NCBI GenBank assembly: GCA_025201365.1
Contig: JAIXMF010000042.1
Coordinates: 1 to 59,084 of the forward strand
Source: Syncephalis plumigaleata
Lineage: Eukaryota > Zoopagomycota > Zoopagomycetes > Zoopagales > Piptocephalidaceae
Direction of reading: 5' to 3'
Length of the DNA: 59,084 nucleotides
A program made the position numbers and the translations under genes. Below the pieces are notes generated by a model. It was not told the DNA's origin. It worked only from the letters and a program-made list of their open reading frames with translations, and searched no databases. Below are positions 1-59,084 of the stretch, in pieces. How positions within the stretch are numbered: the stretch's first letter is position 1; each line of letters starts with the position of its first letter.

Positions 1-561
1 TCCTCTGGTATTCTGGATCATCTATTCTATCGACATACTAAATAATAATAGCGTAAGCCAATGATATAAAGTATTATAGTCGTAACTTACATCATAGAAT
101 CTCTTTGCATTTGCATATCTCTCCTTTCCTTTGTAGCATGAGACAAGGACATCTTTCTCACCTAACTTCTCGTTCATTTCATATCGATAAACATTAGAGC
201 TGAGTGGCCATTGCATCTGTTGGAATCTGTACTTTCCGGAAAATTGTATATATAAATCCTTATTATTAGGACCAAATGCTTTATGTATAATCATCTCCTC
301 TGCTGATTGAGGTTGTATTTGATTATTACTTTGAGGTACTGGAAGTATTGGTCTGAATGCATTATTCCAGTTAATACTTCCAGATTGCACATTAGTATTT
401 GGCTGTTGCTTCCATGGTTGTCCTGCCACTTGTATCTGATTCGGGTTATTATTGGTGAATGATGATGGTGTACCTCGCATATCCGTGCCATTTGTGTGAT
501 GAGATAGCATCATGCACACACACAGTGTGATTGCAGATAATGAAGTCGTGCTGTATTTCAT
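1..561 (-). CDS. Hypervariable secreted protein family, copy 1 (5' part, runs off window)
   Basis: First exon 561-91 (157 codons), intron 90-38 (GTAAGT...TAG), and the first 37 bases of exon 2; the rest lies beyond the window edge. The protein starts with a clear secretion signal (MKYSTTSLSAITLCVCMMLS), then an Asn/Gln/Pro-rich linker, then a compact region ending KRFYD at the splice site. I recognise no known domain. The exon length and phase are exactly those of copy 4 at 40553. The 5' end, promoter and intron 1 are nearly identical to copy 4, but the mature part (for example residues 95-150) differs at many codons. Probably a secreted or surface protein; function unknown. Confidence 0.75.
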
Positions 562-740
562 GACTATCCCGGTCGAGTAACTTGTTGATATGTCGTCAAT
601 AAACTCGTTTCTTGTAACCGCACTTGTGCTGATCTATATCGACGACTAGTGCAGTGTATTGCGTATACTAAACGGAATGGCTTTGGCGTGTAGTTCTATG
701 AGGAGACTTGACTACGGTAAAAAGAAGAAGAAGAAAGCGT
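562..740 (-). promoter_or_regulatory. Conserved upstream block of copy 1
   Basis: About 180 bp directly upstream of the start codon recur in front of all four family members. The block contains an A/G-rich AAAGAAGAAGAAG run, a TGGCTTTGGCGTGTAG segment, and ends CTCGACCGGGATAGTCATG at the start codon. Its conservation points to shared transcriptional control and a shared 5' UTR. No individual factor site is assigned. Confidence 0.6.
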
Positions 741-1258
741 AACTACTATTATTGATAGCCAAGTGTTGACATTTTTATCATCCATTTATAGCTGTAGATA
801 TAATGATGGAGTTTAAATATCTTACAATGACACGTGCAGTCTATAAAAGCATTCCTATGTCGTGTACCATATTTGAACTGAATACTGGTTGTGGATAACT
901 GTTTTTGGATGCTGTATTCAAAATTGTCAATCAACTATTCGTTATGAATGTTCTATGGATCATTCGAATGACGAGAATGGATACCATATACAAATAAATA
1001 CAATGCAGGATGCAAACAGTCTCCATCTTATGGATCAACGTCAACCATGACATAGTAAAGCCAAGCATCAGACAGTGATGACTAGTGCCATTAAAGTAGC
1101 ATTCCTAATGAAATGACAATGATTTCTTGTGGATTTGAATTGCATTACGGCAATGAATAAGCATTTGTCTGCTCTCTACTATATAAAATCTTTCAAGCAA
1201 ATGGTTTATTTCATTTCAATTGAGCTCTACGTATGATAAATAAATTCTTCATTCCTCA
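741..1258. other. Intergenic DNA between copies 1 and 2, conserved in the right arm
   Basis: No convincing gene. Positions 899-1187 match 39928-40214 (reverse complement) with no visible difference over about 285 bp. A 61-codon open frame (934-749) and its counterpart at 40179-40364 differ at few positions. They sit in the promoter-distal region and are more likely conserved noncoding DNA than a gene. Confidence 0.6.
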
Positions 1259-2565
1259 TCATATTTTGATGTTTATTAGAACATAATATCTAGTATGTAT
1301 GAAATTCAACATCATTTTAAATGGTTCAGCTTCATGCATTAATGTTCCTAGTTCTTTTAAGGCTTTTAGTTGTATTTCGTATTGTTGAAGTTGAGAAGAT
1401 GAATTAAGGTTGTCCGGTTGAAATTTCATACTTAGTATGTTATTGTAATTCATGAATAATACGGCGATAAGATCTTTGGTATGTTTAACATCATAGGCCA
1501 AAGCATAAAAAATTGTTACTAGCCTAGATGATGAAGAAGGCAAACTAGGGTTGGCGATTAAAGCATTGAAATCCTTGTAAATAATGACACGATCAAAGTT
1601 GATTAGCCTGATGTCACCAGTAATCTTCCACTTGTGTTTAGAGATCATAATATCTATTATGATAATGGTTAGATTCGTTCATATGATAATAGCAATGACT
1701 TACGCTCTGTCCCAACACTGTTGTATACGACTCCTATTTCATTAAGGATTGAAACAGCTAAACAGCGCTATGATTAGCATTACTATTCAAATCGTTGCTT
1801 CTAATGATACACGTACCTTGCATTATTCGAGCAACCATGTTCGGTATTTGCTTAGCCGCGGCAAATATAGGCTTCCGTTCAAGGAAAGCTCTCACAAGGA
1901 CATACTGGGCAGGCAAATCAAGCACAAAACATCCTATTTCTCCATCTGCCGCTTGAGCGCTATCTATACGTTTAAATAGAATGGCGTCTAATTTCATCTT
2001 GTATTCTGGATCATCTATGCTCTCAACATACTAAAAATGATAATAATGATGGCGTAAGCTAATGATGTCAACTATTATAGCCGTAACTTACATCATAGAA
2101 TCTTTTTGCATTTGCATATCTCTCTTTTGTTCTATAGCATGTGACAAGGACATTTTTATTGCCCCACCTTTCTTCTTTTTGATACCGGTAATTACCACTG
2201 CGCTTTGCCCATATCATCGGATTGAATCTATACTTTCCGGTGAAATGTATAGTTATATCCTTCTTATTCTTTGGATTTACTACTGCTTGTATAGCCATTT
2301 CTGTTGATAATTGAGGTTGTATCTGCTTTTTTTGTGGGAGTGCTGGAAGTATTGGTCTAAGTGCCCTGTTTTGGTTATTAATTCTAACTGGTACATTGGT
2401 GTTCGGCTGTTGATTCAATGGTTGTCCTGCCACTTGTATCTGATTCGGATTATTATCGCTAGATGATGATGGCGCACCTCGCATATCCATGCCATTTGTG
2501 TGATGAGATAGCATCATGCACACACACAGTGTGATTGCAGATAATGAGGTCGTGCTGTATTTCAT
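1259..2565 (-). CDS. Hypervariable secreted protein family, copy 2
   Basis: Four exons: 2565-2092, 2030-1817, 1757-1704 and 1653-1259, giving 378 aa. Introns are 61, 59 and 50 nt with GTAAGT, GTACGT and GTAAGT donors. The phases (0, 1, 1) and the 214- and 54-nt middle exons are identical in copies 3 and 4, which supports the model. The protein has a signal peptide, an Asn/Gln/Pro linker, an IHFTGKY segment, then a C-terminal helical-looking half with a conserved INFD/HFD...KDF core. No known domain recognised. Intron 2 is almost identical to that of copy 4, although the surrounding exon 2 protein differs at nearly half its residues. Confidence 0.8.
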
Positions 2566-2745
2566 GACTATCCCGGTCGAGTAACTTGTTGATATGTCGT
2601 CAATAAACTCGTTTCTTGTAACCGCACTTGTGCTGATCTATATCGATGACTAGTGCAGTGTATTGCGTATACTAAACGGAATGGCTTTGGCGTGTAGTTC
2701 TATGAGGAGACTTGACGACGGTAAAAAAAGAAAAGAAGAACGTGT
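2566..2745 (-). promoter_or_regulatory. Conserved upstream block of copy 2
   Basis: Same module as in front of copies 1, 3 and 4: A/G-rich tract, TGGCTTTGGCGTGTAG, TAAACTCG…, and the leader ending in CGACCGGGATAGTCATG. It marks the transcription control region and 5' UTR. Confidence 0.6.
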
Positions 2746-4210
2746 AACTAATATCGCTAGTCAGTTTTGACATTTCTAATACTCTACTTATAGGTACAAT
2801 GATACAATTTATTTCTATTACAATGACACGTGTAGTCCATAAGCGTACACACGTTGCTCATTGTATTCAAACTGAATCATGGTTGTATACATGCGTGCAA
2901 ATAAAACATTTAGTAAAATAAAATTGGAAATGGAATAGAATCGGTATGTTTTTGATACATTGCTTCATCAAGTCATTCAAGCAAGATACCAGAATTAGTG
3001 ATCAGATAGTGTTGTCACTCATAAGTGCTTGTCTATACACGCTATTAATCAAGATTACAATCACAGTTGACATGTTTCATCAGTGTAAATAGATGGCAGA
3101 GAACACTAGTTTGTTTATCCCATAGAATTGAATGAGTAGACGCCAGAAGAAGTGGGATTCAATTTATTATGTTTCGATTTAGTAAGTATTGGAGATTGAA
3201 GCACCAGAAGGAAATCCATACTTTAGATTGTGCAAATGTGTACAACGAGTGAAGAGTAAGCCGTGGATACGCTGTAGCTTATTAGCGTACAAGATGTGCT
3301 AGGATGCAAGCTAATCGAACGCACAGCTACATTACAGACAAATGTGACGTGCAATGCCATTGGATTCAAGCATGTTGTCGTCATTAGCAAGTCGCTAGGT
3401 AATTGCAGTACACTTTTTATGGTACATGAGACGCTATTAGCTCGCTACAAACGCATGATTACCGAGGCTAGTTGCCATTCAGCTTTTACGATAAGAATAG
3501 CCGACATATTGACATTCGATCCATGTCTCCCTTGCAGCTTCTTCGCTTTGATTACTCCCGCACACACTTGTGTCCTATAGTCCTCGTTTGCCAATAATAC
3601 ATCGGTAGACATCGCACTTGATACAAAACAACTTTAGTATATCCAGTCTATTGCGAGTAGATCGACATCACATCATCGTATTGATCGTATGGACAAGTCT
3701 TTCTGCATAAATGGCAATGACCACTATCGACATGTCATGATAGTCAGTACTTTCATTTTGCTTTAACTATGCACTCATCGTATTGAATCAAACATAAATA
3801 TCTCATCCTCGTATAGGCATACTTGTCATTGTGTCCTTCATATGTAGTAACAAAAAGGAGAATTACCCTATAATGATAAATGATTTACGCTAAGGTATGT
3901 ATAAGCACATATCATTAATAATCTAAACAGCATACACTTGTTGAATAGTTAAGTTTAAAGAAACAATCACAACACATTATGACACTATAATGAATAGGAT
4001 CTATAAGCGACTTTTTTAAATAATAAATAAAGCAGATTTTGCTAGAAATGAATAAATGTAATATTATTATTCATAATAAAGACAAGTCGGCAGAGTGTAT
4101 ACGTTCGTACTGTTCAAATGTGAATCGACAGTGTATATATCTCGACAGCACGTACAGTACAAGTTTACGAAACAAATAAGCCAAAGACCAATCATAAGCA
4201 GGCCTACAAA
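2746..4210. other. Upstream region of copy 2, then unique spacer
   Basis: Up to 3932 this is inverted-repeat sequence that mirrors 36940-38129. Both strands stay open over 3296-3612, so a small gene is possible (listed separately). From 3933 to 4210 I see only AT-rich DNA, probably the 3' flank of the GPI-type protein gene. Confidence 0.5.
3445..3612 (-). CDS. Small conserved ORF in left arm (55 aa), doubtful
   Basis: Reads MSTDVLLANEDYRTQV... to a stop; the right arm has the same 55-codon frame at 37260-37427 with a single amino-acid change (Glu to Gly). The opposite strand is open as well (3296-3580, 94 codons). The few differences between the arms do not clearly favour either frame. The stretch VCAGVIKAKKLQG is faintly like the first strands of a C2 domain, but I would not assign a function. 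It could be a gene relic carried with the duplication. Confidence 0.25.
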   Translation of the reverse strand: MSTDVLLANEDYRTQVCAGVIKAKKLQGRHGSNVNMSAILIVKAEWQLASVIMRL

Positions 4211-4831
4211 TTAAATGAGAGCCTGCATGGCGTAAGTAGCGACGAATGCTGCAGCCAAGCCAAATACTGGCTGTTGAACCAATGCAGGAACGGCAGCGGA
4301 GGTATCAGAGTCGCTGGTATTATCAGCGCTGCTTCTGGGAGTGGTGCTTGACGTGGGTGAGCTGGTAGCAGAGTTGGAGGCACTGCTAGGACTGCTACTG
4401 GTGGTGGTGGTGGAAGAAGGAGTAGACGCGGCTGGTGTGCTGGCAGCAGCAGGATTGTTATTGGCGTTATTATTATTATTATTGCTGTTGCTGTTGCTGT
4501 TGCTGTTGGTGTTGGTGTTGGCATTGGTGTTGGTGTTGGAGGCTGGACTTGGGACTGCAGGTGCTTGCGCGCCATTAGGAGCCGCAGCAGTAGCAGGTGA
4601 ATTAGCGACAGCCGGTGCTGGTGCTGACGGAGCAGCAGGAGTTGAAGGAGCAGCAGGGCTTGCTGGAATAAGTGGAGGAGCATTGGCTCCAGTCTCTATC
4701 GAGCCATTGGGGTCAGTGTCTTTATCGGCAGACCAGGCGCTACCATCCTTGAACGTGTTGCCTTGCGGGAGAGCCGCGACACCAATAGCCGAGCAGGCAA
4801 GAGCGATGAAAAGAACACGAAGGGAAATCAT
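4211..4831 (-). CDS. Ser/Thr/Asn/Pro-rich GPI-type cell-surface protein
   Basis: Single exon, 206 aa. Residues 1-20 (MISLRVLFIALACSAIGVAA) are a signal peptide. The body is low-complexity Ala/Pro/Ser/Thr with a central Asn-Thr/Asn-Ser run (residues about 98-125). The C-terminus is hydrophobic (FGLAAAFVATYAMQALI), as expected for a GPI-attachment signal. This architecture fits a heavily O-glycosylated wall or plasma-membrane mannoprotein. There is no catalytic domain. The repeats should make length variable between strains. Confidence 0.8.
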   Translation of the reverse strand: MISLRVLFIALACSAIGVAALPQGNTFKDGSAWSADKDTDPNGSIETGANAPPLIPASPAAPSTPAAPSAPAPAVANSPATAAAPNGAQAPAVPSPASNTNTNANTNTNSNSNSNSNNNNNNANNNPAAASTPAASTPSSTTTTSSSPSSASNSATSSPTSSTTPRSSADNTSDSDTSAAVPALVQQPVFGLAAAFVATYAMQALI

Positions 4832-6220
4832 AATGCCAAATTGATAGAAGGAGAAAGAGAAGAAGGAGAATGTTTAGAGAACGAAAGAAATGTGTAAGGT
4901 TTACTTGGTGCTAATGTGATGTAAAGAAATGATATAGTAAGTAAGGCTAGACTAGACGTTATAGCGAGCAGGCAAGCAAGCAGACTGGCAAACAAGTAAT
5001 TTAAAAAATAATGCAAACTAAAGGGATATTAGTTGAAGGGGGGAGATAATGCGAAAAGGCAAGCAATATAACGGAGTTGGGGATGGGTACGATATTAGTA
5101 GACACGGCTAAAGGATGAGACAGTGCTAAAGGCAGATGGTAGTGAAACGCGGTTACAAGAGTGGCAAGTGAATGTTGATCAATGTGTTTGTAGTCGCAAA
5201 CTAGGAAATGAGGCGAGCGAATGGATTACGCATGCAGGTGGAGGGACTTTTTTTTGCTATTAACTACTCGTGTTTATCGGGGCACGATGATACTGTTCAT
5301 TTATATAATGGTGCCACATGTTACTCCGCCATATTCAGAGGATGGGATACTTGATGGTGGAACTACATCGGATTTGTATAGAAAGAGTAGCAATAGGAAG
5401 AGGAAGGCCCCAATCTGGTAGTGACTAATTTTAGACCTGCCCAGTGTGGTAGTGGGCAACTAATGCCGTATGACATGATGTGTGAATAAAAGGAAGAGGA
5501 AAAGAGAGAGAGATGGGAGACAAGAGACGAAAAGTGCAAATGCTCGTGTGACTAGTAAGGTTGAAGTTCCGTGCATTTATCCATAAAGCAACTCCACCTT
5601 GGACGAGGTAATAATGATAAAGATAATAATGATGATAATGTACTTGTTAATGGTTGACACGCCATCAACATCAATGCATATACATTTATGCATGCATGTG
5701 TGTGTTGCTAGGAACAGATCTAATCGATACAGTGAAGCATGTTTTATTTTGTACATTATCGATGAATGGAACGAATGGTATATGACAGTAATAATGAGCA
5801 AGTCAACAACAATAACAATAGGAATAGTAATAATACACAGTGGATTGATACATCAATGCTAAATAGCAGTACTTGCCTTATCATTCATTCATTCATTCAT
5901 TCATGTCCACTCTACAATCTGGTAGTGTTCCTGTCATATCATATGCACTTCACCCCTTGTTCCATTACCAATTAACTAGTGATCAATGCACATCATCATC
6001 ATCATCATCATCATATCCTAAGCCGCCATGCCATTAATTCATTGCATTGCGTGGGTACTAAACTCAATGTTTCATGGTTTAGTAACACAACAACGTGTTA
6101 CCTTTTTTCCTTGTCTTTTTCCGTAAATATTGTTGTTATTGTTATTGTAACTGTCGTTGTCGTTGTAATTGTTGTAGTTCAACATTGTTGTAATACACCC
6201 ACGCATACGTGAAAAAAAGG
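4832..6220. other. Intergenic region, no gene seen
   Basis: About 1.4 kb between divergently transcribed genes (GPI-type protein to the left, carnitine acyltransferase to the right), so it holds both promoters. It contains short simple repeats: a CATT run near 5884-5902 and a CAT run near 5990-6013. Open frames here are short and lack recognisable content. Confidence 0.6.
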
Positions 6221-6571
6221 ATGACATTATCCGATTTTGCTCAGAATCAGTTGCAACTGCCACAGCTGCCATTACCGCAGCTGGAAACGACGTTCAATGA
6301 GTACCTTCGCATGTTGAAACCGTTGCTTACGGCAAATCAATTTGAAGAGGCAAGGCTGCATGTGGCGGACTTTTTGAAACCGAATGGTTTTGGCGAGCGT
6401 TTACAGCGTCGATTGAAGGACGCCACCGTGCATGGTCGACAAAGTCAGGGCAATTGGTTATGGCAAATGGCCATCAACTACGAGTTTCTCCAGTGTCGTA
6501 ATCCACTTCTCGTCAAGACCAATACATTTACACTTTTCCGCGACGATCCTACACTTGTACGCGCTAGCACC

Positions 6572-6605
<34 letters not shown>

Positions 6606-7185
6606 TTAGTACCAGTACCACTATCACTGATCCTAAGCAGTACAGTCGACAAGGCGTGTACACCATGCCACAAATAAAACGGGCCGCTCGTTTAATTAAC
6701 GGATTCCTCGACGTGAGAGACGCCATGAACGAGGGACGCTATCCGGAAGATCAATTAAGCGCGGGCCGTGTCTGTTTACATCAATACCGTTACCTATTCG
6801 GTGTGGCTCGTATTCCCATGCTAGAGTGTGATGTTCTACGCGGGGGTGACGAGCAAACTTACACCAATCCCGTACGTCATATTACCGTGCTAATTAACAA
6901 TCAGGCATATCATATGCCCGTCTATACCGAAGAGGGCAAGCGAGCCACTGATGCTGACCTGGAATAGTAAGTGGATGATCGGTCGTTTACTATTCTGTAA
7001 ATACTAAACGTACTCTTGGTGACGACTTTCAGCCAGCTGTGGTCCATTGTACGAGATGTCGAGTCACGTACCAGATTAGACGATCCTGTCTGTATCTGGA
7101 CTGGTACCGAGCGTAATCATTGGGCCATGGTATGTTAACTAACTGATTTGCAAGTGTGTACACTTTGACTAACATTCGATGCCAT

Positions 7186-7220
<35 letters not shown>

Positions 7221-8666
7221 TAGGCTCGAAAACGATTAATTGATCATTCCGATGTTAATCTAGCTGCATTACATGATATTGAGGAAAGTTTATTCGTGGT
7301 AGCGTTGGATCGATTTTGCGGAAAGGATATTGCTCAACAGGAGGGAAAACGTATTGTTGGACTGGATGAAAGTCATAGGAATGGCTTTAGTTCTAACGAG
7401 AACAGGTGGTTCGACAAGAGCTTCTCGCTAATCATCGAGTCTGATGGTCGTGCCGGTATACAATGCGAGGTAAGCGGGCATCAACAAGTTCGATTCGCGT
7501 GCAACTGAATAGACTTCTAATGGATTTTAATGTGTGAAATAAGCATGCCGCCTGTGATGGACTAGTTCCAAGTAAAGTGGCGGCAGAAGCATTGAGACAA
7601 CCGGTGCAACTTGTAGATACGGACGCCACTCGGCATTGCCATTCAAATCTAGCACCGGTGAAAGCACTTCACTTTGAACTAGACGAGCAGTTATACTTTA
7701 TGCTATCGAAAGCTCGTCAAGAAACACTAGATATCTCGAATAATTCCGATTCTTGTTGTTTACAGTTTAATGACTATGGATCTGAATTTATAAAACACGT
7801 TGGTGAGTAAATGCATGAATATAGATATAGATATGTCAATGAACGATTACACATTCTAACGCTCCTTATTTACAGGTCATCTGAGTCCTGATGCCTATAT
7901 AGAAATGGCATTTCAATTGGCATTTTTCCGAATGCACAATGAATTCGCATCGGCTTGCGAGTCTATCGGCATGCGAGGTTTTATCAAGGGACGTACCGAG
8001 ATCGGTCGAGTGTTCAGCATGGAATGTCGCGACTGGTGTATAGCCATGAATGATCCGGAGACAACGGTTAGTAAATGATGCTATCACTCTCATTCTATAC
8101 CCGTGATTGATCCATTGTCAACAGGTCAAGGAGCGATACAATCTGTTGGAAAAGGCGTGTCTAGTGCACAAGGATATGATCCGACGTGCACTTCGTGGAG
8201 AAGGGGCATCCTGGCATTTACACGCGCTCTATCTGATGCATCGTGAAGGAGAGGAACACCCGGTATTCACGGGTACCGCGGCAAAAGAGGGCAATCGATG
8301 GCGAATCTATGCCGGCTCACTCAATTCAGCCGAGGCATTCTATTGTATGTGATGTATTGCCACTGTTGTGTATACACTTATCATTGACCAATATTTACTT
8401 ATATTTATTTGTACATCATTATAGGTGGTGGATTTGCATCCTGTGCCAAGGATGGTTATGGTATTGGCTATCATTTTCGAAAGAATGCAATCAATATCGG
8501 TATTGAATGCGAGCGGAAAAGCAGCTTCACCAACTCGATCGCTTATCGAAGTACGCTAACAAGTGTGCTACGCGAGATGGCCGACATTTGCAATTTAGTC
8601 AATGACAACGACGAGATGCCATCGCAGCAACAGTCTAGCGCAATTCAATACGATGCATGTCTCTAG
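6221..8666 (+). CDS. Carnitine O-acetyltransferase family enzyme
   Basis: Seven exons: 6221-6966, 7033-7129, 7224-7469, 7544-7802, 7876-8066, 8125-8344 and 8425-8666, giving 666 aa, about the usual length. The family transfers acyl groups between CoA and carnitine. Visible hallmarks are the N-terminal LPQLPLPQLETTFNEYL, the NRWFDKSFSLI strand followed by CEHACDG with the catalytic His (about residue 364), SPDAYIEMAFQLA, and the GRTEIGRVFS motif; the KDGYGIGY strand lies near the C-terminus. A Thr-rich insertion encoded by an ACT repeat lies near residues 115-130. No PTS1 (ends ACL) and no obvious mitochondrial presequence, so location is open. I chose ATG 6221 because the frame upstream has no ATG. 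Intron 2 contains a CA microsatellite. Confidence 0.9.
7182..7218 (+). repeat. CA dinucleotide microsatellite in an intron
   Basis: Pure (CA)n run inside intron 2 of the carnitine acyltransferase gene, ending just before the acceptor CGCATAG. Confidence 0.9.
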
Positions 8667-9325
8667 GTATACCCAGTAAGAGGAATGGTTACATATACCA
8701 ATGTCCAATTCGTGAATAGTAATAATTAAAATGCAGTGCTGTCTATAATGGATGGCGTGTATTTCATTTATAAAGAATAAATGTAAATATATATCACAAA
8801 TGATGTTTATTTCAGTTGAAGGAAACAAGCTATAGAGTAAATCAATATCGTAGAATGAGAATGCTTCTGCATCACGTGTTTTCTTTTCGTTCTCTTCTCT
8901 TCTCTTCATCCTTATTCACCTACAACTTGTACAGTATGTAGTGTCGCCCATTCGAATACGGGCCTATGAGCGACCTTGACCAACGCCATATTTTTCCCTG
9001 TTCAAATTTTTAATCTGCCGAAGGAAAAAGCATAGCTGTATAAATAGAACGAAGAAATTCATTGTCAGGCACGCATAAACTTTCTCATCCAAAAAAAACT
9101 CCATCGTTATCCTATTAAAATATTGCTGCTGCTGCTGTTGCTGTTGCTGCAACTTAATCATCAGATATCGCCGACTTGCACCGTGATAGCTGAATATAAA
9201 TAAATTCTGTAGGGATTTCCTCACGCACAGATTTCTTATTCCTCATTCTTTCTTTTGTCTCTCACTCTCTCTGTTCTTATTTTATTATTTTCGGCTCATT
9301 CAGCGGTTATTGCCACTATTCCACT
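8667..9325. other. Intergenic region, no gene seen
   Basis: 3' flank of the acyltransferase gene (AATAAA-like signals near 8775) and promoter of the downstream GPI-type protein. A CTG/TTG trinucleotide run lies at about 9123-9151. Confidence 0.6.
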
Positions 9326-9811
9326 ATGCGCTCGACGACATTAACTTACGTACTATTTGCATTGGCCGCTATAGCCGCTGTAAACGCACAGGGCGACTCG
9401 CCATCCCCTGGTCCTTCGCCGTCTGCTCCGGCCCCTACACCTAGTCCGTCCCCATCGCCTGCACCTTCGAGCCCTGCACCAGGTAGTTCCAATCCACCTT
9501 CGAGCAGCAATCCACCGAGCACTTCTGGTCCCACGCCAACACCCGCGCCAGGACCAACACCTGCGCCAACCTCACCATCCGCGCCACAACCAGACTCACC
9601 TGCACCAGGATCCAGCACCACTATCGTCACGGTTATCGATCCGGCTAACTCGGCGGGTGGCACGAAGGCTACCGCACCAACAATGCGTCCAGACAGTAGC
9701 AGTAGTGCAGCGAGCGAGCGAGTCATCGAGTTTACCACGACTGCTGCCACCACAACCATTGTATCGGTACTGACCGCCACTATAGGTTACATTGCTGCTC
9801 GTTTCCTTTAA
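9326..9811 (+). CDS. Pro/Ser-rich GPI-type cell-surface protein
   Basis: Single exon, 161 aa. Signal peptide at residues 1-21 (MRSTTLTYVLFALAAIAAVNA), then about 75 residues of Pro-Ser/Pro-Ala repeats, a short TTIVTVIDPANS segment, and a Ser/Thr-rich stalk. The hydrophobic end (VLTATIGYIAARFL) fits a GPI signal. Likely an O-glycosylated wall or membrane protein. The architecture is like that of the protein at 4211-4831, but the repeat composition differs. Confidence 0.78.
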   Translation: MRSTTLTYVLFALAAIAAVNAQGDSPSPGPSPSAPAPTPSPSPSPAPSSPAPGSSNPPSSSNPPSTSGPTPTPAPGPTPAPTSPSAPQPDSPAPGSSTTIVTVIDPANSAGGTKATAPTMRPDSSSSAASERVIEFTTTAATTTIVSVLTATIGYIAARFL

Positions 9812-9953
9812 TCGAAGCGACTCAAGTAGTGTTTCATACGATAATAGTTATAATAATAAATATGATTTTTATTTAAGAAAACACTCGATTTTAGTAATAG
9901 TAATAGTAACATCATTCTAGCGAATATCATCAATTCATAGTTATGTGATTCAT

Positions 9954-11117
9954 TTATTCACGACGATCACGACTATAACTGCGTGAACTATGATGGCGAT
10001 GATGACGCGTACGACTACGACTACGACTACGCTCGCTAGGTCGTGAACGCTCCTTTTCATCATGGTCTCTATCACGAGAGTGCCTACGATGATGATGACT
10101 ACGATGATGATGATGACTACTACGATGATGATGTTGATGTCGGTCACGCGATCTCGACCGGGAACGTGTTGTACGACGTTGTTCATCATTGGAACGAGTG
10201 TTCTGTTCTTCTTGACGTTTCGCCTCGCGTAGTCGGTCTTTCTCTCGTTCTATCTCGCGTAGTCGTTTACGTTCGGCTTCCACTGCCGCCTCCTCTTCAG
10301 CCTCCAATTCATCGGCTAGTGGACTGACACGCGGCTCGAGATCGCCCATTTCCTCAAGAACGTGTCGTTTTTGCAAGCGTGGTAAAATAATATCACATAC
10401 GCGTTCCTCATGCAATAAAGCATCGAGTAATTCATCCATGCAAATAAGATCGAATCCACCTAGAAATAAAATATCTAATAAGTGAATAATGCCTTATATT
10501 CGAATACTATCGCGCTACTATTACTGCTATTACTGCTATTAGTAATAGTGCATATGTCGAATATAATTACCATTACCACGACGACGTAACTTTCTATAGT
10601 CTGCCAGTAATGGCTCTAAATGTCGATATATCTCTACGCTATTACCCACTAGACGCAGGTAGAATGCAGCTAATGCAGTTAAATATCTAAACAATAATTA
10701 TTAAGTATTTCGTGCCGTGCTTTGATGGGATAATCACACGTACTTGAAGTCTTCGTTCATTAAATACTCTAGAATGATTTCTTTTTCCGGTTGAATTTGT
10801 AATAGTTTGAGCGTTAAACATAGGAATTCGGTAGGTCGTATGTTTGCATACTGTCCACCGATATACTCGAGATCTACTGCTTTATCTATGAGTGATTCCG
10901 CTTTACAATCAAAGATCAATAACTATTAGCAATGATCATACAAGAGTTGTCGTTGTCGTTGTCGTCGTTATCGTTTATGGAACTCACCTGTCAACGCAAA
11001 GCAGTGCTCCTTCCAGTACATCGAATCATAGATTCGTGAGCGTATAATCTTTTCTACTAGGAACTGTGGATTGGTTCCATGTACAGAAATAACCTCGGGT
11101 TGTGTTGTGTCAGCCAT
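9954..11117 (-). CDS. PRP38: Pre-mRNA-splicing factor PRP38
   Basis: Four exons: 11117-10988, 10900-10744, 10686-10571 and 10459-9954, giving 302 aa. PRP38 is a U4/U6.U5 tri-snRNP-associated (B complex) protein needed for spliceosome activation. The sequence shows the family core: VHGTNPQFLVEKIIRSRIY, WKEHCFALT, TEFLCLTLKLLQIQPEK, EYLMNEDFKYLTALAAFYLRL, and ERVCDIILPRLQKRHVLEE. The C-terminus is an acidic/coiled-coil stretch followed by an RS-type tail rich in Arg, Ser and His. The intron 1 acceptor is a poor one (TGTAAAG), but it is the only one that keeps the frame. Starts 92 bp from the divergent YIPF gene. Confidence 0.92.
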
Positions 11118-11209
11118 GTTGATGTGAAGGGAAACAGGAATGAATCGCGTAAAAATTCGACTAGCTTGTTTCTTTTCCTTCCACTTTGTTGTAATACCGA
11201 TTCGTCATC
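11118..11209. promoter_or_regulatory. Divergent promoter between PRP38 and YIPF gene
   Basis: Only 92 bp separate the two start codons, so both promoters and both 5' leaders must lie in or near this gap. T-rich tracts are present; no TATA box is evident. Confidence 0.5.
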
Positions 11210-12564
11210 ATGTCAGATAAAGGTTATAACGTTGTCAATATGCCGGAGGTAGGGCCGTTTCTATAACGCTTATGTACGCTACGCATAGTTGTGGCACGAC
11301 ACTAACTATTTCATCTAATAGGATGACGGCGAGCTAAGATTTCAAAGTAAGTCTCTCACTATTATAAATATATCGCTCTCCTCCTTCTTTATTGGTGTGT
11401 ACGTCAATACTGACGTCACGAGTAAATAGCGTTTACGCCTAATTCCACCTCAACTGCCGGTCCGTCTACTGCACGTAAGCTGCTATCCTTTAGCTAATAC
11501 TACCATACTGCTAACAGTTCTTTCGCCTTAGCGCCAGCTTATCAGGATCCTAACCAGCTTGAAAGCCAACCAGCACTGCAGAGTAGCGGTTACTTTTTTA
11601 ATCTTGACTATTACAAGCAGTATTTCAACGTGGATACCGATCAAGTAAGACCAATTGAATTGAATGATACTCTGTAGAGACAAACACATATTGACTACAG
11701 GTTGACCATTGAAACATCATAGGTACTTGTCCGAGCGAAAGCTGCACTTATTCCACAGGGTAGTTTCATTGATAGGATAGCGCTTACACCCGATTTATAC
11801 GGTGAGCCCATTTGACGTGCCTATTGTCGAATGATACATTTCACTGACAGCGCGCGATGTAGGTCCTTTCTGGATCCCAACTACAGTCATTTTTACCTGC
11901 TTTGTGACTTCATCGTTGGCCGGTTCATTGGCCGCTTACTTGTCGCACAAAGCGTATGCATACGATCTGAGTGTGCTTAGCTTCGCCGTGTCGACCATCT
12001 ACTCCTACGTAGCTGGGATGTCGTTGGCGGTATGGGCGGCGGCTAAATACTTTGGCTGTCAGGCTAGTTGGCTTGAACTTCTCGCCGTCTATGGTTACGG
12101 CATGACCATATGGATTCCGGTATCGGTAAGTAACTGCGCGGATATCCTCATGATGATGATTATGATGATGCTAACAATATACTAATGGCTAATCCTCAAT
12201 GCAGATATTGTGCGTGCTACCTTACAATGGCCTACGCTGGCTACTCGTGTTAATCGGGTTTGCCAGTTCAGGTAAGAAGTAACGCACATGCTCGTTCATT
12301 CGTGTATACTTATCTAATGAATCATTCAATATACCATTAGGCTTTTTCATATTCCGTAATGTTCGACAAGTTCTAATGCGTTCGCAGCATCAACGAACTC
12401 AAGCGCTTCTCATTATTGTGCTAGCAGCGCACGCCATACTTGCACTGCTATTCAAAATAGAATTCTTCTCATATGCAGTGGAATGGCCTGTAATTACCAA
12501 TCCGGCACCTAATCCAGCACCTGAACCCTCCACACCACCACCACCCGCTACTCCAACATCGTGA
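11210..12564 (+). CDS. Yip1-domain Golgi membrane protein (YIPF1/YIPF2-like)
   Basis: Eight exons: 11210-11248, 11322-11346, 11430-11474, 11532-11644, 11723-11801, 11863-12125, 12205-12271 and 12341-12564, giving 284 aa. The family diagnostic TPDLYGPFWIPTTVIFT sits at about residues 97-113, before five hydrophobic segments. YFFNLDYYKQYFNVDT precedes it, as in YIPF1/2. These proteins span Golgi membranes and bind Rab GTPases in ER-Golgi traffic. The Pro-rich tail (PAPNPAPEPSTPPPPA) is unusual for the family. The many tiny 5' exons were placed by phase; each junction keeps the reading frame. Confidence 0.87.
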
Positions 12565-12747
12565 TGGCTCTACACTTTGGGGGTTTCTTTCTTGTAATAA
12601 AGAACGTGGTGTGTGTGTGTGTATGTGTGTGTGACACGTGAATCAGTTACTATTCAATGAACATATTGCAATCATTATAATTATTAAGCAAAGTGTTAAT
12701 TATCCATTAATATTTCTTTGTATTGTCTCTATGATTTATCGGTAGGT

Positions 12748-13676
12748 TCATTGACATTTGACGAGTACAGTGTTCAAATACTTTGCGGTACGCACCGCGG
12801 AACGAGCAATAAACATGTTTACACGTTCCGCGTTATCTTGATAGTAAGCCTGATTCAAATTGAGATTGCCGCTCTTTTGCGCTGCTGCATATTGAGGAAA
12901 TATGTAATCGCAGTTAAACTTTTGAGCCTCGTCGATCCATTGAATAGCGCAACTATTCAAGTCTGACTGCTGGAAACAGCTTAACCAGCTTTCCTTTTGA
13001 TTCGCATATTTACCCTTGATATCCTTTTCCAATAATGCCACATAACCATTAAAGTCATCATTAATGGATTTGTTGATAATCTGATAATCCCAAACGGCAT
13101 GTAGATTCGTGGTTTCCGTTCCCCATGTACATTTGTCGTCATTGCCGCCACGATCTTTACCGCTGGTATGTAATGGCTGTCCAAGATCGCCGAGGAAATG
13201 AATCAAGAATCGCAGCGCATCATATCTTGCGGGACTGTTCACGTCACAAGCGGTGACTTGCGTTGTGAAGTTCTGTATCGCCGTGATAAGGCATTTACCA
13301 CCATTGCAATCCTTTGCTGAATAATGCTTGAAATCGCTCGGTTTCTCGCCCATCATATCGGTGAAATGTAACTTTGATGACCATGCGTACGCGTCTTGTT
13401 TTTTAATGTCATCCGCCCAAGTGGATAATTCGGAAAACTTCACCTTAGCGTCCGAGTTCTTGGTTGAAAGAGTTTTTATATTGTTTAGCGCATTCGGTGT
13501 TAACATTCCCTCGGTTAGAAGACCAATAGCGGCATGGCCTATTTAGCAACAAATTAGCTGAATGTGTAAAATAGACTAGTATCGTTTTACGTACCATTTA
13601 CGCCCCATGCATCTGTAACTGATGCCGTCGACAGACAAAAAAGAATAGTTGATACGGCTACGAGATTAGATAGCAT
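12748..13676 (-). CDS. Secreted S1/P1-type zinc nuclease
   Basis: Two exons, 13676-13595 and 13538-12748, giving 290 aa. The signal peptide ends before Trp24, so the mature protein begins WGVNGH, which supplies the first zinc ligands (N-terminal Trp and His) as in P1 nuclease. Further ligands are visible in TWADD, LHFTD, HFLGDLGQPLH and NLHAVWD. All nine zinc-binding positions appear intact. Such enzymes cut single-stranded DNA/RNA and 3'-nucleotides outside the cell or in the vacuole. Length is normal. Convergent with the YIPF gene, 183 bp apart. Confidence 0.93.
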
Positions 13677-14359
13677 CTTGTATGTATTGTTGGTAGGAAA
13701 TGAAACTAAGTAGTAGTAGTAGTAGTAGCAGTTGTTGTTGTTGTTGTTGCTTTCATTTAATTGTGCATTCTATTGCTGCTTTTATAGTAAAGTTAAGCAT
13801 TGCTAATTCATAACAGAAAGTGATCCACTCGAGTTATCCAGCATGGTTGTAACCATCTGTAGAAGCATTTAGCATCGTACAAGCTCATCTAGCTAGCGAA
13901 TACAACTATTCAAGGCATAGGTACTATTACAATATGGTACATGCCTACTATGGTATTGGATGTGCATGAACACAGGATGATAAAGTAAGTAACGATTAGT
14001 TGGATTGATTTAGTGGTAAGGATAAACTTGTTTATTGAGGCATGCTTCATCTATCGTAACTAAGCTGATTCGACACTTCTTTCTACGTAAAACTTGTTTG
14101 TCAAGGATTGGCTGATTCCATTTCCAACTTATTCAATGTTCGGCATAACAAGATTGTCTAGACTCGCATTCGAGCACTTTGCATTATTGAATAAACCATT
14201 AACCACCACATGTAACATGTTCTCGCCTATGCTTCCATTCATATTGCAACGACCTGTACTTCATTGCAGACTTATTCATGCGCGAGAATAGCACGGCTAT
14301 ATCGTCATATGCTATGATAGAATCAATCAATACATCCATGAAAATATAGAGTCTAGGCC
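13677..14359. other. Intergenic region left of the TIR element
   Basis: Promoter side of the nuclease gene, with a TAG/CAG run and a GTT run at 13713-13750. I see no coding potential. Confidence 0.55.
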
Positions 14360-14400
14360 TACAAGGCTATACCTCTTGATTAACGCTGTTAGCCTTTAGT
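14360..14400 (+). repeat. Left terminal inverted repeat
   Basis: Pairs with 16664-16704 in inverted orientation; the best conserved core is CGCTGTTAGCCTTT. Confidence 0.6.
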
Positions 14401-14456
14401 TTTTACTAATAGATAATAGCTATGTTAATACGTATTTAGATGTAGAAGCAATAGTA

Positions 14457-14804
14457 TCACGGATAAGTTGCTATTTGTTGTTGTCCTTGTCCATCATTCC
14501 TTGAACGTTTAGAAGTAATGACACTTTGATGAAATTGTGTTGGAACACCGTTTCCATTGCAAAGACTGAGAATAATCTGAATAACATTCAGACATGCTGC
14601 CATATCCCGATTCCATACACGATACTCGAATCCTTTACTATTCATGTCCTCTTTACTATTCTGATGTGTGTATCTAATAGAATAATGAATTAGTATATTG
14701 TTATAAATTGTACTCATAGTAAGAAGGCATGACAAGTGACAGTAGGATATCTCGTCAATTAGAATGACTTGAACACCATGCTTCATTGTTATCCACACTT
14801 GCAT
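14457..14804 (-). pseudogene. TnpB/Fanzor-like nuclease, C-terminal remnant
   Basis: 115 codons. Two stretches look like the end of a TnpB/Fanzor RuvC domain: VILIDEISYCHLSC resembles the IDE...TS...C motif that opens the zinc finger, and EYRVWNRDMAACLNVIQIIL resembles the final NRDxNAxxN motif with its catalytic Asp. The zinc finger is degenerate and the N-terminal two thirds are missing, so it cannot be functional. A second remnant at 32628-32825 shares the WNRDMAACLN motif and the PTQF...SKRSR tail. The family call rests on motif memory; a profile search was not possible. Confidence 0.55.
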
Positions 14805-14885
14805 ATGATTTATTTGTGTATTCTTGATTAAAATAACGTCATCGTATTTCTCTACCCCATATCGCCTTTCTTATTCCATTCCACT

Positions 14886-16430
14886 ATGTCTACTACTACT
14901 ACTACTGAAATATCGAGTAATTCCAACTCGTCTTGTAGATTACTAGAATGCCTGAGTATTCTTCCATTTCATGACCAGCGTGTCTTCCGTAGTCTACTTG
15001 GTCATATTGAATTAGTGCGTTTATCAGCATGTTGTCGCTCGTTAAGAAGCAGTATTCGAAATGATAAAGCATTATGGCAAGAACTATACCATAGGGCTTT
15101 CCTATCAGGAGCCTATTACGCTAAAGAAATGGATTTCGTATTATGGTGTGTACGCACGGATGTCAACAATCCATGTACATCGGATAAACGAGCTGATCTA
15201 CTAGAGAATGTGGACTGGTACAACACATATCGTCGGCGAGTGAGCACCGAAAGTAATTGGCGATATGGACGATACAACACCACGCATATCGATATGAAAT
15301 CTGACAATGATGGAATAGGTTATCGTAAAGTCATTGATAATGACCGTATGGTTATCATACAACAGCGCCACTTAGACAGAGCATCAGATCATTATTATAG
15401 TTTAGAATATTTGCCACATTCAAATCTTAAATCAAACAACAACATTGTATATAATAGTACATTCTCCACATCGCCAAATGTTATTTCACTGGATAGTGGT
15501 AATGAAACTAAGTACAATTATGTCTCGGGTGATCACTATATAGCCGTATCTCCTGAAGTATTCAAGAGCAATGCCAACTATAATGTAAAAATACTTTCTC
15601 GCAAACATGGTGGTGTTTTCACTACGTTCGATGTCCCCCTACCATATCAAGTGGACACAATCAAGGGAAACTGGGTATTATTAGTGAACACATCACAAGA
15701 GCTAGCCAATGTAATGGTATTCGATATAGAGCATAGTGTCATGTGTCCAGGAAGCATTGATGGTACATGGGATGCGACATGTTTCTATAAAACAACCAAC
15801 AATACAGCAATAGTGTACACGGCAAGACTAGTCAAAGATGATGATGTGGATCGTATTGAATGGGCATTATACCAGTTCTCGAACGATAATCCTGTTATAC
15901 AATTGCGAAATGGATGGTTTCAACTACCTAAAGGGATAGCGACTGAGTGGCTATTGGCATATAATTCATACGATTCGTGTATGATAATTGAATTTGGTGG
16001 CCATCCTAATTTTTATCCATATATAATGCATAGTGTAGCATCCAATGATCAAAGCCATACTCCACGTAATTGCTACACCGTAATTGATCAACATATGCCT
16101 ACTCCATTGTTAAGAGCTGGATGCAATTATTCAGGACTTAATTCCAGACCAGTAAAAGTATGGACAGACTTATCTTACATTGACGATCAAGTATTACGAA
16201 TACGGGGTACAGATTTTATTGACAATATTATTGGAGATCTCTATGTTTTTAATGTAGAGCATAATGATATAGAAAGTCGATTGCTTGTAGACATCAATAC
16301 AAAGGAAATAATACGCGAATTGGAAGCACCAAACCATAAATGGGGATTACCTATTTGTACAATGTTTGGCATGCTATGTAGTGCAGATAATATGAGTATG
16401 CACATAATACAAGAATACGGCGAATTATGA
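14886..16430 (+). CDS. F-box protein carried between the TIRs
   Basis: Single exon, 514 aa, intact. Residues about 18-70 form an F-box: LLECLSILPFHDQRVF, LVRLSACCRSLRSSI, NDKALWQELYHRAF. The F-box would bind Skp1 in an SCF ubiquitin ligase. The rest (about 100-510) is beta-rich with regularly spaced Trp/Tyr-turn segments, possibly a degenerate propeller for target binding; no family recognised. It starts 81 bp from the TnpB-like remnant, on the opposite strand, and both lie inside the TIR pair. It may be element cargo or a host gene caught between insertions. Confidence 0.75.
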   Translation: MSTTTTTEISSNSNSSCRLLECLSILPFHDQRVFRSLLGHIELVRLSACCRSLRSSIRNDKALWQELYHRAFLSGAYYAKEMDFVLWCVRTDVNNPCTSDKRADLLENVDWYNTYRRRVSTESNWRYGRYNTTHIDMKSDNDGIGYRKVIDNDRMVIIQQRHLDRASDHYYSLEYLPHSNLKSNNNIVYNSTFSTSPNVISLDSGNETKYNYVSGDHYIAVSPEVFKSNANYNVKILSRKHGGVFTTFDVPLPYQVDTIKGNWVLLVNTSQELANVMVFDIEHSVMCPGSIDGTWDATCFYKTTNNTAIVYTARLVKDDDVDRIEWALYQFSNDNPVIQLRNGWFQLPKGIATEWLLAYNSYDSCMIIEFGGHPNFYPYIMHSVASNDQSHTPRNCYTVIDQHMPTPLLRAGCNYSGLNSRPVKVWTDLSYIDDQVLRIRGTDFIDNIIGDLYVFNVEHNDIESRLLVDINTKEIIRELEAPNHKWGLPICTMFGMLCSADNMSMHIIQEYGEL

Positions 16431-16663
16431 CAAGTATTAATAAACCATACTATATTGTTATTGATTACATTAGAGCAAGCAACATGTTTCATTAACTAAT
16501 AATGTGAAGTAATAATGAGGAATAGCTATTATTTATTATCACTCATTGTAATGTATGATATCGCAATCCTTAGCATCTCCCTCAACCGCTAGTGCCATAA
16601 CAGCTACTCAATAATAATAGCAATGCGATAATGGTGCTAACTAGTTTATTAATATACATAAAA

Positions 16664-16704
16664 GCAAAAGGCTAACAGCGCTAATTGGTTGGAAAACTCC
16701 TGTA
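16664..16704 (-). repeat. Right terminal inverted repeat
   Basis: Inverted partner of 14360-14400; ends GGAAAACTCCTGTA, comparable to GGAAAAACACTGTA in the three shorter elements. Confidence 0.6.
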
Positions 16705-17060
16705 TTTCGTGTTGATGTTTATGATGGCACATAGACAACATTACATCCAATAAATGATGTAAAGCGTATACCCAATCACTTTTTTCTTTTTTTTGCCTTT
16801 TTCTCCTTACTGAGTTTTATGATTGTGTTGGATTTTTTTTACCATAGTTTACTCTTGTCTTCTTTTCTCTCTAGTTGACACAGATCCGGCTTATTCACTG
16901 CCAATCACAATCTTAGATCGTTCAAGGTATGTTTGCTTCTTGTATGCTGCACGTACTCTAGCGTGATAACTGTGATTATTCCCTTTGAACACATACTGAT
17001 TTTATTTATAGAGTTTACGGATAACGAATATATACCTGTGACCCTCCTTACCCTAGCACA
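16705..17060. other. Upstream region of CBF5, possible 5' UTR intron
   Basis: T-rich promoter-like tracts at 16778-16870. A GGTATGTTTG donor near 16926 suggests an intron in the 5' UTR. No coding region seen. Confidence 0.4.
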
Positions 17061-18919
17061 ATGAGTCAAGCTAACAAGGTGTCTGAGCAACAGACGCAAA
17101 ATGATTTCATGATCAAGCCACAATCCACGACACCAACGTTGGATACCTCTCAATGGCCACTACTATTGAAGGTATGCGGTATACGATATATGTATATACT
17201 CATAATGATAACATATGACTATCCTTTAGAACTATGACAAGTTGCATGTACGCACTGGTCACTACACCCCTATTGCCGCTGGTTGTTCCCCATTGAAGCG
17301 TCCACTCAAGGAGTATATCCGGTAGGTGACAGTGAATGCCAATCAATCAATCAATATATATATATATAAAACAACATGACATCGATACTAATCTCTATAT
17401 CGACACGCGTGCATCTATTTAGCTATGGTGTAATTAATCTTGACAAACCGGCCAATCCATCATCTCATGAGGTTGTGGCATGGATTCGTCGTATCTTGCG
17501 TGTAGAGAAGACCGGCCATTCGGGTACATTGGATCCAAAGGTTACCGGTTGTCTCATCGTGTGTATCGATCGTGCCACTCGTCTAGTCAAGTCGCAACAA
17601 GGTGCCGGTAAGGAATACGTGGCAGTCCTTCGTCTACACGATAAGATCGAATCGGAGAAGAAGTTGGGCTCGGTAAGCGTTGTACCTCCTCTTTATTATT
17701 ATTATTATTATTATTAACTCGGTTCATTGCTTGATTATCTTCATCTTCTTCATCTTCATCTTCATCATATAGGCTATTGAAACCTTGACTGGTGCATTGT
17801 TCCAACGACCACCACTTATCTCTGCTGTAAAGCGTCAATTGCGTATTCGTACTATTCACGAGTCAAAGTTGATTGAATTCGATAACGAGCGTCACTTGGC
17901 CGTGTTCTGGGTGAGCTGCGAAGCCGGTACCTATATCCGTACACTCTGCGTGCATCTCGGTCTATTGCTCGGTGTCGGCGGTCATATGCAAGAATTACGT
18001 CGTGTGCGCTCCGGTGCCATGTCCGAAGACGACGATATGGTCACGATGCACGACGTACTTGATGCTCAATGGCTATACGATAATGCAAAGGATGAGACGT
18101 ACCTACGTCGTGTGGTTCGTCCATTGGAAATGCTACTCACCTCCTACAAACGTATTGTGGTGAAGGATAGCGCGGTGAACGCCATCTGTTACGGTGCCAA
18201 GATGATGATTCCGGGTCTTCTTCGCTACGAGGCCGACATTGAAGTTGGCGAGGAGGTCGTTCTCATGACCACTAAGGGCGAGGCCATTGCCCTCGGTATC
18301 GCCATGATGACCACTGCCGTGATGGCAACATGCGACCACGGTGTAGTGGCCAAGATTAAGCGTGTTATCATGGAACGTGACACTTATCCACGTCGTTGGG
18401 GATTGGGACCAAAGGTAAGCGCATTCGTTTGATATTTTAGTTAGTCTATCAATAAGGAGTAGTAGTTTATTAATATGAATATGATCATATGATCGAATAG
18501 GCATCCGAGAAAAAGAAGATGATCAAGGAGGGTAAACTCGACAAGTTCGGTCGTGTTACTGAGGCCACACCCGAGTCATGGAAGAAGAACTATATCGACT
18601 ATCAACGTGATGATGCTGCACCAGCCGTGTCATCATCAGCCTCCACTCATGCCACAGTCGAGATGTCCGTGTTGAAGCGTAAGGCCGAGGAAAGTGCCGC
18701 CGAGGATAACAGCGCTTCAGGCAGTGACAGCGAAGTAGAAACGAAGAAGGAGAAGAAGGAGAAGAAAGAGAAAAAGTCAAAGAAATCCAAGTCAGATGAG
18801 GTAAGCAACATGCGATGTATATATATAGATATATACATACATACACAAATAGTAGTAGCAACATACTGACTTATCATGCTTATTAGACACCGAAGAAGAA
18901 GAAGAAATCCAAGGATTAA
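17061..18919 (+). CDS. CBF5: H/ACA snoRNP pseudouridine synthase CBF5 (dyskerin)
   Basis: Six exons: 17061-17171, 17230-17321, 17423-17672, 17773-18414, 18501-18800 and 18887-18919, giving 475 aa. It converts uridine to pseudouridine in rRNA and snRNA, guided by H/ACA RNAs, in the nucleolus. The catalytic motif [16 protein letters not shown] includes the active-site Asp. The TruB fold continues through the [19 protein letters not shown] and [15 protein letters not shown] segments. The PUA domain covers [20 protein letters not shown] to about residue 385. The C-terminus carries the typical Lys-rich nucleolar tail ([11 protein letters not shown]...KKKKKSKD). Confidence 0.96.
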
Positions 18920-19820
18920 TGAGAAGTGAACTATTTTTGCGTTCGTAATAGTCAATTATCAGCTATACACAGTATCAAGCATTTGAGAGATGGTTTACCC
19001 TCGTCTACGTGGTTAATATCATAGTTTTGTGCATAGCTGTGGTAGTTGTTTTTTTGATTTTATTTAACCAAGTTGGATACAAAAATCTATGTCAAACGCT
19101 TAGTATATGATGATGGTAGCTCATTTTCCTATGAATAAAGAGATGTTATCCTATCCTTTTACATCTCCGTTTATTGATACAATGATTGATTATCAGTAGT
19201 AAGAACGGCCAACATCATCTTTAATATCATGTGCGTGTGAATCCATAATAGAAATGAACTGAACCAATAAAATACTTGACATCACTTTTAGATTGTTAAC
19301 ATCGCGACACTTGTCTCGTATGTATTTATTCGTTGTCAGTTACGGAAGTTGTATGCCGTTCCGACACGTGAACTAACGGACAGCGATGTTAGCCACACGT
19401 TGATTGGTTGAAACTGTCAGATCAATGGAAATCAGGATTTGGAAACGTGTGAATCGGTATTATTTTATAAATAGCGTACTTGTGTGCGTACGTACGTATA
19501 TCGCATACATATTGCGTACATCTCCTCTTCTCACTTCTCTTCACTTCTCTTCTCTCGTTTGCAGCTCTTATTTCTTACTATTGCTTGTTGATATCGTTGC
19601 TATTGTTTATATCAGCGTGTCTACGCACTTCTTCTTCTTCTTCTTGACTACACGAAGGACAACAACAAAGCCCTGACTGACTTGTATACGTCACGCTATT
19701 GTTATTCTACTTTTGCACACACGCTACACTATCGTATAAACAGCAAGCTAGTTGTAGCTGTTTTATATTTTATTTGACACTGTCTACTATCGAGATTACA
19801 GTTATTTCCTATTAGCAACC
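18920..19820. other. Intergenic region with ICL1 promoter
   Basis: 3' flank of CBF5 (AATAAA at 19134), then the upstream region of isocitrate lyase. A TATAAATA box lies at 19466-19473, followed by a CT-rich tract (19508-19560), typical of a strongly expressed gene with a long leader. No gene seen. Confidence 0.5.
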
Positions 19821-21440
19821 ATGGTCTCGCAACAAGATTATATTGCCGCCGAGGAGCGTCAATTCCAGCAGGAGGTCGAAGCAATCAAGCGTTGGTGGAA
19901 GTCGGAACGCTTCCAATACGTCAAGCGACCATACACCGCCGAGTCTATCGCCATGAAGCGTGGTACCATCCAGCAGGATTACCCTTCCAACCAACAGGCC
20001 AAGAAGCTATGGTCGTTGCTTCGCACGCATCAGCGTAACAAGACGCAAGCACACACCTTTGGTGCGTTAGATACCATTCAAGTCACTCAAATGGCCAAAT
20101 ACCTCGATACAGTCTATGTGTCCGGTTGGCAGAGCTCGTCCACCGCCTCTACCAGCAACGAGCCAGGACCGGATTTGGCCGACTACCCCATGGACACCGT
20201 GCCCAACAAGGTGGATCAGCTATTCCGCGCCCAGTTGTTCCACGACCGAAAGCAACGTGAGGCCCGTTTGTCGATGTCACCGGCCGAACGTGCCAAGGTA
20301 CCCTACGTCGATTACCTACGTCCAATTGTGGCCGATGCCGATACCGGTCATGGTGGTGTTACGGCCAACATGAAATTGGCCAAGATGTTCGTGGAACGCG
20401 GTGCTGCCGGTATTCACTTGGAAGATCAGGCCGCCGGCACTAAGAAGTGTGGCCATATGGCCGGTAAAGTGCTAGTGCCCATTTCCGAGCATATCAATCG
20501 ATTGGTCGCCGTGCGCGTTCAATTCGACATTATGGGCGTTGACAATTTGATCGTGGCACGTACCGATTCCGAGGCTGCCACCCTCATCACCAGCAATATC
20601 GACGCGCGTGATCATCCATTCATTATCGGTGCCACTCGCAAGGTGCAACCATTGGTTGATGTTATGGCTGCCGCTGAGGCCGAGGGCAAGGCCGGAGACG
20701 CCCTACAAGCCGTGGAGGATCGCTGGGTTACCGAGGCCGGTCTCAAGCTCTTCTCGGAGGCTGTTGCCGATAAGCTCAAGGAGTCGGGCAAGAAGGCTCA
20801 ATTGAACGAGTGGTTGTCTCGTGTTGACCATCTATCGCATGAACAAGCGCGTAAACTTGCCGCCTCCTACGGTGTGGAGATCTTCTGGGACTGGGATCTA
20901 CCACGTACCCGCGAGGGTTTCTACCGCTACCAAGGTGGTACAAAGTGCGGTATTGCTCGTGCCATCGCTTATGCTCCATACGCCGACTTGCTATGGATGG
21001 AGACGGCTAAGCCAATTCTCGAGCAAGCACGCGAATTCTCTCGAGGTGTATTGTCAAAGTCGCCACACACCATGCTCGCCTATAACCTGTCGCCATCATT
21101 CAACTGGGATGCCGCCGGTATGAACGACAAGCAAATGCACGACTACGTGTTTGAATTGGGTCGTCTTGGCTTCTGCTGGCAATTCATCACATTGGGTGGA
21201 TTCCACGCCGATGCACTTGCCGTCGACACGTTTGCCCGTGACTTTGCCAAGCGTGGTATGTTGGCCTATGTCTCGCGTATTCAACGACAAGAACGCGAAG
21301 AGGGTGTCGAGACGTTGTCCCATCAGAAATGGTCGGGTGCACACTATGTCGACTCGTTAATCAAGACCGTACAGGGCGGTGTTGCCTCTACCGCCGCCAT
21401 GGGTAAGGGAGTGACAGAAGATCAATTCGGCAAAAAATAA
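19821..21440 (+). CDS. ICL1: Isocitrate lyase
   Basis: Single exon, 539 aa, full length. Splits isocitrate into glyoxylate and succinate in the glyoxylate cycle, allowing growth on two-carbon compounds and fatty acids. The active-site signature KKCGHM is at residues 208-213; the upstream DADTGHGG and HLEDQ metal/substrate motifs and the downstream [11 protein letters not shown] motif are intact. The end EDQFGKK is not a PTS1, as in many fungal enzymes. Codon use (many C-ending codons) suggests high expression. With the carnitine acetyltransferase at 6221 it fits fat or acetate use. Confidence 0.97.
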
Positions 21441-21992
21441 GCATTTATTTTAATAATAATAATAACAACAACAATAACAATAAGCGAAGAATAAAAAACC
21501 ACTCTTGGTATACTATTTTAACAATGACTGAACGAATATGTTATACTGTTTGTCAATATGTGATTTCAAGTAAAGCAATAGTCTAGTATTTCTCGTATAC
21601 AATGTGATAGATACATATTACGCTAGTGTTCTTTTTGTATATATATAATAGTCATTACAATTTATATGATTAATAGCAAATTAGAACTGTAATAAACGGG
21701 TTGTAATAACATATATATCCACTAATTGATTGATAATGACACAGATGCCACATCACCTAACTACACACCAATACAATATTTATATACTCATATGTAGAAG
21801 GCGGTAGGAGGACACAAACAATATGCTAGGTTAATATGGATGAATGATTGATTGGCAGATTGGTAGGCAGTAGTGATAACAGTGCTGCTGTGATGGTGTA
21901 ATAATGAAAGGAGAAGAAAAAATAAGAGTGTATACACGATAGATCATGTATCGCGTGAATACGAAGGGAGAGGGGACTTGTGTGGACTAGTG
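21441..21992. other. Convergent 3' flank between ICL1 and LRG1
   Basis: AT-rich, with AATAAA-type signals on both strands; no gene seen. Confidence 0.55.
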
Positions 21993-24900
21993 TTAACAAC
22001 GATCTACGGCTGCAGGCAATGGTACACGATCACCACTGGGTGAAGGTGCCAATGCTGTAACTGTAGTGTTTGATGTTGCTGATGTAGTAGTTGCTGCTGC
22101 TGCTGCTGCTGCTGTGCTAGTTGCATTTGTCGTCGCATTAGTTGCTATTGTCGAATTGGCAGTCATACTCATGGGCACCGATGAACTTGACATGTTATTA
22201 TGACTGTGTGGAGGTGGCGGTGGGGATGATGGCGATTTTAGGCCACTTGTCATGGCCAAGGATGATGATGTAGCTGCCGTATGATTAGCAAGTCCTAGAT
22301 CAATGGGTGCACGCGCCGCATTGCCTCCGTTATAGTTGCTATTCGGTGCGATACGTCGACGACTAGGATCACGACGTGCTTTTACCACTGTCTCGCATTT
22401 CTTTAGAATATCCTTGCTCGACAAACTTGTATTATTAGTGTCGACGAAATCTTCGTAAAGAATGTCGGCCACTTCCTCTGGTACCTATAATAATAATAAT
22501 AATAAGATTAGCCATCAATATACTCATTGCTAATACTACAAAGTCGATCATATTATCGTAGCAATAGAAAAAAGAAATGTATAGAAATGCACACGTACCG
22601 TAGCGAATTCTTCCAAGTCATGCAGTAGACTATGTATCGCCTCGTTGGCCAAGAACGAATCGTCCTTTGATGGATCCTTTGATTTTGAGTATAGAATACT
22701 TGGTGTAATCACGGTGGCCATATTACTTAGGTCCATCTTGTTACCGGTCATCTCATCGATATAAGCATGCGATGAGATCCAGTTAAAGAACGTGAATAGA
22801 ACCTCCATTAATTCGCGGTTCTCCTCGGGTAGAAGACAGCAAGCGTAGTGTAGTACTTTTTTACGTGTCTCCGCATCATCAATACCTATTATGCAAATGT
22901 ATTATTATCATCATTTTTGCTATGGTTAGATAGTAAATGATCACTTACGTTGTGATGTGGTAAACATGCGATGTAACTTGAACGTAAGCAATGGTTCCGG
23001 TAGATCTCGAAGGAAACGTTTGAGTAAAGCTGCTAGTTGAACCGGATTCTCCTCGCTCAATTTAACCGAATTCGGATTACGATTCATGGCCTCGATTTGT
23101 TCGCTCATTCGACGGATGTTACCGTTTTTACGGAATATACCCTCGACCGTAACATCTATTTCATAATATAATATAATAGTCGTATTCATTATCGTTAGAT
23201 AATCCAAATGTATCACGCTATCCTAGCAAGCAAGCAAGCAAGTAAGCAAGCAATGCTACTTACCCATATGTCGCATGGCTGTAATGCATCGATCGACAAA
23301 CTCTGGTATACGCACGATACCTGGACTAACGCCGAGAGTGGAGTCAACACCGCCCTTCTCGACTAGCAACTCGAGTGGTACACAGAATGTGCCCTCTAAT
23401 CAATTGATTATCATATAAGAATGTGATTAATAATACTGCTCGATCATATGCATATATATATATGTGTGTGTGTGTATGTACCTTTAGCCGCCTTCTTGCC
23501 CTGTTTCAACGATGTCTTGAATCGTGACCAGAATGTGTTCTTTTGCGGATCGACCAGTTCAAGTAGTTCGTCCATGGTAAAGTAATCTTGTACTAGCGGT
23601 GCCATAAGCATCACCGCAATATGACGTACGATGAAGGCGTGTAGCGCCGATAATTCCGACAAATACTGACGTGCTCCATGGCGTCGACCATCGTAAGCGT
23701 GTCCACCAGCGGTGTTTGGATCGTCGACACTCGACAATTGCGCGTTCTTAATCGAGGCGGAATCCTCGCGACGTGCCACTTTAGCACCCGTGCCCACATC
23801 GACGAGCGTGTGATGAGCCGGTTCATCCTGATGTCGAACAAGCGTTTGACGTCGTGCCAAGTAGGTCGAGTTACTAAGTCGTTTGTCGAGTTGCGGTGCT
23901 CGTTGCAGTGCCGCAAAGGCTTCGCCACTCGCATCGCCCACTGTCGGTGTCGCTGCACTGATGCTTTTGGCGTGATCACGCTCGGGTGTCGTGGCGAGTT
24001 TGGCGCCCTTCATCTTTAGCAAGCCTGTAAGTCGTTGTTGCGCCACACGAAGTAGGAAGGTGTACTGCTCGAGCTGCGTGATACGACGGAATCCATCGAC
24101 CACCTCGACGTTGGCTGTCGTCGCACACGGCACGCACATCAGCTTGTGTTCGTCGGGCTGGAAGCGAGCCATACTCAAATCGTCGCTTAATGTACGATTG
24201 CATAGGGAGCAGCGTAGACACGCGAGATGCCAGCGAGAATTGCCGTGACGTATACACGGCTCCTCGAGTGTGATATGACAGGAACGACACTGGTCCGAAG
24301 TGAGATTAAGATCGAGATCCACGGTCGCTACATGCGAGTGACCGGCCAATTCTGTGATTTTGTTAAGGAAATCAAAAACCGCCATTGTACTGCCATATTG
24401 GTGTTCCTATTAGTGGAATTGAACGAGGAAAGAGAAGAGAAGAAAAGAAGACAAGCGTCGTCGGTAAGCAATGCAGTCTAACTAAGCTTGAACTATCGAC
24501 GAAACGTCATTTATAAAAATAATTACCAGACGTAATGCACCGGTCAATGCAACTCGAATCAGGTTTTTAAGGAAATGTGCCAAGCGCGTTACCAATTGTA
24601 GTAAGTCTTGTGTAACGCCAACCATTTGCACGCCCACTTCTTGCGTATGCGATAGAATAGTAAAGAAGCTGATGATTTTTCGACATAGTAGTTTTGGTTC
24701 CTTCGTATGTACTAGGCCTAAATGAGTAAAGTAATCGGTTATTATTATTCATACGTATATATATATACACACTAAAATATCATATTGTTATCTCATAATA
24801 GCACTTTACCTGTGTTATCATTGTGTTCCGCCATTTTCTCCTCCAACGAGTCAATACTGGCAAATAGAACTTCGACGTGAAGTATAAAGGTACCAGCCAT

Positions 24901-26184
24901 ACGGACACCATCGAGGTATGCTCCGTTAGAGACGTATAGAAGCATGTCTGAGATACATGCTGCCGATGACTCTTCAAAGGCAGATAACGCCGTCCATATC
25001 TGGTATACCTTTTCCTCCATCTGTTCCTGTTCATACTTTAGTCGTTTCGTTGTCTGAGGATGCATATCATCAGCTACATGCACACACACATATATATAGA
25101 CATTATTATTAGTTAGAACAGACTATTCAAGCAAAGCTGATTAAATAAATTACCGGATAATTCAATGTCTTCTTCGGCTTTCAACGTGTTCGCTAATCGA
25201 ACATTCCAAAACTAAAGAAAAAAACAAAGAAAACGAGATTGCCGTCAGTCATGTCACATTGTATACAACTAGCAATATTATATGTGCATTCCTCCTATTT
25301 GTATTACACGCTTACCTTATTGATCATATAGCACTCGGGATGCCAGTGTTCATCCGTGTCCGCCTTGCTAATCTCGACAAACTGTTTCATAATGGCATAC
25401 CGACAACCGGCGCATTTACCGGCAAACCGAATAGAATAATGATAATGACAATAAACTTTCCCGTTGTGTTCGTAGTAGGAATCCTGTGGTCCGAACACTG
25501 TGTTACAAGCCGAGCACGAGAAATGATCCATGTGGAATTTACGTCCCAGTGCCGTGATGTACGAGCCTCGTAGCGGATCTTTACAATGGTCGCAAATTAG
25601 GTTAAGTCGACGGAAGTAGTCGCGTTCGCATGTTGGATGCTGGTTATTATCGGCATCCGTCGTTGGAAAGAATTTGTTAGCGACAATCTCATTACAATCC
25701 TAATACGTCATGTTTATAAATAGTTAGCTAATCGCCTATAATTAACCGGCCAGCGAACCGGTCAAATCAAGTAACTGGAGCATCGTTGCTGTTAACCTAC
25801 AATACATCGGAAACAATCCATATGATAGTCGCCACCTAGTGCTCGTACAAGTGGCTCGTCCGCGATAAGTTGCTTACAACGACGACATGTGGAGGATTGC
25901 GCATCGCTCTTCAGCTCATGGATCTCCTCGGCCGATAATTCCGTAGGATCGGACTTGGGATTTCCACTACCGCTTCGCTTATTCATTGGAGTACTAATTG
26001 TACCTATTTGTGCTTGTATCGGTGAACCAGGTTGCGATCCAGCAGTCTGACCAATCTCCAGTTCATGTGTCTGTACGGAAATAGGTCGACCAGCCGGAAT
26101 GGTATGAGCGCCATTCGTTTCGGTGGCTATACAAGGACCACTCGCCGACTTGTTGCCTAAAGCAACGGTGGTATCGGTTGGCAT
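21993..26184 (-). CDS. LRG1: LIM-domain RhoGAP (LRG1/RGA-like)
   Basis: Ten exons: 26184-25801, 25699-25316, 25211-25154, 25073-24810, 24717-24527, 24406-23482, 23395-23264, 23155-22949, 22885-22599 and 22484-21993, giving 1107 aa. LIM zinc fingers start at about Cys100 (CRRC), Cys164 (CDHC), Cys224 (CAGC) and Cys467 (CRSC). The RhoGAP domain follows; the arginine finger is in VEGIFRKNGNIRRM (about Arg788), with KRFLRDLPEPLLT downstream. It would switch off Rho1 GTPase in wall synthesis and polarity. The tail is Ala/Thr/Ser low complexity. The start is uncertain: the same exon stays open for 13 codons upstream without an ATG, and a GTAAGT donor near 26380 suggests a 5' UTR exon. Confidence 0.9.
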
Positions 26185-27557
26185 AACGATGCTATTAAAA
26201 GTAACCGTACCGCGAAAGGTCAACTATAGTAATAATAATAATAATAATAACACTAGCAATTATATTGGCACAAAGAAATAGTGGCTATCATAGTTATTAT
26301 TCAGTTCAAATCATAAGATACACACACATATATATATGTATATATACATATATGTACTAGTTAGATAACGTAAAACTTACCTGCTTCTATAGTATTCCCC
26401 AGCGATACAATAATTATTTGGTTGCTCTAGAATAATGGTGGCTTGACCTGGCGTGCTACACCAATATTTCCAATGGGTTAGAGTTATCGGGATTCTCAAG
26501 GTCTACCGTATACAATTTTGTTAGTATGTCACCACTTTTGTGTGTATGTGTGCGTGTATATGCGTGCTAGATACTAGGCAGACCAGTGACGGTATGGAAG
26601 AGCATTTTGCACGTCGGCCTTGGCAGCCATGAGGATTATCATGGCTCATCTAGCCACCCACATGTAGTTCATACAAGCGGTGTAGCATGACCGTAGAGAC
26701 TACAGATTCATTCACTATTGGTAGACGAAACTCTTCGCAATATCGTCCCTAGTCTACTGGCGTAATACTACTGCTACTAGTACTGCTGCTACTACTGCTA
26801 CTTACCCAAGACTAGCACTGAACGGAAATTCCCCGCCACCACCGCAATAATAACAAATAATAACACGGACAATAGTCAGATAGATGTGTTTGGATGCTAC
26901 CAACGACAGAAGGTATCAGATGAAACGACAGGCAGATTGAAATAGTAAACGAGACCGTAGCAAAGAGCAGACGAATGTGAAAAGTTGTAGCAATGGCAAG
27001 ATGATGAAAGGTTAAGCGTGCGAAGAAAGAAAGCGTGAACGAGTGAGTGTGTACTTGAGTGTGCGTGTGGATGTGTGTGTGTGTGCTTGTGTGTGTGCTC
27101 GTGTGTGTGCTCGTGTGTGGACAGTAACAGAATGCGGGCATGGAGCGGACCTGCGCTTATTATTCTGTAGTGTATGGAACACAATGAAGGTTCAAAGTCC
27201 TTCTTTCTACTAGGATATCATTTAATTTGGCTATACATATCAATGACTAATGTAACATTCTTGTATTTACAACAATTGATTTCTTTGTCATGTTATGCGG
27301 CAATAATAAATAGATAGAATAATATGTGTATATGTTTATTGCCTTATCATAAAACATACAATAATACAGTTATAGGAAGTTTATGATTAGACAATCTATG
27401 CTAATAACAAGCGATCATGCTACATATGCTGTCAGTACTCCTAGTCTCTCTCTCTCTCTCTCTTTCTCTCGCTTTACATGACTATTCCGTTGTAACCTAT
27501 ACCTCTAGTAATTATTTGAATAAGAATAACATTAAGCATTATGGTCAGTGGTATTGC
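26185..27557. other. LRG1 upstream region, no gene seen
   Basis: Probably contains the LRG1 5' UTR exon(s) and promoter. Simple repeats: TA/TATG run at 26325-26352, GT-rich run at 27050-27118, CT run at 27448-27472. Short open frames on the minus strand follow the GT repeat and look accidental. Confidence 0.5.
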
Positions 27558-28639
27558 TTAGCAAGTATTGCCACGACTGGTTTTTCTTGTCCTTGTCACG
27601 CTTTGATATCGTGATTGTGTGGTAGATGCAGCTAGTTTGGATTGTGTTCTAGGTATTTTCGTCGTTGTCGTTGTAGCAGTAGTAGTTGAATTTCTGCTGT
27701 TTGCTGCTGCTGATACACCACCACGACCACGACCTCTTGTTCCACGACCTCTACCACGACCCTTAGTCGTTGTACTAGTGAGTTCATCATCCCCGTGAGT
27801 GACTTGTGTTGCTGCCGCTTGTTTAGCTGCTGCCTGAGCTAAAGCCGCTGTATATGTATACAAATACTATAAGACAATGTCCTATCTAATAGTCACTGTA
27901 TTATTATTCATTCAATTACCTTGTACTCGCTCCTCCTCTTCCAACGCGAGACGACGTTGTTCCTCCTCCCTGTGAGCTAACATTGCATCCTATCATGACA
28001 TTGAAAGTCTCATTGTTATATAAAACAGCAAAGTATAACCATCATTCACTAGCTTATCCTACCGTCGATGCACCTTGCCATTGTTCGTTTTGTAACAGTG
28101 CTTTCGTGTGTTCCGCTTGCGATAAAAGATGTATCCATGTATCAAGTAGACGATCTGTTCGAATGGTAGTCTCCGTAAATTGCTAATATTTCCAACACAT
28201 CGTTACTCATAGTTCTCGCGTCTATCTCCCTACAACTTACAAGCATGTTTTGTTGCGTTCTCTTGAAGTTGTCCGTTATCTTTTCAATGGAGGCACTCAT
28301 ACTACGAATCGACTCGGATTCCTTGGTTAATAGTTGTCGCTCACGTTCCAACCGACCTTCCTCTGCTAATTCACTGTTCAACGGTGTCTCCTTGGAGATA
28401 TGACTATCGTCATTCAGGTCTTCATTAAACGAGATCGACGTCGACGACAAGTCTGATTCATACGGAGGCGCGTCCAGATTGAGAAGCTCATTGTCGTCTA
28501 TCCCTTCTAGAGCCTCACTGACCGAGCGTTTCTTCCTAGTCGACGCGAGTGACAAAGACGCGTTTGATTCTGGACCCCTTTCCGAATCTTCCATACTTTG
28601 ATCATTTAGATCATCAAGTGGCCGTTTACCGTCAGCCAT
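27558..28639 (-). CDS. DUO1: DASH/Dam1 complex subunit DUO1
   Basis: Four exons: 28639-28241, 28182-28063, 27989-27920 and 27847-27558, giving 292 aa. The DASH complex rings kinetochore microtubules and is fungus-specific. The conserved core runs from ERQLLTKESESIRSM (about residue 95) to TDRLLDTWIHLLSQAEHTK (about 142-160), the DUO1 signature. The N-terminus is acidic and Ser-rich; the C-terminus after an Ala/Gln helix is an RGG-like tail (GRGRGRGTRGRGRGG) and Thr-rich, a feature I do not know from yeast DUO1. Divergent from the CBP6-like gene, 288 bp apart. Confidence 0.85.
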
Positions 28640-28927
28640 ATCGTATATGTATAGACACGCGTAGTAGTCAATACAGTAGAGAGTAGACACGGCAACACTA
28701 TGCAGTACAGTGATGGATAAGGGAAGTGAGTGAGTGTGCGTGTGTGTGATTGGAAAGGAATGTAAACAAAAAGCGTTAAAAACACCACCAGCATTTCTCG
28801 TTTATTAACTTCTTTTTTTTCTGATTCCATATTAGCGACATACCGTTTGCTATTCCTGCTTCTATACACACTAGCAGGATCGTGATTGTTCCTTACAGAC
28901 ACGAATAGGATCACTGGTTATAGTATA

Positions 28928-29355
28928 ATGAATAGTAACGTGTCCACACGTAGTTTATACCGTCGTCTTTTGAGATTGGCCTATCGCTGGCCAGATGATC
29001 CTTTACGACCTAATGCCAACTTTTCCGTAGCACTCCAGCAAGCTATTCGTAGTCAGTTTGATGCGTCGTCTACGAGTGACAAGAAGGTCTGGAGCAATCA
29101 CGAGATAAGTGAACATATCAAGGCATTGGAACAGCTGCTTAACAATCAATACAAGACAGAGGTACGTTATTGATGGCGCGCGTGTATAGTAACGTAACAT
29201 GATATCGGTATAACTTGTAGAATCCACTCTCGGAACGTATGCTAAGTCCGGCGGGTAATCCTCACTATTATACCAAGTTGATGCGAGAATTAGACCGTGT
29301 TCAAGCGAATCCCAACGTACGCCCTAGTCTATGGAATCGTTTATTCAGTGGATAG
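28928..29355 (+). CDS. Mitochondrial complex III assembly factor, UQCC2/CBP6-like
   Basis: Two exons, 28928-29161 and 29221-29355, giving 122 aa. The N-terminus SLYRRLLRLAYRWPDDPLRP matches the Arg-Trp-Pro...Asp-Pro-Leu-Arg-Pro pattern of fungal CBP6/UQCC2 proteins, and NPLSERMLSPAGNPHYY fits their C-terminal half. CBP6/UQCC2 helps translate and stabilise cytochrome b. The LYR-type start could also indicate another LYR protein, which is the main alternative. Confidence 0.6.
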
Positions 29356-29619
29356 TCAAGTTTATTTGCTTATACGATCATATTGAAACTACTCTTTATC
29401 ACTAGATGATGATGATGATGATGATGTCTACTCATTGATATGTCTTGTTAGTTGTCGTATTCTTATAAAATAAATATATTGCTATTAATAAAGAAAATAC
29501 ACCACTTGATCCATAATAATGATCATTACGAGGATTGCATTACTCGATTATGATTATATAGACCAGTAAGGTTGTATTGACATTTATTTATTAAGAACAT
29601 AATAGACGCCATTGAGCTA

Positions 29620-30082
29620 TCACGCTTCGTCATCGGGTCGTTCAATTCGTTTCACCTCCCATGTACTGTCCTCGTCATCCTCGTGCATTAAACGCTAGTT
29701 GTTAGTGTGAACAGATGAATATCCATGAGTAACTTGAATGATCATCGTATTCTATCGCTTTACTTACCCAGTACTCCTCTTGTAGTGATAGGGAACGTTT
29801 ATTCGACTCTAGACGTAGTTCGGTCTCTTTGTTTACCTTGGTCACTTTCTGTTTCTGCAGGTCATATCGTGTTTGTGTCAACTCAGTGAGCAGGAACGAG
29901 CCGGCTACCATAAGTGCGCAGAACGGGAATCCGAACAGTAAAATAGGATGACGTCGTGCCAATTGATTAAGCCGAGTTTTCGGACGAGACGCGGTCCGAC
30001 CTGTCGACCAACTGCTATACGTGCACCGTCGTGTATGTCCTCTAGATAGACGTGTCAATAGAATAGACGAGCGAGGTAACAT
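29620..30082 (-). CDS. COX16: Cytochrome c oxidase assembly protein COX16
   Basis: Two exons, 30082-29768 and 29694-29620, giving 129 aa. An Arg-rich N-terminal presequence (about 40 residues) targets mitochondria. HPILLFGFPFCALMVAGSFL is the single membrane segment, followed by TQTRYDLQKQKVTKV and the SLQEEYW motif typical of COX16. It acts in assembly of the complex IV copper site. The end WEVKRIERPDDEA also matches the family. Confidence 0.9.
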
Positions 30083-30198
30083 GATATTAAAGAAACAAGA
30101 ATGAATGGAAAAAAGCCTAATGTTGTGTACACAAGTATGTGGATGTGTGGTTGCTTAATCCTGCTATTGTATTCCTTCCTTTTCTTCTTTTCGCAACA
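30083..30198. promoter_or_regulatory. Divergent promoter between COX16 and CWC15
   Basis: 116 bp separate the two start codons. A TTCTTTTCGC tract lies near the CWC15 start. Confidence 0.5.
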
Positions 30199-31098
30199 AT
30201 GACCACTGCTCATCGTCCTACATTCGATCCTGCTCGTGGCAAGGATAATAAGGCACCGACCTTAAGTGTTAGTGCTCAGGCACTACCAGCACACACTAAG
30301 CTAAAGTATCGGTAAGTAACAGGGAGCCTTGCTATATACATAGTCATCTAAAATTATCTAGAGCTTTGGATGCGTTCGTCAATGAGAAATCTATTCTACG
30401 AGAGGAACTATTGCGTGCTGAGCGTAAACACTATGGAAAATCGCTTGACGACGAAGATATCGACGAGGAGATCTCTAACAAATATATACAAGATGCTCAA
30501 GCCATCACCAGTAATACTATTGCAGCACTGAGCGATGAACAACGACAGAAAATGATGGAGCAAGCACGTAAATTAGATGCTGACGATGATGAGGATGATG
30601 AAGATAAAGAGGACAAAGATAGTGACGAGGATAGTAGTAAAGAGGATGAGAGTAGCGATGATTCAAGTGAGGATGACGATGACGACGATGACGATGATGA
30701 TGATGCCGAGGAATTACTACGAGAATTGGAGAAGATTAAACGGGAACGAGCCGAGGAGAAGGCACGACAAGAGGCAGAAGCAGCGGAAGAGGAGGAGAGA
30801 CAACGAGGAGAACAAGTGTTAACGGGTAATCCACTGCTTAGTCTTGGTAAACAGCATGATTTTACCGTAAAACGTCGGTAAGTGTCTCGCGTATATCGCA
30901 TTATTATCATTTGTTATACGTTATTTGTATGTATTCATGTATTTATGTATTTATGTATTTGCGTATATTAGCTGGGATGACGATGTCGTATTTAAGAATC
31001 AAGCCAAAGGTGTGGACGATAAACCGAAGAAACGATTTGTTAACGATCTAATTCGATCCGATTTCCATCGTAAATTTATGGATAAATACGTGAAATAA
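30199..31098 (+). CDS. CWC15: Spliceosome component CWC15/Cwf15
   Basis: Three exons: 30199-30311, 30362-30877 and 30972-31098, giving 251 aa. The N-terminus [15 protein letters not shown] and the C-terminus [20 protein letters not shown]...[20 protein letters not shown] are diagnostic. It is a Prp19-complex-associated protein in active spliceosomes. The middle is an acidic run (about 75-118, long Asp stretch) followed by a charged coiled coil. Confidence 0.95.
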
Positions 31099-31302
31099 TG
31101 CATACATATACATACGTGTATGTATGTGTGTGTGTGTGTCTACGTATTGTTCTCTACTTATATTGCTTTGTTTTCATCAATACATTACGCTGCTGCCGCT
31201 TCTTTTTAAATAACATAAAATAAAGATATATTCACATATTATTAATTATAAGCATACATTTGAATGAATGGTCGCCTATAATGATGGCCGTGTCATGTGG
31301 GG

Positions 31303-32296
31303 TTAATTGCGTAATGCTTGCAAACGAGCTTGCATCGCTTCAAGTTCTGGTTCACTTTCTTCTGCCGCATCAATTGGCTCCACAGTAATCGTCTCAGATG
31401 GGACCTGCGTATATACACGTCAGTCAATGATGACAAGTATACACGCTATCGTATAATAATTAGTGATTACAATTACACTTACCTCAAGTGGTGGAGGCAC
31501 AGCACTGGCTTCGCCCAATTTGCCTAGAATACCAAGTACAAATAGTTAGCATCGAGTAGGTCAGCGTAGGATAAATAGAGAAAAAGACCACTATACCATC
31601 GGTAACTTCGAATAGCACTTTTTCCACTTCTTCATCGGCTTCATCCTCCAACTCGTCGTCATCTATCATGTCCATGGTGTCCTCCATCATCTCCCCGATA
31701 ACGCCCGCTTTCATCATCTCCATCGACATGGCCTGCATTTGTGCCGAGAGTTCCGGTACACGTACCAATCGATTGACCGCCTTCATTACTTCAGTGCTTT
31801 GCTTGAGCGTACCCGACATTTTTAGCATAGCTATTTACATACATAACTACATGTAAACTAATAGTCTAGCAACCGTATATGATTCAACTTACCTAGCTGA
31901 TGTTGCAGTTGCATATTGATCGAATTTAAATGTGCCTTATTCGTGTGAAGTCGTGTCTTTTGGTGTCGCGACCGTACCAATTCCTTGGCCAGCATTCGAC
32001 AACTAGTTGTATCCTTCCTTCCGGCTGCTTGTTTTATCGTTCGCTTCACCTTGAGCTCTTCCGCTTCAATACTACGTATTTGACGCTCTAACTGTCGTTC
32101 TTGACCACGAATGTGTTGTCGCCATTCTCTCACCTTGATTGAGATTTAGTTAATATACAAAAGTGATGTAGAGCCTTATGGTTGCCGCTACTACTACTAC
32201 TACTAGCAATATCATGACTCGTAATCTCCAACAAAAACCACCTACCTGTTCTTCAGGTTTTTTAGTACGGAATATAAAACGCGATACAGCTTCCAT
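31303..32296 (-). CDS. VPS24: ESCRT-III subunit VPS24/CHMP3
   Basis: Five exons: 32296-32246, 32133-31893, 31830-31597, 31523-31483 and 31404-31303, giving 222 aa, the usual size. A basic N-terminal helical region (REWRQHIRGQERQLERQIRS) precedes an acidic C-terminal half (DTMDMIDDDELEDEADEEV). MKAVNRLVRVPELSAQMQ and EVEKVLFEVTDGK match CHMP3. The last helix (EPELEAMQARLQALRN) is a MIM1 motif for Vps4. It acts in endosomal membrane scission. The ATG 51 codon-bases downstream in the same frame is used because it gives the usual CHMP3 N-terminus. Confidence 0.93.
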
Positions 32297-32520
32297 ACTT
32301 AAGCGATAAATAGAATAAAAGGAATAAAAGGAATGAAAATGAGCCAATCTGATGTAGTCACAAGTCGATGAAGAAGGGTTAAAGGTAAAGATTGTAGGTA
32401 TCGCTATTTTTTAATTGTCTAAATAATAATAACAATGATGATTGATGAATTTGTATTTACATTATAGTATACGTGTCTAAACATCTAAATGATCATTTTA
32501 AGATATAGAATGTAGTGACT

Positions 32521-33060
32521 TACAGGCTTTTTCCATCCAATTTGCGCAGTTAGCCATTTGTTGTTACGAATAAATAATAGTTATAATAACACTTACGTAT
32601 TTAGATGTGGTCGCGATAACGCCACGGTTAATTTGATTTTTGTTGTTTGGACCCCCGTTGATCTTGTCCTCCTTTTCTTGAACGTTTAGAAGGAACAGCA
32701 CCTCGTTGAAATTGTGTTGGAATACGACCATCAGCACGATGACTGCGGATAATCTGAATAAAATTCAGACATGCAGCCATATCCCGATTCCATAAACGAT
32801 AATCAATAGCTACTTGTAAGTACATGACATGGCAATATCCAACTATACTAGTACACTTGTATCATCTACCTTATAGAATTGATGATGATAGTTATCGCTA
32901 TCAGTAAATGATTCATTACTGAATACTGAATTGTTATTATTATGCTGTGTTAATTGGCATATCTATGATGATAATGGTGTTAACAATTGTGTTAATCTAT
33001 TTATTAATGAACTGCAAACGTTAAAGGATAAATGCGCAAATTGGATGGAAAAACACTGTA
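32521..33060. mobile_element. Nonautonomous TIR element, 540 bp, with TnpB-like fragment
   Basis: Left end TACAGGCTTTTTCCATCC, right end (inward) TACAGTGTTTTTCCATCC, both continuing AATTTGCGCA: an inverted repeat of about 28 bp. Positions next to each end match the 34321 and 46564 elements. It keeps a 65-codon C-terminal TnpB/Fanzor-like fragment on the minus strand and a TAG/TAA-rich simple repeat lies just outside its right end. Confidence 0.8.
32628..32825 (-). pseudogene. TnpB/Fanzor-like C-terminal fragment
   Basis: 65 codons: DYRLWNRDMAACLNFIQII, then GRIPTQFQRG and a Lys/Arg/Gln-rich tail. Homologous to the C-terminus of the remnant at 14457-14804 and to the last catalytic-Asp motif (NRD) of TnpB/Fanzor RuvC domains. 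The rest of the gene is absent. Confidence 0.55.
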
Positions 33061-33135
33061 TCATACGTAGTAATAGTAGTAATAGTAGTAGTAATAGTAG
33101 TAATAGTAGAAGATGACGGCGTCTTTCTTTTCCTC

Positions 33136-34083
33136 TTATACTTGATCGCTTTCAAACTTTTTGTACGGAGCACTATGCGATGACATGAAATTGGTCTTAT
33201 GCGATCCCGAGTCTGCCAGTTGCCTTGATTTAATGCCTAAACCATAAGCTATTGTCTGACCAATAATAACGAAATCCATAGTCAATTGGAATAATCCACA
33301 TAGTAGGAATTGTAATGGCGCTTCCGTCATGTAGTAATAACCTGTTTTGAATAGGTCACCGCCCAACCAACTTAAAAGTACCACCGGACTAATAGATATA
33401 GATATATAGGCGATATATAGATGATATATCGATGAGCATACTATTGCAACTGTAGAGTAATACTCACCTGAAACCTTCCACGGATTTACGACGATAATTG
33501 GTAAGTACTTGCGGTACAGGTAGCATGGCCTCTGTACCAACTGCCAAATAGCCGATAATATCGATATACCATTCCTTAGGTCCTAGCAGCAATTGTAGTA
33601 CACCCAGGGCGACTGCAATCTGAGCCAAAAAGCTCATATAATCAGAGAACTGCGGCCAGCGCCAAATACTACGTTCATGCATCCAGGAACCGTTTGGCTC
33701 GTCAAGTGCCCGACAACGAATGCAAAGATGGAGTAGTACAATTTGAGCACCTATCATGAGTAAGCTTTGCCATAATAGCGTATCGTCAAAGCGACGTCCA
33801 AACCTATAAAGTATCGAGGGATTAGTATATCATAGCTGTGTCAATAAGTGTTCAATAATACCAGAAGAATATACGTAATAAGCTGTAATTATGAAATAAA
33901 AGGTTAACATCTTGTGAGCGCACTAGACAATTGCTCTGTAACTCACTTGCCAACCAGTAGTAGACCGCAAATAGCGGTAGAGAAACCACGACTGGATCCT
34001 GTACGTCGCATAGTAGTGTATTGGTCGATATAGGCCGCTGGTGGGCCAAATATCATGGCTAATTGAAGTGCAGCACCAATCAT
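33136..34083 (-). CDS. PQ-loop membrane protein (SLC66A2/ANY1-like)
   Basis: Four exons: 34083-33947, 33882-33862 (21 nt), 33803-33468 and 33388-33136, giving 248 aa. Two PQ-loop repeats are visible: GPPAAYIDQYTTMRRTGSSRGFS near the N-terminus and PVPQVLTNYRRKSVEGFSP near residue 155. LRIFFWFGRRFDDTLLWQS links them and matches SLC66A2 (PQLC1) and yeast ANY1. Seven membrane segments are expected. ANY1 influences phospholipid asymmetry in Golgi and endosomes. The 21-nt exon was placed because it restores LLRIFFW in frame. An upstream in-frame ATG at 34155 is possible but gives an atypical N-terminus. Confidence 0.82.
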
Positions 34084-34320
34084 AGCGAATACGTAGTAGT
34101 AGTAGAAGTAGAAATATTGAGGAATGAAAAGAGTGTTAAAGAATCGTGTATACACGAAGGCGTTTCGTTGTCAACGATGTGATCACACACACACACACGC
34201 ATATATCTATCCAGTTTGAAAATGATATCACCGTCATCATCATTATCATCATTATCTGATATTTGATATTTGAAATAAAAATACTTTATTCAATCTTTAT
34301 CCTATCATTTAATCATCTAG

Positions 34321-34562
34321 TACAGACCATTTCCATCCAATTTGTGCAGTTAGCCTTCTGTTTTTACGAATAAATAATAGTTATCACTAATTGTAATATA
34401 TGATATAGCGATCATTAATATCTCCCTCAACTGCTAGTGCCATGACAACTACTCAATAACAATATCAATGCGATGATGGTGTTTACAATTGTGTTAATCT
34501 ATTTATTAATGGACTGCAAACATTAAAGGATAAATGCGCAAATTGGATGGAAAAACACTGTA
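34321..34562. mobile_element. MITE-like TIR element, 242 bp
   Basis: Left end TACAGACCATTTCCATCCA, right end ...AATTGGATGG then AAAAACACTGTA. The interior resembles both the 46564 element and 16555-16704. No coding capacity. It ends 3 bp from the stop codon of the sphingosine-phosphate lyase gene. Confidence 0.8.
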
Positions 34563-34565
34563 GGA

Positions 34566-36417
34566 TTAGGCAATGTAGAGGGCATCGACAAAGCCTTTAG
34601 CAACATCGCCAATAAGCGATTTGTCCGGAATGGTGGCTGCCATGCCATAAATCGCCGCTTGTCCCTTCTTGTTAAGTGATGGATCAGCGCGTACTTCATC
34701 CACCGCCGCTTGCAAGTCTTTGCAAAAGTCGTCGGCGCGCTTGACTGTCAACAATGTACATGAAATGTGTACTGCATCTGGTTCCTGCAGCGAGCTCAAA
34801 TGCCATCCACGACGTGACATGGCGTCATTAACGGCGTGTACATTCAATGGGGCATCCGCCGCAAATGAAAGCGCCGTCATAAGAGGCTTGCCAAGTATGT
34901 GTAGTCCGCTGATCTCCTCGATACCTTTAGCGATACGACGCGCGCACTCAACAATCTCACGTGTCGATTCGACGTAGCCGGCCTCGCCTATCGACATGAG
35001 TGCCGTCCAGCATGAGGCAATCAACGCGCCAGGACGTGACCCGGCAATGGAGGGTGAGGCGTACACGCCGCCCACCCAGGTAGGCGTGACAAAGTACTGA
35101 TAGGAGCGTAGTTCCTTGGTGCGGTACATGATAACTGACGTGCCCTTTGGTGCGAATCCATACTTGTGCGTATCGCATGAGATGGAGGTCACGCCGTCAA
35201 CGCGGAAATCGAACGGTGGCATATGGAAGCCGGCCTTTTCCATGAATGGTGCGATAAATCCACCGAGGCAACAATCAACGTGCATGCCGATGCCGTGTCG
35301 TTTGGCCAGCTTGGCTAGCGCGCTAATGTCGTCAATGGTACCGTATGGGAAATTGGGAGCAGATCCGGCTAGCATAATGGTGTTGCGATTAATGGCGCGT
35401 CGTACTGCCTTCAAGTCCACTTGGAAGGTCGTTTGATTGACAGGTACATGCACTAGACGAATACCGAAATAGCTGGCCGCTTTATCGAAAGCCGCATGTA
35501 TCGATGCTGGCACGACCATTTCCGGCTCGGTGATGCCTTTCGTTTGGCGTGCCCAGTCACGATAGGCTTTACAGGCCATGAGTAGACTTTCCGTGCCGCC
35601 ACTCGTCATGACACCGCCGGCTGATGCTGGCGCATTGTACATGTCTAGAATCATCGCAACAGCTTCAGCCTCCATTTTCCGTACGCCAGGGAATACTTCG
35701 GGATGCAACGGGTTGCTAACGCTGAATAGACGATAGGCATCAGTGCACAGATTAGTGAGTGATTCACCGCCGTGATAGACGGCACCTGAGATACGACCGT
35801 CCTTCCAGTCAACCTTGGACATGCCGTGATACCTAAAGATTAATGATGGAAAACATCATAACAACAAGTGTAAGTATTATATAGCAAAATATAAAATAAG
35901 AAATAATCATGCAATTATGACTATTGTTGTTGTTGTTGTTGTTGTAAACGTACTTTTCTAATTCTGCACGGATTTGTTCCTCGCTAAATCCTTGTTTCGG
36001 TAGATTGAGATAGCGAGTTTCTCCAGGACGCATTGGCGCCACATCTTGTTGCATCTTATGAATTACTTTATCCAGTTCCGCTTGTATCTTGCCACGAACA
36101 CCAGGAAGTTGCTTGGCCCTATTCAGTAGTATCTATTGCCATTTATAGTGGTAACAGCATAAACAGCAGTAGCAGTAGCAGTCTTTTAGTTTGCATTCGA
36201 TATTACATTGTTGCGTACATACCCTAAAGATACTTTGCTTCCATTCCACTAGCAAGCCCACCGGACCACGTAGACGTAGCAGATAAACGAAACGTGATAA
36301 GAAACGATAGATAACCATAATGACGATTATATTCTTGGCCAGTTCCACTCGTGGCGACTTCAGCCACTCTTGCGCTAATAGCCACGATATGGCCAGTCGA
36401 GATTGCACATTAGCCAT
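34566..36417 (-). CDS. DPL1: Sphingosine-1-phosphate lyase
   Basis: Three exons: 36417-36223, 36132-35954 and 35832-34566, giving 546 aa. A PLP enzyme that splits long-chain base phosphates into hexadecenal-type aldehyde and phosphoethanolamine, ending the sphingolipid pathway. The N-terminal membrane anchor is at about residues 28-50. SGAVYHGGESLT, VMTSGGTESLLMACK and HVDCCLGGF are family motifs; the PLP lysine is in SCDTHKYGFAPKG (about Lys348). Length is typical. A MITE lies directly behind the stop codon and supplies an AATAAA about 60 nt downstream. Confidence 0.95.
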
Positions 36418-36939
36418 CGTAAGTAATGGTAAGGTGTAAAGTAAAAAGAAAAAGGAAGCTAGCTCAACGGTAACTGAGGCGACAAGAAAGTAACAATAAA
36501 GAAGTAGCAATTAACGGCGAGACCATAGACATTGAAATGGGTTAGGCGAGAACAAGTGGTGCAGTCAAACAATGAATAATGTCTCAATTGGCATTAAAGG
36601 CGGCAGACTTCGGCATTCAATCCCGTGGAATTCAAAGTATGTCATTGTTGTGATTCGTGTCACAATCGTGATTGGTCAGGCCTATCAGCTCACGTCCTGT
36701 AATGGATAGACTGGCACGTAGAATGGCAATCAATGGGAAAGAGAACGAGTCAGATGGCTAACAAGTGATCATGGTCAATAGGCAAGAAATCATTCATGTA
36801 CATGCCGTAATACAGTAACAACGTTCTATCCTATAATAAATGCTGAAACACATGAACAATCATCATCAGTAGTTGTGTTCTACTTGAACTAATGATGTAT
36901 TTCATATCATTTAGAAAGAGAGAGAGAGAGAGTAATGAT
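36418..36939. other. Spacer between DPL1 and the right repeat arm
   Basis: Promoter and 5' leader of DPL1, ending in an AG microsatellite (36913-36932) at the junction with the inverted repeat. No gene seen. Confidence 0.55.
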
Positions 36940-37259
36940 TGCTGTTTAGATTATTAATGATATGTGTTTACACATACCTTAGCGTAAATCATTTATCATC
37001 ATATGGTAATTCTCCTTTTTGTTACTACATATGAAAGACACGATGACAAGTATGCCTATACGAGGATGGGATATTTATGTTTGATTCAATACGATGAGTG
37101 CATAGTTAAAGCAAAATGAAAATATTGACTATCATGACATGTCGATAGTGGTCATTGCCATTTACGCAGAAAGACTTGTCCATACGATCAATACGATGAT
37201 GTGATGTCGATCTACTCGCAATAGACTGGATATACTAAAGTTGTTTTGTATCAAGTGCG

Positions 37260-37427
37260 ATGTCTACCGACGTATTATTGGCAAACGAGGACTATAGGAC
37301 ACAAGTGTGTGCGGGAGTAATCAAAGCGAAGAAGCTGCAAGGGAGACATGGATCGAATGTCAATATGTCGGCTATTCTTATCGTAAAAGCTGGATGGCAA
37401 CTAGCCTCGGTAATCATGCGTTTGTAG
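37260..37427 (+). CDS. Small conserved ORF in right arm (55 aa), doubtful
   Basis: Counterpart of 3445-3612; the opposite strand is also open (37609-37292, 105 codons). Coding status and strand cannot be decided from two copies that are so similar. Confidence 0.25.
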   Translation: MSTDVLLANEDYRTQVCAGVIKAKKLQGRHGSNVNMSAILIVKAGWQLASVIMRL

Positions 37428-38129
37428 CGAGCTAATAGCGTCTCATGTACCATAAAAAGTGTACTGCTATCGCCTAGCGACTTGCTAATGACGACAACAT
37501 ACCCGGATCCAATGGCATTGCACGTCACATTTGTCTGTAATGTAGCTGTGCGTTCGATTAACTTGCATCCTAGCACATCTTGCATGCTAATAAACTGCAG
37601 CGTATCCACTGCTTACTCTTCACTCGTTGTACACATTTGCACAATCTAAAGTATGGATTTCCTTCTGGTGCTTCAATCTCCAATACTTACTAAATCGAAA
37701 CATAATAAATTGAATCCCACTTCTTCTGGCGTCTACTCATTCAATTCTATGGGATAAACAAACTAGTGTTCTCTGCCATCTACTTACACTGATGAAACAT
37801 GTCAACTGTGATTGTAATCTTGATTGATAGCGCATATAGACAAGCACTTATGAATGACAACACTATCTGATCACTAATTCTGGTATCTTGCTCGAATGAC
37901 TTGATGAAGCAATGTATCAAAAACATACCGATTCTATTCCATTTCCAATTTTATTTTACTAAATGATGTATTTGCACGCATGTATACAACCATGATTCAG
38001 TTTGAATACAATGAGCAACGTGTGCACGCTTATGGACTACACGTGTCATTGTAATAGAAATAAACTGCATCATTGTACCTATAAGTAGAGTATTAGAAAT
38101 GTCAAAACTGACTAGCGATATTAGTTACA

Positions 38130-38306
38130 CGTTCTTCTTTCTTTTTTTTACCGTAGTCAAGTCTCCTCATAGAACTACACGCCAAAGCCATTCCATTTAG
38201 TATACGCAATACACTGCACTAGTCGTCGATATAGATCAGTACAAGTGCGGTTACAAGAATCGAGTTTATTGACGATATATCAACAAGTTACTCGACCGGG
38301 ATAACC
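38130..38306 (+). promoter_or_regulatory. Conserved upstream block of copy 3
   Basis: Same module as upstream of copies 1, 2 and 4, with a CTTCTTTC-rich tract, CTACACGCCAAAGCCA and the leader ending CTCGACCGGGATAACCATG. Confidence 0.6.
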
Positions 38307-39607
38307 ATGAAATACAGCACGATTTCATTATCTGCAATCACACTATGTGTGTGCATGATGCTATCTCATCACACAAATGGCATGGATATGTGGAGTACAC
38401 CATCTCCATTCACCAATAACAATCCGAATCAAATGTCGATGACGGAACAGCAATGGAATCAGCAGCCAAATATTAATATGCAATCTGGAAGCAATAACCA
38501 AATTAATGTAGCTACACCGATACATCCAAACAACATCCAAGGACAATCTCAATCACCAGAGAGAATGATTATACATGCTACAGTAAATCCTGATGATAAG
38601 AACGATATAACTATACATTTCACTGGAAAATATAATTTCGAATCAATGAAATGGCCAAAGGACCCTAAATATACACAGCATCAAATGAAAGAAGAGTGGA
38701 ATGATAAAAATGTCCTAGTTGTATGTTACAATGATAATGAAGGATACGAAAGAGTGAAGGCATTCTATGATGTAAGTAGTTGTAGCTATATCGCCTAATG
38801 ACATTAGCTCACATTATTAGTTAGTATATCGAGGGAATAACAGATCCAATATACAAGAGGAAATTCGACGCCATACTATTTAAGCGTATGGATAATGCTC
38901 AAACAACAGATGGAAAAATAGGCTGTTTCGTATTCAATTTACCTAGTAATTATATTACACTGAGGCGATATTTTTTCCGAAATCCCACATTCGCCATGGT
39001 TAAACGTGTACCAAACATGATTGCCCAATTAATGGAGGGTATGCATGTTGGCAATAGCAACAACTTAGGCATTAGCACTAATATTAATAATAATGCTGTC
39101 TAGGAATTTCATCTCTTAATGAAGTAGGCGTTGCGTATAATAACATTAAAGCAAGGCGTAAGTCGGTGCTTTATTATACCAACAAAAGCTAACCGTATTA
39201 TAATAGATGTCGTGCTTTTAACGGATACTTTGAGAAATGTAAATGGCCTCAAGCTGATCAACTTTGACTTCTCGATTGTCTACAAAGATTTTGGAGAAAG
39301 TATGGCCAGGTCAAGATTTTACCAAAACATAAACGAGCTGTATGCAATTCGGCAAGCTTTCTTGGTGGATGTTGGGCAGACTAGTGCGCTCATTACCAAT
39401 TTATTTTATAATTACGATAGTGTACTAACCACAGAGTTCAAATTCACCGATCCTGCCATGTCCGCTCAATTGAAGCTATACCATGCGCAGCGAAAATCCT
39501 TATGGAATATAAGCAAATTGATGCGTAAAGACGATGCAAATCGTATTATGTTGCATTACATACTCAGCAATGACTACAATGTAATAAAAACACCAATCAA
39601 GGAGTAA
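38307..39607 (+). CDS. Hypervariable secreted protein family, copy 3
   Basis: Four exons: 38307-38771, 38825-39038, 39104-39157 and 39207-39607, giving 377 aa. Signal peptide MKYSTISLSAITLCVCMMLS, Asn/Gln-rich linker with MSMTEQQWNQQPN, and IHFTGKY shared with copy 2. Intron 1 has two adjacent AG acceptors (38820, 38824); only the second keeps the frame. Exon 3 reads GISSLNEVGVAYN, homologous to AVSILNKIGVVYG of copy 4, which confirms the splicing. Function unknown. The C-terminal half again carries LINFDFSIVYKDF. Confidence 0.8.
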
Positions 39608-40552
39608 TTAAATAAACAATATATTGCTATCATTCACTGTAATGATTGCTAGACTATTGATATACTACTATAAATAGCTTCACTATTGCAAGAGATCCTT
39701 GACTGTTTAATCGATCATTATTCCAGTGACATTGTTGATTTGTACTGACAGATTGATATTTCATGTAATGTACGACTGCTTAATGATCAATTCATTGCAA
39801 TACAAACAGCACTAGTTGGCATGTACACGTATGATCTATGCCAACCATCATTGATAGTATCACTTGATAATTCATTCAGTATGCCTAAGCAACATCAACT
39901 TGAATAGATAGATAGTGAGAAATGGTTTATATAGTAGAGAGCAGACAAATGCTTATTCATTGCCGTAATGCAATTCAAATCCACAAGAAATCATTGTCAT
40001 TTCATTAGGAATGCTACTTTAATGGCACTAGTCATCACTGTCTGATGCTTGGCTTTACTATGTCATGGTTGACGTTGATCCATAAGATGGAGACTGTTTG
40101 CATCCTGCATTGTATTTATTTGTATATGGTATCCATTCTCGTCATTCGAATGATCCATAGAACATTCATAACGAATAGTTGATTGACAATTTTGAATACA
40201 GCATCCAAAAACAGCTACCCATAGCCATGATTCAGTTCAAATATAGTACACGACATAGGAATGCTTTTATAGACTGCACGTGTCATTGTAAGATATTTAA
40301 ACTCCATCATTGTATTTACAGCTATAAATGGGTGATAAAAATGTCAACACTTGGCTATCAATAATAGCAGTGTACGCTCTCTTCTTCTTCTTTTTACCGT
40401 AGTCAAGTCTCCTCATAGAACTACACGCCAAAGCCATTCCGTTTAGTATACGCAATACACTGCACTAGTCGTCGATATAGATCAGTACAAGTGCGGTTAC
40501 AAGAATCGAGTTTATTGACGACATATCACGAAGTTACTCGGCCGGGATAACC
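39608..40552. other. Intergenic DNA between copies 3 and 4
   Basis: 39928-40214 is the perfect-looking match to 899-1187. 39610-39925 is unique to this arm. No convincing gene; the open frame 40179-40364 mirrors 934-749 in the left arm. Confidence 0.55.
40375..40552 (+). promoter_or_regulatory. Conserved upstream block of copy 4
   Basis: Fourth copy of the shared module; the leader ends CTCGGCCGGGATAACCATG. One of the few visible changes is in this GGCC. Confidence 0.6.
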
Positions 40553-41901
40553 ATGAAATACAGCACGACCTCATTATCTGCAATCACACTATGTGTGTGC
40601 ATGATGCTATCTCATCACACAAATGGCATGGATATGTGGGGTACACCATCACCATTCACCAATAACAATCCGAATCAAATGCCAATGACGGAACAACCAT
40701 GGAAGCAACAGCCAAATACTAATATAGAGTTTGAAAGTATTAACTGGAATAATGCATTCAGACCAATACTTCCGGTACATCAAAGTAACAAACAAGCACA
40801 ACCTCAATCGGCAGAGAATATGATTATACGTACGGCGGTAGATCCAAGAAATAAGAATATATATATACATTTTCCCGATAAGTACAAGTTTAAGCCAATG
40901 GGATGGTCAAAGAATCTTAGAATTTACCGACAGCAAAAGGAAACAATGTGGGGAGATAAAAAAGTACTTGTACTATGTTACAAGGGAAGCGAAAGATATG
41001 AGAATGCAAAGAGATTCTATGATGTAAGTTACAGCTATAATACTTTATATCATTGGCTTACACCATCATTATTATTGTTATCTAGTATGTCGATAGAATA
41101 GACGATCCAGAATACAAGAGGAGGTTAGGCGACATTTTATTTAAACGTATAGCTAATGGCCAAACGGAAGACAAGAAAATGGGATGCTTTGTATTTGATA
41201 GATCTCACAAATATATTTTCATGCAATCTTTCATTAGGCGAACCACTACATTCACCATAGCTAAACAAATACCCAACATGGTTGCTCGAATAATGGAAGG
41301 TACGTGTATCATTAGAAGCAACGATTTGAATAGTAGCGCTAATCATAGCGCTGTTTAGCTGTTTCAATCCTTAATAAAATAGGAGTCGTATACGGCAGCG
41401 TTGGAACAGAGCGTAAGTCATTGCTTTTACATATGAATGAATCTAACCGCTATCATAATAGATATTATGGTTGCTGAGGATGGTATGGGGCGTATACATG
41501 ATATTAAACTGCTCCACTTTGATCGTTCAACTGTCCACGAGGATTTCAGAGAATTAGCGGCCAATCCCGATATGTCTCCAACATCTAGATTAACAGCAAT
41601 TTATAGTACTTTTGTAGCGGATGTTCAACAAACTAGTTATTTTATCAGCTCACTATTTCTCTTCTACAGGAAAATACTAACCGTAGAATTTCAATTGAAT
41701 GATTATAGTATGGCTTCTGAGCTCCGGCTATACAACATGCAACGAATAGCCTTAGTAGAACTGAGTGATATGATGGTTAAAGCTGAATCTCCTATGATGG
41801 TGATGAGTTACATGGTTTACGACCAATATCACATAATAGCAAGTAAAAGTTATGAAGAATGGCAGATGTTTTATTTATTACACTCGAAATTTAGTCAATA
41901 A
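40553..41901 (+). CDS. Hypervariable secreted protein family, copy 4
   Basis: Four exons: 40553-41023, 41086-41299, 41359-41412 and 41462-41901, giving 392 aa. Signal peptide identical to copies 1 and 2. Exon 1 ends AKRFYD, exon 2 carries IDDPEY, ILFKRI, GCFVFD and AKQIPNMVARIM, exon 3 AVSILNKIGVVYG, exon 4 LLHFDRSTVHEDF. Introns of 62, 59 and 49 nt. Intron 2 is almost identical to that of copy 2 while the flanking exon 2 protein is only about half identical. No domain recognised. Secreted or surface protein, possibly effector-, recognition- or wall-related. Confidence 0.8.
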
Positions 41902-42424
41902 ACCTTTTACATTTAGCAATCTACATATTCACTGTTTATTTACTTGTGTATACATGGTTTGATAATTAATATGCAAGCATTTAATAAATATTGGTTTTCA
42001 ATGATCACAGCTTGTCTCTTTGCTAGTAGTAGATACAATCATCTAGCTTAGGAAATATTCATTCGTAGCATTAACTACTGCCACTACTACCATATGATAT
42101 TTCACTCGTATCATGTCACTTGCATCAAGTGTGACATTTCTTAACATGTCATCACTCAATACTAGTTATATATTACTCGCAAGTCATCTATAATGATAAA
42201 TACGTAGTTGCCGTCTCAACAAGCAAATGGCTGCCGGATAAAAGTGAATGATAGTAAGGGTGGTGGCATTGATATGATCTCTGGTGAGCAAATAAAATCA
42301 TTGTCCGATCATTAAAATCCATCGTGCTTGTTTTTTTTCTTCTTTTCAACTCTACCAACCATTGTTACGAACAGCCTATCTTATTTTATTTTAACTGCAC
42401 GGAACCACTTTAAATTCTAGAATC
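41902..42424. other. Intergenic region, no gene seen
   Basis: 3' flank of copy 4 and promoter of the SPOUT gene; T-rich tract at 42331-42348. Confidence 0.55.
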
Positions 42425-43447
42425 ATGGTGCTCATTTGGATGAAAGACGAAGTCCTTCGGACCTTTCCAAAGGGTCTTCGGTTTATACGATCGCCGCAAG
42501 ATCAATTCATTTCTAAGTTAGTACAATTGCGCGAGAAAAAAGCGCACCGCCTACGAGAAGGGCGTATTCTTGTAATGACAAAGAAAACGATAGACAAGCT
42601 TGTAAAGAAGGACATTCCCATTCGTACCCTAGGGTTAACCGTGGATCCTCGTGTGCGTAAACCAACATTCGCTCCTAGTAGTGAACTATTAGACGCGCCG
42701 TGGGATCACTACGAAGCCGACAAATATATCGCCGTCAATGTGGACGTGGTGCGTCGTATGTTCGGCAGTAAGGCACGACCCGATCCTCATGAGCTATGGG
42801 CGGAGGTCGACTGGCCAAAAACCAGCATGCCCGAGCATCCAACACGTATTCTCGCTCTCTACGGTGTGAACGGCGAGGAGGATTTCGCCTATCTCATGCG
42901 AGCCATTCGAGCTTACAATTGGGACGGTGCCTATTTATTACCAAAGACGTGCGACATCTACAATGATACGGTACAGCGTGTTTCGCGCGACACCGTCTTC
43001 GATTGTCCCTATGAGGAGGGTCGTTTTACAGACTTCATCGAATATACGCAGAAGCACGGCCTTACACCGATTGTTGCCCTACCTCCCTACAGGATAAGAA
43101 GAGCGCTTTCAGATAAGGAAGACATTAAGGGAAAGATGCACAACGGTCTAAGATTTTATAACTGGCCAGAGGATCGTCCTTTAGGCGAGTTCCCAGAGAA
43201 ATTCGCGCTTTTCATTGCTTCCGGCACTTTCCAACCGATACTTAGTAAAATGCCGAATGCCATCGGTGTCTCCATTCCTATGCACAACAATACACCATCA
43301 CTAGGTGTTTCCAACGCCGGTGCCATTCTAATGAACGCCTTGAGCGTGAAAACACAATCCGAATCTAACGAAATGATTCCATTGGCAGATGCAGAACCTG
43401 GTGTTGAAGAGAATGAGTTCGAAGAAGAGGAAAAGGAAAGCGACTAA
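42425..43447 (+). CDS. SPOUT/TrmH-type RNA 2'-O-ribose methyltransferase
   Basis: Single exon, 340 aa. The N-terminal half has a basic REKKAHRLREGRILVMTKKT segment. The C-terminal half shows the SPOUT knot: TRILALYGVNGEEDFAYLMR (motif 1 region), NWDGAYLLPKTCDIYNDTVQ, and IPMHNNTPSLGVSNAGAILM (motif 3, SAM-binding knot). Likely a mitochondrial or cytosolic rRNA ribose methyltransferase; which site cannot be told. The usual IVLG/G-rich motif 2 is not obvious. The acidic tail (EENEFEEEEKESD) is atypical. Confidence 0.75.
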   Translation: MVLIWMKDEVLRTFPKGLRFIRSPQDQFISKLVQLREKKAHRLREGRILVMTKKTIDKLVKKDIPIRTLGLTVDPRVRKPTFAPSSELLDAPWDHYEADKYIAVNVDVVRRMFGSKARPDPHELWAEVDWPKTSMPEHPTRILALYGVNGEEDFAYLMRAIRAYNWDGAYLLPKTCDIYNDTVQRVSRDTVFDCPYEEGRFTDFIEYTQKHGLTPIVALPPYRIRRALSDKEDIKGKMHNGLRFYNWPEDRPLGEFPEKFALFIASGTFQPILSKMPNAIGVSIPMHNNTPSLGVSNAGAILMNALSVKTQSESNEMIPLADAEPGVEENEFEEEEKESD

Positions 43448-43560
43448 CTGATTTGAATGTGTTGCCACTTCTTCGTATATAAACTATATGTATACGAGCT
43501 AGAATAAATGTTATTAATGTTGCAAATAAATACTACGATGTCGTATCATTTTTTATATGT

Positions 43561-44367
43561 TCAACTGCTTTTTATTACATGTAATCCATTGGTGATCCAG
43601 CATGGATCTGGCCATATCTATACGAATATTCGTACAAGTATTAGTGTTATACCGTAGATGATTTATCCTATTAGTATGTAGATATGTATAGATACTTACA
43701 CGCGCAATAACTCGTCCACGTAGTAGAGCTATAGGAACTGGTCCATATTGTCGGGAATCGGTAGAGTTCTCCATATTATCTCCTTGCAACCATACATGAC
43801 CACGCGGTACCTAGGCGAGTTACATTGTCAATACATTTATTATACAGTCATGAATACAAGAGAGAGAGGGAGAGAGGGAGACTTACCGTGACAAAACGCG
43901 TTGGATCCTTAGTAGGATCGATACAAATATTGTCGCCCGGCTAATAGAGATGCATCATCGATGTCGATCGATTAGTTGATTAATAGGTCATTGTAAAATG
44001 ACACTTACCAGACCAAGTATTCGTTTACAAACGTGTCGATGTGGATCAAGCGGTGATACACTTACTACGATATCGCCTAGTCCAATACCTTTTGGTGTCA
44101 ACGAGCTAACAGGGCTGGATTGCATATGGCGTATGCTAATCTTTTCAACTACAATCGTATCGCCTTCATTATTGAGGGTAGGCAACATGGAGGGGCCCGT
44201 ACACTACGATAGGTTATGTCAGTTCAATAACCGCGCTGTTCCAATTTGTGTCTACTCACATTACTGATGCCTGCAACATATTCATTAATACAATGAGCGA
44301 AACAGCCGAATTGTAAGGTAAATATGGCGTATTGACCGTAGCGTGCCAAACGACCAGTAATTGGCAT
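43561..44367 (-). CDS. IMP1: Mitochondrial inner membrane peptidase IMP1
   Basis: Five exons: 44367-44260, 44203-44009, 43940-43887, 43810-43700 and 43617-43561, giving 174 aa. A type I signal peptidase that trims proteins in the intermembrane space. The catalytic Ser41 is in GPSMLPTL and the catalytic Lys96 in [20 protein letters not shown] and SRDYGPVP-like [15 protein letters not shown] match IMP1 rather than IMP2. One N-terminal membrane segment (about residues 12-30). Confidence 0.92.
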
Positions 44368-44618
44368 CGCGAGAGTAAAAAGAAAGAGAGAGATAGAAAG
44401 ATGTTGATCTTTCTTAATAAGAAAAAGGTTAAATCATATACGGACTCAACAATGATTGTTTCTTTATTATTGAATGGCATAACACGTTAAGCACTGCATA
44501 CTGATTATTATTCATTACAATCTATCTAGTTGTTATCACTCAAATCATATAATCTGTTTCGATACTTTTTTAATAATTATTATCAATGTTAGCATATACG
44601 ATATGCATGCAGCGCACT

Positions 44619-46149
44619 TCAACTGTATCGGAATACTAGTGCAACACCATCATCGCCACCTGATACAAGTGTATGCTTGTCGCAGGCAATGGCAAAATCG
44701 AGAATAGTCTCCTGATGACCTTGCCATTGTCTCAATAGTTGACCGGTGAGACCATCCCAAAGACGTACGGCACAGTCGGCGGAACAAGTAACGAGCCAAG
44801 TGGTGGATGGGACCCATTTCACGCGAATCACGGCATCTTCATGCTGTAGCGTGTGGCGTAATCTAAACGTCGTAATATCCCAAATGTTTACCGTGCCATC
44901 CAATGAACCGGCAGCCACTAATGGCATACTATGTATATGTATATGCATATATATATATATATATATTAGTATTCGATGAATTCATTAGTAGATAAACTGC
45001 CCATGATTGTGTTCGATGGTAGAGTACACGTACTTTTCATTAAATGCCACCGACTCGACAGCGTCGTTATTATTCTCGAGCGATCCAAGAATTTGACCAT
45101 TATGCAAATGGATCAATCTAACCGTTTTATCATCGGATGTCGTGGCAACGAGTGTACTATCCGAATTAACAGAGAGTGCCGTAATGATACCGCTATGGAA
45201 ACGAGCATCATCCGCGCTAATCTTGGTGACAGTCGCCGCAGTCTTTGGATCCCATATAATGAGCGAGCCATCCTCCGAGCCTGACACGATCCATTTACCA
45301 TCGGGTGTAAATTGTCCACAAGTAACGGATTCCGAATGACCGGCAAACACGTTCATGCATCGACCCGATGGCACCTGCCACATCCAGAGCGTGGTATCTC
45401 GCGCACCCGCCAGTATGATGTTACCCTTGGGATGCCAGTTGATCCACTCGATCTCCTCGGGACCGTCGAGAGTGACGACATGCGTACCATCCGACACTTG
45501 CCATACATTCACCTTACCGTCCATCCCACCGGTGGCAAGGTATTGTCCATCATGGTTAAAGGCAATTGATGTCACGGAATCCGTGTGGTTCTCGAGTCTC
45601 GCTAATGTCTCGCCCGTATCGGCACGCCATAAATAAGCCTTATCATCACCGCCACCCGTGGCAAATAGATACGGCTCGGATGGATGGGCAGCCACACAGT
45701 AGACAGGCTCTATACAATTACAAGTGTTACTATGCTGAGCCATTCGTTATTTTGAACGCTATTAATGAGATACCTTTATGCTCAAAGAATCCTTGTACCG
45801 AATCATCTTTGAACTCTTCCATATCTTCGTCCATTGCTATTACACATTAGTTGTTAGATGCTAGATATACATATATGCACGTATGACTAAATAGTACAAT
45901 AGTAAACGCACCATTATCTGCCGTGTGTTCCCCTTCCATATCGTCATCTTCTACGGGTGCTTCGCCGGCTGCCACATCAATAATTTGCTCGACATCGTCA
46001 GCTTCAACGAATTCCTCTCCATTATTCTCGTAAGATTCCGTCAGAGTCTCCTCCTATAATAGCATAGCTGTTAGCGTATATTGCCATGCTATTCCACGAT
46101 GCTATTCACTGACCTGAGACGTTGGTAGTTGCTGATCAGGATTGGACAT
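44619..46149 (-). CDS. WD40 protein AAMP/SQT1
   Basis: Five exons: 46149-46114, 46053-45912, 45836-45774, 45709-45034 and 44928-44619, giving 408 aa. An acidic N-terminus (about 80 residues) precedes eight WD repeats, for example DDKAYLWRADTGETLARLENH, DGKVNVWQ and DGTVNIWD. The acidic N-terminus plus repeats such as WINWHPKGNIILAG are typical of AAMP and yeast SQT1, a chaperone that loads Rpl10 (uL16). The intron in the acidic N-terminus uses a GTGCGT donor. Confidence 0.85.
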
Positions 46150-47157
46150 TATAAATGACAAATTGCTAAACAAAAATGAACGATAAATGAAAAAAAACCA
46201 ATAATTGATCCTTTTAGCAATTTATATTGTTTGTTAATCTTTTGCTTACTAACCAATAAGCATTGAGCTTACTTGGGATTGATTTGCCCATTATGAATCA
46301 TTCGTTACAGGAATACAAAGGTATGCTACTACTACTACTACTACTATTGCTCATTGCTTACTAATATGTATGTTTATCGTCTAACAAGTACATCATATCT
46401 TCATTAATACTAATCTACTAGGATTATTAGTCATCTATCGGAAATAACACATGATATTTATATATGAACTGACACTCTTTTTATTTGCCATTATTACTTG
46501 TTATTGTTACTATTACTTATTATAAAGTGAAAAGTGGTCATTCCTAATCATTGTTTTGGCATGTACAGGCTTTGTCCATCCAATTTGCGCAGTTAGCCAT
46601 TTGTCTTTACGAATAAATGATAGTTATCGCTATCAATAAATGATCCATTAATAATACTGAATTGTTATTATTATCATGCTGTGTCAATTGGCATTTCTAT
46701 GGTAATAATGGTGTTAACAATTGTGTAAATCTATTGATTAATAAACTGCAAACGTTAAAGGATAAATGCGCTAATTGGATGGAAAAACACTGTAATATAC
46801 CGATGGAGATCATTATCTTTGGTATGAGAAATGATCTTTTTTTTGCAAATTGAACCAGTCAAATGAAAAGATAGCTGAACAAGATCGCGTGTTAGTGGAT
46901 TTCCTTACATTGCTCCCAATGCCACCACAATAACGAATAAACCATTTACACCATAGTAGTTAATTGATAAGAGTTCTATTGCATGGAATAAACCATTGCT
47001 AAAGATGACGGATCATGTATAGGCCAAATGGATGAATGAATGTATACGAGCACACACATCGTATAATTCAATAAAGAAAAAGAGCAACAACATAGTATAC
47101 TACTAACATTGCTATTGCTATTGCTATGATTGTCCTAACAATGAACGAAGGAATGCA
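46150..47157. other. Intergenic region with one MITE
   Basis: AT-rich, holds the AAMP promoter and the TIR element at 46564-46794. Otherwise nothing recognisable. Confidence 0.6.
46564..46794. mobile_element. MITE-like TIR element, 231 bp
   Basis: Left end TACAGGCTTTGTCCATCC, right end (inward) TACAGTGTTTTTCCATCC, each followed by AATTXGCGCA (X = T or A). The interior is close to 34321-34562 and to the ends of 32521-33060. No coding capacity. Confidence 0.85.
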
Positions 47158-48951
47158 TTAAAGTCGTAAGTGTGCTCCTAGTGCGTTAACCTGACGTCTA
47201 TCCTCGTCGGAACGAGGTTGCCACGAGGTATTGAAATGAGCCATCGATGAGCTGTATTGCATATTCGATGCACCGCCACTTGGTGTACGTTCTCGGTAGT
47301 CGCGCATCGAGATCGCCTCGGAGACATCGTTATGAGCGTAGCCATGAGCGGTAGCATTGGCGGGAGCGGCATTATTGGGCGTGGTAGTCATCATAGGCAA
47401 TAGAATACGAGGTTGACCGCCGCATGGACTATTGGCATAACCAATGCTTACCGATTGCAAGTCATAGCAGGTGGGTGTGATGAGAGCCACCGGGGTTGGA
47501 GGTAGCAAGGCAACGCCCAATGATGCAGGATGGAGGGACACGGTGGCGGCGGCGGGCGATAATGGCGCGGTAGTGATGCAACCCGTGTAGGCATGGCTAG
47601 GCACGGAGGCAAGTCGTGGCTGGTGTAGGGAAACGGCAGGCGCGGCAGGCGAGTGTTCCGGTGGAGTGAGAGGTGGCGTGCTCACGCGCATCATTGAGTT
47701 CTCGTGCGGGCTACCGACCGCCATGGAGAAATGATGCCACGATGGTGCTTGTGGTGGTGGTGGCAATGGCAAGTGCCACTCCTTGGGGACCGGACTACGG
47801 GGTGGTGCCTGCTTTGGCGAGGGTACTCGTGGGCTTGACTCACGATAAACGGATGATCTACTGGATCGATATTGCATATCGTGTTGCATTTGGTGATGCT
47901 GCTGCTGCTGCTGTTGATGTTGATGATGTTGATGATGTTGATGTTGATGATGTTGAATCTCGGTCGTATGCGGGAATGAATGGGCGAGTAGCGATTTAGT
48001 ATCGTGAGATGCAGGATGAGAACGAGGGAATGTAAATTCATTAGAGCCAAACGGCGATGGTGGCTGACTTTGCTGCGATAGCGGTGCCGAAAGAGCCAGC
48101 TCTGAAGCTGATCGCATGGCTTGCATGGGTGATGCCTCGTCGGCTCCCATGTCATGGGCCATCGGGTGTAGTTCCGGATAGATCTCGCGCGGGATTTGCA
48201 CATGTTGCAAGCGTGAATCGAAGCGTGGTCGTGGCAGAACTCCGGTGGCCAGATCAGCCTCGGAGAAGTAGGAGATCAAGTGGAGACGACGTCCCGAACT
48301 AGTTTCTACAGCGATAGTACGCTTAATGAGACCGTTCTGCTTGAATAGCAATCGCTTGCTACCGTAACGAGTAGGGTTGGGGATGGCTGCCACGAGTGAG
48401 GCAGCGGTCGGTGACACGGGTGCAACAGAGCTAGTGCTGTTGCTATAGCCATGGCCACGATTGCCATAGGAATGATTACCGCTTGGGGACATCACGGCAT
48501 CAGACATGGGGTCATCGGGCGAGTCGACGTCCATGGCCTCGGTACGACGACATGAGAGTTCGCGGTAGACGAGGAACCGGCCTCGAATACGAGAGGGGGA
48601 CCAGAGACGGCCGTCGGTCCAACGGCGCACGTCCGACTCCTCCTCGTCCCACACGTAGACCGAGCCGGAACGGAGCCAGCGGCGTTCCCGTTCATTGAGG
48701 CGTCGGTGCACGCGAGGGAGTGCGCCAATACGACAACTCTCGAAGATCAAGAGTGCGTCTTGAACTGTTTCGATGTAACCGAAATAGGTCTCCATACCGC
48801 AGAATGGCATTGAGCTGTCATCATTGCCATTGACATCGGCGGTATTCTGAGACCATTCACCACGATGATTGGCGGAAGTAGTAGGAACAGTCATGGAAAC
48901 ACCGTTATTGTACGACATATTGTTGATATTGATAATGATGTTGATACCCAC
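47158..48951 (-). CDS. WOPR-family transcription regulator (Gti1/Pac2/Wor1)
   Basis: Single exon, 597 aa from the first ATG (MSYNNG at residue 12 is an alternative). The DNA-binding WOPR domain has its first half at about residues 53-132 (TYFGYIETVQDALLIFESC, WLRSGSVYVWDEEESDVRRW, RIRGRFLVYREL) and second half at about 204-242 (NGLIKRTIAV, LHLISYFSEADL). The remaining 350 residues are disordered, with a His/Gln run from CAT/CTG-type repeats, and Pro/Ser/Ala-rich stretches. Relatives (Wor1, Ryp1, Sge1) control morphological switching and effector expression. Confidence 0.93.
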   Translation of the reverse strand: MGINIIININNMSYNNGVSMTVPTTSANHRGEWSQNTADVNGNDDSSMPFCGMETYFGYIETVQDALLIFESCRIGALPRVHRRLNERERRWLRSGSVYVWDEEESDVRRWTDGRLWSPSRIRGRFLVYRELSCRRTEAMDVDSPDDPMSDAVMSPSGNHSYGNRGHGYSNSTSSVAPVSPTAASLVAAIPNPTRYGSKRLLFKQNGLIKRTIAVETSSGRRLHLISYFSEADLATGVLPRPRFDSRLQHVQIPREIYPELHPMAHDMGADEASPMQAMRSASELALSAPLSQQSQPPSPFGSNEFTFPRSHPASHDTKSLLAHSFPHTTEIQHHQHQHHQHHQHQQQQQQHHQMQHDMQYRSSRSSVYRESSPRVPSPKQAPPRSPVPKEWHLPLPPPPQAPSWHHFSMAVGSPHENSMMRVSTPPLTPPEHSPAAPAVSLHQPRLASVPSHAYTGCITTAPLSPAAATVSLHPASLGVALLPPTPVALITPTCYDLQSVSIGYANSPCGGQPRILLPMMTTTPNNAAPANATAHGYAHNDVSEAISMRDYRERTPSGGASNMQYSSSMAHFNTSWQPRSDEDRRQVNALGAHLRL

Positions 48952-50222
48952 AAATGTAGCCTATTGGTGTAACTCGAAATAAGAAATGATTGAAATAGTA
49001 GCAGTAATAACAATAATAGTAATAGTAATAATAGTAGTAATAATGTTGTTGTTGTTGTTGTTGTTGATAAAGGTAGTAGCTATAGTAGTAGTAATAAAAT
49101 GGTTATGAGCGATATATATATATATATACGAACAATTGACGTCAATTGTTAGATGTGCCTCTAAATAAATGGTATGTATATATATATATGTATATAAGTG
49201 AAAGTGAGAGTGAGTGAGTGACAGTCTATAGTCTATAAAGAGTGATTTGTATAAGCTTTTGGATCTCGATCTATTAATCTATCCGTCTATCTATTTCACT
49301 TTCAATGAGGGATAGATGCTAATGGTATAGAAAGTGAAAGTGATAGAGAAATAGAACGAGTTGGGAATGACAAAGTAGTCAAATAAATCTATCAGAAATA
49401 ATACGAAATGCCGATATAGAAACAGAGATACGACAATGGATAATGAACGCTAATGTTGCAAAGAACAAAGGAAAGGCAACTAAAAGAAAAGGTTAAGCTA
49501 AAATGGACGAGACGCAATAAAAACCAAATACTATAAAAGTAAATGAATCAAGTAGAAACACGGCAATTACAATTGTTATTATTATTATTACTATTAAAGT
49601 AATTCTATGGATGATAATAATAATAATAATAATACGACAAACGTTAATCTACAATACAACGTCTTGAATTGACCGTGATACACAATTGACTATAGAGATA
49701 TATAAACGAAGTGTAGAAAGGAAACAGAATAAGGAAAAGTGAGAAATACGAAAGACAAACGGTAAATACGAAAATACGAAATACGAAAAACAATTGAGAC
49801 TTGGTGTGTGTATGTATGTATATATGTATGTGTATATGATGTATGTAACGAAGTAAAGCGAATCGAGAGGAGAAGAAGAGGAAATCCGGTATAATCAGTC
49901 GGGAGGCGAATCAAACGGATTAGCTGCTCAAATATGAATAAACTGCTGGTGGCAACAACCATAAGGGACTTCCATGCTTATTGACTCATTAGAAACTCGG
50001 AGCTCTAATGTGTTCGACTAGGCATCCGGTACGGCGAGTGTACATGTGGACATACGATGGAAGAGGCAATTGTGAACGCAAGGTTCTACGTATGTGTGAT
50101 GGAAGAAAATCAGTAACAACAGCAACATCACCTGTCACGACGATTCCCTTGCTTGCTTGCCTGTTTGTTTGTTCTTCATCATTCGACCACACTCACATTC
50201 ACATTCGCACCCATACTTCATC

Positions 50223-50255
<33 letters not shown>

Positions 50256-51298
50256 CTGGTACTGATGCTGATGCGGATGGGGAGAAGGAAAGCCGAGTGT
50301 TGCGCGATTTGTATATTGGTCATCACATGAACCTTGAACTTTGGCCGTGCATGGTTATTGTAGATGACACGCACACGCGCACACACATACACATACACAC
50401 AATACACGCACGCGCACACGCTCTTGACTTGATTAGGCTTAGATATTTATCGTCAAGATGAATCGATACCTCATCGAATGAGTGTAACAAATGTAAGAAA
50501 TATGCAGTGATACCATTCTAACTAGCTTGTTTTTAACAATAAACAAGTAACCTGCTTTCGAGGCAACCCATATCTTGCATCTCCGCCTAACTTGTACGTG
50601 TACACGTATACCGCATACCATTTACGTATACATGCACTATTTGCCTGTGCTTCGCTCTTATTTCGAGGAACAAGGCTAGCGACGTTTGTGTATCTTCCCC
50701 AACAGGTAAGCGGCCTTGATAGGTTATTATACGTCGTTTCATGGGTCGCCATGAAGGGTACAGGGGCTTTTTTGAGCATCATGCTTCAACCTATGGATAT
50801 ATCTATAAAAAAGCATGTGGCATATCTCTTACCCATTCATTCGAACCATCAATACATGTGATATGAATCGTTTGCACATTGATGAGCACAGACGCAATAA
50901 TAGATACGCTTGGCTGTTGTTGCTGTTGTCGTTGTATACATTAATGGAATTTTACTCGCATGCCACGATGAAGCATGTGGCGTCAAGCAAAGATAGAAGG
51001 AACATACGAGTACAAGCTACACAATAAAGTTTCTTTTTCCGTCGATATGAAGCAGTCACACTGTATATTGGATGGACTTGTTGAGTTTATTATTATAACA
51101 AAAAAATCACTCATTATTACAATGGCATTCTATCGGAAGTTCATTGTTCCATTCTTACTGAGTTTGTCTTGCTTGTATGTAAACAAACAATAAATGTAAT
51201 TCAATGATTCTATTAGAAAACATTAATAGACAATATATGTATATATATGTGTGTATGTGTGTGCCATTAGCATCGTTCATCGTGTATGTATAAGCTAT
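48952..51298. other. Long WOPR upstream region
   Basis: About 2.35 kb with no recognisable gene, upstream of the WOPR gene and downstream of ALG7. It has many simple repeats (GTT run 49045-49064, AT runs 49107-49127 and 49174-49196, ATG run 50222-50255, TA/GT run 51238-51262). Such long regulatory regions are known for WOPR master regulators. A long 5' UTR or noncoding RNA is possible. Confidence 0.5.
50222..50255 (+). repeat. ATG/GAT trinucleotide microsatellite
   Basis: Perfect run of about eleven triplets; the open frame on either strand gives only poly-Asp/Met/Ile and is not evidence for a gene. Confidence 0.9.
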
Positions 51299-53166
51299 TC
51301 AAGGCTGACCATCAGCATAGAATAGATAGACAAGACGATATCGAATCCAAAAGGCTAGTAAGCTTCCAAGCAGTTGCAATGCCATTACGGTCAGACATAG
51401 TCGATCCTCGCGCATTGGTCCCAGTCGTACCAGTAGGAAGTTGAGTATGGTAAAGTTTGAACAATAGACAGGGCGGTCTGGATCCTGTCGCAACTCCTCT
51501 GATGTAAGCCAAGTTAATTTGAGGTTGGCCACACCATTCGCATTCGTTGCATCAATACCCGCGGAAATGTGCCGAGCACGCGTAACACGCGCTAGACCAA
51601 GTCGGTCGTATAGATTAACTAGCATGCGTCCACGTGTGGTCAGTGTTTTCAAGTCGGCCACGCTTGCTTCAAGTGTACCCGTGACACAATTTAGTCTAGA
51701 TTTCGATGGTCATGCATATGCCACGTTTTGTTCACGGAGTTTAGCCGGCCAATAGACGTGGGTTAGGCACAAGTTAGATTCGTGACTAAGCAAATATACG
51801 CAGACACAGACACAGGCACAAACATAAACACAGGTACAAGCACAGACATAGGCACAGGCCGAAGAATAGACGTGCGTATGATCACTTACCGAGGCATGCG
51901 ATGTCGTGGACAAGGGACAAGGTGAAATAGTTGAGGCAATGAGTAGGCAAAGTTGAACAATTGCGGAATAAAGAAGAGCAACGCTGTCTTGCTAAAATGA
52001 CCGAGAATAGACACCACGGCAAATGTCATACCCGCAAAGTAGCAGTAAGTGTCGCCGACAAACACTCGAGCAGGGAACCTTAGAGGTATACAAATGAAAT
52101 TAGTCAAGTCAAGGCTATTCCTCCATTGTATGGTAGCTTACCAGTTATGCCATAGTAGTGCCAGAGATACACCAATGAATGGAAGTAGGAAGTGTAGCGA
52201 GAATAAGTGTGCACTCACCGCAGCCGGATTATCATCGTTCAAATGAAGGAAATCATTAAATGCAATTGATATCGCAATAATAAGTGATTGTCCCACTTCA
52301 AGTCCATTAATACCGGCTAATATATTAATGGCATTGGTGCAGAAGATGGATAGCATACTCATATACAAGTAGTAAAGTGGACCTGTACATTTATCATTGA
52401 GTAGGTTGTCGCTTATAATGCAATAATCGCTAGTGTGGCTACTCACCCAGTTCAACTAGACGACCAAATAGCCAACGCATCGGTTGTGGCATCACAATGG
52501 CCGTGGCACCACCAGACTCGTAGTACACGGCGAGTAACGGAATAGAAGCAATGCATGGTAGTAGTAGTTTGTGTCGCCAGCGAATATCAAACACGTCATC
52601 GGCGAATCCTAGCAAGGCCATACTCTGTAAGGACAAGAGTGCCGACAACATATCACCAAGCTATAGATATATGGATATACGCATATAAGTATATTGATAT
52701 CGATATCACTCTTTATTACTTGCCTTGTTTTGTGAGAAGCGGAATTGTGGTCCACCACCCTCGCCTGTCTCCATCCAGCTTAGAAATGGAAATGGAATCA
52801 ATAGGAACAGTACAACTAGATAGACAGAAGCTGTCGCTAGACCTAGACTTTCCGGACTAGTGAATTGGTTAGAAACAAGATGCATAGTAATGCGCTAGTA
52901 TGTTATTGACTGATGACTTACAGCTCGCGCGATTCCTTCTTTAGTAGATCACGGCCCTTTAGATTAGCCTTTAGGAATGCACTGCCTACATAGGGTATGA
53001 GAAGGAATGTCGACACGCCAGCAACAACGGTAGCGAGTAGCATTACTAGTAGTATGTGGCTACTCTCTTTTGGTATGAATAGTTCAAATAGACCATGCTG
53101 ATGAGCCATGGATAGACCCACTATACTGCTGGTCAGCCCTATAACGGCTGCTGTTTTAGCGGACAT
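51299..53166 (-). CDS. ALG7: UDP-GlcNAc:dolichyl-phosphate GlcNAc-1-phosphate transferase
   Basis: Six exons: 53166-52922, 52856-52724, 52660-52447, 52382-52142, 52078-51890 and 51695-51299, giving 472 aa. The first enzyme of N-glycan precursor synthesis, in the ER membrane (DPAGT1). [20 protein letters not shown] holds the Asp-rich metal motif; [16 protein letters not shown] and [12 protein letters not shown] are signature motifs; RHRMPR resembles the loop HRLPR. About ten membrane segments. Intron 2 uses a GC donor (AAG|GCAAGT). Intron 5 (51889-51696) is long (194 nt) and filled with a degenerate CACAGRCA-type repeat. Confidence 0.95.
51785..51862 (+). repeat. Degenerate CACAGACA repeat in ALG7 intron 5
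   Basis: A series of CACAGACA/CACAGGCA/CATAAACA-like units inside an intron that is two to four times longer than its neighbours. Confidence 0.7.
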
Positions 53167-53519
53167 TAGCTTAATATTGGTGTGGCTGACTGATTAGAAT
53201 AAGAGAAGAACGTTGTTGGGTCAACAAGCAACGAGTGTCGTGTCGTGTCGAGTATGTTGTTGTTGTATTCACGAGTGATAAAAACGACGGGAACACACAT
53301 GTAATGAATGCGATTATGACCCGACTCCGCGCTTTCTTTTCCCTAAACATTGCCCGAATTAGGAAGATGAACGTGTTCGAATAAACACGGCTATCTATTC
53401 TTTGTTTCTTTGCTGTAATAAATGATATAACTAGTAGAACATTTTGTATTGTGTTTATTATATATAAATATCAATGCTAATAACATATGTCATTAGCCTA
53501 GTGTATGCTTCTTGTGTTA
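53167..53519. other. Gap between ALG7 start and SNRNP48 end
   Basis: ALG7 promoter and SNRNP48 3' flank; a GTC/GTT run near 53240-53265. No gene seen. Confidence 0.6.
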
Positions 53520-55287
53520 TCACTGTTTCTTCTCAATAGTAGTTGCACTCAATGCCAATTCTTGCATATACTCATTAATCAGCTCACGATGTATCTATCA
53601 GTATCGTTTAGCGTCGTATTACTATCCTAATGCTAATACACATATATCTACACACGTACCTGAGTCTGTGATCGTTTTGTAATATGTACATTCTTGGCAC
53701 GGTATGCGCGTCGTCGTCGTTTATAGTCTCGCTCTTGGCTTATCTTCTCCAGTAGTGATAGTTCTTTTTCGTGTTCTATCTCAATGTATTAACACGTATG
53801 ATTTCAACGCGTACTATGCCATACATACCTGTCATCGCCGATGTATCATCAGTCGTCGTAGTAAGTTGCAATATAGTTGTATCATGAATATCGTGTAGTT
53901 CTTTTGCTATGCCTACAGTTCTAGCATGATCATGATACATGGCATTCAGTCGACCCAATGATGGTGCACACGTACGATTGAATACCTATCATCAGTATGT
54001 TAGATACGATAGCATGATTTACACTATACGAACCGGTGAGATTGGATGTGCATAATCAATGCAAACAATATTATTACTAGTGGTATCCAGCACTTTGATG
54101 CCTTGTAGATTACTAGATGGCGAGTGAAGCTATCTCCATCTTATTAGTACAGTAATGATACTAAACGCACCAGTTTATATCGATTTACCTGATGCACAAG
54201 CTGATTCCGCTCCTTTTCTTTATCCAATAATGATAGCATAAATTGCCACAACTCATACACCATATCCGATGAATCTACGTGTAATTAGTTAGCTACTAGT
54301 GCCAATAGTTAAGTAACAACATACCATTATGGAATATAGGCAATAAATAGGTATATATCTGGATAGCATTCCAGCCATCACGATTAATCATTTGATCAAG
54401 CTGTCGAGATAGCTTTACCGCATCGCGTAATATTAGATCTTGCATTGGCATATAGAGTAGCCACCAGTTAATGAGCCAGCCTCGTATCAATCCAGATGGA
54501 ATAGCATGCCTAGGTATTCTGTACAAATAATAGAAAGGAGACACGTATTGATTAGCAGTTTTACATTGGATAATTAGCTAGTTAACTTCTTCTTCTTACG
54601 CTGGAAACTGAAGGTCTGCCGGCTGTTTACCTAATCGATTCCACGATTTATCTGGTTGTAAATACCTACAATGATGAACGTTCAATTACTACTCAAATGA
54701 TTACAACTATGCTAGTTCAGCTTACTCTAGCAGTAGTTCCATACGAGTTGTACCATCAGCAGCCACAAGTGCACCACCTATACTAGTGTTTGTTATTATC
54801 ATTTTGTAATCTATCTATCCATATATCTATTCGTATTATCATCTACCTTCACGTTGAAATGTAGTGACAGTAGGTGCTTTCTCGTAAAACCATTGCTGAC
54901 TACATGTCTACTAGTGGCAGCTATTTAGCATGTAAAAACTGACTTGACCACTACGTATATCATACTTGCCTCCAATTCTATCCTATGGCAGCCTTGTTGT
55001 TTCTGTTCACAACGCCAACAATGCTTAGCGAATACATGTCGGGGCACAAAGTGGCCCAGGTTAAACGGACAGTACAGCTTGTCAACCTAGTAGTTGTTAT
55101 AGCGTAAGGAAAACAAAAGTCAATACTACATGAATAGATAGGGTTGCATTCCTCGTCGGCGTATAATTACCCGTTGTTGATTCCTTTTCTGCATATTCTT
55201 CTCGAACACCAAGTTCAACTGCTTCCATTGTGTTTGCGCCTGTTGTGCCGCTGTCTCTAGTTGTTTTACTTGCACGTGAATATCCAT
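53520..55287 (-). CDS. SNRNP48: U11/U12 snRNP 48 kDa protein (minor spliceosome)
   Basis: Eleven exons: 55287-55171, 55086-54970, 54907-54847, 54777-54726, 54665-54600, 54518-54325, 54274-54189, 54129-54034, 53985-53829, 53775-53660 and 53594-53520, giving 378 aa. A CHHC zinc finger (YCPFNLGHFVPRHVFAKHCWRC, split here by residue 56: Cys, His, His, Cys) matches the U11-48K finger that contacts the U12-type 5' splice site. RDYKRRRRAYRAKNVHITKR near residue 330 and RELINEYMQELAL match the conserved C-terminal block of SNRNP48. The gene is fragmented into many small exons. Intron 2 has a GC donor (GAG|GCAAGT). Confidence 0.85.
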
Positions 55288-55489
55288 AGATTCGTGTTGT
55301 TGTTGGTGGTGGTGATGGTATAAGGTGAACGAGTAAGTGGATTCCTTTCCGCTGCCTTTTCCCCTTTCTATCACGAGAAAAGATTTTTTTCCTTTTATAA
55401 AGCAACGTTTAAAAAACACGCTCGATGGCGTATAGCATCGGGCGATTTTCTATCTGTTGTTGTTGTTGCTGTTGTTGCTTTTTCTGGCC

Positions 55490-56921
55490 ATGACTGATCA
55501 GCGAGGCCCGCGTCATCGGCGAACAGTTTCCTGGTTCCTTCCCTTGCCGGCCACGCGAACGAGCGGTCGTTTTGTTCCGTTGACGGGAGTACTCATCGCT
55601 GTAGCCGCCTACTGGTGCATATCGCTTCTGTCCACACTTATCAACAAATGGCTACTAAGTACTAGTGAATTCAAGTTTCCCTTTCCACATACTATCACTT
55701 GGTGTCAGCTTGTATTTGCTATTATTTGGCTTAATGGCCTACGACGATCTCAGCTATGGTGAGTTAGGTGAACGTTCACGCTAGATTAGATGAGACGATT
55801 CATCTCAACTCGATATTAACATCAGTTGTTCCTATGTTGTTTTTATACTACTACTACTACTATTACTACTAGGCCTAGTTCCACATTACACTGGAATCAT
55901 ACATCTATTAGTATGCGACGTTTACTGCCGCTGGCACTTGTTTACACGATAATGCTTACCGCTAATAATATGTCATTGCAATATCTATGTGTTGCATCCT
56001 ATCAGGTAAATCACATCCGACTAGTAATAAGCTAATACTGATCTATCCCATCTATTAATATATATATATGTACACGCTTGTAGTTGGTTAAATGTTTAAG
56101 CATTGGATTCACCCCTATGTTAATGTATTTCATATTGAGCAAACGACCATCTCTATTAGCAATGGCCGCTACTTTACTTACAATACTTGGTGGTGCAATT
56201 GTATGGATGCCTGATGCGATATTTACCGGCGTTGGTGTGATCTACGGACTAGTAGCAAGTAGCAGCATTGCACTCTATCGATTGTATGCAAGAAAGTTAC
56301 TATTCCGAATGGAGTATCCAGTCATGTACGTAATAATGGTCAATCTATAATATAAATAAGAATAGGATTAATAACTAATCTATACGACATTTATAGTTTT
56401 ATCTATTATCGATGTACTGCACTAGCCGTTGTTATTATTGGCATCGTTGTAGTCATGTCGGGTGAATTACACGGCGTGGTTAACGCTTACTTCCTGAGTT
56501 CCCCTCGATTCTGGATGATCACGGGTATACAAGCGACTACCGGGCTGGCCACTGCACTTTCCTTACTCTTTGTGATTCAAATGGCGAATCCAGTTACTAG
56601 TGCTGCAGCAACTATTATTAAAGTAAAGTGTTACTATAATGACAACAGCAATGATAAGTACACATTGCTCATATACGCTACTAACTTGTAACATTCTTAT
56701 TTAGCTATTTATGCAAAATATTCTAGCTGCTTTGTTATTCGGTAATCCAATTGGATGGCAGGTAAATATTGTCAAGTTTAACTAAATGACACCACTTATT
56801 AATCATTATATCATACATTATTCACTACAATATCTAGCAATATACCGGTTTCCTTATGGTAGTAGGTGGATTTATGTTAAGTCTTAATGATCAAGAACAA
56901 GCTCGACCGAAACCTCGTTGA
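55490..56921 (+). CDS. Nucleotide-sugar/triose-phosphate transporter family (TPT/SLC35)
   Basis: Six exons: 55490-55758, 55873-56005, 56084-56325, 56397-56622, 56705-56761 and 56838-56921, giving 336 aa. About ten membrane segments. STLINKWLLSTSEFKFPFPH is the TPT signature start; NNMSLQYLCVASYQLVKCL and FGNPIGWQQYTGFLMVVGGF fit SLC35C/SLC35E-type carriers. Substrate cannot be told. ATG 55490 was chosen because the frame upstream has no ATG. Its stop codon directly touches the stop codon of the gene on the other strand. Confidence 0.8.
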
Positions 56922-58442
56922 TTAAACAAGTTTATGAAGAGGAGAAGAAGGGGGAGTTGCTGTTGTTGTTGCTGTTGCATCATTGCAAATCACACGATAT
57001 CGATCCTGAAAAGCATCCAAATCGACGTAGGTGCCACGTAAATGACGATGTCCTGAGTTAGCGTCGAATGCTCGTCGACCGTGTAGTACACGTCGATTAG
57101 CGAATATGACACATTGTCCTTTTTGTAGTGTATACTCAATTTGCATGCCATCTTCATGTAGAATAGATTCGAAATGACTAAAAGCTCGGTAGAAATCACG
57201 TTGTACATTGATGTCGGCAATCTCTAACATGCCTTGAAATGGTGGTGCATAATTAACCATGAGTGGCGAGTTTTGCGCCATGTAGCCTAGTGCACTAGTA
57301 GCTGCTATCGTATTATTATGATGATTATGATGATTATGATTATTGTTAGTATTTGGTACAGTCACCGTCATAAGATCATCGGAGGCAATGATGGTAGGTC
57401 GACGGAATCTCAAGTGATGTCCATCATTTTGATAGTGGAATGTTACAGGAATTGAGCGTAATACATTAAAGTCATGAGATGAACGCTGCTTCAGTTCATG
57501 AACAACGCGGTAAGCATCGGCAAATACACTAGAACCACCGGTTACTGAATTGGCTACACAATGAAGTAGTTGTAGGCCGGGTGGTGACTCAAAGTACAAT
57601 AGATCCATGTGTAAATCTAGGTCAACATCAGTGTAGGCGATATTCTTAGCTTGTGGAACACTTTTTACATCCCAACTACGTCCGTAGAATGTCTCTCTAA
57701 TTGGACCAAATCGTTCGGCTATCTTTTCAACTTGCAATACTTGATCGGGTACACCGTCAATAAAACACAAACCATATCTAGCTAGTAGATGTAGACAACG
57801 ATGTAGACCCGTGGAGGAATGACGCTCTCCACCTTCCATTAAATCATGATAATCCACCCAAAGCTGCGAGAATGTCACATCGTTAGCACGCCAGAATACA
57901 GGCGGTTCAAGCCAGCTTGTCGGTTGCCATAATCCATTGGCGGGTGTTTGTAACAGCATGGATAATGGATAATAGCTCGTGTGTTCACCTGATCGATGAG
58001 TTAGATCAGCAGACCATGTAATTTTTACTGTTTGATTATTATCGATTAATTCAATCTGTTTCGGTTGTATATCCAATGGAATATCACCCGTGGAATGCAT
58101 CTTTTGACGATGATCAGCGTGAATACACGCCGTACACGGACAATGATCACGTAGCCATACATGACTATACGTTAAAGAATGTTGCTGACTATCATGTCTT
58201 TCCTTGCTTATCGTCACTTGTAGGGTGGTATCATTAGAACGAATGTCTCGTATTACAAGTGGAGATGATAATTCGCCACTTGTACTACCAGCAAATAGTG
58301 ACTGAGTGATTTTATGCTGCACGTTAGACTGACTACTACTTACTACTACCACTACTACTACGAGTACTATTGCTGCTGTTGCTACTAGTGTTGCGATTAC
58401 TATTTGTCTTGGTGGAATAACTGTTGCTTTGTTGCCAACCAC
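56922..58442 (-). CDS. Gamma-butyrobetaine/trimethyllysine dioxygenase family enzyme
   Basis: Single exon, 506 aa. A 2-oxoglutarate/Fe(II) oxygenase of carnitine synthesis. The N-terminal Zn-binding DUF971-like domain has WLRDHCPCTACIHADHRQK (Cys100, Cys102, Cys105, His107/110). The catalytic domain has the iron motif HMD (277-279) and the distal His453 in NRRVLHGRRAF, with Arg467. A hydrophobic segment at residues 16-35 predicts an N-terminal membrane anchor, unusual for this mostly soluble or matrix family. A His/Asn repeat sits at 364-376. Unlike most neighbours it has no intron. Confidence 0.85.
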   Translation of the reverse strand: MVGNKATVIPPRQIVIATLVATAAIVLVVVVVVVSSSQSNVQHKITQSLFAGSTSGELSSPLVIRDIRSNDTTLQVTISKERHDSQQHSLTYSHVWLRDHCPCTACIHADHRQKMHSTGDIPLDIQPKQIELIDNNQTVKITWSADLTHRSGEHTSYYPLSMLLQTPANGLWQPTSWLEPPVFWRANDVTFSQLWVDYHDLMEGGERHSSTGLHRCLHLLARYGLCFIDGVPDQVLQVEKIAERFGPIRETFYGRSWDVKSVPQAKNIAYTDVDLDLHMDLLYFESPPGLQLLHCVANSVTGGSSVFADAYRVVHELKQRSSHDFNVLRSIPVTFHYQNDGHHLRFRRPTIIASDDLMTVTVPNTNNNHNHHNHHNNTIAATSALGYMAQNSPLMVNYAPPFQGMLEIADINVQRDFYRAFSHFESILHEDGMQIEYTLQKGQCVIFANRRVLHGRRAFDANSGHRHLRGTYVDLDAFQDRYRVICNDATATTTATPPSSPLHKLV

Positions 58443-58946
58443 TTAGTGAGTTATGGTAACAAGATAGTAATGAGGCGGTGAACCTCGGTCTCTTACAATA
58501 TTACTTGCTGGTCGACCAAGAGTAATAAGACTGACGTAACAACATGGTTAGAAGGAGTGGAAAAAGAAGGAAATAGGAAAGGAGTCAAATATTGTCATAA
58601 GATGGAGGAACGGATGTGAAATGACGCGGAATCTAATCTCACTCATCACTCTTAATATTCATGAATCAATGAATACGGTTGTATTATTAACCGATGGATA
58701 TATTAAGACTGAATTAATTAACATGTCAGGGTATTATTAACCACAATGGCAATCATGCTTGTTAGTTACACACATACATAATTAATACTGAGGCTGTTAA
58801 TATGATGTATACTAAACATATATGTTCCATTAGTAAAAAGTACCTGTGTTTATATACTTATTTATTGTTGTAGAATCATATTACAGCATATATATATATA
58901 TATGTATATTGCATTCATTATATGACACTACATAAGTTACTACTTC
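58443..58946. other. Intergenic region, no gene seen
   Basis: Upstream of the dioxygenase gene and 3' flank of the P5C dehydrogenase; TA run at 58888-58906. Confidence 0.6.
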
Positions 58947-59084
58947 TTAGATCAAATTGGATGGATAGGACCACTTATCAATGGATACGAAGGTTTCCTT
59001 GATGGAACGTGCCGAAACAAATCGATACAAGAAAGCGGCACTGCCTGCTTTGTCGTTGGTACCTGATCCGCGTGCACCACCAAA
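58947..59084 (-). CDS. PUT2: Delta-1-pyrroline-5-carboxylate dehydrogenase, C-terminal end
   Basis: The last 45 codons of a gene that continues past the window edge. FGGARGSGTNDKAGS matches the substrate-binding ending of ALDH4A1/PUT2, and RSIKETFVSIDKWSYPSNL matches its C-terminus. The enzyme oxidises P5C to glutamate in mitochondria during proline use. The catalytic Cys lies outside the window. Confidence 0.9.
   Translation of the reverse strand, partial: FGGARGSGTNDKAGSAAFLYRFVSARSIKETFVSIDKWSYPSNLI

Follow-up and report, generated by a model that had tools for sequence, protein, structure and literature searches.

A multicopy family of predicted secreted pseudokinases in Syncephalis plumigaleata whose copies appear to differ largely through module exchange

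The window analysed here is a whole contig of Syncephalis plumigaleata (C321; 59,084 nucleotides), and it carries four copies of one gene family at the positions originally predicted. Copy 1 (1..561, reverse strand) is truncated by the contig end and retains exon 1 (561-91), intron 1 (90-38) and the start of exon 2 (37-1). The other three copies each have four exons and three introns, and their gene models, which end at 1259, 39607 and 41901 as expected, contain no internal stops: copy 2 (1259..2565, reverse strand, 378 aa; exons 2565-2092, 2030-1817, 1757-1704 and 1653-1259), copy 3 (38307..39607, forward strand, 377 aa; exons 38307-38771, 38825-39038, 39104-39157 and 39207-39607) and copy 4 (40553..41901, forward strand, 392 aa; exons 40553-41023, 41086-41299, 41359-41412 and 41462-41901). 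In copy 4, a shared 5' module (40153..40752, forward strand; about -400 to +200, with approximate, transferred limits) spans upstream DNA, leader and N/Q-rich linker, and the kinase-like domain (40811..41901, forward strand; limits transferred from the P0001 model) runs from the exon 1 core to exon 4. Dozens of family copies are apparent in the whole genome, spread over many contigs; 34 modelled members were used for motif counts and the codon-based PHI test, and 46 genes for a DNA alignment. A divergent Q-rich relative, P0006, was also observed.

The upstream DNA of the four copies is mainly of two types, one in copies 1 and 4 and the other in copies 2 and 3, so the promoter and flanks once described as common to all four are shared within these pairs but not generally. 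The upstream flank of copy 1 (899..1187) is identical at 289/289 bases, in inverted orientation, to that of copy 4 (39926..40214), which bears out the reported lack of differences with a small shift of the partner start from 39928 to 39926. The segment upstream of the presumed copy 4 allele (C318:302097-302385) is 93% identical to 899-1187. The 289-bp identity looks like the result of recent ectopic conversion. Copies 2 and 3 are paired on their 5' sides by an inverted duplication, whose arms (2344..3932 and 36940..38528) are 94% identical.

The contrast between introns and exons was reproduced for the copies in which it was first seen. Between copies 2 and 4, intron 2 differs at 2/59 positions (about 1/59 had been predicted) and the exon 2 proteins are identical at 40/72 residues, near the half identity expected; copies 1 and 4 are similarly diverged in the mature part of exon 1, as predicted (84/132 identical). 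Intron conservation does not extend to copy 3, whose intron 2 differs at 28/59 positions from copy 2 and at 26/59 from copy 4. The pair of copies 2 and 4 is also extreme, as only 4 of the 84 family pairs of similar silent divergence (itself included) have introns this similar or more so.

According to the original prediction, diversifying selection acted on point mutations of the mature protein, and introns and flanks formed a neutral backdrop; we now consider this reading unlikely. First, the exons of copies 2 and 4 are heavily diverged at silent sites as well, far above their introns: dS is 0.83 in the exon 1 linker, 1.04 in the exon 1 core, 0.70 in exon 2 and 0.76 in exon 4, against dN of 0.29, 0.32, 0.27 and 0.55, respectively. 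NG86 dS was not relied on alone because kappa is about 4, and fourfold sites, introns and maximum likelihood (ML) were added. Second, the ML omega of the mature sequence in 11 close pairs is 0.649 (2dL 15.7 against omega = 1), and omega by segment is 0.48-0.88, with none of the five segments above 1, although the exon 1 core (0.88) and exon 4 (0.76) are not distinguishable from 1. Single-pair values range from 0.31 to 1.01, with one pair at 1.01 and the others below 1. On the basis of the ML omega and the segment values, dN above dS was rejected as the main cause. Some results do favour selection on the protein: codon positions 1, 2 and 3 are equally changed in the close pair c344/c112 (42/348 each), position 2 is more diverged (0.145) than either introns (0.106) or fourfold sites (0.100) in the 0.1-0.2 distance bin, and the M2a model with a positive class beats M1a (2dL 68.7). 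This last signal, which would allow a small positive class, is confounded, as it can be produced by mosaic tracts; silent and replacement changes co-cluster in the family, and many tracts match other existing copies better, which argues against selection on point mutations. Furthermore, recent homogenization of the flanks by conversion, which the prediction itself had named as a finding that would speak against it, seems to have occurred, judging from the flank identity.

Purifying selection through a regulatory or RNA function could instead keep introns, promoter and leader while the exons drift. Intron cores of the 11 closest pairs (40/1520 different) lie below fourfold silent sites (48/1312), a gap that appears modest by count, and introns are below fourfold sites in four of the five distance bins; short introns are also constrained by splice signals. 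However, upstream divergence in the closest pairs (0.071) exceeds that of silent sites in the body segments (0.000-0.025) and then plateaus, which fits exchange rather than constraint, and the introns of copy 3 are very different. The upstream divergence led us to reject constrained introns and flanks as the main cause, and the Rfam search, in which 0 matches reached the gathering score in the window, to reject a known RNA; purifying selection is quite improbable. Another possibility is a mutagenic process, such as hypermutation or template-driven diversification, which targets exons and spares introns. It draws on copies 2, 4 and c318_254, whose exons are much more diverged than their introns, silent sites included. 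We regard it as very improbable, since introns are close to fourfold sites family-wide and exchange may suffice for the many tracts matching existing copies.

Provided that the assembly is right, exchange between copies is seen in three upstream-body switches, all located inside the repeated 5' module, of the type carried by copy 4. A short tract in exon 4 of c24_95, at +1200, is 83% identical to its partner and 99% identical to c312_40. The PHI test on codons was not significant with all 34 modelled members (86/1000), but it was significant for the 46-gene DNA alignment and for each of four smaller sets. An assembly that mixed haplotypes and contained misjoins at the repeated module could hold false chimeras and false extra copies; haplotype duplicates are apparent in the assembly, where the pairing of haplotypes is presumed, and the position of all three switches inside the module agrees with such an artefact. 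Nevertheless, contigs reach 3 Mb, the checked loci contain no N, and the c24_95 tract is unexplained by a single misjoin, so an assembly artefact seems improbable as the explanation. Under the exchange reading, copies would swap DNA through gene conversion and unequal crossing-over, and the conserved block formed by upstream DNA, leader and linker (the 5' module) would travel independently of the pseudokinase body. Given correct assembly, promoter-leader units appear from the sequence to gain new bodies and exons to turn mosaic. This decoupling of module and body, more than faster selection on exons, would give conserved-looking flanks beside diverged exons.

Each protein is predicted to comprise a leader peptide, then a disordered N/Q-rich linker, and finally a protein-kinase fold in which the catalytic Asp is missing. 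The leader has a mean pairwise identity of 0.93, and the family is predicted to be secreted from this leader, whose signal-peptide nature was judged by eye. A two-lobed kinase topology is present in the predicted P0001 model, which is weak at residues 1-65, 254-272 and 337-363 (pLDDT < 50). Its best structural matches include IRAK-family kinases and pseudokinases (IRAK4, IRAK3) and the kinase folds of BubR1, KKT14 and MLKL; in the 50 rows listed, Foldseek TM-scores are 0.25-0.47 and the aligned residues are only 7-13% identical. These named proteins are intracellular, and a common kinase-like fold shows no shared function. In Pfam, no kinase match reached the cut-off: Pkinase was matched in 2/9 members with a best E of 0.016, and by chance unrelated families gave equal or better scores. 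In the profile search against PDB, the top row was a non-kinase (E 0.054) and kinases made up 16/19 weak rows, and a profile-profile kinase comparison gave P 0.00019 at 47% probability. The HRD catalytic Asp is kept in 0/34 modelled members, the DFG metal-binding Asp is present in only 5/34, and the Lys at the beta-3 end is found in 29/34. The pseudokinase label denotes motif loss, and with the beta-3 Lys in place the proteins may still bind nucleotide.

Our preferred reading, which we hold to be somewhat probable, is that these multicopy secreted pseudokinases differ largely via module exchange and mosaicism, are delivered at the host-fungus interface and act by binding. The proteins would reach the interface between parasite and host fungus and may serve there as scaffolds, decoys or inhibitors, and their variability would keep pace with host targets or recognition. 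The original description is supported insofar as the family has many copies, varies unusually strongly and keeps a conserved leader, in the style of effectors or recognition proteins. It is conceivable, though we lean against it, that the family has a surface or developmental role (in adhesion, in self/non-self recognition or in the structure of spores or haustoria) instead of being a host-directed effector; only leader and fold are indicated, and the N/Q-rich linker and the Q-rich relative P0006 would suit it. The family's copy number, mosaicism and apparent species restriction are features that interaction proteins typically show, which does not discriminate between the two.

Theileria Tpr and plant RPP8 genes are likewise multicopy variable families of different proteins, and RPP8 has reportedly been studied for inter-copy exchange (PMC6771003 and PMC10730637); in contrast to both, the exchange seen here links a 5' unit of upstream DNA and leader with kinase-like bodies. 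The Toxoplasma ROP kinase/pseudokinase family is a further parallel. Passages of PMC3635977 describe ROP5 and its relatives as a secreted, expanded family of mostly predicted pseudokinases with clustered copies, many under reported diversifying selection, and report the binding of host IRG proteins by ROP5. Toxoplasma is an unrelated parasite, and unlike ROP the S. plumigaleata family is fungal: its proteins carry an N/Q-rich linker, its genes have three introns whose places are conserved and lie on many contigs, its average dN/dS is below 1, and it shows upstream-body exchange. The two are likened by description; a ROP chain was absent among the 50 listed structure matches, although a list of that length may miss one. 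Searches for homologues that started from one copy, from a nine-member profile and from the divergent relative gave 2, 5 and 1 matches, each named S. plumigaleata; because these searches need shared 5-residue words, distant relatives may be missed. Sections of two mycoparasite-genome papers discuss secreted enzymes and secondary metabolism (PMC6784888, PMC10386755), and the word 'effector' is absent from the main text of the former and appears once, about other groups, in that of the latter. Among the open-licence literature matches listed (title and abstract start), no description of the family or of fungal secreted pseudokinases was found.

We also propose, as a speculative and rather doubtful extension, that the 5' module is a recombination anchor in a cassette system. 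In such a system promoter-leader units would be joined anew to pseudokinase bodies from a genomic library, and the mycoparasite would gain a repertoire of secreted binding proteins that renews itself and is directed at other fungi. In conclusion, inter-copy exchange may mimic exon-focused selection when few copies are compared. If our preferred reading is true, it would assign a fold to a large secreted family of an early-diverging fungus that parasitises other fungi and explain concretely how this family diversifies, and the family would be a fungal counterpart of parasite pseudokinase arsenals.

As read from the assembled sequence, the gene family of the window is much larger than four copies, and the search for further members proposed in the original prediction yielded at least 46 gene starts, drawn from 144 scored matches in the genome (32.64 Mb on 383 contigs, the 59,084-bp window being all of contig C321). 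This list is a lower bound that omits several fragments and a divergent relative on contigs C80 and C340. Copies 2 (2565-1259, minus strand), 3 (38307-39607, plus) and 4 (40553-41901, plus) have four exons, with exon 2 of 214 nt and exon 3 of 54 nt in all three. Stop-free four-exon models were obtained for 34 of the 46 gene starts, including c1_2069, whose model opens partway through the leader, at a point with no start codon. The 12 starts left over are copy 1 (561-1, minus), which runs off the end of the contig, seven in which a stop comes within 140 codons, and four others for which no such model was obtained. A subfamily (C135:177250, C364:11199, C347:26084) has about 40 aa inserted into the linker of exon 1, as does the mosaic gene c20_5. 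The six database homologues found are all proteins named Syncephalis plumigaleata, a zoopagalean fungus. The divergent relative, P0006 (C340:792500-796500), matches the family profile with E 5e-26, has a long, Q-rich, repetitive N-terminus and presumably represents a single locus, its second copy (C80:20000-24500, about 97.5% alike) being probably an allele.

Three collinear blocks at 98-99% identity link the window to contig C318 (C318:268,793-306,665), and in the surroundings of copies 3 and 4 the identity is 98.4% over 7,001 bp. The 25.0 kb of C321:17,001-42,000 correspond to 35.4 kb on C318 (C318:268793-304171), so that C318 is longer by about 10 kb, and for C321:21.9-32.8 kb and beyond 44.5 kb none of the best candidates scored lay on C318. 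In addition, 18 of 33 kinase matches in the genome fall, by our grouping, into nine look-alike pairs of near-equal score on different contigs (including C31/C124, C112/C153, C373/C309 and C246/C212), which suggests that both haplotypes were kept in the assembly. From this collinearity and pairing we infer that C321 and other small contigs are alternative haplotypes, and the family copy number per haplotype would therefore be below 46. Between the presumed alleles c344 and c112 (C344:14000-19000 and C112:1610235-1615192), divergence forms an island over the gene, with 4-25% difference across it and 0-1% at 1.7-2.6 kb past the start on the 3' side. The window also carries a dispersed repeat (32521-33060) of roughly 540 bp whose inverted ends measure 72 nt, with related pieces near 34321-34562 and 46564-46800; it matches at least 36 other genome places at 89-93% among the best candidates scored and looks like a MITE.

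The original prediction attributed conserved introns and flanks beside diverged exons to diversifying selection or targeted exon diversification. In copies 2 and 4, the introns are indeed far less diverged than the exons (0.19, 0.035 and 0.086 for introns 1-3), but silent sites are diverged too, with dS of 0.83 in the exon 1 linker, 1.04 in the exon 1 core, 0.70 in exon 2 and 0.76 in exon 4; it is 0.18 in the short exon 3 and 0.06 in the leader. Copies 1 and 4 have dS 0.87 and dN 0.33 in the exon 1 core and, in the 650 bp upstream, 31 differences in 649 positions. Silent sites are thus not spared in either pair, an outcome not expected if selection acted only on amino acids. The window locus is an extreme case within the family, since among 84, 118 and 95 pairs of comparable silent divergence (own pairs counted), 4, 2 and 3, respectively, have introns at least as similar. 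In the 11 closest pairs, divergence is 0.026 in intron cores, 0.037 at fourfold sites and 0.037, 0.033 and 0.046 at codon positions 1, 2 and 3.

Selection tests do not support diversifying selection as the cause. The mature part has a maximum-likelihood omega of 0.649 (0.54, 0.88, 0.48, 0.60 and 0.76 by segment; 0.31-1.01 in single pairs). A site class under positive selection betters the fit (2dL 68.7; 3% of codons, omega 21), but changed codons are clustered (adjacent 0.30 against 0.16 expected; 0/2000), and silent changes sit close to those that replace an amino acid (95 of 129, 68.6 expected; 0/2000). Such clustering is what transferred tracts would give, and mosaic tracts can produce a positive-class signal.

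Provided that the assembly is correct, on which all statements on exchange and on the c344/c112 island depend, the sequences point to exchange between copies. The roughly 285 bp of noncoding flank described as free of differences between copies 1 and 4 proved to be 289 identical bases. These share 93% identity with C318:302097-302385, which lies upstream of copy 4's presumed allele; this looks like recent homogenisation of the flanks by conversion, the refuting condition named at the outset. From -600 to -400 relative to the gene start, copy 4 is 100% identical to copy 1, and its presumed C318 allele falls to 84-86% in part. Three chimeras join upstream DNA and body (the kinase-like remainder from the exon 1 core to exon 4) of different copies. 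For example, c318_254 is of copy 2 type upstream of -150 (94-100%; copy 1 36-76%), of copy 1 type from +200 (96-100%; copy 2 56-90%) and of copy 4 type in its 3' flank. The upstream DNA of c350 is that of c329_1098 (95-100% beyond -400) with a body mostly of c329_1091, and c24_95 combines upstream DNA of c312_46 (97-100%, -1200 to -500) with the body of c312_44 and, at +1200, a patch of c312_40 type (99%, against 83% to the partner of c24_95). The switches map between about -200, -400 or -600 and +200, and no finer, as both parents are alike inside those intervals; in all three the switch precedes most of the body. Because the copies are unlike further upstream, homologous exchange would be possible only in the switch interval or the body. 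In 122 of 562 windows across 13 presumed pairs, some other copy exceeded the partner in similarity by 3 points. PHI was significant in five overlapping sets (0/2000) and not on the codons of all 34 modelled members (86/1000). When pairs were binned by body divergence, three quantities rose and then reached a plateau: upstream DNA (0.07 to 0.19), leader silent sites (0.12 to 0.20) and linker (0.09 to 0.21). Exon 4 silent sites, in contrast, went from 0.025 to 0.41, indicating a separate history of the 5' module (upstream DNA, leader and N/Q-rich linker).

The profile and structure searches suggested for the then unrecognised family strongly indicate a kinase fold without the catalytic Asp. Pfam gave no match above cut-off. 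A nine-member profile against the PDB hit kinases in 16 of 19 weak rows (STK17A, PknG, RIPK1; E 0.074 or more), the best row being an anti-CRISPR protein (E 0.054). The model of the family protein P0001 (15 rows, pLDDT 63.8, pTM 0.60) matched kinases or pseudokinases in all 50 of the matches listed by each of two structure searches. Its predicted strands within 70-124, helix 127-142, strands 158-183, helix 200-216 and strands 229-244 read, in our assignment, as beta-1 to beta-3, alpha-C, beta-4/5, alpha-E and beta-6 to beta-8. Compared profile to profile with six kinases encoded in the same genome, the family gave P 0.00019 (probability 47%, 126 columns), against 0.57 when three unrelated proteins of the window were force-aligned. 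The HRD position is mostly Y-N-S, with the Asp missing in all 34 modelled members (Y-N-E in P0006), and the DFG position is mostly N/H-F-D. The conserved C123 in beta-3 and C172 in beta-5 might form a disulfide. Variability is highest in the beta-1 to beta-3 loops, alpha-D, the activation segment and the C-lobe loops.

The genus Syncephalis is described as mycoparasitic in passages of two sources (PMC10386755, PMC6784888). Nearest in style are the ROP pseudokinases of Toxoplasma (PMC3635977), a likeness that carries no evidence of special kinship. The family proteins may be secreted, may serve in binding and may have a host-facing role.
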